Positions 1 through 64,000 of a stretch of 64,000 bases of DNA are shown in pieces. Position 1 is the first letter of the stretch; every line of letters begins with the position of its first letter. The notes under the pieces are model-generated. The model did not search any database. It was not told the origin of the DNA and saw only the letters and a list, made by a program, of their open reading frames with translations. A program made the translations under genes and the position numbers. Source of the DNA: Physcia stellaris (taxonomy: Eukaryota; Ascomycota; Lecanoromycetes; Caliciales; Physciaceae); assembly GCA_018902385.1 (NCBI GenBank), contig JABSSW010000001.1, positions 1,116,001 through 1,180,000 of the forward strand, written 5' to 3'.

Positions 1-1900
1 ATTGCTAATCAAACAACGATGACAACAATCTCGATCGACAAGCTCAATTTACGCTTTGTTCGCGCTTCAGATTACATTCAGCGTTTCAATCTCGATATTC
101 GACATAAGTCAAACAAGCAGCACATTGTTTTTGACGTTTTGTCACGTTGATCAGTGACAATATCAACGCGTCAATGATCAAATTTTGATGAAAATGAACT
201 TGATGTTTTGTTCACAATTTCACTAATCGAAATGAAAAAAACTTTCGCAATCGAATATTCGATGACTACAAGACAGATTTAAATTGACAAAAGATCAGTC
301 AAGTATTGAATGCTGACGACGAGAACGTCGCAAAGCTGTCTTTTTATAAAAAAAAAAATGATTTGATTTTTCGTTCAAATGATTTTATCATTGATGATCA
401 TGTTTACGAATTTCGTCGACTTTGCATTTTTCATTTCGTTGTATCAAACATTTTACGATTAATTCATGACGATGAACATTCGAATTACGCAAAATGTTTC
501 GAAAAAATGTTCGTTTCATATTATATTCGCGATTTGTTTCGTTATTTGCGTGATTATTTAAAACATTGTTCGAAATGTCAAATGTATCAAATCAAAAAAC
601 ACGCATCGTATGATTCGTTACAATTCATATTAATTTCATCGATTTCATTTCATACAATCATCATTGATTTCATTTTGATTTTATTTGTTTTCGATGACGA
701 ATTGAATATCGCGATGTTTGTCATTTGCAAATTCACGAAACGATTCACATTCGTTGTCGACAAAAAAACTTGATTTGTCGCTGAATGAAAAATCGCGTTA
801 ATCGACAAACTAAATATTGTTGATTGAAATATATCGAAAATCATAATCTCGAATCGAGATCGCAAATTTCTGTTTGATATGTGAACAACAATCTTCAAAA
901 ACTCGAAGTTCGTTTATTTTATTCAACTGCATATCATTCTCAAATTGACGATCAATTCGAACGAACTAATCAGATGATTGAAATTGTTTTCGATTCTATC
1001 TGATTACAATGAAAAATTCAATTGAATGATTTCAAAATATTGTTCAGATTGCAACGTCATTTTAACAATTTCATTTTGTCACTACTCACAAAACATTCAA
1101 TGAAACGTTTTACGAATTTATTTTTTTGCAATTTTGAACATGTTGCGTCAATTCGTTACATTTGATTTCATTGACGATTTGAAAAAGTTTTTCGCAACTG
1201 ACAATCGAAAATTTTTCGCAAAAATTTTTTTCAATGCAATTATTCGTGTTCGTTTTGAAATGATTGACGTCATTGCATTTGTTCAAATGATCAACAAATA
1301 TTATTATGATCGCAAACATCAATTTTTGTTCATGAAAATTGACGATTATGCATTGATTAAATTGCATCATGATTACAACATATCGACAATTGAAATTTTC
1401 GATAAAAAATTGAGTCAACAATATATCGATTTTTTCAAAATTCTTGAGAAGATTGATAATCTGACATATCGATTGGAATTTTCGAATCACCGACGTATAC
1501 ATTTTGTTTTATTCATATTGTGAAATCTGTTCTTTCATCAATGAACGATTTTTCAATCGTTCGCTCAAATCAGCCAAATTTTGTTTTCGTTGAAAAAAGA
1601 CACGAATCGAAGTCAAATTATGAAAAATTGAAAAATTTATCAACAAACGTCAAATCAAACGTCGTAACGACGAGTATTTTGTCAAATGAAAAAAATTGAA
1701 AATCACAATACGATGAATGACGAAATTTATCAGAACTCGACGACGTTCAAAATTTTGTACAGAATTACGAAAACGTTTTGCGTTCAACGATGTTTTTGTC
1801 AAATCGTTTGCATAAATTTTTCATTTTATCGATCAAGATTATCATTTCGTTCAAGTTTTTTCGATTTTAAACAGTTTTCGCAGTCATTTCATTGATTAGA
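1..1900 (+). mobile_element. Ty3/gypsy fossil, chromodomain type (chromovirus), 3' part
   Basis: This is the downstream part of a broken Ty3/gypsy pol region cut by the left window edge. In order it shows the end of an RNase H domain (about 1-150), the HHCC zinc-binding part of integrase (about 430-600), traces of the integrase core (about 620-1,130), the integrase C-terminal region (about 1,130-1,560), and a weak chromodomain-like stretch (about 1,610-1,790), which would make it a chromovirus. The family is recognised from the spacing of His and Cys residues and from integrase tail residues around 1,300-1,500. It is broken in many places. It is less saturated by the block's mutation bias than the middle of the region: CpT and ApG still occur near its left end. 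No age can be given because the mutation process is not clock-like. Confidence 0.75.
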
Positions 1901-2440
1901 AAATTTTTCACAATTATTTTCTCGACGTCGACGTTTGTCAATCAATTTTCAACAAATCAACGATTCGCGATCGTTATTTCACGTAAATCGAACACGACAT
2001 TTTCGTTAATTTTTGATTCGAAACATTTGTTCTGATTCGAAAATTAATCATCGTCGAATTGATTACATTTTCAATCATCTCGCTGATTTCAGTCACGTCG
2101 TCGATTATCGCAATTGATATTTTGATACGACAATTTTCATCGACTTCAAGATTAGAAAAGAAAATTACAAATATCAACACGAATATTGTTTTGTATGATT
2201 AAAAAACATAACATCGAAACGATGTCGTCTATTTTGATTGAAACAGATTGTTTGAAAAGTTTGTCGACTATAAAACGAAAATTTGTTTGACGATTATCAA
2301 TGACAAAATTTGAAAACTAAACGTGTTTGTCGTTGAAAGATAAATCATTTGTCATCATAACATTTTACAGTATATATTTCGAAACTTCTTCGTAGAATTA
2401 GCAATCAAACTTTTTACATCTTTTCACACATTGTTCTTGA
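1900..2440. other. AT-rich spacer between two fossils
   Basis: This stretch of about 540 bp lies between the chromodomain-like end of the first fossil and the Gag-like start of the second. It probably holds remains of one or both LTRs, but I could not match it convincingly to the LTR pair at 18,084 and 24,537. I see no gene in it. Confidence 0.4.
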
Positions 2441-5400
2441 AAATGACGAGACAAACGACGAAAAGTTCTGTTGATCAAACAAACGATTTGAAAACTTTTT
2501 TGACGAAAAACGACGAAATCTTCGACGATAAAAAACGAGAATTGATTCGATTAATTTTTTTTTTATCATTTTCAATTTTTCTTTTTCAATTATGATTCGA
2601 AATCATCACGAAACAATTTTTCGAATTTTTTATTTCGATGAAACAACGTTTCAAAACGTTGCGTATGTCAACGTGAATCGTATGTTTGCAAAATCAACGA
2701 CAATTTTTTTGACGAAAGTTTCGTTGAAATTCAAACGTCGTCGATTTGTATCAACAATCGATTTCATAAAAATGAAAAATGAAAAAATCATTCATTTTCT
2801 GAATATCGTCATCATCGATCAATGAAATGATTGAATCAATTTAAAATCGTCGATTTTTTAAAAAAAATTTGATGATTTACGCATCGATCGTGATAATTAT
2901 TTGAACGTTTTAAAAAATATCAAAATTTGTCAATATTGTCAACGTCGATCGTGACGAATCGATCAATACAAATGTCAAAATTCGATTAAATTCGAAAAAA
3001 TGAATATTTTGAAAAGCGAATACGAAAAACAACGTGATTTGACTTTTGATCAAACAAAAAAAATTATTTTTTTTTTTTGAAAAAAATCACGACGTTTTGT
3101 TAATCAAAACTCGCGATCGTACACGAAATTTTGACGTCGACGATTAAAAAAACGACGACGAAATCAACGTAATTAATTTTTTTTTCAAAAAACAAACGAC
3201 GTTTCAAAAACACATTCAAATTTTTTAAATTCATCGATGAAATAGAATTCATTTGACGTGTTTTGAAAAACAAAAATACACGATAAAATGACGATCAACG
3301 TCGATCATTACGACACGAACATAATCGCAATCACTATTGTGATTGATTGAATTGAAAATGATATCGATAATCACATACAATCGATTCGTGATATTGATAT
3401 TAATCATTTCAAAATTTGACATATGATGTTGAAATTTTTGAACATTATTTACGAAAATTTTAATTTCAAACGCAATATGCGTAATCAATTTCGAACATTG
3501 ATCATGAATATTCAAAATTTTCAATTTTTTTATTTCATTTTTTTCGTTTTAGCAATTCAATTGATTATAACGAAATTCATCAAAATCGAAAATTAATGAA
3601 CAAAATTTTTGAAATTTGAAAAAAATTATAAATGTATATTCACGTGAATTTATCACGTTCGATGAAATTCAAAATCATTTTGCAACAAATTTACAATCGA
3701 CAATCGAATTTTCGAAAAAAAAAAATCGCGACACGTCAACAACGTTTTAAATTGTTTCAATTCAAATCAATTTTTGTCGTTTCGATTTCTGATGTTTTTT
3801 ACGAAATTTGTCATTTCGATTTTTCGTGAAATTTAACGATTCATTTTCATTTCAACGTTGAAATCAAAATTCGTGATTCGATGATCAAACAAATTGATCG
3901 TCACGAACAAATGTTTCACATGTGACGAATTCGAATCACGTTTGAAAAAATGTTCGAACGATCACAAACATCAAAAACGTCATTGACACAAAATGCAAAT
4001 ATCGTACATGAATTTAATCGTCGAATCGAATGATTTTGATTCGAAAAATTAACAATTCACATCAAAACGCGATTGATGAATGTTTAAAAAATTTTTTATT
4101 TACAACGACGATTTGTTTGATTTTTTTCATCAAACGATTTTTAATCATCAATTGTACGTTATCATTCAACGATAATAAACATAAATTAAAAATTTTAATA
4201 AACATTGATGCAATTGATTATGCATTCATTGATAAAAAAATCGCGCAATTTGTATGCAACATGTTGAACATGAAATTCGTATTTTTATTGAAATCGAAAT
4301 CATTGATTGAATTCGACGATCGTCAAATTTTATCAATAATTCATGTCATATATTTTAAATTAACGATAAAATTGCATTTCGAATTGATCGTTTTTTTGTT
4401 AATCATCGATTTGAATAATCATTCGATAATTTTAAAAAATCGTGAATAAACAAACATGAAATCATATTGAACATGATTTACGATAAATTGATTTTCAAAT
4501 CGTTCAAATGCAATCATCATGACAATATATTCAATCAAAAATTGTTCAAATTCGACGTTTGAAAATTTTCAAATCAAATCGTCGATAAAATGTATTTAAT
4601 TGACGTCGTGATATTTTGTTATCGCAAAAAAAATTCGAAACATATAACGATAATAAAATTTCGATATATCATTTTATTTCGTTTCAAAATCAAATTTTTT
4701 TTTACGTTTTTGAAAACGAATCAAACGTATTCGATTCGAAATGTTTCGAATGTTTCAATTCATTCGAACGTCGACGACGATAACGAATCGTCAATCAAAA
4801 TCAAATAATTCAAAAATTGATATCACAACGATTACGAAAACGACATTCATCAAAAAAAAATTTGAAAAACAACGCAACAAACGTTGAAAAATCAAAAACA
4901 ACAATTCGAAATTTTTTCATTTTCGAAATTGAATTCAAACGATTCAATGAATATCGCGATGATTGATGCAATTTTTTTTTGTTTATTTGTTGATTTCAAA
5001 AATCGAAAACAAAAAATGCAATGTTTTTTCATTACAATCAATCAAATCGATTTCGCGTTCAAAACATTGCGAACAAATTTTGAATCGTTGAAAATTGTTG
5101 TCATGATTAAAAAAATTTTGAAACATGAACAAATCAAATCGATTTTGAACGTATAATGAAAAAAATATTCAAATATTTCAAACATTTATCAAAAATATTC
5201 GATTTTCAAAAAACAATTGAATTGTCATCGCATCGATTTTACGATCACAAAATCGAATTTTTAAACGATAACAATACATTGTTTCGAAACAAAATATATT
5301 TTTTGTTCGAATTCAAATTTCAAAAATTCAAAAATATTTGAAAAATAATTTTCAAAAAAAATTTTATCGTATTCAATCAAATTGCATACGTTTCGTTCGT

Positions 5401-8300
5401 TTTATTTGCAATCAAATCGAACGATCAATTACGTTTGTGTGTGAATTATCGACGATTTAATCACATCACGAAACGCAATCGATATTTCATTTTTTGATCG
5501 AAAAATTTTAATCAAAATGCAAAATTGCAAATATTTGATCAAATTGAATATTATATCGATTTTCAACAAATTTCGAATGAATGAAAAAATGAAAATTTAT
5601 TACGTTCGTTATTTTCATGAAATTATACAAATATCGAATATTATTTTTCGAATTGATCAACGAATTCGCGAATTGACAACATTACATGAACGATTTGTTA
5701 TTCAATTTTTTGAACGATTTTTGTCAAATTTATTTAAATGATATTTTCATTTACAACAAATTCAAAAAAACACATCGTTCACGTTCGTAAAATGTGAAAA
5801 ATTCAAAAATCGAATTACAAATGAATATTGAAAATGCGAATTTTTAAAAAAAAAATGACATTTTGAACGTCATATTATCGATGAATGATTTTCGCATGAA
5901 TTCGAAAAAAATAAAAATCATTGTCAATTGAAAACGTTTTACAAATTTGAAAAAATACAAATTTTCGTGAATTTCGTCAATTTTTACAAACGATTCATTC
6001 GTGATTTTTCGAAAAATTCGAATTTTCATTCGAATAATCAAAAACTTGTGAATTTCGAATAAATTGAAAAATCGAAAAAATTTTCAATTTTTTCAAAAAA
6101 CAATGACGAAAATTTTCATATTACGACATTACGATCGAACAAAACAAATTATTTTGAAAATCGATTTTTGATTACGTCAATACGAAAATATTATTTCAAT
6201 ACGACGACGAAAAATGTTGCATTTCGTTGTTTTTTATAATCGCAACATGATTTGATCGAATGCAATTACGAAATTTATACAAAAAAATTATTGATCATTA
6301 TTCGTTGTTTAAAACATTGACGTTTTTTCAAAACATCAAAATAATCAAAAATCGATCAAAAAAATTTCATAACGTTAAAAAAAAATTAATTTTTTCAATT
6401 TGATTTTCAAAAAATTGAAATTTTCATGACGTCAAAAAAAAATTTTTCGTCAAATTCGTTGAGCAGAAATTTTTTCGAAATTTAATATTGTCATTAATTT
6501 CAATTCGAAATTCAAAACGTTAAAACAATGTTTTTGATTCGTATGTTTGATTTTCGATTCAAAAACGATATTAACGAACGACATCAATATCGAAAACAAA
6601 TATTGTTTATTTCGAAACGATTCGAAATTCACGCGATAAAATTTGACGAATTTATTTACGAACGATTTGAGTCAATAAAATTGATATTGAAATTACGAAC
6701 GATTTATCGTGAAATTATCGAACAAAATTTCATTTTCGAATGAAATCGATTTTCGAAATTGCATGAAAAACGAAAAAACGTATTGATTCGTATCGAAAAA
6801 ATCGATTTTGTTTCGAAACATTCAAAATAATGCATAAAAAATACGAACGATTATTGTTTTTGTTATTCGACGAAAATTTTTCGTAAAAACAATTTGAAAT
6901 TTCGAAAATTGAATCGACATATCAATTTCAATCGAATTGTAAAAATCATAATGTCATACGCACATTTTTCGATGCGTTCAAAAATTCGATTTTGATTCAT
7001 TCAAATTCGTTCGTTGAAAAATTCATCAATTTACGATTTTTCGAAACGTTTTAATTTTTTTCAATTTAAATAAATTTTTTTCATTTTGTTGAATCGAATA
7101 AAATAAATTTTTCATCGATTTTCGATTTTACGATCATGTTCGTCGAAAACATTTCGACAATAATCGACAAAACATGCAAAAAAACGTTTTATTTTTTCGA
7201 ATTTCGATTCGATATTTGCAATATCGCGTTGAAAATTATAATTCAAAATATTTATTCAATGATAAATTTCGATGTTAAACGTAAATTATTTTTTCGATCA
7301 CAACGAAAAACGATTTTTGATCGTCAAAAGAAAAATTTATAACGACGTTCGAAAATTTTTGACGAAATATCGATATCAAACGTAACAATTCAAATTAACA
7401 AACATTCGTTTTGACGATTCAAAATCAAATCGAAAAAATCAATCAAAATATCAACAATTTCGACAAATTTGATGACAAAAATTTTTTACAAAAATTGACG
7501 TATGAAAAATTCAATTTGAAATTATGTAATTTCAAACAATATTTTCGACATCGATTATTTCAATTTTTTCATTAAAATCAAATTAATTTTCATTTTTTTT
7601 CATAAATCAACGAAAATTTCGAAAACGAAAACGATTTTGAAATTTCGAACATAAATTTTTTCATTTCGTCAAACGATCGCAAAATATTTTCAATGAAACG
7701 ATATTCGACACGAAAACGAATTGATAAACATGACGATTTTTCAAATTTTACGAACAAAATCGAAAATCGTTCAAAAAAAATTTTTCGTCAACGAATTTTT
7801 TCAACGAATTTCGAAAAAAATGCAAAATATTTTCAAATTATTTTCAATTAAATGATTACGAAAATTTCATTTAAACGTTTTTTATTTCAAAATAACAACG
7901 AAATTATTTAAGCGTTTCGAAAAATCAAAATTTACATCGATTGAATCGTGTCGAAAATCAAAATTTCGTATTTTCGAATCGAAATTTATCGCATTAAAAA
8001 TGAAAAATTGATTTTCGTTTGACAAATTTTGATGATAAATCGTTTTCAAAATCGTCAATTGTTCGAATTTAATGTTCGAACATCAATTAAAATTTGACAA
8101 AAAAATTCGATATAATAAAATGATTAAACAAATATCGAAAAATTCGTTTTTTTTGCGAAATTCGTGATCGAAAAAATTTTTGCAATTTTTGATCATTTTC
8201 GATTTATTTGTTTTTGCAAATTTATTGTTTTTTTGATCAATTCGTTTTTGATTCAAAAACGATTTTCATAATTTTTTCGAATTAAAATTTCAAAATCGTT
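2440..8300 (+). mobile_element. Ty3/gypsy fossil A, nearly full internal region
   Basis: This is a broken Ty3/gypsy element on the + strand. Its parts in order are a Gag-like region with a charged coiled-coil stretch (about 2,440-3,950), an aspartic protease region (about 4,100-4,560), reverse transcriptase (about 5,100-6,060), RNase H (about 6,060-6,750) and integrase (about 6,750-7,700), with further degraded sequence to about 8,300. Reverse transcriptase is the clearest part, from residues around the fingers and palm that match fossil C on the other strand. It carries very many breaks and no clear LTRs. The whole element is saturated with the CpY-type bias described in the findings. It is the same family as the element at 18,084-24,868 in the opposite orientation. 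The right edge is approximate. Confidence 0.75.
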
Positions 8301-11300
8301 TTGAAAACGTAACGTCGAAATTATTCGAAAAACGATTATTTTGAATTTTTGATTCATTCAAATCAAATTTATTTTTTGAGTTTTTTCGATTTGTTCATTT
8401 TCAAAATTTAATTTAAACGATAACGAAATTCGAAACGATTAAAATTTTTTTGATTTTATTTGTAAAATTTGAAAAAGTTGAAAATTTTTCGAACGAAACG
8501 TTCAAAATTTTTTGAATTTATCGATGTTTTCGAAACGATAATTTGTCGTCAATTTTTAACGTTTTAAAAATATTATAACGACGATGTTTTTGATTTTCGA
8601 TAATTTTTCGATGATTTATTTTGATTGTTTTTCATTATTTCGAAAATTTGATTAATGTTCATCGACGAATCGTCGAATTTACGTTTTGAAAATTTAAAAA
8701 TTTTGTTAACATTAATTAAAAATTTTTTCAATTTTTTTATTCGAATTTTTGAAATGACGTTTATTTTTAAAACGATCAAATCGTCGAAATCGTTTAAACG
8801 ATTTTACAATAATTTCGATCGAATTTGAAATTTCAAAAATTTGAAATTTTGTTTTAACGTATTAAAATTAATGATTTTATTTTATTTTTCAAATAAAATT
8901 GATAAATTCAACGATTTTTCGAATTGATTTTCAAAATTATTGTTTTCATTTGAAAAATTTTTACGTTTTTAAAATTTTAATAAACGTTGTAACGCGTTCG
9001 TTTTGTTAAAATCATAAAACGCGACAATTTCGTAATCATTTTGTAACATTGATAAATTTAAATCAAATTTACACGATTTTTCGAAAAACAAAAAATTTTA
9101 ACAAATTATTTTCAATTTTCGATTGACGATTGAAATTTCGAAAATATTCAATTTTTTAATCAAAAATTTTGCGATTTTTTTCAAAATGATTTTTTTCGAT
9201 TTGTTTTAATTTTAAAATATTCAATCGAAATCGAATATCGATTAAACAAATCATATGTTTTTCAAAAATTTAAAACGTTAACGACAATTTCATTTTTACG
9301 TAAACATACAAATCGCGAAAATTTCGAAAAAAGTTTCGATTCGTCGTTTTACGTATGATGTTTTTTTTTTTTAAATTTTAAATCACGAAAAAAATTTTTA
9401 AAAATTTCGAAACGACGAAAATTTATGACAAATTTTATCAATTTAATTCAAAGAAATTTTGATCAAAAACGTGAAAAAAAATTTGCATTATCGAAAATGA
9501 TAATCGATTGTTTTTATTAATTGAAATTCAATTTTTGATACATTCTGAAATCGATTTGAAAAATCGATTAAATCGTTTCAAATTCGAGTTTTTATCAACG
9601 AAAAAAAATTTTTGAGTTTTGAAATTTTCAAATAATATGTTCTAATTATAATGTGAAAACAGAATTTTGATAACGAATTTTAAAAACAGAAATTTCGTAT
9701 TTTTGAATCGATTTTTTACATTTATTTATTAACAAAGATTCAAATTTTTTTTTTGAAAAATCAAAAAGAAATTTTCTGTTTCGATTTTTCACGTTTGATT
9801 TTCAATATTTTGAAATTCATTAAAAATTCAAATCGTGAAAATTGATTTCGTTTTCAATGACGAATTGCGAATCAACAAATTTTTCAAGTTCGTTAATTAA
9901 ACGAATAATAGAAATCAATTTGAAATTTTAATCGATCAAATTTCAATAAAATCGTTTATTGAATTGATCGACTTTAATTTGAACGAAATTTTTTTAAAAC
10001 ATAATTTTTTTTGAAATTTCGCGATCGAAATCGACAACGTTTCATAATTTTAGTCGCGATAATCGCGTTAATTTCAAAATCGAAAACAAAAATTTCAAAA
10101 TTTTTTTTAATTTCGAAAAATTGAATCGTTGTAAACGAACGTTTCGAAAATTAATTAAACAAAATAAGAAAATTTTTTTTTAAAATTTTGTGATTTTAAA
10201 AACGCGTATTTTGAAAACGATAAACATTTTTCAATAAATTTTCAAATTTTTCGAATCGTTCGTATTTTTTCATTATCGAATAAAAATCAATTTTTTTGAC
10301 ACGAATCGTTTTTCAAAAAAAACGTCAGAAATTTTGATCGATAAATAAATCGATTCTTTTCACGAAATTTGAAAAAATTGTAAAAATTGTTTAATTCAAA
10401 TTTTAAAATTTTGTTGAACACGAACAACGCGTTTGATTTTTTTTCAATTTTAATCGAATTCAATATTTTCAATGTTTTTGCATTTCGAATAATTAAAATT
10501 GCGAAAACAATTTGTTTGTCGAAAACAAATTTAAAAATTGATTTTGAACGCAAAAAAAATATTATTTGAAAAAATTTTTGTTTTCAATTTTTTCAAATTA
10601 CGTAAATTTTTTAAATTAAAACAATTTCATTTTATTATTATATCGAAATTTCAAATTTTTTCGAAAAATTAATGAAATATGATTCAATTGTTCGAAATAA
10701 ATTTCGACGACATTTTCAATATCGCGAATTTTGAAAAATTTTGATTTTTGTATATTGAATTTTGTAATCGAAATATTTTTCAAAAATTTACGATCGATTA
10801 AATTGACAAATTTTCGATATCGACGTTGACATATCGAAAAAATTGTTTTATGTTTGTTTTTATCGTGACGTCAAACGTCACGAACGAAATTTTCAATGTG
10901 TATTTGTTTTGAAATTTGATTGTATAATAAAAAATTGAAAAATTATGAAACAATTTTTCGTCGACGATGTGTCAAATTTAATCGAAATTTTTGACACGAA
11001 CGCAAATTTCGATGAAATTTGTTATTAAAAAAAATTTCGATTGAAACGATTTTGACAAAAATTTTTGTTTGTTCGATTGAAAAATTCGAAATTTTGATTT
11101 CGAAAAAAACAATAATTTTAATAAAAATTTTTGAATTTCGAAATGTTTTTCGTCATGATTTTAAATCATTTATTCAAATATTTTTGACGCGTTTTCGTAT
11201 TTTTGTAATTATTTTGATAGTTTTTTATCGAAATTGAATAATTGTTTTTTCATTTTTTTTTCGCAAAATACGTTCGTCGATATAATGTTTCATTTTGATT

Positions 11301-14150
11301 AAACGTTTCATTTTGATTAAAATAAATATTTTGATTTAAACGAAAACGAAAATAAATTTGAAAAATCAACAAAATAATTGATTAAAAAAAAATTCGAATA
11401 TTGAAATCGATCGAATCGAAATTTTCGATTTTTTTGAATTGATTTTTGTTCGTTTGTTGAAATCGATATTTTCAATTTGTCGTAAATGAACGTTTTTGCA
11501 TATTTTGTTCGATTTTTCGATTTGAATAATTTTCAAATGAATACGAACGTCGATTGTTAAAAAACGTAAACGTTATTTTGTTTGTCAAATTGATACGAAA
11601 TTGAAAAAATTGCGTTATTGTCGTCTTTTCGAAAAAATTCATTGAAATTTTCGTAAATTACGTTTTTTATCAAAAAAAATATTATACGAATCGAATAAAA
11701 TTCGTTCAAAAATTTGAAAACGATAAATGAATTGAAAACGAAATTCGTTTTCGAATGAATGAAAAAACGATATCGTTTTCAATTTTCATATCAAATTTTT
11801 TTAATCAAATTGTTGAAAAAAACTCATTCATTGTAATTTTTTTTCGATTTAATTAAATTTTTTCGAAATTTTTAATTTCAATTCAGGAATTGTAAATTAA
11901 ATAAAATCGTGAAAAATTGACATCATAATCGATTTAACATTTTTGATTATTATTTCAACGAAATCGAATTGAAAATCGTTGTTTGCGAACATTTTTCATA
12001 ATGTATTTTTTTTTCGATCAATATCGTCAACGTCAAACGATTTTTGATAACGTTTTCAACAAACGTTTTTTTTTTACGTTTAAAAAATTTGATCAATTTT
12101 AATTGATCAATCATTGACGATTTCAATATATAATCGTAATGCATAATCAATGCAATTATAAAAATTTGTTCGAATACATTTTTTTGAACAATTTCATATT
12201 TTTAATTTTTTCAAATTAAAAAAATCGAAAATCGCAATTTTTTTCATGAATTTCGATCGAATTTCGATAATAACGTTTTTTTTCGTATCACAAAATCGAA
12301 AAATTTTGTTTTTTGAATCATTTCATAATGAATCGTCGATTGTCAAAAAATTCGACGAAATTTAAAATAATTCGACAAAATTTTGAAAACGTTTGAAATC
12401 GTTTGAAAAAATCAATTTTCGTTGACGAAAAAAATGTCGATGATTTGTTGTTTTGATTTTGATTTCGTGTTTTGTCAATTGTTATTTTTTCGAAATTTAT
12501 TCGATTTTTGAATAACGATCAAAAATAAATTGATATTTTTTTGTGTTTCGAAAAAAATTAATTTTCAATCGAAATTGCATGATGTTGTTTCGTCGTTGAA
12601 AAAACGAATCGTCGACGAATGATTTGTTTTACGATTTTTAATTTTTTCGAAAAAAAAACGAAAAAAATTCAAAAAAAATATTTGCAATCGAATCGATTTT
12701 AAATCAAAATGAATGACGTATTTCGATCATTAATTCAATCGAAAAAATGATTTTCGTTTCGATAAATTTCGATGACGTTAAACGAAAATTTAAAATTTTT
12801 CAAATATACAACGAATTTTGTCGACGATTAAATTTGTTGAAAATCAATGTTTCTTCGAAATTCAAAAAATATTTAATAATTGAAAAATGTTGATTTAAAA
12901 TCAATAAATTACGTCAAAATTGTTTCATTCGTTTTAATTTTAATCAAATGAATGTATTGACAAAAAAATTGAAAAATTTCGATCGATTAATTTATCGAAT
13001 AATTCAAACGCAATGCAATTTTATTTTTTGATGAAAACAATTAAAATGATTTAAATGAAAATATTTGTCGTTGATTCAAAATTCGAACGAAAATGAAATA
13101 AAATGATCGATTTCGAAAAAAACGAACGATTTGAAAAATTTTTTTTCGAAAAAATCAAATTGAAAAATTGAAAATTATTTGTTTTGAAAAAAAACAAATC
13201 AAATCGTTTTGAATTGATTCGATAATTCAAACAAAAATTCGATATGAATTTTTTACAAAAATGCGTTCGAAAATCGTTTTTTTACGAATTGATTTTTTTT
13301 CGAATTTCAGAAAATTTGAAATTTTTGAAATTTGAATGAAAAATCAAAATCGTAACATTCGTTCGAAAATGTAAAAAATTGACGAAAAAAATTTTGATTG
13401 AAAATTTATTTTTAAAAAATTTTTTAAAATTCGATGATTTCGATCGAACGTAATTCGAAAAACAATTTTTTTGAATGCGAAAAAAAATATTGATTTCATC
13501 GTTTCAATTGATCAACGATTTTGAAAATTCGAACAAAATTTAACGAAAAATTTTTGATTCAAAGAAAATTTTTTCGAAAATTCGTTTTTTTTACAACATT
13601 TTCGAAAATTTGAAAAATAAATTTTCAATTTTTTAAACGTGAAATTTTGAATTTTAAATGAAAAAAATCGAATTTTGTAAAAATCGAGTCAATTTTCGAA
13701 AAATTTTTTTCATTCATTTCGAAATTTGATCATAATTTTTTTTTTCGAAAATTTCGATATTAAAAATTTCATTTTTTGATTTATTTTTTTGATTTTTGAT
13801 TTCATAAAATAATTCGAAATTTTTTTTTATGTTTTCGTCGAATATTTCGACGAAAAAATTCATTTCGTTGCTTTTTAAAAAATTAAAATTAAATTTCTTT
13901 TTTTGAAAAATCGAACGAAATCAATTCGAAATTTATAACAAAAAATTTTTTTATCAAAATTTTTAAAAATTGAAATAACGAAAAATCATTTTGTTTTTGT
14001 TTCAAAAAATTTTGAAAAATCGATCAAAAAACGTAATTTTCATCGATATCATTAAAAAATTTTGAAAATTTTCATGATTTCATTCGAAAAAATTCAATTT
14101 TCGAAATTCGTTGAAAAAAATTTTTCGAAATTGAATCGCAATTATTTTCA
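8300..14150. mobile_element. Heavily degraded AT-rich repeat DNA, family unassigned
   Basis: This stretch of nearly 6 kb is AT-rich with only short, low-complexity open frames and no convincing protein similarity on either strand. It has the same dinucleotide bias as its neighbours: 12,481-12,780 contains no CpT, CpC, ApG or GpG. A short part around 9,540-9,800 is slightly less saturated. By position it is most likely the 5' two thirds of the element whose integrase and LTR follow at 14,150-16,545, but I could not recognise gag, protease or reverse transcriptase here. No host gene is visible. Confidence 0.45.
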
Positions 14151-16545
14151 ATTTCAATTCGAAAAATTCAAATTTTCGTTAAAACAAATGAAAATAATTT
14201 TGATTCGTATGTTTGATTTTCGAAAAAAACGAAATTGAAAACGACATCAATATCGAAAAAAATAAAATGAAAATCATTTTCAAAACGATTCGAAAACGCG
14301 ATAAAAATTTGAAAACGAATTTATTTACGAACGAATTTTGATTCATCAAAATTTGACGATCGAATTGCACGATATCGTGAAATCAATTTTTTCGAACAAA
14401 ACGCATTTTATTTTGTAATTTTTTTGAACGAAATCAAATTTAAAAAATTGCAATTTTTGAAAAAAAAACGATGTTTTATATCGAAATGATCGATTATGAA
14501 TGTTTGTCGACGTTTTTTTATTCGTTGATTTTTCAAAAAATTCATGAATTTTTTTTCAAACATTCAAATTTTAATCGTAAAAAAAATTTTATTTCGCGAT
14601 TATTATTGATTCAATATGCGCAAATTCGTTCGTCGATACGTACGCAATTGTTACAAAAATTTCAACGTACGAAAATTTTCAAAAATCGAAAAAATAATTT
14701 ATTTATTTTTTTGAAATTTTTTTGCAACGTTGAATCGACATATTTATGAATTTTATCATCGAATTGTTCGACGTTTACGAATCACAACGTTATTTGCACG
14801 ATAATCGACAAATTTAATAAAAACGTCATTATGTTTTCATCGTTTGAAAATACAAATGCGAAAATCACGATCAAAATATTTATCAATTACGTGTTTCGTA
14901 CATTTTTGAATTATTTTTTTTATAACGTTAAATCGAAAATTTCAATTCATATCATTCGAATTTGACAAACAAATTTTGCAAAATTTTCGACATCAAAAAT
15001 TTTTAAATTTTTATCGTTTTTCATTCAAAAATCGATAAACAAATTAAAAAAAAATCAATTAAAATATCGAAAAACAATTGCGAAAAACAATATCGATCAA
15101 TTACATGCAAAACGATTGAAACGTTTAATTGTTCATAATCGAATTTTTAAACAACAACGCGATATTTTCAATAACAAAATTATTATCAAAAATTTTTCAT
15201 CAATAAAAATTTTCATTTTTATGAAAATTTTTTTATTAAATTTTATTTCGTATGTTACAACGAAAAACGATTTTTGATCGTCAAAACAAAAATATCATCG
15301 ACACGATGATAAAAAATATTTTCAATTACGTACGAAATATGCAAAAATGATTTAAAAACGTATAACAATTCAAATCAACAAACATCGAAAAAAAATCACA
15401 CGAAATACGTCGAAAAAAATTTTTTTTTTTTGAATCGACGAAACATCAAAACGATCGAAATCGTTCGACAAATTTGATGACAAAAATTAAATTGTACAAA
15501 ATATTAAAACGTAAAACAATTTTTATCGATTCGAATTGTTAAAAATTATGCGATTTTTACGATTGTGTTTTTGCCGATTTTTTCGCAAAAATTTTGTGAT
15601 TTTTCGAAAATCAAATCAACGAATTTTTCGATTTCGTCATAATTAACGAGAATTTCGAAAAAAATGAACGATATTTTGAAATTTCGATATCATTACAATC
15701 GTTTTCAATATCGTGTCAATTAATCGATTGATTTATAATCGAACGTGAAAATTATTTCGATAACGAAAAATTCGAAAATGTTCGCGAAATGATAAACGAT
15801 TTTCATCGTATTCATTTCACGACAACAAATTCAAAATCGTTCAAAACGTTAATTTCAATATTTCAAATCGTCGTCAAAAATTCAAATTTTTCAATTTTTG
15901 TCGTCGTCGTTTTCGAAAAAAAATCGTCATGTTCGACATTAATCGAAATTATTTTCGATTAACATTTGAAAAAACGAATTCGAAAATCATTTGTTTTGAT
16001 TTTTCGATTTTTTATTTTCAATTCGATTTTTTATTATTTTGTTTGAAAAATAAACATTTTTTTTCAGTCGAATTTACATCGCATGAAAATTTGAATCGTG
16101 TCAAAAATATTTTCAAATGAAAAAATTGTTCATTTTATCGAATTTTGAAATGACATTAAAAAATACAAAAAAAATGAAAAATGATGATCGTAAAATTTTG
16201 AATTTTGCAACATACAATTTGAAAACAAAATTTTCAACAAAATTTTTTTAAATTTCAATAACAACGAATCGTCGAAAAACGTTCGCGAAAAAAAAAAATA
16301 AATTTCAACATTCGAAATTTAAAAACAAATAGATTTGACAAATAACAAATAATTTATGATAAATATTAAACAAATATGTTCAATCGAATTATCTTTAATT
16401 TTTACGAAATTAGCGATTTGATTTGAATTTTTTTTGACGTTTGATTAAATTGTTCAATACAATTTTTTTTCAAAATTTTGTATTTAAATTTTTGCAAACT
16501 TATTGTTTCGTTTAACTAATCAATAATACGTTTATTCAAACACGA
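14150..16545 (+). mobile_element. Ty3/gypsy fossil B, RNase H end, integrase and 3' LTR
   Basis: Sequence from about 14,160 repeats the RNase H/integrase junction seen at about 6,500 in fossil A and, inverted, at about 20,160-20,400 in fossil C. Integrase zinc-binding, core and C-terminal traces follow to about 15,650. A 3' LTR lies at about 16,325-16,545; its last part is the reverse complement of the LTR copies at 18,084 and 24,537, the orientation expected for a + strand element. It is broken in very many places. Its 5' portion is probably in the unassigned DNA to the left. Neither a polypurine tract nor target duplication could be assigned. Confidence 0.65.
16325..16545 (+). repeat. LTR of fossil B (3' copy)
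   Basis: The stretch shares several blocks, in inverse orientation, with the LTR copies at 18,084-18,306 and 24,537-24,868, including the block around 16,505-16,545 that ends in a run reading towards 'tattcaaacacg'. CpT and ApG persist here a little more than in the element bodies. Boundaries are approximate because substitutions and small gaps blur the match. Confidence 0.55.
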
Positions 16546-18083
16546 AAACGTGATAAATAAAACGATTTTTTCGAAAATGAAATTTTTTGACAAATTGATT
16601 ATTAACGATTAAAAATAATCGTGTTCAAACAACGTTAATAACGACGCTAATTTGAAAAAATCAAAACGTTAGAAAAATTTTTATATATATTAAAAATTTT
16701 TAAAGAAATTCAATCAAAAATTTTTTTTCAAATTTGAATAAATGTTCGATTTTGCGATTTGAACGTAATCATGCGTATAAAAACGCAAAATCAATAATTT
16801 TTCAACGTATAATCAAATTAACATTAATTGATTAATTTTCAAATTTCACGTTTTAAATAAAACGATTGTTAACAAATTTGATTTTGATGAAAAAAAATTT
16901 TTTTGAAAATTGAAATTTTAATTTTAAAATGAAACAGAAAAATTGCAATTTGCAAAAATTTGTGTCTTGTTGTTTTTTATTGATAGAATTGTTCAAATTG
17001 AATGAATTATCGTTAAATATGAATCAAAAAATTTTATCGTATTTATCGATTTTCATTTTGCTTTGATGACAATTTTTTTAAATCGCAATCTGTAAAATTT
17101 CTGAATAGATAAATTTCGAAATTGCATGTTGTTTTATCGAATGCTAATTTACATAATTTTTAACATTTAATTCATTAAAAATCAAATTAATTTTAAATTT
17201 TGATTTTTTTTGAAATCATTTTTTTTTTTTCAAAATTTTTAAAAAAAAAAAAATTTGATATTTCGTTTTACTTTTGATGTTCAAATTCATTTTTCGATGT
17301 GAAAATGATGCGATTTTTCGATTTTTGATTGATCGAATTTCTTGTTTTTTTTTTTGATATCGAAATAGATTTTAAATCAATCAATAAACGAATTTTTTTT
17401 TTTTTGAAATTTATTGATAAAGTTTTGATGAAATCGTCGATCAAAATTCGTTCAATAAAAAAATTTTTCGTTTGAAAAAAATGTTGATCGTTTTTTTTTG
17501 AAATCAATTTTGACGAAATCAAAATCGATGTATATCGACATTTTGACGTAATTCGATTTAAAAATGAGTTTAATCAAAAAATATAATGAAAATTCATTCG
17601 ATAATTTGACGATTATCGCATTCGATATTCGTAAATTTTCTTATGAAATTTTTTGATTCAAAAAAACAATTTCATTATATTTTTTGATATTGATTTTCAT
17701 TGAAAATTTTAAAAAAATTCGAAACGATAGAATTGATATGATTTTTTTTGTTTTGTGATTTTTCAATCGATGAAATCGTCGAAAAACATTTTTTGAAACA
17801 ATATTTATTAATTTGAATTTTTGACGAATTTAAATCGTTTGCGAATGACGCGTTTGAAAAATTTCAAAAAAATGATGATTTATGATTTGTTTGATTTTTG
17901 TCAAAAACAATGACGTAATATTTGATTGTGTCAAATATTTTAGTTTTCGAGTCGTTTGTAAAAATTTTTTAATGTTTAAAATGAATTTTTAAAATATTCA
18001 AATAATAATGATCAACAACGATTACATTTGATCGAATGATTGTTGCAATTATTCATTTTTAATCGAATCGATTTTCTTTGATT
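16546..18083. other. AT-rich spacer between fossils B and C
   Basis: About 1.5 kb of AT-rich DNA lies between the LTR of fossil B and the left LTR of fossil C. It contains long A/T runs (for example around 17,220-17,260) and a few residual CpT/ApG sites. I see no gene and no clear element family. It may be older repeat DNA into which the later elements inserted. Confidence 0.4.
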
Positions 18084-18306
18084 ATCATGAATCGTGTTTG
18101 AATAAACGTATTATTGATTAATTAAACGAAAACAATAAGTTTGCAAAAACAAATAAATATAAAATGTTGAAATTGCAAACAATATGCGACGTCAAATTTC
18201 AAATCACGTTAATTTCAACGTAAAATTAAAGCATAATTCGTTGTTCGATCACATATTATATCAATTATCTATTTGTCAAATTTATTTGTCAAACATGTTC
18301 GTAACA
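18084..18306 (-). repeat. 3' LTR of fossil C
   Basis: This copy matches the right LTR over its beginning ('atcatgaatcgtgtttg') and its end (the block closing in 'gtaaca'), but it is about 110 bp shorter because an internal repeated block is present once instead of twice. Confidence 0.75.
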
Positions 18307-21300
18307 TTATTTTTTTTTTTTTTCGCGAACGTCGTTTCGACGATTCGTTGTTGTTTCGAAATTTGAAAATTTTGTTGAAAATTTTGTTGATTAATTTGAA
18401 TATTTGCAAAATTCAAAAATTTTACGATTATCATTTTTCATTTTCAAATGTTTCGTTATTGTTTCAAAATTCGATAAAATTTGACAACAATTTTTGAAAA
18501 TATTTTTGACACGATTCAATTTTTCATGCGACGTAAATTTTGATTGTAAATAACATCGAAACGATAACGAAAATTAAAAATTGCGAAAACGTTGCGAAAA
18601 TGAAATCGAAATAAATGTATTGAATTCGAAATTTTCAAATTTTAATCGAATGTAATTTCGATTAATGTCAACATGACGATTTTTTTTCGAAAACGACGAC
18701 GATTCGTTGAAAAATTTGATTCGTTGACGACGTTTTGAAATATTAAAATCAACGTTTTGAACGATTTTAAATTTGCAATCGTGAAATGAATGCGATGAAA
18801 ATCGTTCATCACGTCGCGAACATTATCAAATTTTTCGTTGTCGACATAATATCATGTTCGATTATGCGATCAATTCGATCAATTGACACGATATTGAAAA
18901 CGATTGTAATAATATCGAAATTTCAAAATATCGTTCATTTTTCATTCGAAATTTTCGTTGATTATGACAAAATCAAAAATTTATTGATTTGATTTTCGAA
19001 AAAATCACGAAAATTTTTGCGCAAAAATCAACAATGAAACACATCGTAAATATACATAATTTCAAACAATTCGAATCGATAAAAATTGTTTATACGTTGT
19101 AATATTTTGTAAAAATTTAATTTTTTGTCATCGAATTTGTCAAACGATTTGATCGTTTTGATGTTTCGTCGATCGAAAAAAACGAAATTTTTTTCGACGT
19201 ATTTTACGATTTTTCGATGTTTGTTGATTTGAATTGTTATACGTTTTTGAATCATTTTTGCATGATTTCGTACGTAATTGAAAATATTTTGCATCGTGTC
19301 AATAATATTTTTGTTTTGACGATCAAAAATCGTTTTTTCGTTGTAACATACGAAATAAAATTTAATGAAAAATTCATACGAAAATGAAAATTTTTATTGA
19401 TGAAAAATGAAAATAATTTTGTTGTTGCAAATATTGCGTTGTTGTTTGCAAATTCGATTATAAACAATCAAACGTTTTAATCGTTTTGCATGTAATTGCA
19501 ATATTGTCGCAATTGTTTTTCGATATTTTGATTGATTTTTTCGATTTGTTCATCGATTTTTGAATGAAAAACGATAAAAAATTTACATTTGATGTCGAGA
19601 ATTCGACAAAATGTTTGTCAAACGAACGATATGAATTGAAAATTTCGATCAAACGTTATCGAAAAAAATAATTCATGTGTACGAAATACGTAATTGATAA
19701 ATATTTTGATCGTGATTTCAACATTGATATTTTCGTCGTCGACGATACAAAACACGTAATGACGTTTTTTGTTAAATTTGTCAATTATCGTGCATATGAC
19801 ATTATGATCGTAAACGTCGAACAATTCGATAATAAAATTCATTGATATGTCGATTCAACGTTGCAAAAATATAATCAAAAAAATAAATAAATCGTTTTTG
19901 CGATTTTTGAAAATTTTCGTGCGTTGATATTTATAACAATTACGTACGTATCGACGAATCGTTTTGCGCATGTTGAATCAATAATAATCGCGACGTATAA
20001 AATTTTTCATGCGATTAAAATTTGAATGTTTCGAAACAAAAAATTCATGAATTTTTTTGAAAAAATCAACGAATAAAAAAACATCGACGAACATTCAAAA
20101 TCGATTTTTTCGATACAAAACGTCGTTTTTTCAATGCAATTTCGTAAATCAATTTCATTCATTGAAATGAAATTTTGTTCGATAATTTCACGATAAATCG
20201 TGCAATCATCGTCAATTTTGTTGACAACAAAATTCGTTCATAAATAAATTCGTCAATTTTTATCGCGTGAATTTCGAATCGTTTCGAAATAAACAATATT
20301 TGTTTTCGATATTGATGTCGTTCGTCAATATCGTTTTTTGATCGTGAATCAAACATACGAATCAAAACATTTGTTTTAACGTTTTGAATTTCGAATTGAA
20401 ATTGAATGACAATATTGAATTTCGAAAAATTTTGTTCAACGAATTTGACGAAAAATTAATTTTTTGACGTCATGAAAATTTTCAAATTTTTGTGATCGAT
20501 GAAAATTTTGATCGATTTTTCAATGTTTTCAAATTCAAAACGTCAATGTTTTAAACAACGAATAATGATCAACAATTTTTTGTTATAAATTTCGTAATTG
20601 CATTCGATTGAAATCATGTTGCGATTATAAAAAACAACGAAATGCAAAATTTTTCGTCGTCGTATTGAAATAATATTTTCGCATTGACGTAATCAAAAAA
20701 ATCAATTTTCAAAATGATTTGTTTGATTCGATCGTAATGTCGTAATATGAAAATTTCAATCATCGTTTTTTTGAAAAATTGAAAATTTTTTCGATTTTTT
20801 CAATTCATTCGAAATTCACAAATTTTTGATCATTCGAATGAAAATTCGAATTTTTTTCGAAAAATCACGAATGAATCGTTTGTAAAAATTGACGAAATTC
20901 ACGAAAATTTGCATTTTTTTCAAATTCGTAAAACGTTTTCAATTGACAATGATTTTTATTTTTTTCGAATTCATGCGAAAATCATTTATCGATAATATGA
21001 CGTTCAAAAATGTCATTTTTTTTTTGAAAAATTCGCATTTTTCAATATTCATTTGTAATTCGATTTTTTTGAATTTTTTCAACATTTTACGAACGTGAAC
21101 GATGTGTTTTTTTTTGAATTTGTTGTAAATGAAAATATCATTTAAATAAATTTGACAAAAATCGTTCAAAAAATTGAATAACAAATCGTTCATGTAATGT
21201 TGTCAATTCGCGAATTCGTTGATCAATTCGAAAAATAATATTCGATATTTGTACGATTTCATGAAAATAACGAACGTGATAAATTTTTCATTTTTTTCAT

Positions 21301-24300
21301 TCATTCGAAATTTGTTGAAAATCGATATAATATTCAATTTGATCAAATATTTGCAATTTTGCATTTTAATTAAAATTTTTTCGATCAAAAAATGAAATAT
21401 CGATTGCGTTTCGTGATGTGATTAAATCGTCGATAATTCACACACAAACGTAATTGATCATTTGATTTGATTGCAAATAAAACGAACGAAACGTATGTTG
21501 TTTGATTGAATACGATAAAATTTTTTTGAAAATTATTTTTCAAATATTTTTTGAATTTTTGAAATTTGAATTCGAACAAAAAATATATTCGATTTCGAAA
21601 CAATGTATTGTTATCGTTTAAAAATTCGATTTTGTGATCGTAAATTCGATGCGACGACAATTCAATTGTTTTTTGAAAATCGAATATTTTTGACAAATGT
21701 TTGAAATATTTCGATATTTTTTTCATTATACGTTCAAAAATCGATTTGATTTGTTCGTGTTTCAAAATTTTTTGATCATGACAACAATTTTCAACGATTC
21801 AAAATTTGTTCGCAATGTTTTGAATGCGAAATCGATTTGATTGATCGTAATGAAAAAACATTGCATTTTTTGTTTTCGATTTTTGAAATCGACGAATAAA
21901 AAAAATCGCATCAATTATCGCGATATTCATCGAATCGTTTGAATTCAATTTCGAAAATAAAAAATTTCGAATTGTTGTTTTTTGATTTTTCAACGTTTGT
22001 TGCGTTGTTTTTTCAAATTTTTTTTTTGACGAATGTCGTTTTCGTAATCGTTGTGATATCAATTTTTGAATGATTTGATTCAACGACGAACGACTCGTCA
22101 TTTTGATCGATTTTCGAAATGAATAAAACAATCGAAACATTTTGAATCGAATACGTTTGATTCGTTTTGTACATAAAACGCTGAAAAATTTAAATTTTGA
22201 ACGAAATAAAATCGTATATCGAAATTTTATTGCAACAATATGTTTCGCGTTATTTGTTTTCGATAAAAAAAACATCGCGACGTCAATTAAATACGTTTCA
22301 TCGACGATTTGAATCAAAAATTTTCAAACGTCGAATTTGAATTGTTTTGATGAATATATTGTCATGATGATTACATTTGAACGATTTGAAAATCAATTTA
22401 TCGTAAATCATATTCAAAATAATTTCATGTTTGTTCATTCACGATTTTTTTAAAATTATCGAATGATTGTTCAAATCGATGAATAACAAAAAAATTGTCA
22501 ATTCGAAATGCAAATCAATTGTCAATTTGAAATAAATGACATGAATTATTGAAAAATTTGACGATCGTCGAATTCGATAATGAATTTCGATTTTAATAAA
22601 AATACGAAATTTATGTTCAACATGTTGCATACAAATTGCGCAATTTTTTTATCAAATGAAAACATAATCAATCGTGCATCAATGTTTATTAAAATTTTTA
22701 ATTTATGTTTATTATCGTTGAATGACAACGTACAATTGATGATTAAAAATCGTTTGACAAAAAAATCAAACAATTCGTCAAATGAATAAAAAAATTTTTA
22801 AACATTTATCAATCGCGTTTTTGATGTGAATTATCAATTTTTCGAATCAAATTCGTTCGATTCGTCGATCATGTTTATGTAAAACATTTGCATTTTGTGT
22901 CAATGACGTTTTTGATGTTTGTAAACGTTCGAACATTTTTTTCATACGTGATCGATTTCATCGTATGCGAAACATTTGTTCGTGACGATCAATTTGTTTG
23001 TCATCGAATCACGAATTTTGATTTCAACGTTGAAATGAAAATGAACGACAAATTTCACGAAAAAATCGAAATAACAAATTTCGTAAAAAACATCGAAATC
23101 GAAACGACAAAATCGATTTGAATTGAAACAATTCAAAACGTTGTCGACGTGTCGCGATTTTTTTTTTCGAAAATTCGATTGTCGATTGTATATTTGTTGC
23201 AAAATGATTCGAATTTCATCGAACGTGATTAATTCACGTGAATATACATTCATCGTTTTTTTCAAATTTCAAAAATTTTGTTTATCAATTTTTCGATTTT
23301 GATGATTTCGTTATAATCAATTGAATTGCTAAAACGAAAAAATGAAATAAAAAAATGAAAATTTTGAATATTCATGATCAATATTCGAAATTGATTACGC
23401 ATATTGCGTTTGAAATCAAAATTTTCGTAAATAATGTTCAAAAATTTCAACATCATATGTCAAATTTTGAAATGATTTATATCAATGTCACGAATCGATT
23501 GTATGTGATCATCGACATTATTTTCAATTCAATCAATCACAATAATGATTGCGATTATGTTCGTGTCGTAATGATCAACGTTGATCGTCATTTTATCGTG
23601 TATTTTTGTTTTTTAGACACGTCAAATGAATTTTATTTCATCGATGAATTTAGAAAAATTTGAATGTGTTTTGAAACGTCGTTTGTTCTTTTGAAAAAAA
23701 TTAATTACGTTAATTTTATCGTCGTTTTTTTTATCGTCGACGTCAAAATTTCATGTACGATCGCGAATCTTGATCAACAAAACGTCGTGATTTTTTTTCA
23801 AAAAAATGTAATTTTTTTGTTTGATCAAAAATAAATCACGTTGTTTTTCGTATTCGTTTTTCAAAATATTCAATTTTCGACGAATTTTATTTAATTCGAC
23901 ATTCGTATTGATCAGTTCGTCACGATCGACGTTGACAATATTGTACAAATTTTGATATTGAATCAAAACGTTCAAATAATTGTCACGATCGATGCGTAAT
24001 CGATCAAATTTCTTTAAAAAATCGACGATTTTATGATTGATTCATCATTTCAATTGATCGATGATGACGATATTCAAAAAATGAATGATTTTTTCATTTT
24101 TCATTTTTATGAAATCGATCGTTGACACAAATCGACAACGTTTGAATTGATCAACGAAATTCTCGTCAAAAAAATTGTCGTTAATTTTTATGCAACATAC
24201 GATTCACGTTGACGCGTAACGTTTTAAAACGTTGTTTCATCGAAATAAAAAATTCGAAAAAATTGTTTCGTGATGATTTCGAATCATAATTGAAATGAAA

Positions 24301-24536
24301 AATTGAAAACGATAAAAAAAAAATTAATCGAATCAATTTTCGTTTTTTATCGTCGATTGCGCGAAAAATTTGTTATTTCACGTTTTTCGTTGTCTTGTCA
24401 AAAAATTTCAAATCGTTTGTTTGATCAGCAAAGTTTTTCGTCGTTTGTTTCGTCAAAAAAGTTTAGTCGATTTGAAATTTTATTTTGAACGTTCGCGTAT
24501 CACGACGAGCGATAAAAATTGAAAATTTATTGTAAT

Positions 24537-24868
24537 ATCATGAATCGTGTTTGAATAAACGTATTATTGATTAATTAAACGAAAACAATAAATCTGCAAA
24601 AACAAATAAATACAAAATGATTGAAATTGCAAACAATGTGCGACGTCAAATTTCAAATCACGCTAATTTCAACGTTTCAAATCACGATTAATCAACTATC
24701 TATTTGTCAAATCTATTTGTCAAAATTAACAAAGTTGTAAACAATGTGCGAACGTCAAATTTCAAATCACGTTAATCTCGTCAGAAAATTAAAACATAAT
24801 TCGATTTAAATCTATCTGCTCAATCATTTATCATATCGTTTATCTATCTGTCAGACATGCTCGTAACA
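24537..24868 (-). repeat. 5' LTR of fossil C
   Basis: This is the longer of the two LTR copies. It contains an internal near-duplicate block around 24,640-24,680 and 24,745-24,780. It keeps more CpT and ApG than the element body, so it is less saturated by the local mutation bias. Confidence 0.75.
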
Positions 24869-25900
24869 TTCGTCACGTTGACGAGTCACGAAATAATTGA
24901 AATGAATTAATTTGTGCATTTTGAACAACAAAATATTTTGACAAAATACGTCGACAATGAGTTTCGAATCAACGTTTTCGATGATCAATTGATTGTGTAA
25001 TGATTCAACGATTTTGATGTAAAATTCGACGCTCGTTAAAATAACAAATCGATCAATGAAATCGAAAATGATATCGACGAAAAAAACGAAAATATTCTTT
25101 TTGAAACGTTTTGTTATTTTTGTTGATAAATCAATGATGTTGAATTCGTTATGACAATGATAAAAAAACGATGATTGACGTTCATCGTTGAACAAATAAA
25201 AAATTTTATTCAAATTTCGTTCGTGTTTCTCGACGACGATGATGAAATCAATAAATTTGATTTTCGTTTTTACATCGATGAAATTTCAATCGATATTTTT
25301 GTTGTGTAAAAACTCGACGATAAACATTGATTTTATTGATAAATTGATTATTTATTCAACGTGATTGACTCGAAAATCGTTTTTGACGTCGATTTCTCAA
25401 TTGAAATACTGTTTTGATTTTGAAATGAAAACGACAAAATTGTGAATGATGTTTGACGTAATCATTGTAATGTTTAAATTTGAAAATTTGAATCGTATAA
25501 ATGAAAAAAAAAAAAAAACGTTTGTGACTCGTGAAATCGTGTAAAACGTGTGAATTTCATGTCGTATTTGTTTTTTTTTTTTTTCATTTCGTAACAAATG
25601 AATTCGAAACATCAATTCGAAACAATGACGAATTCATTGAATCATCGAATCGTGTATGTGAAATTTCGTGTTTTTTGAAAACGTTTTCATCGAGATCGAA
25701 TGATCGATCGTGCGTTCGAATTTGACGTTCGTTTGAACGATGAATGACGTTTTCATCGATCGACGTCGATGTTGATTTTTTGAACTTTTGAAAAATTAAA
25801 TGACGATCGTTAAAATAAACATTATGCATTTTATTGACGACATTAAATGACGATAAACTCGTTGTGAATTCAATTTGATGTTTTCGAATTTGATCGTCGT
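24869..25900 (-). mobile_element. Unassigned retroelement-like fossil next to fossil C
   Basis: Minus-strand frames at 24,851-25,213 and 25,397-25,829 look like pieces of a degraded coding region with little Gly, Pro or Trp, as elsewhere in the block. I do not recognise the family. It abuts the 5' LTR of fossil C, so fossil C may have inserted into it. It is broken and some residual CpT/ApG sites remain. Confidence 0.4.
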
Positions 25901-26382
25901 CTAATCAATCAGAGATTTCTCGATCGATGCATGAAATCAACGTTTGAGCGTTGTAAAATAGTATGAATCGATTCGAATGATATTTGACAAACATTGTCGA
26001 ACTCATAATTTGTTACAGATATGTAGAATGCAACGTGTTTATATTCGTAATAATACTATTTATCGTACATGTGATGAATGTGGATTATTGTACAGAGTTT
26101 GCACGCTAGCCTATAATAGAATAACGCCTTGGCATTGCTTTTGGTGGTGAGTTTACTCCAACAATCTCGCAGTAAACTCGTTTGAAACCATGCCAGTTTC
26201 TATAATAATCACTCCTAGTCACAGCGCTATCGAGTAGTCCCAGCAATCTTCCATGTCATCACGTCGAACTCTCGCTTTCCCAGTTACCCTCCTTCACAAT
26301 CTCCCCCAATTAAACTAGAGATTCACTATATCCAGCGTCTATTTTGTAATTCCGCCGACCGCTTTTCTATCAATCCCTGAAT
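25900..26382. other. Border between AT-rich block and gene-bearing DNA
   Basis: Base use changes within roughly 150-200 bp. To about 25,980 the CpY-poor pattern holds; by 26,100 CpT, CpC, ApG and GpG are all frequent and GC content is that of ordinary fungal intergenic DNA. I see no gene, terminal repeat or telomere-like repeat at the border. Confidence 0.7.
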
Positions 26383-26783
26383 ATGCAGTGTTGGCTAACA
26401 ATGCCTTTGCTCCCGATATTAAATGTTGGGGGACTGGCCCCTTATGTGATGTCTGCTCCCAGTAAGTTCAGAAACAGATACTCTTACAATGATTATTATC
26501 ACATGGGTCACTTGCAGTGTCTCGTAGAGTGTATGGTGCCTTCACTGTGTATGTTCACTGGTGGCTTTACTGGTTTCTGTACTGGTTCGGATTGTTCATG
26601 ATCCATACATTATCTATTCGGTCCGATGTCGAAGGTCGGATGCATTGTGAAACTCTCGAACCCGATGTGAAGCGCCACAACCTAGCGGCGGCAATAAGCG
26701 CCACTCTGGAGACCACGACCTATCAATTCACCGACGTCAACCCTTTCTCACTTGTGACACAATGTCGGGCCGAAGGTGTTTGA
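26383..26783 (+). CDS. Possible small spliced gene, one aromatic membrane segment
   Basis: I propose two exons, 26,383-26,461 and 26,518-26,783, separated by a 56-bp intron with a strong donor (GTAAGT) and acceptor (TTGCAG). The join stays in frame and gives 114 residues. The middle of the product is unusually rich in Trp, Tyr and Phe (WWLYWFLYWFGLF at about 46-58), which could be a single membrane segment; the rest is polar. I recognise no family. It sits less than 500 bp from the AT-rich block, a position where small lineage-specific genes are common in fungi. It could also be a chance open frame in the promoter of TRM9, so I treat it as tentative. Confidence 0.35.
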
Positions 26784-26869
26784 AATCGTTTCCTAAACCC
26801 TTGAGGATTCCGTCAACGGGTAACGCTTTACAATGGTACTGGCCAAAGCCACTTTCTACGCAGCCGTAA

Positions 26870-27696
26870 ATGGCAACCTCAACCTCGGACGAAGCGTTCG
26901 AAAGTGCTCATGTTCACGAGGTGTATGATCAAATAGCATCACATTTCTCCTCTACCCGTTACAAGGTATGTGAAGGTGCCTGCGATAGGCGATGAGCACA
27001 GAGAGTAACGATCTACATTCGATCAGCCATGGCCCATCGTGGAACGGTTTCTTCTCGGGCAACCCGAGGGCTCCGTGGGCCTCGACGTTGGATGTGGCAA
27101 CGGCAAATACCTGGCAGTAAATCCTAAGCTCTTCATCGTCGCTTCTGATCGGTTGCTCATCCTTGTGTAACGTCGTGCTCTGGCTAACTAACCTACCCAG
27201 CTCGGAGAACCTAGTTCGGATAGCCAGGAAGCATCAGCCTCATACCTCCCTCGTGGCGGATACCTTGGTGCTGCCCCATCCATCTTCCTCGTTCGACTTC
27301 GCCATATCTATTGCAGTCATCCACCACTTGTCGACACCTGTGCGCCGCATCCAAGCCATTGCTGCGATACTGGATGTGCTTCAGCCTGTGCCGAAGATCG
27401 ACAACAGCGACGAGCTAGATCGGGAAATTGCTAGCAAGGCACTCATATATGTGTGGGCGCTTGAGCAAAAGCATAGCCGTCGTGGCTGGGATGAGGGCGA
27501 CGAACAGGATGTGATGGTGCCCTGGGTGATGAAGCAAGGTGCGGAAAATTCAGAGAAGACGTTCAACAGGTATTATCATTTGTACTGCCGCGGAGAGCTC
27601 GAACGAGATATCGCGGCCGCTGGTGGTGAGGTTGTTGAATCGGGATACGAAAAGGATAACTGGTGGGCTATCGCAATCAGGAGTCCTATAGCGTGA
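26870..27696 (+). CDS. TRM9: tRNA (uracil-5-)-carboxymethyl methyltransferase
   Basis: This is a Trm9-type class I SAM-dependent methyltransferase. The family methylates carboxymethyluridine at the wobble position of certain tRNAs (mcm5U, mcm5s2U), with Trm112 as partner. Exons are 26,870-26,965, 27,027-27,151 and 27,201-27,696, giving 238 residues. The introns (61 and 49 bp) have GT-AG ends and keep the frame. The N-terminal segment 'VYDQIASHFSSTRYKPWP' is a family hallmark, the SAM motif I DVGCGNGKY lies at about 52-60, and the 'SDRSENLVRIA' segment spans the second intron. The start at 26,870 gives the usual short N-terminus. Length and motifs fit the yeast and human ABH8-methyltransferase family, and nothing looks broken. 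It is the first clear host gene beside the AT-rich block and shows no sign of the block's mutation bias. Confidence 0.9.
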
Positions 27697-28212
27697 TGCT
27701 ATACCCACCAGACAGCAGCTTGTCCACGGATCGCATTCCATCGGTGCTAGCTAGGGATGAATCATTTTTGCTGCGCTGGCATTGTTATTGCGTGCTCAAA
27801 GTACTACGCAAAGCCCATTTGTGGTGCGTTTGGCTTATAGCATCATCTGGACTCGAATCGCATAAACAAGTATGCTGCAGTGAAGTTCCTTGTTTCTCAA
27901 TGGCTGATAAGTGCATAGGTGTTGACGATTACTTGTGAGGATGCCTTGTGGGACACGCCAACAAGATTGTGGCACCGATAATAATCCTGGTGGCCTTATA
28001 AAAGCCAACACTTGAAAGGAGATATATTTAATAATAAGGCAAAATGTTTTAACCTTCGAGTGTGTACTCATTCAGGCCAGCCTGTACCGAATCACATCCA
28101 ATCCGATCGCAGTTGCGCCATCAGAATATCGTCCATCCAATTAGTACTTGGGTGGGGGACGAAAAGGGGCGTGACTGCAACTGGATAAGGAAATGACGCT
28201 GCAGACCACCCC

Positions 28213-28282
28213 AAAGAGACGTAGGCACCATCCGAAAATCTCGCCCAAAAGAGACGTAGGCACCATCCGAAAATCTCGCCCA
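28213..28282. repeat. Perfect 35-bp tandem duplication
   Basis: Two identical head-to-tail copies of a 35-bp unit occupy 28,213-28,247 and 28,248-28,282; the unit begins 'aaagagacgtaggcacc'. The absence of any difference points to a recent duplication. No coding or regulatory role is visible. Confidence 0.9.
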
Positions 28283-28347
28283 ATTTTTTGCAGTTTCTTT
28301 GGATACTCAGAGATGCTTCAGGGCAGAGGAAAAATTCAATCAAGCAT

Positions 28348-28447
28348 GAGCTTCGTGGGATTCGAACCCGTTCGAACAACACCAGTAGCGCTTCTGAGAT
28401 TGCATCAGCCGAGGCCGCCCTAATCACAACACATATGCTGGTTGCTC
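28348..28447 (-). pseudogene. tRNA-Leu-like relic (possible CAA anticodon)
   Basis: The minus strand has a perfect polymerase III B box (GGTTCGAATCC) inside a T-arm-like context, followed by an acceptor-like GAAGCTC and a T run. About 100 nt upstream, GAGCAAC pairs with GAAGCTC at five of seven positions. Between them, CTGA-TGCAATC-TCAG folds into a four-pair stem with a seven-base loop whose central triplet is CAA, and a long variable region follows, as in Leu or Ser tRNAs. The T stem is poorly paired, the base before the anticodon is G instead of T, and the length is high. I read it as a decayed tRNA or tRNA-derived repeat, not a working gene. Confidence 0.35.
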
Positions 28448-28749
28448 CAGCGCTGATGCCTTAATGCACCACAGCGACAAGGTACTCATTGCACCTCCCA
28501 CTTCTTTCTAGCGGCGAGCCAGCAACAAGTTGAAGCAACGAAATAAAGGTTTATCAATAACAGCTGGCATCGTTGGTATCATGAGTCACAAGATCGAAGA
28601 AAACCTAACGCTGCACGACGCAGAATCCGGTCAAATAATATCTCTGTGCGCTTGGTGTGTCAATCTACGGTGTAGGAACGTCTTTGATGCGCTTGGATGA
28701 GTGGACATGAAGTACTACAGATCCCTCACAGATCCCTCACCAGAAACGG

Positions 28750-29793
28750 TTACATCTCCTCCATGTCGCTATCTAAACCTTCATCTATCCCGAGTGGTGC
28801 GAACCCCCCTATCTCAACCTTCTCCGGACGCACGAAAACGCCGCAAGATGGAGCACAGTGGAAATACCTCTTCCCTCCCACACTACCGTCGTTCTTCCCT
28901 ACTGGCTCATCCAGGACGACGCCAACCCAGGGTCCAGCAGCAGGAATCTCCGCGACATCACCTACAAAGATTACGCGACCACGTCTCATATCCGACCCTC
29001 CTACACGGCAGCGTGCATCTACGGCTATCTCTATCAGACAAAGGGGTAAATAGTCAGCAATAAGCAAAATCATCCTGCTCTCGTGGGTCGCGTAACAAAA
29101 TACAGTTTCTGATGCTGCGGAAGGAGGCATAGCAGGATAGGGATGAATGATCGCTCACTCTTGCTCTCAATCTCCTCCCAAGCTTCTCGAACCTTCCGCT
29201 GTTGGACCTCTGTAGCGTTCGGATCAAAGCGACCTATGTGGTGAGCCTTTTTGTAGGCGAGGACGGTCGAGGGTAAAGCGTCATAAGTGTCCACGGGCAT
29301 AGTGTACTTGGGAACCGAGGACAGGTCCGAGGGGATTACATTGGACGTGTGAGGGTTTAGCGACAGTACCTGTTCAATCGTCAGCGCTCTTACATGGTGG
29401 GTTACACGGTCGCGTTTGGTAGCACGCTCGATTAGTCATGCACGATGGTTCCACGAGAACGAGTGCGCAATTATCAGAAGCCATCTCGTGCGACGGAACA
29501 CAAAGTGGGAAACACCTTCTCAGCATGTTTTACTTAGAATGACATACATGAATTTCCGCATAATCTACCAGCTGCCATTGCCCGACCTGCACCAATTCCT
29601 CATGTACCGCTTCGAGCACGCATTCCGGCCGATTGGGCACTCGCAAGAGCAATTTCTGCGACGAGGGCGGGATTCCTGTGACAGGTTCCAACTTGGTTTT
29701 GAGATGTGCAATGGTCCATGATGGCGTGATCCTTCGTTCGGAGGAGGAGGCAGCTGAAGTAATGACCAAGGGGATATCGCGGGCAGTCTGCAT
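28750..29793 (-). CDS. ALF1: Tubulin-folding cofactor B (Alf1/TBCB)
   Basis: The product binds alpha-tubulin during tubulin heterodimer folding. Exons on the minus strand are 29,793-29,548, 29,369-29,159 and 29,030-28,750, giving 245 residues. The introns (178 and 128 bp) have GTATGT/CAG and GTGAGC/TAG ends and keep the frame. Residues about 3-85 form a ubiquitin-like domain ('DIPLVITSA...'); 'KYTMPVDTYDALP' and a helical linker follow; a CAP-Gly domain occupies about 155-225 with the characteristic GKNDGSVGGKRYF. The tail is acidic and ends DSDMEEM, similar to the C-terminal motif this family shares with tubulin. The start at 29,793 is chosen because it lies directly before the ubiquitin-like fold; in-frame upstream Met codons exist but would add unrelated residues. 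It converges with TRM9. Confidence 0.88.
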
Positions 29794-31722
29794 ACTGAAA
29801 CGGTTTGCCACGCTGAGATAGGGTTGAATCGAGAAATGCGAGTGCATCAAGTGCATGGACCAGGCCAATGAGGAAGGGTTGGTGGGTGGAGGAGTTTGAG
29901 GGTTAGGTGTTCGAGGGAGGAGCGGGGCGGAGTGGAAAGATCCGGACCAGGTTAAACACAGGGGTGGCAATCCTAACCAAACTTTGCACGACATCGCCAC
30001 GACGCCACATCTTTCCAGACACGCCACGCGATAACTCAGATCCGAATGACGCTCGCGAACTCCCGAACCACGGGGCCTGCTCAGCTGAAAATCAAATCAC
30101 CACAGGTCGAGAGAAATGATGCCCGATGCGCTGGTCGTTGCGCATTAGGGTTTGTGCTAATGCTGGGAGGGCGTGGACGGTGCGGTGGTAGCTTGGCCGA
30201 GCATTGACCGCTTTTCTTCATGAGACATGCACTTCCACCAGTCAACCACCTCCACTAGATCATTGTCCATTCAGACGTCATCCCCGCCGAAAATAGGTCC
30301 CCACTGGCAGCACAGGTCAGTGTCGTGTAACGATGCAAAAACCGAGTTTCAGACTCGAATTGCTCCTCGCGCTTTGTGATATGTGATCTGCCTCCCATCA
30401 GTACAGCGGCATCGTGCACGATGATGCACCTATCCCTCTTCCACCCTTTCGTCAGAAGTCCTTGTTCGGCCTTCCTAGAACAATCGCGGCGAGTACGAGA
30501 GCGGCATGGACAAGTACATTCCCTTCTCATCTTCCCCAATCCAGACCCATCTTCCCCACTACTCCCAAGCTGCATCGCTGCCAACAATGTCCGTACTCGC
30601 GCCAAGGAGAAAGACGTTATTAGCGTGCCCTCCACCGCTAATGTTGCAGACGGGCTCACGACACCTGAACGGCGCAGTCCACAGAGACGTGCTTTGCTGC
30701 GGCTGCCTGCCCTGCGACAAACACCTCCCCAGCATCACAATTCGCTAGTGACTGGTGCTCCAGATGCAAGCTGTGGGAGGGATCGCAGATACTCGATGAC
30801 TGACGCACTCCGCTATCACAAATTGCGCGCTGACCCTCTCTGCACCATCCCCGGGCTTTGCACGCTGCTCCCGATGCCGATGGTGCAAAGGTCGCATCGG
30901 TGTACTCACCGCCCATGATCCGGGCTGGTGGGAGACGGACTCTGGGCTGACAATGACCCTTCAAGGTTGGGGTTTGACGTCTGTTTAGGGCGTTCTTAGG
31001 CCTCGGAAACTATGGGAAAATGGGCGAGAGCCATACTTCGAAGCTGCAGATCGTAGTTCGTCCTGTCGCACCCCTGCAGCCTGGACTAAAGCACCCCATG
31101 GCATTAGGTTGACAATGACAGCTCACCGCAAGTCTCGCTTCCAAGATGGTCGGATTTCTATCAAGTCTACGGAGAAAATCGCCTCCACCGGATTTTTGTT
31201 ATTTCTTTTTCTTATTTTTTGTGGAATTTCTTTTTGAAGGCCAGGATCAGTTGTGTCAATAAAGGTAAATTTGCCTCTCGCCACCGGCTTTCGGCATTAC
31301 GTGAACGGAACCAAAGCCAGTTTTCAGGCCTAACCACCCTCCTACCATTGCGCAAGCCTTTCAGACCATCTTCAGATTCGCTGCGAACTGTACAGATGCA
31401 GCCAACGGACAAAGGCCTGGGGTGGAAAAGATGCCGCGCTAGTTAACTTAGGGCTACATGCAGTTGTGAAGCAACAACCCCTGACATCTTGGATCTACCG
31501 ACTTTCCACCATCTATCCCAGATCTGGCGGCTGCCATGTAGCTTGCCAGCTGAGCGTCTCTAACTTCTCGGTCATTGTCTGTGTATCGCTCCTCCTTCCA
31601 CCAATGTCAGGCGGCAGCACGAACCTGATGTATCTATTGGCGCAGCCTTTTGTTACTCTCCCGGCATCTTTTCCGAATAAGAGCCAGCGTTTCCCGATCA
31701 AGATGGCCCCAGAAACTACTTC
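29794..31722. other. Intergenic region, no supported gene
   Basis: Nearly 2 kb between TBCB and the Myb-like gene. Several open frames exist on both strands at 30,255-30,964, but none shows a recognisable domain, and the overlapping frames have similar lengths. The segment should hold the promoters of both flanking genes. Confidence 0.5.
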
Positions 31723-33331
31723 ATGGCCGCTGGCCATATATCTCCGAGCTACCCCATAGTTACGTCCTCATCGCCTTGCCCGTGTCTTCCATCTCATAGC
31801 TTTTGTTTGAGCCGAGTCTACCAAGCTTCTTCGAAACCTAACGACAAGAAACTCCTGACATCTGCGTGTCAGCACTCTAAATTCCTCTCCACAGCTCGCT
31901 ATCAGCACGGGCCACCTTCCCAAGGAACTGCGTACATGCTTCACGCACCTCTCTTCCATTCGACCGCAAAGCTGGATATCTCCTTGCTTCTAAAGTCGAG
32001 CCCTTCTCCCCCGCCATCTAGCACTCACCCTCCTATCTCTCGGTCAATATCGGTTCCAGTATCAGGCTCTCAGCTTCCTGTCGTTAGCTCTCCTTCAACT
32101 TCTGTTACATCGCAAGCATCGACCTCTACAGCTACTCTAAACCCCTACAGCGCCGTCTCTCAGCAACAGCAGCAACAGCATCAGCAGATATACAACCAAC
32201 GGCGATCTGGACCTCTCTTACCAGCTCCTGCACAAGGTTCTGGACCATCGGTCAGCAAGCGGCCCCCTCCAACCAATACACTTCCCTCGGCATCCCCAGC
32301 GAAGAAGCACAATTCGAAATGGGGTCCAGATGAAGACGCCCTCATTATTTCTCTTCGGGGTAGCGGCATGAAGTGGGAGGATATTTCAAAGAGGCTGCCT
32401 GGGCGAAGCGTGATTGCCTGTAGATTGCATTATCAGAATTACCTTGAGAGGCGCTCACCATGGGACGAGGAGAAGAAGGACAAGTTGGCGAGGCTGTATG
32501 ACAGGTGAGCATTTTTCCATTTTGCTGGTCTCTGCAGGTTCATTCCCCATCCCGGCGCATTCTGGTCGAGACACAGATTGCCCTTCCAAGACCTTGCAAC
32601 CCCTGGCGATCTTACCCCTTACCAATTCCAAAGACATTCACGCAATGCAAGATTGGACGATACCTATACTGTACCTCGCTACCTAGGTATCTTCTCAATT
32701 ATGCAAAGCTAATGACAGTCGATTGCTCAGAATGAAACCAGAAATGTGGGCAAAAGTCGCAGAAGATCTCCAAGTACCATGGCGGGCTGCGGAAGCTATG
32801 CACTGGGCTCTCGGCGAGGCCGAAATGGCCAAACGCGCTGGTGTCGTTCCATTCAGCATGGCGCCTGCCGGCTACGGTGAGCCATCTACCGCCACTGCTG
32901 CCTCCAGTTCCTCCAGTACATCGGGCATGGATATCTCTGGCTACACAGAACCTTTATCGGCACAGGAGTATGGAGCTAGTATGAGTGGAAGAGTGCGCAG
33001 TGGATTGGGCCAAGGTAATCTTTCGGGCGAAGCGAGTGAAGGAGGTATAAGACTTGGGCTTCGAGAGAGGTATAGTCGCGCTAGATTCGGGGAGTCAGAG
33101 GCGGGTGCTGGAATAGATGAAGATATAGAGATGGTGGAAGGTAGGCGACGAAGAAGACGGGTACCTGAAGGCTCTGGAGATCAGGGTGTGGGGCTGCCAA
33201 GTCTGGCGGAGTTTGAGGGTGGTGTGCCCGCATATGCAGGATTTGTGGGCGATGTTAGGATGGGTCGAATACAGGAAAGACAAAGGGGTGGGAGCCAAGA
33301 AGAGGAAGAGGAAGAGGAAGAACGGCCATAA
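31723..33331 (+). CDS. Two-repeat Myb/SANT DNA-binding protein
   Basis: Exons 31,723-32,504 and 32,731-33,331 join in frame through a 226-bp intron (GTGAGC donor, CTCAG acceptor, branch-like GCTAATGAC) and give 460 residues. The first half is Ser/Pro/Gln-rich, including a Q-rich run near residue 150. A first Myb/SANT repeat follows at about 202-247, with 'KWGPDEDALIISLRGSG' and 'GRSVIACRLHYQNY'. A second repeat beginning 'SPWDEEKKDKLARLYDR' is split by the intron and continues 'MKPEMWAKVAEDLQVPWRAAEAMHW'. The C-terminus carries a basic RRRRR run and an acidic tail of Glu repeats. This suits a nuclear transcription factor, but its targets are unknown. The start is uncertain: a second in-frame Met lies at 31,936. 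Confidence 0.75.
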
Positions 33332-34418
33332 GATTTGGACCCTCTTGAGGAACGATTTCCATTGTGTCCAACCTTCATTCTCAAGCCACCAACCACCATG
33401 AACGGTCGCGATGGGTAATGCACGCATGCAAACCTCCTCGCATTGGATTCAGGCCGAAGACAGCATCCGATAAGGTCATCACCCTCCAAGTCTCCGCTAC
33501 TTGGAGGTTTCATCCTCCAAAAGTTTTGCAGCATATCGTATCTTTCGGCAAACATACCATTTCGTTTTGGGCATAATCGCGAGCATCGACTTAAATTCTG
33601 GGTGTACATTAGGGACGAGACCGGCGACAGTGTTATTCCTTCCTTCCTCTTCTTTTGAGGATACGCACCAATTGCGACAAAAATCTGTGAATATAATACC
33701 GGTACACATTTGGTGGAGGATGCTTTTTTGGCGGCATAAGTTTGGTTGCCTTCAAAATCAGCAGCTGGCGTTGCTTCAGGTTCTTGAATTCATTGTTGTG
33801 ACTGTGGATAGAAGAAGCGAGGACTTATATTCAGGTAGATGCAAGCAAACGCAGCATAGCGATGTACACTTCCTGTCTTATATGCACCTTTCGTCACATT
33901 GCTGTTCTGACCTTATCATCGAAACAATTGATATAACCGGTCAAACGTCTTGTATAAAATTGTGGCACCGGCAAGAAAAGGGGCTAATCGAAGCCTAAAA
34001 GAAGGGGTCCTCAGGGGTCTCCAAGGGTCCAGGCTCGGGTATTCTCGGTTTTAGCTCGGATTTAAGCTCGGTACAGGAAGGCATTTTCCTTCCATTGACA
34101 ATTTGACCGCGAGAGCACCATGTCAACGTTCATGATCTTCCTTTCCTGATGGACTATCCGATATGGAGCTTCTTGCGACATCGAGCCACGCCAGGCCGAG
34201 TCTGGCAACCCTTCAACGTCCTACAGCATGCATGCCGCAGTCTGGGACATGTCCTTACAGCTGCAGCTAAGAACCATCTTCTCGAATGATTCAAGCGTCC
34301 ATCGGCTGGCTGCCTTGCCAGTCAATTTAGACTTGGCAAGGCTTTCGGGTAGCAAACAATCTAAAACTGTCCTCGAGCCCTCAATCCTGCCAATGCTTGC
34401 TGCTGTTGTCCCGACAGC
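33332..34418. other. Intergenic region, no supported gene
   Basis: About 1.1 kb with short overlapping open frames only. A run of G-rich repeats of the type 'ggggtc' and 'gctcgg' lies at about 34,005-34,075. I see no gene or RNA here. Confidence 0.5.
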
Positions 34419-35465
34419 ATGTCTGGAGTCGCCGAGGGTCTTGCAGGACTCACATTGAGCGCTGTCAGCGTTGCTGCCCTATTCAGCACCTGCATTGAGT
34501 GCTTCAACGTCGTGGCTGCAGCAAGAGACTTCGGCATGACTACGAACTGCTATGTACCGCTCTTGCGATTCAGAAACTTAGGCTCTTTCTCTGGGGAGAA
34601 TCAATTGGTCTCGCATCACGTAGTGGTATGCGATCTATCAGCTATCGCCGCTCGCTAAGCCATTAACGTTGCATCAGCATCGGCGAACCCGGAGTCGTAT
34701 CATCCCGGCCTAGACGATCCTATCATCAGCCCTGTGATCCTCCGAACTCTTCAGTCCATCAAACATCTTCTGGTCGAAACCCGGAATCTCAATGCTCGGT
34801 ATGCAATCAACGAACGCCAATCAAACTCACATCGTCACTCCCGTGGCCTCGATATCTTCAGGAGTAGCTTCGATGAACTCGAGGCCGCGTTCGAGCGAAA
34901 TCAGAAACGAAAATCCGTCAAGGCTGTGACGAGGTGGGCTATCCATGATGCGGACAAGTTCGAGGTCACAATCAAGCGCCTAAGGGGTTTCATCGATGGA
35001 TTGCAGGACATCAGCAAAAGCTTGGGGGTGTTATCCGATCAACAAGCTCGATTGAAGGAGGAGATCGAGTCCATAGCCGATACAGAAAATCTACAGCTCA
35101 TTTGCGATGCTGCCGGTCAGGAGGATGTAGCAGATGTTGCGAGGCAGCAGTTGCAGCTACGGAGAATGTCTTCTGGAATCCTCAAACCTGAAGCATTGGA
35201 TATTGATTCAAACATAACCCAGCATGGGCACAGTATCTCGTCAGCAGAAACGGCAGACTCTAAATTGGCATCGCGAACGTTAGCACCTCGCCCACGGACG
35301 ACCCCATGCTCACCCGCAAGAGTGGCGCTGAAGGTAGAGATGCGTCCAACGCAGCCGTCTGTCAAGAAGACACTTACGGACAACGACCGATGTCGAATTT
35401 GTCGATATCAAGATGAGAATCCTTATATCGAGCACTCGGAGACTGCCGGTTCGTATCTGGACTAG
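34419..35465 (+). pseudogene. HeLo-domain cell-death-type gene, apparently broken
   Basis: The N-terminus (MSGVAEGLAGLTLSAVSVAA followed by a Cys-containing helix) and the downstream helical region are typical of the HeLo domain. In HET-S and related fungal proteins this domain forms the membrane-active part of regulated cell-death and incompatibility systems. A helical stretch rich in Arg/Lys and Glu follows, then a polar tail with a short Cys pair near the end. The reading frame appears to be broken about once in the N-terminal part, and one short intron is also likely, so I treat it as a relic unless transcripts show otherwise. No NLR or other signalling partner gene lies beside it. The neighbouring gene at 35,744 is transcribed in the same direction. 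Confidence 0.6.
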
Positions 35466-35743
35466 ATGGATCGAGAATTCTACTAATCATAACGATAACC
35501 TTAGATTTGTTCGGTGTTGAGCGAAGGTTGAAAATCACCTGGCATGGCTTCATAATTAAGCTTTGAACTGATGAGAACTTAGTACTGTCTTGGAAGTCTT
35601 GCTACAGAAGGAAAAGTATCTTTCCATGGAAGGTGACGATGAAACCCCCCCAAAAGTCTTGAAGATCGATATCTGACAAGCTTAGAGAACCACCAACTCC
35701 GGCCCAAATTGGTGAAGAGCATCGATCGCCAACGGATGGCAGC

Positions 35744-36946
35744 ATGACGCGCGACGAAGTTGGAGCGCAGCCCTCAGAAAGTGATGAAGAGTGTATCTCA
35801 ATCGATGTTGAGAGCTGGCTCGAAAAATTCAAACGAAGAGGAAATTTCGATTGTGCTCCTCGAAGCACTGCTTCTCCAGGCAGCTTTATCGTTGGCCCTC
35901 CAAAGTCCACACTCCAAGGTCAGGAGGTAGATCTTTTACACTCGAATCCAGAAAACTTTTTGCAGCTTTTCCCCTCTTGTGAGACCCTTTTCCTACATCA
36001 CGATAACAGCGTCGATGACAGAGAAATGACTCTGTGCGTCTCTACGGCAACTTCTCAAGGGATGGGACCTCGCGTCCAGCTGTTCTACTTGAAGATCCAC
36101 AACCTCAAGGAGCGGAAATTTTCTCTCCGTCGGTACCACCGCACTTCAGGGCGAGAGGTATGCCATACTGCTCGAGTCTTCAGAAAGGCCGTTCGAAAGC
36201 GTACACGAGTTCGTAGATCGATAAGCAACTCCGTCAGTAGTATTCACAGCATGTCCAGTGGGCGGGGCAGCTCAAGTGCCTCGCAGACTTCATCTCTTTC
36301 TGGGAGGAGCGATTCTTCAGTAGCTTCAACCCTCAACATGGATTCAAAAAGGCAGAGACGCACCGGCTCTTCACCAGAACCAACAAACCACATCGCGATA
36401 GATTTCTCAAATTATGCACATGTTGAGCTCTCTCGCACAGGACTTGGTCGAACAAGGAGTTATGACTTCGATTACTGGGGTAGCGAGTATCAATGGACAA
36501 GAACGAGAGGCAACCCTGGGTCTTTGGGAACAAAATTATCATATTCACTTCGCAGGCCACCTCGGCGGCAGGTACTGGCTTATATGAGTATTGATGAGAC
36601 ATCAATGTCTCTCGTGGGGTCTGACCAAGTAAAAAATGGCTGGATACCTCAGGCTCGTTTGCGTATCACTGACGAAGAAATGATCTCTGGCGCCGGCATT
36701 ACCCATATACCCGAGTGAGTTGCTCTTGTGGTCTGTGTCATGAACTGTATTACTAATTGTAGAAGTCTTGTAATCGCCACCGCTGTCGTTGCATTGGTCG
36801 ACGATTGTATCAAAGAACGTCGTTGTTTAACCGAAGCAAATGCTCCTCTCGATAAGCAACTGACACCAGAATCAGTTACAAAGAGGCCGATCGACTCCCA
36901 TGATTCTTCAAATTCGCAATACAGAGACAGCTGTAATGTTTGCTAG
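35744..36946 (+). CDS. Conserved filamentous-fungal protein of unknown function
   Basis: Exons 35,744-36,714 and 36,763-36,946 join through a 48-bp intron (GTGAGT donor, TTACTAAT branch, TGTAG acceptor) to give 384 residues. The order is an acidic N-terminus, 'FLQLFPSCETLFLHHDNS', a beta-rich segment around 'GPRVQLFYLKIHNLKERKF' and 'SLRRYHRTSGREVCHTAR', a long Ser-rich linker (about 155-205), then 'YAHVELSRTGLGRTRSYDF' and 'YWGSEYQWTR', and in the second exon 'SLVIATAVVALVDDCIKER'. I recognise this as a family that recurs across Pezizomycotina without an assigned role. There is no signal peptide or membrane segment. An upstream exon is possible because the N-terminus is shorter than I would expect, and the start is the first in-frame Met. 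Confidence 0.7.
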
Positions 36947-39900
36947 AAATAATTCAATATTCTCGATAGATTTCATAGTCAGATGTATGTCGATAGGAGG
37001 TCCCCGTAGTCTCAGCTTGACTTTGCCGGCAGGCATATCGTCGAAGAATGAGTCATGAGGATCGTCTTGTCGTGTTGACAGTGATGACGATAGAGAAAGT
37101 CCAGAAGAAGTATGGTCAATGTTTGGATGTAACATAATGATCAGTCTTTCCGCACAGATCATACCTACTAAGATCCATAAGAATCATTCAGCGTGGTAGA
37201 AGCCAGGCAGTACAAATAAGTAGTCATTCAGAAAAGCAGGAGTCTCTCATAGCCTATCGCCTTATCTGATTGGTTAACACCCTGATAGACCTTCGATTCG
37301 GACTTGGGATGAAATCAGAAGATGATATCTAATCCACGACAGATTTATATGCTTTGTACCAAACACGGGTATGCGTCTTGTCATGATAAGTATATGAGTG
37401 GCGATGTATGGAAGCCCAAATCGCACCCCACCAGACGATGATTTAGCAAATTTCAACAACAAGCCAATGTCGACGAGTTGTCTACAAAGAATACGCAAAA
37501 TTGACGACAAAGGCGAAAGAGACCTCTAGCACTTCTTCCACGGCTGTAGCTGAGAATTGGGTCACCTTCTTGCTCTCTGAGTATACCAGACATGGCATCC
37601 GGACATGCATGACGAAGAGCCTCTCTCGTATCTATCAAGACACAGCTCAAAATCCTTACTTTTGTGCACTTAAGACACAAGTACTCGTTAACAGAAAAAG
37701 CAATCCAATTCCAAGTGCACGTTGAGCTCCTCATACAGGTCAAGACTTCCTATTACTTGAGAGGAGTCTCGCAGTGTCATTCCCTTACGCGCTTACAAAG
37801 TAATGATGGTGATCTCAAGAGTCTTGTCGTATCGTGTGGAAGGCTATCTATGGGTAAGCTGGAACCCAAGTAGTCAGATCGAGGGATGGCTCCGTGCGCT
37901 GAGGGTTTATCTGTGATTCTTTTTGGTATAACAACTATTTCTGGATTTCTAGTTTTCTTCTTCTGGTCGATTTAGTAAGTTTTAGCCGGCGTAGCCCCAC
38001 AGCTGACAGAGAAAGTACAGATCATCGCGCACTCGTTATTATCTCGAGGCGGGCGCCTCCCGCAATTACATTTTAGGATCGAGGACTTTCGCCTTGTCCA
38101 TTACTGGAAATGGAAGACCTTCTTGAACGCCACTCGTCCTCCTCAATCCTCATAACTCAGGACAACAGGAATCAGCAGGAAGATCAGAAACCCAACAAAG
38201 AAATACCTATCCGGTGCATAATGCCTCAATCGTGATTCGGCGACGGAGCGAGAGGAATCTGCACCCTCCAGACGCGGAATTTACTCTTTGATATAATCCA
38301 CGAGCTGAGATCGACTCGGAAAGACGCTCCCGCGCGTGTGAGAGTCTCCCTCTCGAGATACGATGTCGACTTATAGATATTACTTAGTCTGAGCTGTGTC
38401 TGGATGAAGAGGAAAAAGGGAAAGGAACGCTGTCCCCTCGAGGCGCATCTCTCGATTTTTGGCTTAGCCCTGGGCGAATGTCCAAACTTGGGATAGCATT
38501 CCTGACATAAAACAGAGAAAAGGAGCAGACCTGTTGTGTCGGTGGCTGATTTTCGATCTCATTCAGGCTTTAGTACTTGAAGTATTCGATTGCTTGATTT
38601 CCCTCAATGGGCCAGACTTCTCTTTTTTCTTTTCTCTATTTCCCCTACCGATGTAGCTTATTATGGATCCGACGGTATGGTCTATCTATTCCCACAATAC
38701 AGTACTCTTCAGAAAACCAATCTCTAAACACCCCTATTAATGCACCTCCAAGCCAAAGCAATATCCGAACTCCCTATCCCAAAGCTAGAACAAGCAAGCA
38801 AAATAAACCCCTGATGCGTAGTAGGAGCGTCACTTGATTTTTCCAAATCTCTTTGTTTCCACCCCACTTTTCCCCCTTTACTCGATCTTCAAACAGAAGA
38901 CACATTCGTGTCTCCACTCATTTTCATATAAAGTACTTTATCCATCGAACTCATGAAGCACTGCTTGTCACCCTCGTCTTCAGATATCTGATGCTCCTGA
39001 ATTCCTTACCCTTGATGTCTACCATTCTTCTTCTTCTCCACCCGCCGCCAAAAAAAAAGAAGTGGAATGGGATAGCATATCGACAGCGAGGATCTCAGCT
39101 TTGCATTGCGATGGAGACCACTCATCTCCAGTCTATTCTACAGTGAGATTAGTAGTATGAACGAGAGAAGGGAATCAGCATCTTTACTGAAAATGATTCT
39201 GTATACTTTCTATACAACAACCAGAGCATCTCCCCAAAAATCCGATCTTCCATTACGGTATCGAGTGAACTCCAATGGCTTATTGATCTTGATTTTCTCA
39301 GGTCTGCACTCTCTGCCCTCCCTCTCCCTTCCCAAAATCTTTACCCCAGCAGATCCCCACCAAAACCCACCACCGCCCAGAGAAGTTGCACAAAGCCACC
39401 TTCGCTCCTCATCTGCCCCAAGCTGTAGACCCTAGCTCACCCTACCTCGCTTCCAAAACCACTGAACAAAAAGAGCCATCCTTATGATAACGATCAATAC
39501 ATCACACACCAAGATCACCCATTCTCCAACTCCATCCCCCTTACCTTTCTCATTCTTCATACCCCCTCATTCTTCATACCCTCTCATTAATTATATCTCT
39601 ACCCCACCCGTCCACCCGTCCTCTATCCCCTACCCCCTCATATTACTCGCTCTGCTGATACCTACCCCATGCAAGCACACATACATAGGTAACAACTTAG
39701 AGAGAGGTCTGGTATCCTCCTCCCATTCATTCACCGAGAATTATCGCAAGAGGCTGTCGGTGGCAGTACTCAACTCGCTGCATGAATTGGACTGTGGAAT
39801 GAAAAAGGGATGGGGAGGGGGTTTCTGTGCTTATATGTGATTCGGGGGACGGAATGGGGAAAAAGGGGGGGGTGGGAAGAGGAGAGGATTGAGTCTCGTG

Positions 39901-40507
39901 ATTGGACGTGGGTTATCCATGAGCTGCTTTGATCTGATCCTCCCCTCCCCACCCAAAAAGAAAGAGAGAAACCAAAAACGGCGAAGCAAGGGAAATGATA
40001 CCCTAGCGATTACCATACCTCCCTGCAAAAAAAAAAAAAAAAAAAAAAGACACGAAAAGATCCCAACCATCTCACGCCCCCCAACATATATTAATATCCC
40101 TCGCTAAGAGCACATCACACCACATCACATCAGACGAAATGAAAGCTCTCCGGTCTTATTTATTTGAATCCATACCAGCAAGGCAAGCAAAGCAGGCATT
40201 AAAAAGAGTCGAAGCTACCCCTTCTCCCCTCTCTCATATTCAAACCGCTCCCGCCCAGAACGCCTAGCTAGACATTCCCCATTCCTTCGATTCATTTTCT
40301 TCACCGCGGAGATACAAATCGAGCTGGTAGGATTATGATAGTCTCAACGCCATATCATACCGTAACCTCTACGTAACCAGCGTGTTCTTCGAACTCCTCT
40401 TGGATGACCCTGCTACCATCACGTGATAAGGTCACTTCACCATACTGTCCTCTGCAGCACACTTGCGCAGCCCGACTCCCAATTGCCATACCTCGCGACG
40501 TGCATCC
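36947..40507. other. Long gene-poor, pyrimidine-rich region
   Basis: About 3.6 kb with no supported gene. The first kilobase has short open frames on both strands without recognisable domains. From about 38,590 to 40,130 the + strand is rich in C/T runs with short repeats (for example 'cattcttcatacccctcattcttcatacc' style repeats around 39,550-39,590), ending in a run of about 22 A at 40,027-40,048. It may be long untranslated sequence or an unrecognised non-coding transcript. Confidence 0.5.
40027..40048 (+). repeat. Poly-A tract of about 22 bases
   Basis: An uninterrupted A run follows 'cctccctgc' and precedes 'gacacgaaaag'. It could be a simple repeat or the trace of a retroposed transcript, but no coding remnant or target duplication is visible around it. 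Confidence 0.8.
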
Positions 40508-42913
40508 CTAAGGCCAAATTGAAGGCGAGAAGGCGACGACCCTACGAGGAGACATCCCCCCCTGCACCAGCAGCAGTACCGACAACGACTTCATTGCCCT
40601 GCGCGAAGAAGATCCTAGCGGGGTCTTGCCCGGATTCGAGATGCTGTAGAAATTCCCTGGAAAGTCGCAATTAGCTCTCAGCTGTCATGTTTCGCGTCAA
40701 TGCGAACGATAATGTGCAGTAAGGCCCTCCGTCATGCACCTGCAGGTGGGCAGGAGATGCGAGCTGAAAGGAAAAGTGTGTTTGAAAGTTTCTTCCCTCG
40801 ATGCAGCCCATTGAAAATGTGATAGCGCCACAAGTGGCTTCGACCCCCTGAACTCTTGGTGTGAACACAGCCACGAATTTTTCGTCTTTGGACCGCAGGG
40901 CGAGAACGCGAAATTGAGGCGCCCTCTTTCGGGAAGCACATTCAATATAAAAGCCGAAGGGAGAAAGAAACTCACCTCTAGGAACCTGCCACATGCCCCC
41001 CTTGCCAATCCCGAACCTCGTCGTCGGCGTACCGACTTCAACCTGCACCCGACCATAGAATACGAAAAACACCATTTGCATCTTCCTGCTGTTTTTGCTC
41101 CTTTTGGCGCCACCAGGAGGTAAGTCGACCATCCCTGACCCGAAGAACGGGAGGGTGAGGGTTTTAGCAAAGCGAAATTCTGCTCCGGAGATGTCGCGCA
41201 TTTCGATCGCATTGTTGGCGTAGGCAATTTCTACATCGTAACATCAGAAAGCGCCCGAACGAGGAATTGCAGAAAGGAGACAAAGAAACCATACCTTTCT
41301 CCTCGGTCTGATCTTCAATGTAATGATTCGTCGTCGAATCCCATTGCATGACCGTTGCGTTCAGGACACCAGTCTCTACCTCCCAAGGCTCCTTATCTTC
41401 ATCCTCCTCTTCCACATCTTCAAGCCTCCGGGACTTAGCACGAGCAGCAGGCCGCCGATAGCCTGATTTCTTCTTTGTTGGGCGGTCGTCAACGATCTCC
41501 GTGCGGATGATTTCCGTCATACCACCTAGTGAGCGTCCAAGCTGGCGATCAGATTTATCAACAGATCCAGGATCAAAGATAGCCTTCTCGCCTCGCCAGT
41601 GTGCCAGCGGTTTGATGCTAACACGGCCTCTTTGAGTGACCAGGCTGCGTTCGCCGTTGCCAGGAGTCTCGCTGCGTTGGATAACGCGAGAGATCGAGAC
41701 GCGGGAAGCAGATCGTGACGGTACCTTTGCTCTGGCTTTGGAAACGCTTCTACTGTTTATTTTTGCATTCGGCCCTCTGGCTGCAGAGACATCTCTTAAA
41801 GCTTTGTCTTTCTTGCCGCGTTTTCCTTTCTGAGCTGCGGTTGAGGAAGATTCAGCCTGTTGTTCGTCTTCTGTGTCTCGGTGTACTGTTGGGGGTCGTC
41901 CTCTGGTGGCCTTTGAGAGTGAGAGTACGGAAGCGTCACTGGCTCGACTCGTTTTTGGTCGCCCCCTGCCCCTCTTGGGAGGGCTGGGCTCTTCCGGCGG
42001 TTCCTCTTGCAATGGCATTGACTCGTCAATTGCTCCAGCACCTGCATCACCCATCTCTGTGTCTTCACCGTTCGGGGGTACTTGCATCGAAGCATCCTCA
42101 ATGCTATTGATAGCAGTATCCTCTTCTACGTAGCCATTAGTCGTGACATCCCCATTCGCGGCACCCATGCTCTGATCTAATTCATCATCATCTGCGATAT
42201 CCATATCCACTGTTTGTTTCTGCGACGCAGTGCGTCCTCCTGATAGCCTTGAAGTCTTGGGCCGTTTTAATGAGCTGCTGCTGTTTGTCGGAGTTCTGTC
42301 GCCGTTGCCCCGGGTCTCAGTGACGGAAAAATCTAGGAGCTTTCGTTTCGATCCAGAAGCTGGATGTGAAGAGGCTCGTGTTGGTGTTTGCGCATCGGAT
42401 TGCTGCGCTGAGGATGGCAACGGTCCTACAGAACGTCGAGGCGATGACCCAATATTGGTCCTTCTAGGTGTTGTTGCTTGTGGAAGAGGGAATCTGATAT
42501 TACCGGTTCTTGTTCTTCGTACGTCTGTAGGCTCCGGAATAGTACCTGGAATGTGATCAGTCACAGCTCAACCGAGGATAGCTTGGTGTGAGATATTGAT
42601 CATACTATCAACTATGTCCATCGTCTCATCTCCGAACGAGCCATTGGGGGCACCATTCTGCTTCGCAGGCGATTTAACAGGCGATGAAAATGTGGGCACA
42701 GGTTCCAAGCCATGTTCATCTCTAATTCCCGTATCCTTCAACGTTGCACCCGTTCGTCTGGTTGCGAAGTTAGTGCACGATCAAAGCTAGATTTCAAACC
42801 CAGAATTGTTCTGCTATAGCTTCATTAGAATCAACGTACCTTCCTTGGACCCCGACATTTTCGAAATTCTGGACTCTCGGCGCGCGCTTCGGAGTCCTCG
42901 AAGCCGCCGGCAT
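40508..42913 (-). CDS. MIF2: Inner kinetochore protein Mif2/CENP-C
   Basis: Mif2/CENP-C binds CENP-A nucleosomes and links them to the outer kinetochore. Minus-strand exons are 42,913-42,840, 42,757-42,606, 42,545-41,295, 41,230-40,976 and 40,656-40,508; introns of 82, 60, 64 and 319 bp keep the frame, giving 626 residues as read. Two AT-hook-like motifs (KRGRGRPK, TRGRPP) lie at about 266-294. The CENP-C signature 'GRVSIKPLAHWRGEKAIF' is at about 382-399. A dimerising cupin domain follows, with 'LPPGGAKRSKNSRKMQMVFF' and 'GGMWQVPRG' at about 520-578. After 'NFYSISNPGKT' the frame leaves the expected cupin ending at a run of four G on the + strand (40,620-40,623); the alternative frame reads 'ARIFFAQGNEVVVG' and would stop at 40,542. 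This looks like a one-base difference in a homopolymer, either real or a sequencing error. Confidence 0.88.
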
Positions 42914-43236
42914 ATCGGAATAGATTAGGGATATATCAGAATGATCGAAGACGATATTCAACTAAAGCGACCGAGTACTTGGCGACCCGCCTCGAGGGTG
43001 ACGAGTGAATGAAGGTTGGTGACACCCGTGAAGTGAGATGGGGTAAGTACCTAATGTTGACGGCAGGATAGAGTCGACGAAAATCAGCCCACATAAAGTA
43101 AACACGCCAAGACTCTGGAGGCTTGGCAAGATCCACGGCGCGTCTCCCTTCCGAACCCGCGACTGCAAAACTCCTCGACAAACTTCAGCTTCTCACCTCT
43201 AGTTCATATCGCATTGCCTTGAGCTGGTAGGCAAAC
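42914..43236. promoter_or_regulatory. Shared divergent promoter of MIF2 and RNH201
   Basis: The two start codons lie back to back 323 bp apart, so this segment should carry both promoters. Small open frames on the minus strand are not supported as genes. I see no individual binding site that I can name with confidence. Confidence 0.6.
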
Positions 43237-44259
43237 ATGGATGAGCCCGACTCTCAAGATATAGCCCAAGAAACACCCGCCGACGAGGTCTTCATCGCGC
43301 CCTCAATCCACTCAAAAAACATCCTCGCCGGCCGATCTTACACCCATCACACCCACATCCCCTCCTCAATAGCCCAAGACCTCTCCACAGAATGCGTCCT
43401 CGGCGTCGACGAAGCCGGTCGCGGACCCGTCATCGGCCCCATGGTCTACGGCGTGCTCTACCTCCCGCTCTCCCTCCACCACTCCCTCCTCGCGGAAACG
43501 CACCACTTCGATGACTCGAAAGTCCTCAAGCCCACCGTCCGCTCCGCGCTCATGCAAACCCTATGTACCCCGGGATCAGATCTGTATGAGAACTGCGGGT
43601 GGGGCACGAGGGTCATGTCAGCAAGGGACATCAGTGCTGGGATGCTGAAGCCGGCGGGGGCGTACAATCTCAATGCGCAGGCTATGGATGCGACCATCGA
43701 GTTGATCAAGGATGTCTTCGCGAAGGGCGTAAATATAAAGGAGATATATATCGACACCATTGGTCAGCCGGGAGCGTATCAGGCGAAGCTAGAGCGGATC
43801 TTCCCTACCATCAAGATCACAGTCGCGAAGAAAGCGGATTCGCTGTACCCTTGCGTCTCGGCTGCTTCAGTATGTGCGAAAGTGACTCGTGACGCGGCGC
43901 TGGAGGTATGCTACCAGTCCTACGTGTCTCCGAAAGATGGAGCTGAGGAGCCTGCTGTCGTTGCGGCGGGTTGGGGATCGGGCTACCCGGCTGACGCCAA
44001 AACCTCGACGTGGCTCAAGAAGAACATGGATCCTGTCTTCGGATGGGGTAGCGAATGTCGGTTCAGCTGGGCGCCTATCAAGGAGCTTCTTGAGGTTAAA
44101 GGTGGGGCGGCGAAAGTTGAATGGCCGGTTCCTGATGATGAAGAGCATGGGATGCGGCTCACCAATTTCTTCATTCCCAGTGCAGATGGAGATGAGAAGA
44201 CGGAGCATGATGAGCTTGCAAGCTGGTTTGGGCGACCGTTGTCCGAGAGCGTCTTTTGA
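43237..44259 (+). CDS. RNH201: Ribonuclease H2 catalytic subunit A
   Basis: RNase H2 cuts RNA in RNA/DNA hybrids and starts removal of single ribonucleotides from DNA; the A subunit is catalytic and works with subunits B and C. The single-exon gene encodes 340 residues. The type 2 RNase H signature 'VLGVDEAGRGPVIGPMVYG' is at about 54-72. By alignment in mind with the human protein, the metal-binding residues are Asp58 and Glu59, Asp173 in 'IYIDTIG' and Asp201 in 'KKADSLYP'. 'SAASVCAKVTRD' follows. The C-terminal extension is normal for eukaryotes. The Met at 43,237 follows a purine-poor but acceptable context and gives a typical N-terminus. It is divergent from MIF2. Confidence 0.93.
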   Translation: MDEPDSQDIAQETPADEVFIAPSIHSKNILAGRSYTHHTHIPSSIAQDLSTECVLGVDEAGRGPVIGPMVYGVLYLPLSLHHSLLAETHHFDDSKVLKPTVRSALMQTLCTPGSDLYENCGWGTRVMSARDISAGMLKPAGAYNLNAQAMDATIELIKDVFAKGVNIKEIYIDTIGQPGAYQAKLERIFPTIKITVAKKADSLYPCVSAASVCAKVTRDAALEVCYQSYVSPKDGAEEPAVVAAGWGSGYPADAKTSTWLKKNMDPVFGWGSECRFSWAPIKELLEVKGGAAKVEWPVPDDEEHGMRLTNFFIPSADGDEKTEHDELASWFGRPLSESVF

Positions 44260-44907
44260 CAGATAGGAGCTGAAGACAAAGGCCTTCATTACACGTGGGG
44301 ATACTAATATCCGAAAGATGGGGGTGGAGAATGACGTCCTATTTATCTTGGAGGCATTGCGCCTCAAGTCAAGGAAAACGAGGTCGCATCGGACTACCGA
44401 CTGTGATTATCTGAACAGGGTAACACCCTGACCAGACCGTTCAATCCCTTCTTCACTTCCGGAACGTACTTCCGAGAACGAGCCAGCTGATTCTGAGTAC
44501 GGCTACCGCAGTGGAGCTGCAGTTTACAATCACGAGGGGCACGTCTGCGTGTAGAGACTGCAGAGAGAGCTATAACTAGAACCTTTTAGGGAGACAATAC
44601 TGGGTGTAGAGCGGTCTCTTCGAAGGAGGTCGTCCGTCTCTGAAGATAGGATATCAGCCACAAATGAACGACTCTCGCCAAGGACAGTCTTGGAGCGGAA
44701 TAGTAGCAGAGTGGAAATGTGAGAGCATGTTGATTATTCTATGTTACTATGATTCTATGTAACATCAGAATATTGGAGCTGGAGCAAAGATCTCCGACAC
44801 TGCTTCATCCTCCCCTACTACCTCCCTATGCCTGTTCTGGGGATTTGTTCTCGTCTGTTGGCGTGGCGAGTGTAAAATATAGGATGCGCTCATCGGCTTC
44901 CTTAGGC
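44260..44907. other. Intergenic region between convergent genes
   Basis: About 650 bp lies between the stop codons of RNH201 and the first P450 gene. It should contain both 3' ends. I see no gene, tRNA or repeat. Confidence 0.55.
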
Positions 44908-46929
44908 TTATGCTTCCAGGCAGTCTCTTTTCCTGAACTCAATGAATGGGCCCTCCTTCGCACTTGTCATCTGATCGCTGAAGGCAAGTCAGCGTATACT
45001 TACTCGAGAGAGAGGAAGCCCCAAGCTCTTCCAAGAACTCACATCAGCTGGTATTCCTCCACCCTATGTCTCCCCCACCCCAACTTCGGGTGTCCCTCTC
45101 CCACTTTACCTTCCTCTCCTCCAGCCGCCCTGAGATCCGCAATCCAGAGCACTCTCGCAACTGCGAGAGTCATTTCCAGGTACGCCAACGGACGAGCAAC
45201 ACATGCTCTCGGACCATGGCTGAACGGGATGAAAGCGCTTCGTGCAAGCTCAACACGGGCCTCGGATGAGGGATCCTCTGGATCGATAAGCCAGCGTGAA
45301 GGATCGTAGACGAATGGATTAGGATAGTAAAGCGGATTGTGATGGACGGCGTAGACACCAGTGCCCACATCATACCCTGCAGGCATGTGTTCGCCATTGA
45401 TGGGAGCGCCACCAGGAAGGATCTCTCGCCAGAAAACTCCTACGATACGGGTCGGATTAGTCTCATGTGCAATTACGAAAAAGAAGTGACGAGAATACCT
45501 GGGGCTGATGGTGACATGCGCATTGCTTCCTCGAGACAAGCGCGGAGGTAGATGCAGGAGTTAAGAGCTTGGCCCTGGACAATAGAATCGAAGCTTGCAA
45601 AGGTGGTCCTGATTTCTGCAGTCACTCTCTGTGACGCGTCAGGGTTTCGAGAAAGGTAGAAGAACGTTGCAGCGATGGCGGTCGCGGTAGTGTCGCCACC
45701 TGGATCACTCAATGCTTCAGCCCCTATCCTGCTTGCGATACAGATTGGCACCCACCGGCACTGATCATTAGGTAGGCCTCCGACCAGACTTCTGCTATCT
45801 GAAGATGCTCCCCAGTTTCTGGGTCCTCGGCAGCCAGCAAGTAAGACATGATGTCTTTACGGTCCTTCATTGACTCATTGTCGTCGATCCTTCTCTGCAC
45901 GACACCGATTGTAGCGTTAAGGTAGCGAGCACGATCCTTCAGCAGACTCGGGAAGAGCCATGTGTCAGCACTTAGCCAGCTTGATCCGCCCTGGGTGAAG
46001 ATGGTAGGATACTGCATAGCCATGAAGCTGCGACGAATGTAGCTCGAGATAGATTCGGTGATCCAGCGATTTTCCGCTTTCAGCAGCATGTCGAGGGATT
46101 TGCCAAAGCTGAGCTCGGATATCACGTCTACGGTCATGTAGGTGCCTATCGCCTAATTAGGAACAAGTATTATGATCATGGAACACTTACTCCACTTTGA
46201 CATATCCCTTGGCTTGGTCCAGCCATCGTCGGGCTTTCCACTGGTTTTGCTCCCTGTGCTAAGGAGACCGTCGCAGAGCTTTTGCACCTTGTCAAGAATG
46301 AATGGTTCGGCAGCCCGCAAAGCCGCATCCGAGAATCCTTGGCTGACTATCCTTCTTTTGCGACCGTGAATGGTTTTGTCGATTGCCGTGTGGGTGTTGA
46401 AAGCTCCAGGATAGATAGGGAGAGGACCGTAGGCTTGGGACTTTTGCACGTTTCTTCCATGGCCGTAGATGTCTGTATTCATACAATCAGCAGAAATTTG
46501 CACGGTAACCCAGTAGCCGTGGCTTAGGCCGGCCTGGTGCCCTTCTGGAGATTCTTTCAAGGCGGGTCGTGAGAAAACGAGAACTTGCCTTTGATAGCAT
46601 CGTTTGTATTGATGCACACTCTGTCCGGAGCGTAGCGTACATAATCTCCTTCTCGGTGTCAGTGTTTGCCTGGACAGCCGACTAGCTAGGCTTAGTGCAT
46701 TCATACCGTATATCTCATGGCACCTCCATACATCGAGATGCATGTCGCCTACATAGGCGTGGTACAAGCCGTAGAGATTGGTGAGTCTTGCAAGAAGAGG
46801 GCCCGGGTACTTGGCATAGGGATGGAGGTAAAGACGGTAGACACAGAGTGCAGCAAGATAGACACAAAAGAGGACAGGCAGTATGAAGTACACGTTGCCA
46901 AAGAACACCGAGAACGCGTCTGCGAACAT
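44908..46929 (-). CDS. Cytochrome P450 monooxygenase (benzoate-hydroxylase-like)
   Basis: This is a membrane-anchored fungal P450 of the broad group that includes benzoate 4-monooxygenase and isotrichodermin 15-hydroxylase; the substrate is unknown. Minus-strand exons are 46,929-46,707, 46,645-46,589, 46,472-46,191, 46,145-45,756, 45,699-45,499, 45,439-45,043 and 44,977-44,908, all in frame, giving 539 residues. An N-terminal membrane helix is followed by 'YLHPYAKYPGPLLARLTN'. The I-helix reads 'ISAGGDTTATA', the ExxR pair is Glu375/Arg378, and the haem loop FSHGPRAC has Cys464. The second intron appears to use a GC donor (AAAG|GCAAGT), because only that choice keeps the frame into 'DIYGHGRN'. 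An in-frame Met at 47,076 would add 49 residues. It is divergent from the next P450. Confidence 0.85.
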
Positions 46930-47816
46930 GGTGAAAGTCAAGAAAAGCACTGCCGTCAAAGAGAGAGCGAAGTAATGTACAGATACAAGAGACAAGAGAC
47001 AAGCAGGAGCTCGGGGAAGAGCAAGAGCAAGAGGGGAGATGACTCTGGTAATGAGAGCCCAGATGCCACCAAGCAATAGAGAACTAAACCTCCCATCATG
47101 ATGCTGACTGATGTCACGTGTTGTGGGTCTTCACGAGGGTTGCAGGGTTTGGCCAGGCCAGTTTCTTTGTGAGGCAGCCCAGTCCAGCTTGCTGCTCTTG
47201 AATAAGTTGTTGCGCCAAATCACCCAGATTGCAGCTGTGATACGTAACTATAAAGAGACGGGCGGTTCATACCTTCTGTGCTACGTCGTGGACCACGCTG
47301 CCGCACCTGGTCAGACTGTGGCAATTTGTACCAGGCCGATGCAGCATGGAGAAGGGATCCCTCTTCTCTCGGTGGGCCACTTTATCAATGGCGTACGGCA
47401 TGGGAAGAGGTCTGGCCACGACTGCTGGTATCCCTGGACAATTGACCATACTTAGTATGGTGGTTGATACCATATGCCCTTTGGCAAGCGTCTAATCAGC
47501 CACTCTGGACGAACCTGTTCTTCGATGAAAACGACAAGGTCGCAGCGAGCCCTAAGAGTCACATGTCAGCAATGATGAGGTCAATACCCGGTTTACTTAA
47601 GCGTCTAAAGTGGATCCCTCATTCTGCGTGGATGGGGTGTGACTTAGAGGTCAGCAACTTCGTTTCTTCCCTTTGTTCAATCACCATTATCGCTACCGCT
47701 GTGCAACGAGCTCATTGCATAAAGCTTTGCTCTGTCCTCTTTGCCAGCTCTGTAGTTTTCTGCTTTTGCTCTTCACTCTCTTGACTCGCTCTGATTTGCG
47801 TCGTTGTCCTTGCAAT
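46930..47816. promoter_or_regulatory. Intergenic region between two divergent P450 genes
   Basis: About 890 bp separates the two start codons and should hold both promoters. Open frames here on both strands lack recognisable domains. I cannot name a binding site. Confidence 0.5.
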
Positions 47817-49627
47817 ATGGCTGCCAACACCAGTTCTCATCTTCTTCAACTCACTCTATCTATCTTGATCTCTATCTTGACCAACACCTATTTTATCTTC
47901 GGAATCTTCGCCGCGTACTTGCTCTGGAACAAGTACGGTCAAGGTCTAAACACCATCCCGGGGCCGTTTCTGGCCGGTTTCTCAAATATGTAGGTCTATC
48001 TCATTTGTCTCTGAAGTATGGGACATTTCCTCAACGCGATGGATAGCTTATAGAAATGACGGAAATGCTGACCATGACCATAACAGATGGCGTCTCATCG
48101 ACGTATGGGCGGGCTCCGCACAGTGGACCGTTATTCGTCTTCACCGTGAGCTAGGCCCTCTGGTACGCACGGGACCAAATCATGTGTCGGTCTCTGATCC
48201 GCAGGCCATCAACACAATCTACGGCGTGAACCCTCGCTTCTTGAAGGTAAAGACTCCATACATAACATGGAACAAGCAGTTCGGCTAACGTTACCTACCC
48301 CAGACGGAGTTTTACCCTTCACAATCAATCTCATGGGAGAAGAGACCTCAAGCCAACCTGTTCTCTACGCTCGATGAGAAGTATCACGATGAACAGAAGA
48401 AGAAAGTGGGAGGAGCCTACAGTCTGGGGCAACTGCTCAAGATGGAGCCAGCTGTTGATTCTTGCATCCGGCTGTTCATGTCTCGTCTCTCCGCGCTTGT
48501 CGATCAGGGCGAACCTATCAATCTCGGCGAATGGCTCGAGTTTTATGCTTTTGATGTCATTGGCGAGCTTACTTTCTCCAAAAAGATGGGCTTCCTCGAG
48601 CAGGGAAAGGATGTCGACAACATGATCGGCAGTATTGAGGGTATGCTCCAGTACAATGCTCGCTGCGGCCAGGTACCCGGAATGCACAAGTTCCTCCTGG
48701 GTAACCCACTGTTCCCCATCCTCATCCCATCCATGGAGACCTGGAACATGGTAGTCGTCTTCACACTCAAGGCAATGAGTAAGTCGCGCCGTGTCCTATG
48801 CCTAACGCCGCTAAGATATCCCAGATGCGCGAGCTTCAATCAAACGTAATGAAGAACTCGATGTCTACCAAGTCGAAGATCTCGGTAATGACATGCTCTC
48901 ACTGTGGTCCAATGTCGCTCGGAACGACCCTCTAAAGATGAGCACAAGAGATATCATCGTCCATACTTCAACCAACGTGTTTGCTGGTTCAGGTACCACT
49001 TCAATTGCTCTTCGTGCCATGATCTACTACCTTTGCCGAAATCCTAAGACGATGGCAAAGCTGATCGACGAGATCGACGAGGCGGACCGTCTAGGATTAC
49101 TGAGCTACCCCATCAGCTATAAGCAGTCGAAGGACCAGATCCCGTATGTCGAAGCTGTTATGAAAGAGTCTATGCGTATTCATCCAGGCATTGGACTACT
49201 CCTCGAGCGTTATGTGCCGGACGGAGGCGCAGAGATCTGCGGACAGCACATACCTGGTGGGACTGTAGTTGGAGTGAACGCCTGGGTCACTCACCACGAT
49301 CCCATTGTGTTCCCCAATCCCGATCAATTCATCCCAGAGCGCTGGACAGATTCCTGTTTGGAGAAGAAGGCCGAGATGGAACGATCTTTCTTCGCCTTCG
49401 GAGCTGGGCCTCGTACATGCATGGGGCGTAACATCTCTTTCATAGAGATTCAGAAGGTCATCACGCAGCTCTTACGGCAGTTTGAAGTGACACTTGCTGA
49501 GCCTGAAAAGGAGTGGGATGTATCCAATATTTGGATGGTTCAACAGAAAGGCCTCATGTGCAATCTAAAGCGAAGGTGCACGAAACTGAGGGATTTGGCA
49601 ACATATCCAGTGAACTGTGAAGATTGA
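47817..49627 (+). CDS. Cytochrome P450 monooxygenase (pisatin-demethylase-like)
   Basis: This P450 resembles the pisatin demethylase-like group of fungal P450s; its substrate is unknown. Exons 47,817-47,989, 48,087-48,246, 48,304-48,778 and 48,825-49,627 give 536 residues in frame, with introns of 96, 57 and 46 bp. A membrane helix occupies about 10-38, followed by 'NTIPGPFLAGFSN'. The I-helix AGSGTTS is at about 323-329, the ExxR pair is Glu384/Arg387 in 'KESMR', and 'LERYVPDGGAEICGQHIPGG' follows. The haem loop FAFGAGPRTCMG has Cys468. All P450 hallmarks are present and the length is normal. It belongs to a different family from its divergent neighbour, so the pair is not a recent duplication. 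No polyketide synthase, peptide synthetase or terpene cyclase is nearby. Confidence 0.88.
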
Positions 49628-50170
49628 GAGTATCTAGGGGGTTACGGTAGATGTTTCGAAAGATGAAGAGCGTGGATTATTTGCAGCCTGCTCCATTCAA
49701 ACATGTATGCACCTGAGACTGCACGTGTAACTGGTACCCTCAACCAGTATTGAATTGAAATATCATTTGCAATTTATCAAGTAAAATTCAACCTCCATAT
49801 TGGGCTAGATTTTGAATCGTGGCTGACAAGCTTAGTGTTGAGGCACGAGTGAAGGAGATTGTATTCTGATTTCTGGGAGGGTTTCAAGTTTTCATTGGCG
49901 CCAGATTTCGGGCCGAAGCTTCCTAGCCGTCCGAGATGTCAATTACTAAGTACTTACCTAATCAACGTATGTTCTTGACGCGTTCCAACATGTCAGCGTT
50001 CGAAAAGTGATTCACGCCACTGGATGCTGCCTACCAATGTCGACACAATCCCAACCATGGTGACCATATCTCACTTTATAATTAAGACACCCGCTCTTCT
50101 CCAACTGACTTTCCTTCCAGTCTCCTGATGATCGTAGAAGGGAGCAGTTGCAACCCCAGCGCTCCCAGAC
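49628..50170. other. Intergenic region, no supported gene
   Basis: About 540 bp between the P450 and the WD40 gene. It should carry the 3' end of the first and the promoter of the second. I see no gene or repeat. Confidence 0.5.
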
Positions 50171-53100
50171 ATGGTGGCCAGCATGGCGGTACCTCCAGAC
50201 GTGGAGAACGAGCAACGCGAAAGCCCAAACATTACTCTCGACGCTCTAGACCAGGCTGCATCCAAGGCTGAGCAGGCAGCTCAAAGGCTCAAGGTCAGCT
50301 CTGCGACACCGTTCAATCAGCTTGCTTTCGAAGCAGAGTATCCTGGGTGGTCCTCATCAGCGCATTGCACGTCCAGCGCGAGTAGTTCACGACAAGTGTC
50401 TGTGAATGGCACATCAGCGACATTCAATCAGCTTGCTTTCGAAGCAGAGTATCCTGAATGGTCCCTATCTGCGCATTGCTCGTCCAGCGCAAGTAAATCA
50501 CGACGAGCCTCGGCCAATGGCACGTCAACACCTTTCCCAGGATCCTCTGTATTAAGCGAAAAGGATAGCATACCAGCCTCGACGGATATCAGTCCTTCGG
50601 CTCAAAATTACACGTCTTCAAGCGATCCCATCGAAGCTGTCACTATAGAGCCTGAAAAGCTCCGAAAGATGTTTTCAAAAGAGCGAGGATATACTCCATC
50701 GGATAAAAGACAAGGGTTGAAGCCGAAAAGTTCAGGGCATTCTGCAGGACTCGATGCACATACGCGTGCTGGACTGCAGGCTTTCAAAACACACCCCTCA
50801 TTTCCAAGAAACAGCGCACAACATTCGTGTCCTCCCAGTAGACCTTCCACGGCAGCAAGAAGTGACGTCCATGCTGTTGGGTTTTCAAATTCGCCAAGCT
50901 CTCTAGGAGAAACGGACACTGAGATCATCATGCAGTATTATTCAGGGGAGACGCCCCAGGCTTTGGCGCCAGAAACGAACGTCGATGGTATTTCGTCCAG
51001 CTTTACATCAGAAGATCAAGCGCAGGATGAAACGCCATGGCTAAGGCACCGAGAAGCAGTTGACTCAATAATCCAATCTTTGAACAGTCGTTATGAAGAG
51101 CTTTATCCTAACCTGAAAAATTCCGCGATTCGCCAAGAGGTTTGTTAACCCATCATAGACAGACTTAAGGCATTATAAGGCATCATGTAGCTAATCAAAC
51201 ATCAGATATTCAACGAAACAATCAACGAACTACTTCCTGATCTGCTTCATGGGAGTAATTACCCTAACAAGCGACAGGCCAAGGTGATTCGCCGTTTCGC
51301 TAAGGAATTATGGGGACAAAAATTATTCAGCATGCTGCAAATTCAAGGCGCTCAGTGACGAAGCGATCCAAGCCTCCGAAACACGTTCCTAAGAACACTA
51401 ATACGCAAGCACAAACATTCAGCACTCATACCGATGACATCTCAATGATGGGTCCTGGAATATGTAGCATACAATCACATCAAGCTAGAACCAAGCCTAC
51501 CGTGAATGCTGGATTCTCGCTTGAAAGTGTGGGGCTCTCTCCAGAGCCAAAGGTTGAGTCTGAAGTGTTGCTTAGGCCTTATTCACGAAGTCCACTTTCT
51601 CACTCCCATGATCAGCAGACAACTACGACCAAGGACGCAGTGGATAATTTATCAAGGTCTGAGGACACTGGCTTGTCTCCACCGGGGTCTGTATTGGAGT
51701 CTCCATCCAACGAATTGATCTTAAATGATGGTGATCTCAAAGCAACTATGTTGTCCAAAGTTCGATTGTCATCCGCTTTTGATAACATGACTATCAAGCA
51801 GGAATCATATGATGAGGACATTCAGCACAGCATAGAAGAGGCAAAGGAAGAATTAATTGTACCGGGAGTCAAGAAAATATCGGGACTTTCCTTATCGAGA
51901 ATTCCTGGTAGAGCTAAGAAGTCCCCCTTGATTGGGGTGAACAGTTGTGGAAAATCTTCAAGAAATTCCAGCAAATACCAGATTGATGCCCAAGATTACA
52001 CAAAGTCAGCTGGAAAGTGCTTGAATTCAACCGGCCCAGACAAAGATTCACTTTGTGAATTGCAGTCAGGACCAAAACAGACTAAGGTCACTCACCCCCA
52101 AATTTCTGACGTTTTACTCAACACAAAGGAAGTACTGAAGCCCACCATCAAAATAGAATGGCCTTCTGCCGTTATGTCAAGGTCGCATCCGATACTGATT
52201 GAATCTGATAATGATAAAATACCTACTTTCTCTGCGCCTTCAAAGGTTCTCGGCCGTCGCGCAAAGTTCGACCTTCCAGTCACATCGTCGAAGTTGGTTC
52301 ACTCCTCAAAACCAAAGCCTTCAAAGACTGAGACATTTCAAACACCGACACCCCGAAGGTTAACGACACCAGATCTTATCTCTCCCTCGAAGGTCTTCAA
52401 GCAACAAGGTCATTCGAGCGTTGATCCGACTCTGGAACAAGTTTTCGCAACCTTGAATCTCTGTGAGAGCCAAGCACACCGGCCCTACAAGTGTGGCGCC
52501 AATCTTGTTGCAAATGAGCTCGATGCGCCAGGAGTAATTAAGCATGTTGACTTTTCGATTGCGGAGTGCCGAGAACTTCTGAGCGTTATTTGCGATCCAC
52601 AAGGCTCTGAAAAGTGCAATTCCGTCAAGACTCACCTCACTTGTCCTAAAAGCCAGCTAAGCAACGCAGTCGCAAATCTAAGCTCCGCCGATATCTTCGA
52701 CGTCGCGCATCGCGCTCCTGCCACATCCAAACTGCTAGCGCTAAGAAAAGAAAAGTCAATACGTCGATTTCTGCAGAGCCTGAAGCAAGGTGCTGATCTT
52801 GACGTCCCTTCGGTCACGCGGGTTGAGGCTTCAAGATACGATCCTAACGTTGGCATCGAAACCGCGACACTTTTACGCCGACGTGCGTTTGGATTACACA
52901 ATGAATATCACACAAATCGACAACTACGGCATACAGTACAGAAACACATCAGTCTTCAAAGATCTTGGAAGGGAGCTTCTGGTGATATTGTAGCGGCAGC
53001 CTGGCATCCAAATTCCCAGACTTACGCTGTGGGAGCCACGGCTACATCCAATCCAGAAGATCTTCAGTACAATCGACCCAATAATCTGCTCTACGGAGAT

Positions 53101-54969
53101 CCAAACCACAACACTCTTCACGAACTTTCAAATCATCATATAGACAGACCCAAACCAGATACTATCGCCGATGGACCAAATGCCTCCGAAGCTGTGTACG
53201 AAGCTTGCGACCCGAAAGTATACAAGACCGTTTCAGCCATCCAGTTTTCGCCCGAGGGACATCGCATGTTCACAGCAAGCCATGATCGGACTATCAAGAT
53301 TTGGGATTTACCAGCTCACGGATTACCCGTCTGCACTAATACACTAGTTCATAGTGCGAGACTAACACAGTTAGATATCTCCCCACGGTTTCCCCAGACC
53401 TTTGCCGTTGGATGTCAAGATACCAGTGATTCCATACACGTTTACACCCAAGCAACCCTCCAGTCGCCTTACCAATCCATTAGACTTGGGTCCACAAAGG
53501 CCAAGTTGAAGCCTCTGCACGGAATATATCCAGAATGCTTGCGCTGGGGGAATACTTCAATGACAGAGAACCTGTTGCTGGCAGGCTTTGCGAGGTGGGG
53601 CGACCTACCTGATAACGATCCAGGACGAGATGGAGAGTTGTGTGTCTGGGATATTGAGACTAGTCAAACTGTCAAAAAGACACCATCGTCGCAGAGCGTC
53701 ACCACTGCGTCATTCCATCCGTTTCTCGATGCCTTTGCGACAGGGGGTGCGCCTGGGAATCGCTTGACCCATAGATATACCACTCGAACAGTCATTCGCA
53801 CTTGGGATATGCGGAGTAGTGGATGTAAAATGGAGTTTGAGTGTCCGGCTTTGGACATGCAGGACTTGGTTTTTCACCCACAGAACAAGGACATCGTAGC
53901 TGTTGGATGCACCGATGGAACCGTGTATATATGGGATGCTCGGAAGCCGGATTACATCCTGCATAGGCTGCAGCATGGGCTACCAATAACTGATTGGGAT
54001 CACAAGTATGGCAATCCTCCTATGAGCCGCGAGCAAGGCGACGCGGGAGTGACTATGGCGTTGTGGGGTACCGGCAGAAATGACCTGTATACTGGGGCGA
54101 CGGATGGCGTGGTCAAATACTGGGACGTGAATCGAGCTCCGGAAGATGCCTTGATCAAGGATATCGCTCAGCTCCAGGCTGGCGTATCCTGCGGCTCCTT
54201 CTCGCCAGATGGCGCCTCCCTGTTGGTTGGTGACTCGACGGGCGGTGTTCATCTTCTTGCTTCTGGACCAGGATATCTCACTGAGGAGGAACGGAAGTTT
54301 GGAAAGGGCCCAATTGGATACATCCCGGCACCACGTGATGACCCGTCACCTTCGGAGCACGAAACAGGTCCAGGTCAAGGACAGCTTGCGGCTCAGGATT
54401 TACTCACCAGCGAGCAATTGACGATGCATTCCATCTTTGGTGTGGGGCAGGGACCCGCGTATGCTGGCCCGTATGCCGCCTACGCTCATGACGTTGGGCC
54501 ACCAAGCAAAGCTCGCTTGTTGAAGGAGATCGAAGAGCAACAACCAGTCTCGCGAAAAGACGGCCACGTACGCGACAACGCGGCTGCACGCAACATCCGA
54601 GCTACAATTGCAAGACGGCGTTATCAGCTTAGTCTACCCCGTGAGAGTGAGAAAGCTAAAGCAGACGCAAGCGCCCACAAGACCCCAAAATCGAAGAAGC
54701 GTAAACGGAGCAGGAGGTCACGAGATGGTCCTCTCCCGAAGAAGGCCAAACTTCTGGACATGATAGACTTGACAGGTGATGACGAGGATGAGGAAGCGAT
54801 CACTGATGAAGTGGCCGTGAAGACGGAAAATGCGGAGGATGTGCCGACGTACTCGTGTAGGGCGTTCCGCTACGAAGATGTGTTGGATAGGGAGATACTG
54901 GAAGAAGACCACTGGTTTCCGTACATGGATCTGGAGATCTTCGCGGAACTGTCTCTTGATGCTGCTTGA
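50171..54969 (+). CDS. Large fungal WD40 protein with NLS and SUMO-interacting motif
   Basis: I join three exons, 50,171-51,139, 51,206-51,283 and 51,331-54,969, into one protein of 1,561 residues. Both introns (66 and 47 bp) have GT-AG ends, branch-like GCTAAT or GCTAAG sequences, and keep the frame. The N-terminal region is Ser-rich and holds two copies of a 37-residue repeat (about 48-121). A long disordered region follows. WD40 repeats occupy about 880-1,320, with 'AASHDRTIKIWDL'-type strands and closing WD pairs such as 'LCVWD', 'RTWDMR', 'VYIWDARKP' and 'VKYWDVNR'. The C-terminus has a basic nuclear localisation region (KKRKRSRRSRD, PKKAKL) and 'MIDLTGDDEDEE' at about 1,493-1,504, a textbook SUMO-interacting motif. 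I recognise the WD40 half as a conserved fungal family with no firm function. A nuclear scaffold is the best guess. The start could also be the Met at 50,183. Confidence 0.75.
50312..50533 (+). repeat. In-frame 111-bp tandem duplication in the WD40 gene
   Basis: Two units of 111 bp (50,312-50,422 and 50,423-50,533) encode 37-residue copies beginning 'FNQLAFEAEYP'. The first 12 codons are nearly identical at DNA level and the rest has drifted, which suggests selection on the first half or a partial conversion. Confidence 0.9.
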
Positions 54970-55778
54970 CTGATTGTACGAATGTGGGGATGATGCTGTC
55001 AAAGCTGTAGAGCACTGGCTCTTCTGCAATACTACCAATAATATCCATCTTGTAAGCCATTAGCGCTATATCGAACATCAATTGTTGTATTTATGGGTAC
55101 CTAATTTTTACCAGCGACCGGCTCTCTACCTAGTCCTCGAGTTTTCCACACGCTTCTTGCATTCTCCTCTCGCTCATCCAGAGAGCATAGCCCTAGTAGG
55201 CCGAATTTCGAATTAGGGTTACAGCTGGCTTTCACATGCCAAGCAAGATCAATTGGACGCGAGCCCAGACAGTGAGAATGAGATTTGGTTTGGGGTTATC
55301 ACTGCTGACAAGTAGAATTTCAGAGCTACACTGTCCTCGAGGGGACACTATCCTAGAATAAGATATATATCGGCGCCGATGCCCAAGACGGGTAGGAGTG
55401 CCGCAAGCCCGAGCGGCGGGCAGCTTCAGCACATGGCGATGACGCGAGGCAGAAAACGAACCGAGGTTGGCGCGTACAGGCACAAGCTCGTCAGTGAAGG
55501 TGAGGAGGCTTCTTGCCTTGCAACAACCCCCAAGACACTCTCTAACGGCTTGACACCTGCTGGTCCCGAAGGTGAATTCACCTCTCTCTTCAGCCTTGAA
55601 TCGTATGCCTGACTCAGCTTCCATATACTCATCGTTCCCGAGTACCATCACTTGCTAATCTATGTATGAGGTGCAGATGCTTAATCTACCTTAAGGATCC
55701 TTTTAATCCATCACCTCCTCTTAGTTGTCAATCCAAGGTCACCTATTAGATTTCACCCGTACCTTGATATTCTCCACC
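54970..55778. other. Intergenic region, no supported gene
   Basis: About 800 bp. Open frames on both strands at 55,232-55,651 lack recognisable domains. The right part should be promoter and leader of the acyl-CoA synthetase gene. Confidence 0.5.
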
Positions 55779-57939
55779 ATGGCCTTTCTTGTACAGGCGA
55801 AGGAATATCACGCACTTCCCCCAAATGGGTCACCCTACGCTCTCCCTCTTCCCAACTCGGAAAAGCCAGGCCGCACTGCAGTCTATAGGCACTGGAGAGC
55901 TCAAGACAATCTTCTAAAAACCCTCGATCCCGAGATCACGACGGCTCATCACATGTTCGAAGATGCGGCTAACCGCTGTCCAACCAACAAATGTTTAGGA
56001 TACCGCCCCTATGACCCAAACAGAAGGGAGTTCGGCCCCTACCTATGGATGGACTATGCTACTGTCCAGAGAAGACGAGCGAATCTTGGAGTGGGGATCG
56101 TTGAGGCAAACAGGCAGGCTGGAGTCGCAGCCCGGAAATATGGTGTCGGCTTGTGGTGTCAGAACAGACCAGAATGGCAATTGACAGGTACCGAGATCGC
56201 CTAGCGAGAAGAGCTCACGACTAATCACTTTAGACCTTGCCTGCATGTCCCAAGCGCTGTACACTGTCTCCTTGTACGACACATTGGGCCCTTCGGCAAC
56301 AGAATACATTTTGAACCACGCAGAATTACCCTGCGTTGCCACATCGTTACCTCATATCCCTACCCTTCTCAAGATGAAATCAAGGCTACCGCATCTGAAA
56401 ATAATCATATCGCTAGACCCTCTAGACGAAGACGACCGATCAGGACTTTCGAAGCATGCCATACTCACCGCGATGGCCGCTGATCTGGATGTTCGCATCT
56501 ATTCGATACAGCAGGTGGAAAGCCTAGGAGAAGCCTTAGGTAGCCCAGTCTACCATGTCCCCAGCCCATCCGATATTATTACGATCAATTACACATCCGG
56601 CACCACCGGCCCACCCAAAGGGGTAGTACTTAGCCATTCAGCTGCCGTCGCAGGGACTTCAAGCGCGCTGGGAGCGCTTGGCCAGGGTCATAACGATGTC
56701 CTAATATCCTACCTCCCTCTTGCTCACATTTACGGTCGTTTAATTGAACATTGTTCGCTGTGGGCTGGAGCGGCAACCGGTTATTTCCACGGCGATATTC
56801 TAGCTCTTGTCGATGATCTCAAACTCCTCCGACCTACAGTCTTTCTTTCCGTACCTCGACTCTACAATAGATTCAGTGGAGCAATTCGTGGAGCGACTAC
56901 CTCCCAAGCTGGCGTCAAGGGGGCGCTTGCTCGACACATTGTATCCACCAAACTGGCAGCCTTCAAAGACCCAGAATCCCCCAATGCAACCAACAAGCAT
57001 GCATTTTACGACCGAATCTGGGGTCGTAAAGTCGGAGCTGCTCTTGGACTGGACAGAGCGAAAACTATGATCTCTGGTTCTGCACCTCTAGACCCAAGCT
57101 TACAAAACTTCTTCCGTGCAGTCCTGGGCAACAATTTCATTCAAGGCTACGGACTGACGGAAACTTACGCCCAAGGACTTGCCCAAGTAGTAAGCGACCT
57201 GTCCGTCGGCAACTGCGGCGCCCCCGTCCCGACCGCAGAGGTCTGCCTAGCCAGCGTTCCAGACATGGAGTATCTCATCACGGACCAGCCCCAGCCGAGA
57301 GGCGAGCTGTTGATGAGGGGCAACACACTGTTTTCAGGCTACTTCAAGAACGACGAGGAGACGAAGAAAGCCGTTTTACCAGACGGATGGTTCCGCACTG
57401 GTGACATTGCGACTGTCGACGCTCGCGGGCGCTTCCGCATCATAGATCGTGTGAAGAACGTCCTGAAGCTGGCTCAAGGCGAGTACATCTCCCCCGAGCG
57501 CATTGAGAACGTCTATCTCGCGCACCTGAGCTTCCTATCCCAAGCCTTCGTGCACGGAGACTCGATACAGACCTTCCTGGTCGCCATCTTCGGCGTCATA
57601 CCCGAGACATTCGCGCCCTTCGCCAGCAAAGTCCTCGGCAAGCCCATCGCGGCGACGGATCTGCAGGCCGTTGAAGCGGCCTGTAAGAATTCGAAGGTCA
57701 GAGCTGCCGTGGTAAAGGAGCTTGATAGGGTTGGAAGGAAGAATAGCTTTGCTGGGTTTGAGCGCGTGAGGAATGTCTATCTTTATCTGGAGCCGTTCAC
57801 GATCGAGAATGAGCTTGTGACGCCGACCATGAAGCTCAAACGATCACAGGCGGCGAGGAAGTATAGAGCGGAGCTGGACGAGCTGTATAGAGAAGCGTTA
57901 GTCGCGGAGGAAAAGGCTGGGCCGAAGGCACGGCTGTGA
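55779..57939 (+). CDS. Long-chain acyl-CoA synthetase, probably peroxisomal
   Basis: The enzyme activates fatty acids to acyl-CoA through an acyl-adenylate. Exons 55,779-56,187 and 56,234-57,939 join through a 46-bp intron in frame and give 704 residues, normal for the family. The start at 55,779 lies in a strong context (CACCATGG). The adenylate-forming motif YTSGTTGPPKG is at about 256-266, 'GYGLTET' and 'DGWFRTGDIATVD' follow, and 'RVKNVLKLAQGEYISPERIE' matches the fatty-acyl-CoA synthetase signature with conserved Gly and Glu. The protein ends KAGPKARL; the last three residues, ARL, fit the type 1 peroxisomal targeting consensus. I therefore infer a role like yeast Faa2, feeding beta-oxidation. 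There is no N-terminal signal peptide. The gene is well separated from its neighbours. Confidence 0.9.
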
Positions 57940-58262
57940 GATTCCATGACCTGATAGAAAGGATGGGATGTTATCTTTGCTACTAGAGGAGAACGAGATA
58001 CACGGCTCTCAGTACGAGATTGATTGGAGAGTTGGGGGATTTTTGAGGCCAGCAGTGGTGTGCGGGAAGGCCATTTTGTTTCAGTAAGACTATTATTAAA
58101 AAAAGAGAGCATGGTAATATTAATCTGTGATTTATCTTGACAGCACCAGTGTCGGGAGTCCGTCGCAAAAGCTTGCAGATGTACATATCACATCCGCTCC
58201 ACCTCTTTCCGTGGGTTCGGGATCCGCATATCTTGCTTCGGTACTTAGCCTACCTAAGGTAC
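57940..58262. other. Short intergenic region between convergent genes
   Basis: About 320 bp with the 3' ends of both flanking genes. It holds a small palindromic cluster around 58,239-58,272 (repeats of 'ggtacttag' and 'ctaaggtac' type), common in ascomycete intergenic DNA. No gene is visible. Confidence 0.5.
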
Positions 58263-59117
58263 TTAGCTAAGGAATGCTCTGACCACCTCACCAAAGCACG
58301 CCGGCTTGGCAAACAGTCTAGTCGCCATGGCTCGCCCCGCACCGCTCGTGAACGGATCTCCACGATCCAGCGAATACGGCTGTTGTAATGTCCAGTCTCC
58401 ACCGAACAGCCGCTGGACCCCGATCATCTGATTCTGCTCGTCTCCAGGCAACTGGCCGTACTCATACCCATACTCGGGCATTACGGTGCGGATCTCGCCG
58501 GTGTCATCGTGTGGTTCGAAGTCGAATGCGATCCAGATACTCCTATCCACCGCATTGAGTATGACGTAGAACCCCGTGTCGTCTGTGTCAGGATCGTTGG
58601 GCAGCTGGTGATGCAGTCTTCCGAGTCCGAAACCGTAGTTCAGGTCCGAGAGGGTGTCGGTGCCGTATTGCTTCGCGGTATACTTGGACATGCCGGGATA
58701 GATTTTGGAATCGTCCCGGTTTGGCGTTTGGGATACCCCAGCGAAGAGTTCGGGGTCGTGTTTTTGTCCGCTGATAGCGCTCCAATCTTGCTGGATCTCG
58801 AGATCGCAGCTGTGGATGAAGTATCGCACTCCAGCGTGCGATCCGATGGGGATAAGATCTGGCAGCTTGTCCCAGGGTTGACTCTGCGTCGCGTTCAGGA
58901 AATTTTCAGTCTCGCCGGGGTTCGCGGTGTCTACTGTGGCTAGGAAGTCTAGGTATTCTCTGCTTTGCATTTTTGGCGGTGCTGGCTTTCTTGTGGCGCG
59001 CAAGGTCTCAAGCTTCTGCTTGATCTGCTTGGTTTCTTGTTGTTTCCCTTCCATTGATGAACTGCGGATGCGAAGGAGATTGCCGTAGCCTAAGGAAGAT
59101 GATGCAGTCGGTTCCAT
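58263..59117 (-). CDS. Uncharacterised soluble protein with acidic repeats-poor core
   Basis: An open frame without introns gives 284 residues from the Met at 59,117. I do not recognise a family. The first 60 residues include a lysine-rich helix ('KQQETKQIKQKLETLRATRK'). The core has 'YLDFLATVDTANPGE', 'IPIGSHAGVRYFIHSCDLE', 'YGFGLGRLHHQLPNDPDTDD' and 'SIWIAFDFEPHDD', and ends with 'RLFAKPACFGEVVRAFLS'. It has no signal peptide or membrane segment, so it is probably a cytosolic protein. The frame continues upstream to 59,231 without an ATG and there encodes another copy of the 'GY.NLLRIR' segment seen near the start, so an upstream exon or an alternative start is possible. The downstream neighbour converges with it. 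Confidence 0.6.
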   Translation of the reverse strand: MEPTASSSLGYGNLLRIRSSSMEGKQQETKQIKQKLETLRATRKPAPPKMQSREYLDFLATVDTANPGETENFLNATQSQPWDKLPDLIPIGSHAGVRYFIHSCDLEIQQDWSAISGQKHDPELFAGVSQTPNRDDSKIYPGMSKYTAKQYGTDTLSDLNYGFGLGRLHHQLPNDPDTDDTGFYVILNAVDRSIWIAFDFEPHDDTGEIRTVMPEYGYEYGQLPGDEQNQMIGVQRLFGGDWTLQQPYSLDRGDPFTSGAGRAMATRLFAKPACFGEVVRAFLS

Positions 59118-59175
59118 TGGTAAAGTGCGGATGCGGAGTAGATTGGTGTAGCCAAAGGAAGACCACGCAGTCAAT
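59045..59175. repeat. Imperfect tandem repeat of about 63 bp
   Basis: Two similar units lie side by side, each containing a 'gcggatgcg' block, a 'gagattg/gtagattg' block and 'agccaaaggaag' or 'agcctaaggaag'. On the minus strand each encodes a 'SSxGYxNLLRIR' segment. The unit length is a multiple of three, so the duplication is in frame with the unknown protein at 58,263-59,117. Confidence 0.7.
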
Positions 59176-61390
59176 TTTATTACTGTGGGTCGTGACTCGT
59201 CAGTACCGAGAACGTGAAGCCAGGGAAACACTCATCACTATCTTGAATTCACTCTCTAGGCGTGCTTTTTCCCGTGTTACCACGCTGGAGGGTTGCAAGT
59301 CCTCATCACACCTTGCGTAGTGCCGTATTGCTTCAACGACTGGGCCCAACCGAAGTCCTGAGACCTCAATATTCAATCAGACATCCCTTTCTCAACTCCA
59401 TGAGCATCACGATCGTTGATCGAACGCGCTCTTCGCCATATAATCACGATGTCGCGACTGGGACCTTGAAACCCCAGCGAAAGGTGGATGGCTGATCAGG
59501 CCGACGGCCTGCACATCTGCTTGGATGACCTCGGGTGCATGCTCATGCATTTCTTACGCCTGGATGCCTGACGTGGCTTCGGCTCTCGAAGAAAATCAGT
59601 CCGAAGAGATGTATTTCCAGAACGGAAATATATTCAAACTCAACAAAACAGAGAAACCATCATAGATGTAAAAATTGAAAGAAAATCAACAGAGTATTCA
59701 CGCTATGATAAGAAAGCTCTAACGAACTTCTTACTTTTTCTTTTGTTTTCCCCTTTTGATCCGTTGTGACGATTTTCGCTATTCATTTCTTCTTTTTTTT
59801 CTCCTTCTCCTTCTTAAAGCCGAGAAACCACTCTCTCCCCCCCGGCCATTCCGCTACCAAGCGTGGGACGAACAGTCGCACAACAAGTTCTAGAGAAGAA
59901 AGAACGAAAAGGACGCGAAAATCCAACTCTTGACCAATAAAAGTCCCACCAATCCCGAATCTTGGACCAGTCAAGATGTCATCAGAATACCGTCATAGAG
60001 CATTGAGTATCCCCTCCTTCTCCCCCTCTCCCATCCCCCTTCCTATCCTCCCCTCCCCTCCCCTCCCCCAAGCGTGCAGAAAGTAGCACTTGCCACCCCC
60101 TCCTCCTCCCCCTTCCACATTCCCACTCTTCGATATATATATATTCTTACATATATCTACTACCCAAAAACCTTTTTTAAACAGTAGAGTGATTGCATCA
60201 TTGACTCAGGTTTGGGTCCCTGTCGATCGGTGTTTAAGGCGTGGATGTTGCGATGGGAGGAATTTATGAAGTGGGGACGATCTTACTCTCCCTGCCTCTC
60301 CCTGCCACTCTATCTTCTCATCAACAATATCAAATACCCCAAATTTTATCCCCCTCCCCCCTCCCCACCAAGAGAGAAAAGAGCGAACCCAGGAATCCAA
60401 AACATTGACATTCATCCCCAATAACATCAACCCCCAAAAAGGGCACTGAAACCAGCAAAAGACCGACTAGAAAAGCGGAAAAGGCCACATACTCTAGTGC
60501 TAGAGAAACGGACACCAAAACCATCTGCCTCGATATATTAGAGATAGTAGGGTGAGCTATCCCAACCTCCTCCCCCAAAATCCAATTCAAACCCCCAAAG
60601 TCGTCGAGAGTCTAGAGCCCATCCCCACCCTAACCTTCCATCTTCTACTCTCCACTATCTGCCCCCGTCCCCTCCCCCTCCCTCCCCCAAAAAAGAAAAT
60701 TTCACTTCGAATCCCCACAATCCATCTCCTGCAAAATCTGATCTACATATCTAACAGCAATCCAAACCCCAGCTTTGATACCGTATAATTAAGATTAAGG
60801 AAAGAAAACAGCGAAAGGGGGACGATGCCAACAACAACAAACAACAACAATAGGTCTGGGAGAAGAATTCGTAGCAGCAAAAGGGCCATCACGGTGGCTA
60901 AAGCGCTATACGGTCTCCCACCCCCAAAAAGGCCTGAAGAGGTAGGTGTCGAGTACCTACACCATTTCTTTGCGCATTGCTTCTAGATGTGGCGAATTCT
61001 TCGAGGAGATAGTAGGTAGAAGTATGACACCTCCCAAAATCAGGAAAACGACACGTGCCGCGAACCGCAGTTGCTTAAAAGGAAGAGGAGAATGGATAGA
61101 GACACTGCACTTCTGCGTCAAGGGTGCAAAAGCGGCAGGCTGTAGACTGAAAAACTCACTGCCCATTGAATATAACAGCGCACAAGCTGAAAAGCGCCAT
61201 ACTTGCTAAGCTAATAAGCGCACCCAAAAGCCAACCGCCATCCACCCTCTCCCCCGCCGCGGTAGCTAAACATGCCAAAAGCGATCTCGTGGTATCATGC
61301 ACTGGATACTCGGACCCCAAAGAGAGAAAAAGGAAATACGTAAGGACGAGGAGAGGTATACCGAAGCTCGAATCTCCGCTTTCGCCAACT
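59176..61390. other. Gene-poor, pyrimidine-rich region
   Basis: About 2.2 kb with no supported gene. The + strand is rich in C/T runs, notably 59,990-60,120 and 60,560-60,700, with short dinucleotide runs such as 'atatatat' near 60,135. Its composition is like 38,590-40,130. Long untranslated sequence of the MARVEL gene may occupy the right part. Confidence 0.5.
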
Positions 61391-62164
61391 CTAGACGCTG
61401 GAGACACTAGCGCCCGTGTTCTTCTCTGGAGCCTTACTGCCCATGCCCCGAGTGCGCCAGGCGTGCAGGCCTGCGAGCGCTGTACTGGCCATAAAGAGTA
61501 GCCTATCGCGTCGTTCAAGTCAGCCTACTTTCGTGACCCCAATTTGCAAAAGCGACGTAGACACCAGCACTTTCCAGCCAAGGCTGGCACAAAAGCACAG
61601 CTTCCATGGTCCCAATTTCCGAACCGAGGGGTGACTCACCACTCCAAAGCCCCAAAGACGATCGCCGCCGTCATGACATGGCAGATCCTGCCCCCGCACA
61701 GGATGAGATTCTCTTTGTACACCGCCAGCGCGACCCAGCCCGCGAACCAGAACACCATAGTCAGGAAATCGAGGCCCAGGATGGCGTACTTGTGTGCCAT
61801 GGACGGGAAGAAGCGTGGGCTGAGCGCGAGGTAGAGGAGTGCGAGCAGGGTCCAGAGGGAGACGAAGATTAGGAAGTTGACGCGGCTGGGGGAGTCTTGG
61901 TAGGTGGAGTGGGCATTGTACCAATGCGCGGCTGGAGGGGGGAGTTAGCTGGGATTTCCGGTGGGGGTGGGGAAGAGCGGAGGGGAAGGTAAGGAGTGGT
62001 GGTTTGTGAGGGGCACTGCTGTGTAGATGGGTATATTTTTGGGGGGAGTAGAGCGAGGGGATGGAGTGGGAGGACTCACTGTAGCTAACGAGTCCTAGGG
62101 TGATTACAGCGAAGATAAATTGGGTGATGCGGCAGCCGAGAGCTACCAGGTCCATGACGCCCAT
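61391..62164 (-). CDS. MARVEL-domain membrane protein
   Basis: Minus-strand exons are 62,164-62,080, 61,931-61,640 and 61,502-61,391; the introns (148 and 137 bp) have GTGAGT donors and keep the frame, giving 162 residues. Four hydrophobic segments fit the MARVEL fold: about 8-28 ('LGCRITQFIFAVITLGLVSY'), 47-68 ('VNFLIFVSLWTLLALLYLAL'), 78-100 ('YAILGLDFLTMVFWFAGWVA') and 120-140 ('FGALEWLLFMASTALAGL'). The conserved 'WFAGWVALAV' and paired Cys in 'LCGGRICHVM' match fungal MARVEL proteins. The C-terminus is short, basic and Ser-rich. These proteins sit in the plasma membrane or secretory pathway; the exact function is unknown. The start at 62,164 is the first ATG in frame; a Met three codons later is an alternative. 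Confidence 0.8.
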
Positions 62165-63576
62165 GCTGTTGATCTGAGGTTGCAAGTGAGGGATCCTGGG
62201 CGATCTTGGTTACAGCTTCTGTAAGAGTTCGAAGGATGGAATCTCTGGGCAGATAACAATAATGCGCGGTCTGATATTGAGAGGATGGTTGAGGAATGTG
62301 GATGGTGGTCGAGTGTTTACTTTTGGAGAAGACCAGCTCTCAGTTTGATCGTGGAAAGTCGTTATTTATTAAAGTGATAATTCAGACCGAGTCATAAGTC
62401 ATGTGCATCATCCAATCTCAAGAAGATGAGCAAGAAAGGAAAGGGCCCAGCCCGGTTTTTGAAGTGAATCACACAACAAGGAAGTGACGAGTCGACGAGC
62501 TGGCAAGCTTGATGGAGAGGCCTTGGCAATATCATGCTCACGCGACAAATGGTTGATTGGCTGACACGTGAGAGAAATGTGGGGGACGCGCCGAGGCGCC
62601 GAGAGAGGGGTAAAGGCGTTTCAGCCTTGATTTCTCGGACAGTCACTGCTGGTCTTCAACCTCTCTTTCAATCCGCTTGGGTTAGATGCGCGTTAGATGT
62701 AAAGATCTCATCAAATTGATGACCCCCCAGATACTACTGTTATAGATGACGTTGAACCACGTTTCATCAGGTTGATTGTTTGACACGATGACGTTTCAGG
62801 GCCGCGGTGGCGGCCACGACGACTGCCAGCGAGCCATTGCGCACCTGACTACTAGCCAAGTACCGTATGAAACCTTCGGTGGCACCACGTCAACCCGTGG
62901 GCGTCAATGACGTCAGTAAATACTCCCACGACGATGAGCGACATCGAGCCAATCGAGTTCATGGGGTGCTACGTTTCGAAAAGTGCTGAAGGGGTGCAGC
63001 TAAGAGTTTGAGATGTACAGCTTCTCTCGTCCTCTTTGTAGGCATTCGCTAGGCACCTCTAGCCTATGAATCTTCAACTGAGGACAGAACAGAGAAACGC
63101 GAGAATGTTCTCTTCAGCCGTCCGTGAGCTAGGAGATGGCTGTCAATCATTAGAGACGCCCGAATATGCATTTCAAGCGGATCCCGTCTCCAGCGCAAAG
63201 AAAGTGATCTATGGAAAGATAGTAGTGGTAGAGATGACGAACAGTGATATGGCGATTACTAGGGGTGGCACTGGGATTACATCGGATGGCAAATGGTGGA
63301 GGGAAAGAGGATGGATGATTGAAAGGAAGAAAGATGAAATCTAGAACTCCAGGGCAGACAAAGATGAGAGAAAGATAAGAGAACGAAGTGAGGCTACAGT
63401 AGACTTGGTTGTATATAATTCGTCCGTTGGCCGCATAGATGGAAGTAGCTAACATTTCTTTCGTGGGATCTTAGCCCCTGATTCTACCTATATATTTTCC
63501 CTCTTTTTGCTTCTCCTCTTTTCGAGATCTTCTTTCCCCTTCTCACCTGCTTCTAGAAGCCATTTCCCAGCCTCCC
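62165..63576. other. Intergenic region, no supported gene
   Basis: About 1.4 kb upstream of the MARVEL gene and downstream of the sulfhydrylase gene. Open frames at 63,066-63,455 lack recognisable domains. No RNA gene or repeat is visible. Confidence 0.5.
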
Positions 63577-64000
63577 TCATGTAGCTCCACTCACCGCCCC
63601 CTGCGCCTCCGTATCCTTCCCCTCCTGCCCGACGACCCCATTCTGCTCCTGGTTCTCAGCCTTCTCCGTCGTCGTAGCCTTACTCTTGCTAAACGATTGC
63701 TCGAAATCAGCGATGATGTCGTCGATATGCTCCGTCCCTACCGAGATGCGGATCAGGTCTTCGGTGACGCCGCTGTCGGTTTTCTCGCTGTCGGAGAGCT
63801 GCTCGTGGGTCGTAGTCCATGGGTGGATTGCGAGGGTTTTGGAATCACCGACGCTGGAAGGAGACGGGGTTAGTGGCTGTTCGGACGGTTTGGGAGGAGG
63901 CGATGGGCGAGGTGTGGTAGGGGAAGTTTGGAGACGGGGAAGGCAGGAGAGGGCACGGGGCAACTCAAGAGAGAAACATACTTCGCGAGATTAGAGATGA
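63577..64000 (-). CDS. MET17: O-acetylhomoserine sulfhydrylase, C-terminal part
   Basis: The enzyme is PLP-dependent and makes homocysteine from O-acetylhomoserine and sulfide. Only the 3' end is in the window; the gene runs off the right edge. Minus-strand exons are 64,000-63,982 (partial) and 63,853-63,577, with a 128-bp intron between (GTATGT donor, TTCCAG acceptor). Across the intron the frame reads '[17 protein letters not shown]', then '[20 protein letters not shown]' and '[20 protein letters not shown]', all diagnostic for the C-terminus of the Cys/Met-metabolism family. A Glu/Gln/Thr-rich tail of about 35 residues follows the usual end. Cystathionine gamma-synthase is a less likely alternative; the 'TTHEQL' and 'DLIRISVG' segments favour the sulfhydrylase. 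Confidence 0.85.

Follow-up and report, generated by a model that had tools for sequence, protein, structure and literature searches.

The order in which RIP attacks the four CpN dinucleotides is given as CpA>CpT>CpG>CpC for Neurospora, and for Trichoderma reesei as CpA and CpG about equally, then CpT before CpC (PMC5496416). CpT is reported as a target together with CpA in Magnaporthe, Botrytis, and Sclerotinia (PMC4352252), both CpA and CpT are named for Anisogramma (PMC10998396), and in Colletotrichum truncatum the target is CpA or CpT according to the family (PMC6180176). One survey reports that CpT-to-TpT dominates in its alignment analyses (PMC7882544), and CpC depletion or CpC-to-TpT beside CpA RIP is mentioned for Stagonospora and Monilinia. 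A survey covering 1,239 fungal genomes concludes that a CpA preference is shared among RIP-like defences (PMC12543289). Among Lecanoromycetes, RIP is reported for Cladonia rangiformis, where genes are sharply set off from degraded repeats, homologues of RID and DIM-2 are present, and few retroelements are unmutated (PMC12542154); the word 'dinucleotide' is absent from the text of that paper. PMC13297926 states that for RID in purified form the chemistry has yet to be demonstrated. In the accessible text of the open-licence PMC literature, we found no description of a RIP led by CpC with CpA spared.

Here, we analyzed a window of 64,000 nucleotides (C1:1116001-1180000) from the lichen-forming fungus Physcia stellaris, using an assembly of 43.97 Mb in 147 contigs. 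A first-pass annotation, made from the letters of the window, had described positions 1 to 26,000 as a RIP-like block from which CpT and CpC (on the other strand, ApG and GpG) are gone and in which CpA is kept.

Extent and composition of the CpY-depleted block

The features used below are the following.

1..26080, no strand: part of the CpY-depleted block inside the window; degraded repeats, with 0-3 CpC+GpG per kb in each full kb of 1-26,000
3501..25900, no strand: core, the region on which the statistics were computed; almost no CpC, GpG, CpT, or ApG
1..3000, no strand: part free of CpC but retaining CpT, with 10-25 CpT per kb left
19690..23171, strand not given: retroelement copy aligned to the unmutated copy L025, used for the pairwise spectrum
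26081..64000, no strand: DNA of normal composition, local control for dinucleotide counts and CpY index

The block is real, but the first-pass coordinates made it too short. Its left end lies outside the window by about 10 kb, at about C1:1106001: CpC and GpG have almost vanished from the 10 kb preceding the window (L009; 0-2 per kb), and the locus before it (L008) is normal. The right edge lies near 26,080, where CpY reappears over a distance of no more than about 100 bases.

Across the core, CpC and GpG together occurred 2 times, compared with 623 expected from the base make-up, and CpT and ApG 114 times, compared with 2,018. Taken singly, CC (1; 301 expected), GG (1; 322), CT (56; 1004), and AG (58; 1014) were depleted, and CA (1170; 982 expected), TG (1254; 1037), and CG (1371; 311) lay above expectation. 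Relative to the normal part of the window (27,001-64,000 for this comparison), frequencies per kb were 0.1 vs. 123.7 for CC+GG, 5.1 vs. 136.0 for CT+AG, 108.2 vs. 135.1 for CA+TG, and 61.2 vs. 55.0 for CG. CpA is thus kept in the sense that it does not fall below the base-composition expectation, but the wording was slightly too strong in view of the lower CA+TG frequency. The core has lost 269 GC per kb, close to the loss of CpC and CpT (about 255 per kb), and GC per kb across 3,001-25,000 is 19-28%.

Disappearance of CpC was borne out, but CpT persists in several places where CpC is down to 0-2 per kb: in 1-3,000, in 16,001-18,000 (5-7 per kb), in 24,001-26,000 (12-15 per kb), and in L009, where more is left over than in the window part of the block. 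CpC is gone from 1-3,000 while 10-25 CpT per kb remain, which indicates that CpC loss precedes CpT loss. Individual counts were also repeated. For 19,981-20,280, the recount agreed on CpT (0), CpC (0), CpA (21), TpA (13), the absence of ApG and GpG, and a (CpA+TpG)/(ApC+GpT) of 34/23; CpG was 22 instead of 23 and ApT 42 instead of 41. In 12,481-12,780, CpT, CpC, ApG, and GpG were again all 0.

We defined a CpY index as (CpC+GpG+CpT+ApG)/(TpC+GpA+TpT+ApA). It amounts to 0.009 in the core, compared with 0.94 in the normal window part. The usual RIP indices over 3,501-25,900 are 0.39 and 1.40, on the 'not RIP' side as first noted, and miss the block (thresholds: PMC2621366).

Affected DNA is repeated DNA. 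The 3-kb piece 19,001-22,000 has at least 40 long matches at 90-100% identity, its own place included, which is a lower bound since the search (47 rows) scored the best 40 of 520 candidates. CpC and CpT are at normal levels in all 12 of the arbitrarily chosen 10-kb loci (L010-L021) and in the right-hand 38 kb of the window; the sampled single-copy DNA is without the depletion. Short affected stretches occur in L022 and L023; L024, 10 kb from the 30-kb contig C100, is affected throughout. A LINE on C39, for which the DNA search returned no second match, is unmutated. C:G to T:A transitions therefore concentrate in repeated DNA, as judged from two repeat families and the 12 of 12 normal loci. 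The published P. stellaris genome (46.57 Mb, 184 scaffolds) has a GC content of 43.32% (PMC7513301); because normal sampled loci have about 0.50 and blocks about 0.24-0.28, the affected share of the genome would be roughly a quarter. In viral_contigs, no relative of the element turned up in our searches.

Mutation spectra of paired repeat copies

Of the 150 reverse-transcriptase matches listed in the genome, 10 have no internal stop. From these stop-free matches came L025 on C12 (GC 0.53), the unmutated reference for family 1, which from its detected domains we take to be Gypsy-type. Used as query, L025 recovered the family to which the window block belongs (41 rows; the best 40 of 234 candidates were scored). 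Twelve of the 40 other rows, chosen across the identity range, were aligned to it along with the window copy and the unmutated L026. Each C on both strands was scored pairwise by its 3' neighbor, leaving out gaps and transversions.

In the window copy, C-to-T changes had reached 490/496 CpC and 416/420 CpT, compared with 34/447 CpA, the site that classical RIP would favor, and 14/462 CpG. The control pair of two unmutated copies, L026 and L025, differed at 24/500 CpC, 21/429 CpT, 17/450 CpA, and 13/462 CpG. Mutated copies were graded, from 81% to 68% identity to the unmutated copy. The least mutated, L029, showed changes at 393/494 CpC, 191/424 CpT, 16/449 CpA, and 11/466 CpG, and the most divergent, L036, at 70/384 CpA (18%) and 46/395 CpG (12%). 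CpA change was 8% in the window copy and 16% in L044. Family 2, also Gypsy-type, was examined with L028 on C52 as reference and four aligned copies out of 24 other rows. Here, 96-100% of CpC, 77-98% of CpT, 3-16% of CpA, and 2-5% of CpG were changed, and the 827-953 C-to-T changes stand beside 8-17 transversions, which indicates that the change was fast and specific. Together, the alignments (13 copies of family 1, four of family 2) show that C-to-T change fell on CpC and CpT, and that CpA was not its main site. They support the initial proposal of a C-to-T process on repeats that requires a 3' pyrimidine, and refine it by the order CpC > CpT and a weak CpA leak.

The preference for CpC was strongest in the two least mutated copies, with CpC/CpT per-site hazard ratios of 2.65 (L029) and 2.87 (L030); it was 1.4-1.9 in more mutated copies and about 1 in three saturated copies. 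Effects of the 5' base were small, with G lowest at CpT; for CpC in L029, the changed fractions by -1 base were 0.86 (A), 0.80 (C), 0.77 (G), and 0.76 (T). CpC followed by a purine was changed more often than CpC followed by a pyrimidine in 6/6 copies for which this is given (L029: 217/252 vs. 176/242). Such an excess would follow if, within a run, the second C could mutate first, since the first C then becomes a poorer CpT. CpA was considered as a second target, but its effect is weak and peaks at the CpApY sites of saturated copies: by +2 base, three saturated copies together had changes at 47/348 (T), 19/242 (C), 18/347 (G), and 6/375 (A) sites, leaving out those changed in at least 9 of 13 copies.

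Both strands are affected, e.g. in L030 with 169/195 CpC on the + strand and 260/301 on the - strand. The strand symmetry assumed at first thus describes the end state, but one copy carries single-strand tracts. In L029, reference positions 1-400 were changed at 50/63 sites on the - strand and 1/41 on the + strand (Fisher p 3e-16), and positions 1801-2100 at 31/41 and 0/41, respectively (Fisher p 6e-14), both tracts having been chosen post hoc. When patchiness was analyzed by strand in 12 copies, it went beyond every one of 500 shuffles on one strand in L029 and on one in L041. This establishes strand tracts without making them general; they are clear in L029 only.

Coding potential is affected in a characteristic manner. 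Stops within the 150 reverse-transcriptase matches listed comprised 250 TGA, 33 TAA, and 3 TAG, and those within 10 DDE_1 matches 44 TGA, 3 TAA, and 0 TAG. An excess of TGA is the predicted outcome of RpG-to-RpA change, which turns TGG into TGA, with CAA and CAG spared. A striking side effect of CpY loss is that the core contains pieces free of Pro, Gly, and Trp: in its 91 stop-to-stop pieces of at least 60 aa (7,143 residues), each of these residues amounts to 0.0% after rounding.

The process works like RIP, but it is not classical CpA RIP. With Neurospora crassa it shares C-to-T change on both strands, restriction to repeats, dependence on the 3' base, and RID and DIM-2 homologues; CpC is the poorest target there, whereas P. 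stellaris has CpC>CpT with CpA and CpG near background. RIP in T. reesei is the same kind of 3'-base-dependent process, yet CpC comes last there and first here. CpT is a major target also in Magnaporthe, Botrytis, and Sclerotinia, for which the accessible part of the report names no CpC signature (PMC4352252); in P. stellaris, CpC leads. Microbotryum and other basidiomycetes likewise show repeat-directed C-to-T change at a non-CpA target (PMC4352252; PMC2621366), but this is CpG, which is spared in P. stellaris. In Cladonia rangiformis, local GC peaks near 16% (PMC12542154), compared with 19-28% per kb in P. stellaris, and the lower value suggests a wider target there. In contrast to MIP, in which repeats are methylated but unmutated, the repeats here are heavily mutated. 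CpT-led RIP is already in print; what has no counterpart in the accessible open-licence text is the CpC-led target with CpA spared.

Candidate enzymes and competing explanations

The PF00145 profile gave four matches, corresponding to three genes in the genome. These are (i) a DIM-2-like gene on C3, with 9bap, listed as DNA cytosine methyltransferase, as best PDB match (E 4.6e-188), which we read as a putative DIM-2; (ii) RID-A on C5 (P0001, 932 aa), with the motifs SPPCQ and LEQT; and (iii) RID-B on C6, which is compact, has the motifs SPPCQ and MEET, and contains in-frame TGA codons that, judged by eye, fall in apparent short introns. The gene search suggested by the first-pass annotation has thus yielded both RID-type and DIM-2-type genes. 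In a quick methyltransferase tree of 58 rows (6 of 62 proteins without the searched motif were dropped), which has a very long outgroup branch and does not include Neurospora RID, RID-A was placed among lichen RID-type proteins. RID-B fell into a group of nine rows (SH-aLRT 99) with a protein from Heterodermia, which we take to be a member of Physciaceae and which carries both RID types (P0008, P0128). We classify RID-A and RID-B as RID-type from SPPCQ together with EQT or EET and from this tree.

Very probably, the block is explained by RIP with CpY instead of CpA specificity, most plausibly through a RID- or DIM-2-type methyltransferase. In this view, retroelement copies have piled up in the block and a RIP-type process has inactivated them, its target being C before a pyrimidine, CpC first and CpT second; CpG would be left untouched and CpA nearly so. 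The agent would recognize duplicated DNA, and an enzyme with a C5-methyltransferase fold (RID-A, RID-B, or DIM-2) would read the 3' base, probably acting in a few bursts around the sexual cycle, as in Neurospora. As a mutation pattern, the RIP-like CpY process is very well supported; its agent and timing we infer. RID-B is our preferred candidate for the changed specificity. Running counter to this explanation, some duplicates are unmutated (L025 and L026 are 95% identical across 3.5 kb), CpA is partly changed, and strand tracts are clear in one copy.

It is unlikely that the repeats are edited by an AID/APOBEC-type cytidine deaminase rather than by a RID/DIM-2-type methyltransferase. The genome does hold two intact genes with the Pfam family Inv-AAD (invertebrate AID/APOBEC deaminase), on C69 and C6, and single-strand tracts would suit a deaminase working on exposed strands. 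However, AID/APOBEC enzymes pick their target mainly by the 5' base, whereas here the 3' base decides and the 5' effect is small. The best solved relatives of the C6 protein are of the CMP/dCMP type (7drz, 'CMP/dCMP-type deaminase domain-containing protein', E 4.3e-48), with RibD-type structures far below, so that a housekeeping role is likely, and Inv-AAD is also matched in Lactococcus lactis. A dCMP deaminase-like gene is present in the genome as well.

Still less likely is slow decay, in which CpY methylation by a DIM-2-type enzyme would be followed by passive deamination over evolutionary time, with no active mutator. Neurospora DIM-2 methylation is reported to prefer CpT (PMC13297926), a DIM-2 homologue is present here, and L036 looks old, with its extra CpA and CpG changes. 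Yet the changed share in family 2 exceeded 90% for CpC and was at least 77% for CpT, as against 8-17 transversions and 22-29 changes from T to C or from A to G in about 3.4-3.5 kb; passive decay would require a rate hundreds of times the background, and CpG has no excess above the unmutated control. An assembly or sequencing artefact, or foreign DNA of odd composition, for which the composition alone speaks, can practically be dismissed, since the same assembly contains, for each of the two families, unmutated relatives whose GC is normal and which can be aligned along their length, the changes go in one direction (C-to-T), and the DNA came from an axenic culture read by Nanopore and Illumina (PMC7513301).

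Related fragments in public proteins and implications

As query against public proteins (ENA, JGI, and NCBI sets), we used a stop-to-stop piece taken from a saturated copy, and 120 of 179 matches were listed; this set is biased, as the query is without Pro, Gly, and Trp and candidates were chosen by shared words. Among the 120 matches listed, 88 had neither Pro nor Gly and 110 had less than 1% Pro+Gly. Median His+Gln in these 110 was 6.2%; in the unmutated frame, the first 300 aa have 7.0% His+Gln and 10.7% Pro+Gly. Such reverse-transcriptase fragments, free of Pro and Gly but with normal His+Gln, are unlike what classical CpA RIP would produce: it would remove His and Gln codons and leave much Pro and Gly. 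Some JGI and NCBI fragments carry Gln or Trp where relatives carry Arg, which hints that CpG may also have been changed in them. We regard the public Pro/Gly-free fragments as a lead. We lean towards the view that a RIP lineage with an inverted rule (CpC>CpT; CpA and CpG spared) and a diverged RID/DIM-2-type enzyme extends to other fungi. If so, RIP surveys based on CpA would have overlooked it.

With its paired mutated and unmutated copies, P. stellaris looks like a near-complete exception to the shared CpA preference. If this is true, RIP is not bound to CpA, and surveys based on the usual indices undercount it. Natural enzymes of the CpA type and the CpY type would then allow target choice and chemistry to be asked of RID-type proteins.

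Mutation states of individual repeat copies

Elements compared, by contig:
L022 (C40), 4001-7400: intermediate stretch
L029 (C95) and L030 (C51): the two least mutated copies of Gypsy-type family 1
L027 (C39:288001-292000): LINE-like element

In the intermediate stretch (L022 4001-7000), the observed-to-expected ratio was 0.45 for CpC and 0.75 for CpT, which fits a loss of CpC preceding that of CpT. L029 and L030 were compared at 420 CpT sites, of which 178 were changed in both copies, 199 were unchanged in both, and 43 differed. Because most CpT states are common to both, the two copies are probably related after mutation, via duplication or conversion of one mutated copy. The LINE-like element, with an open frame of 803 aa, was unmutated and, by DNA search of the genome, single copy.

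Candidate deaminase genes

Intact genes with Pfam Inv-AAD (two in the genome):
L045 (C69)
L046 (C6)

Editing of the repeats by an AID/APOBEC-type deaminase is an unlikely rival reading that draws partly on these genes; the Pfam family takes its name from invertebrate AID/APOBEC deaminases. For L046, the top match among solved structures was a CMP/dCMP-type deaminase.

Related fragments in public databases

Among the matches listed, proline and glycine together made up less than 1% in 110 of the 120 protein fragments P0239-P0358, and Trp was present in 60. Since the Trp codon TGG requires GpG, the gene callers behind these fragments probably took TGA for Trp; automatic genetic-code selection could be misled by degraded repeats of the CpY-depleted kind. 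Some JGI/NCBI reverse-transcriptase fragments (P0314, P0316, P0332, P0348) carry Gln or Trp instead of Arg at matching positions, suggesting a related process in another organism with CpG also a target.
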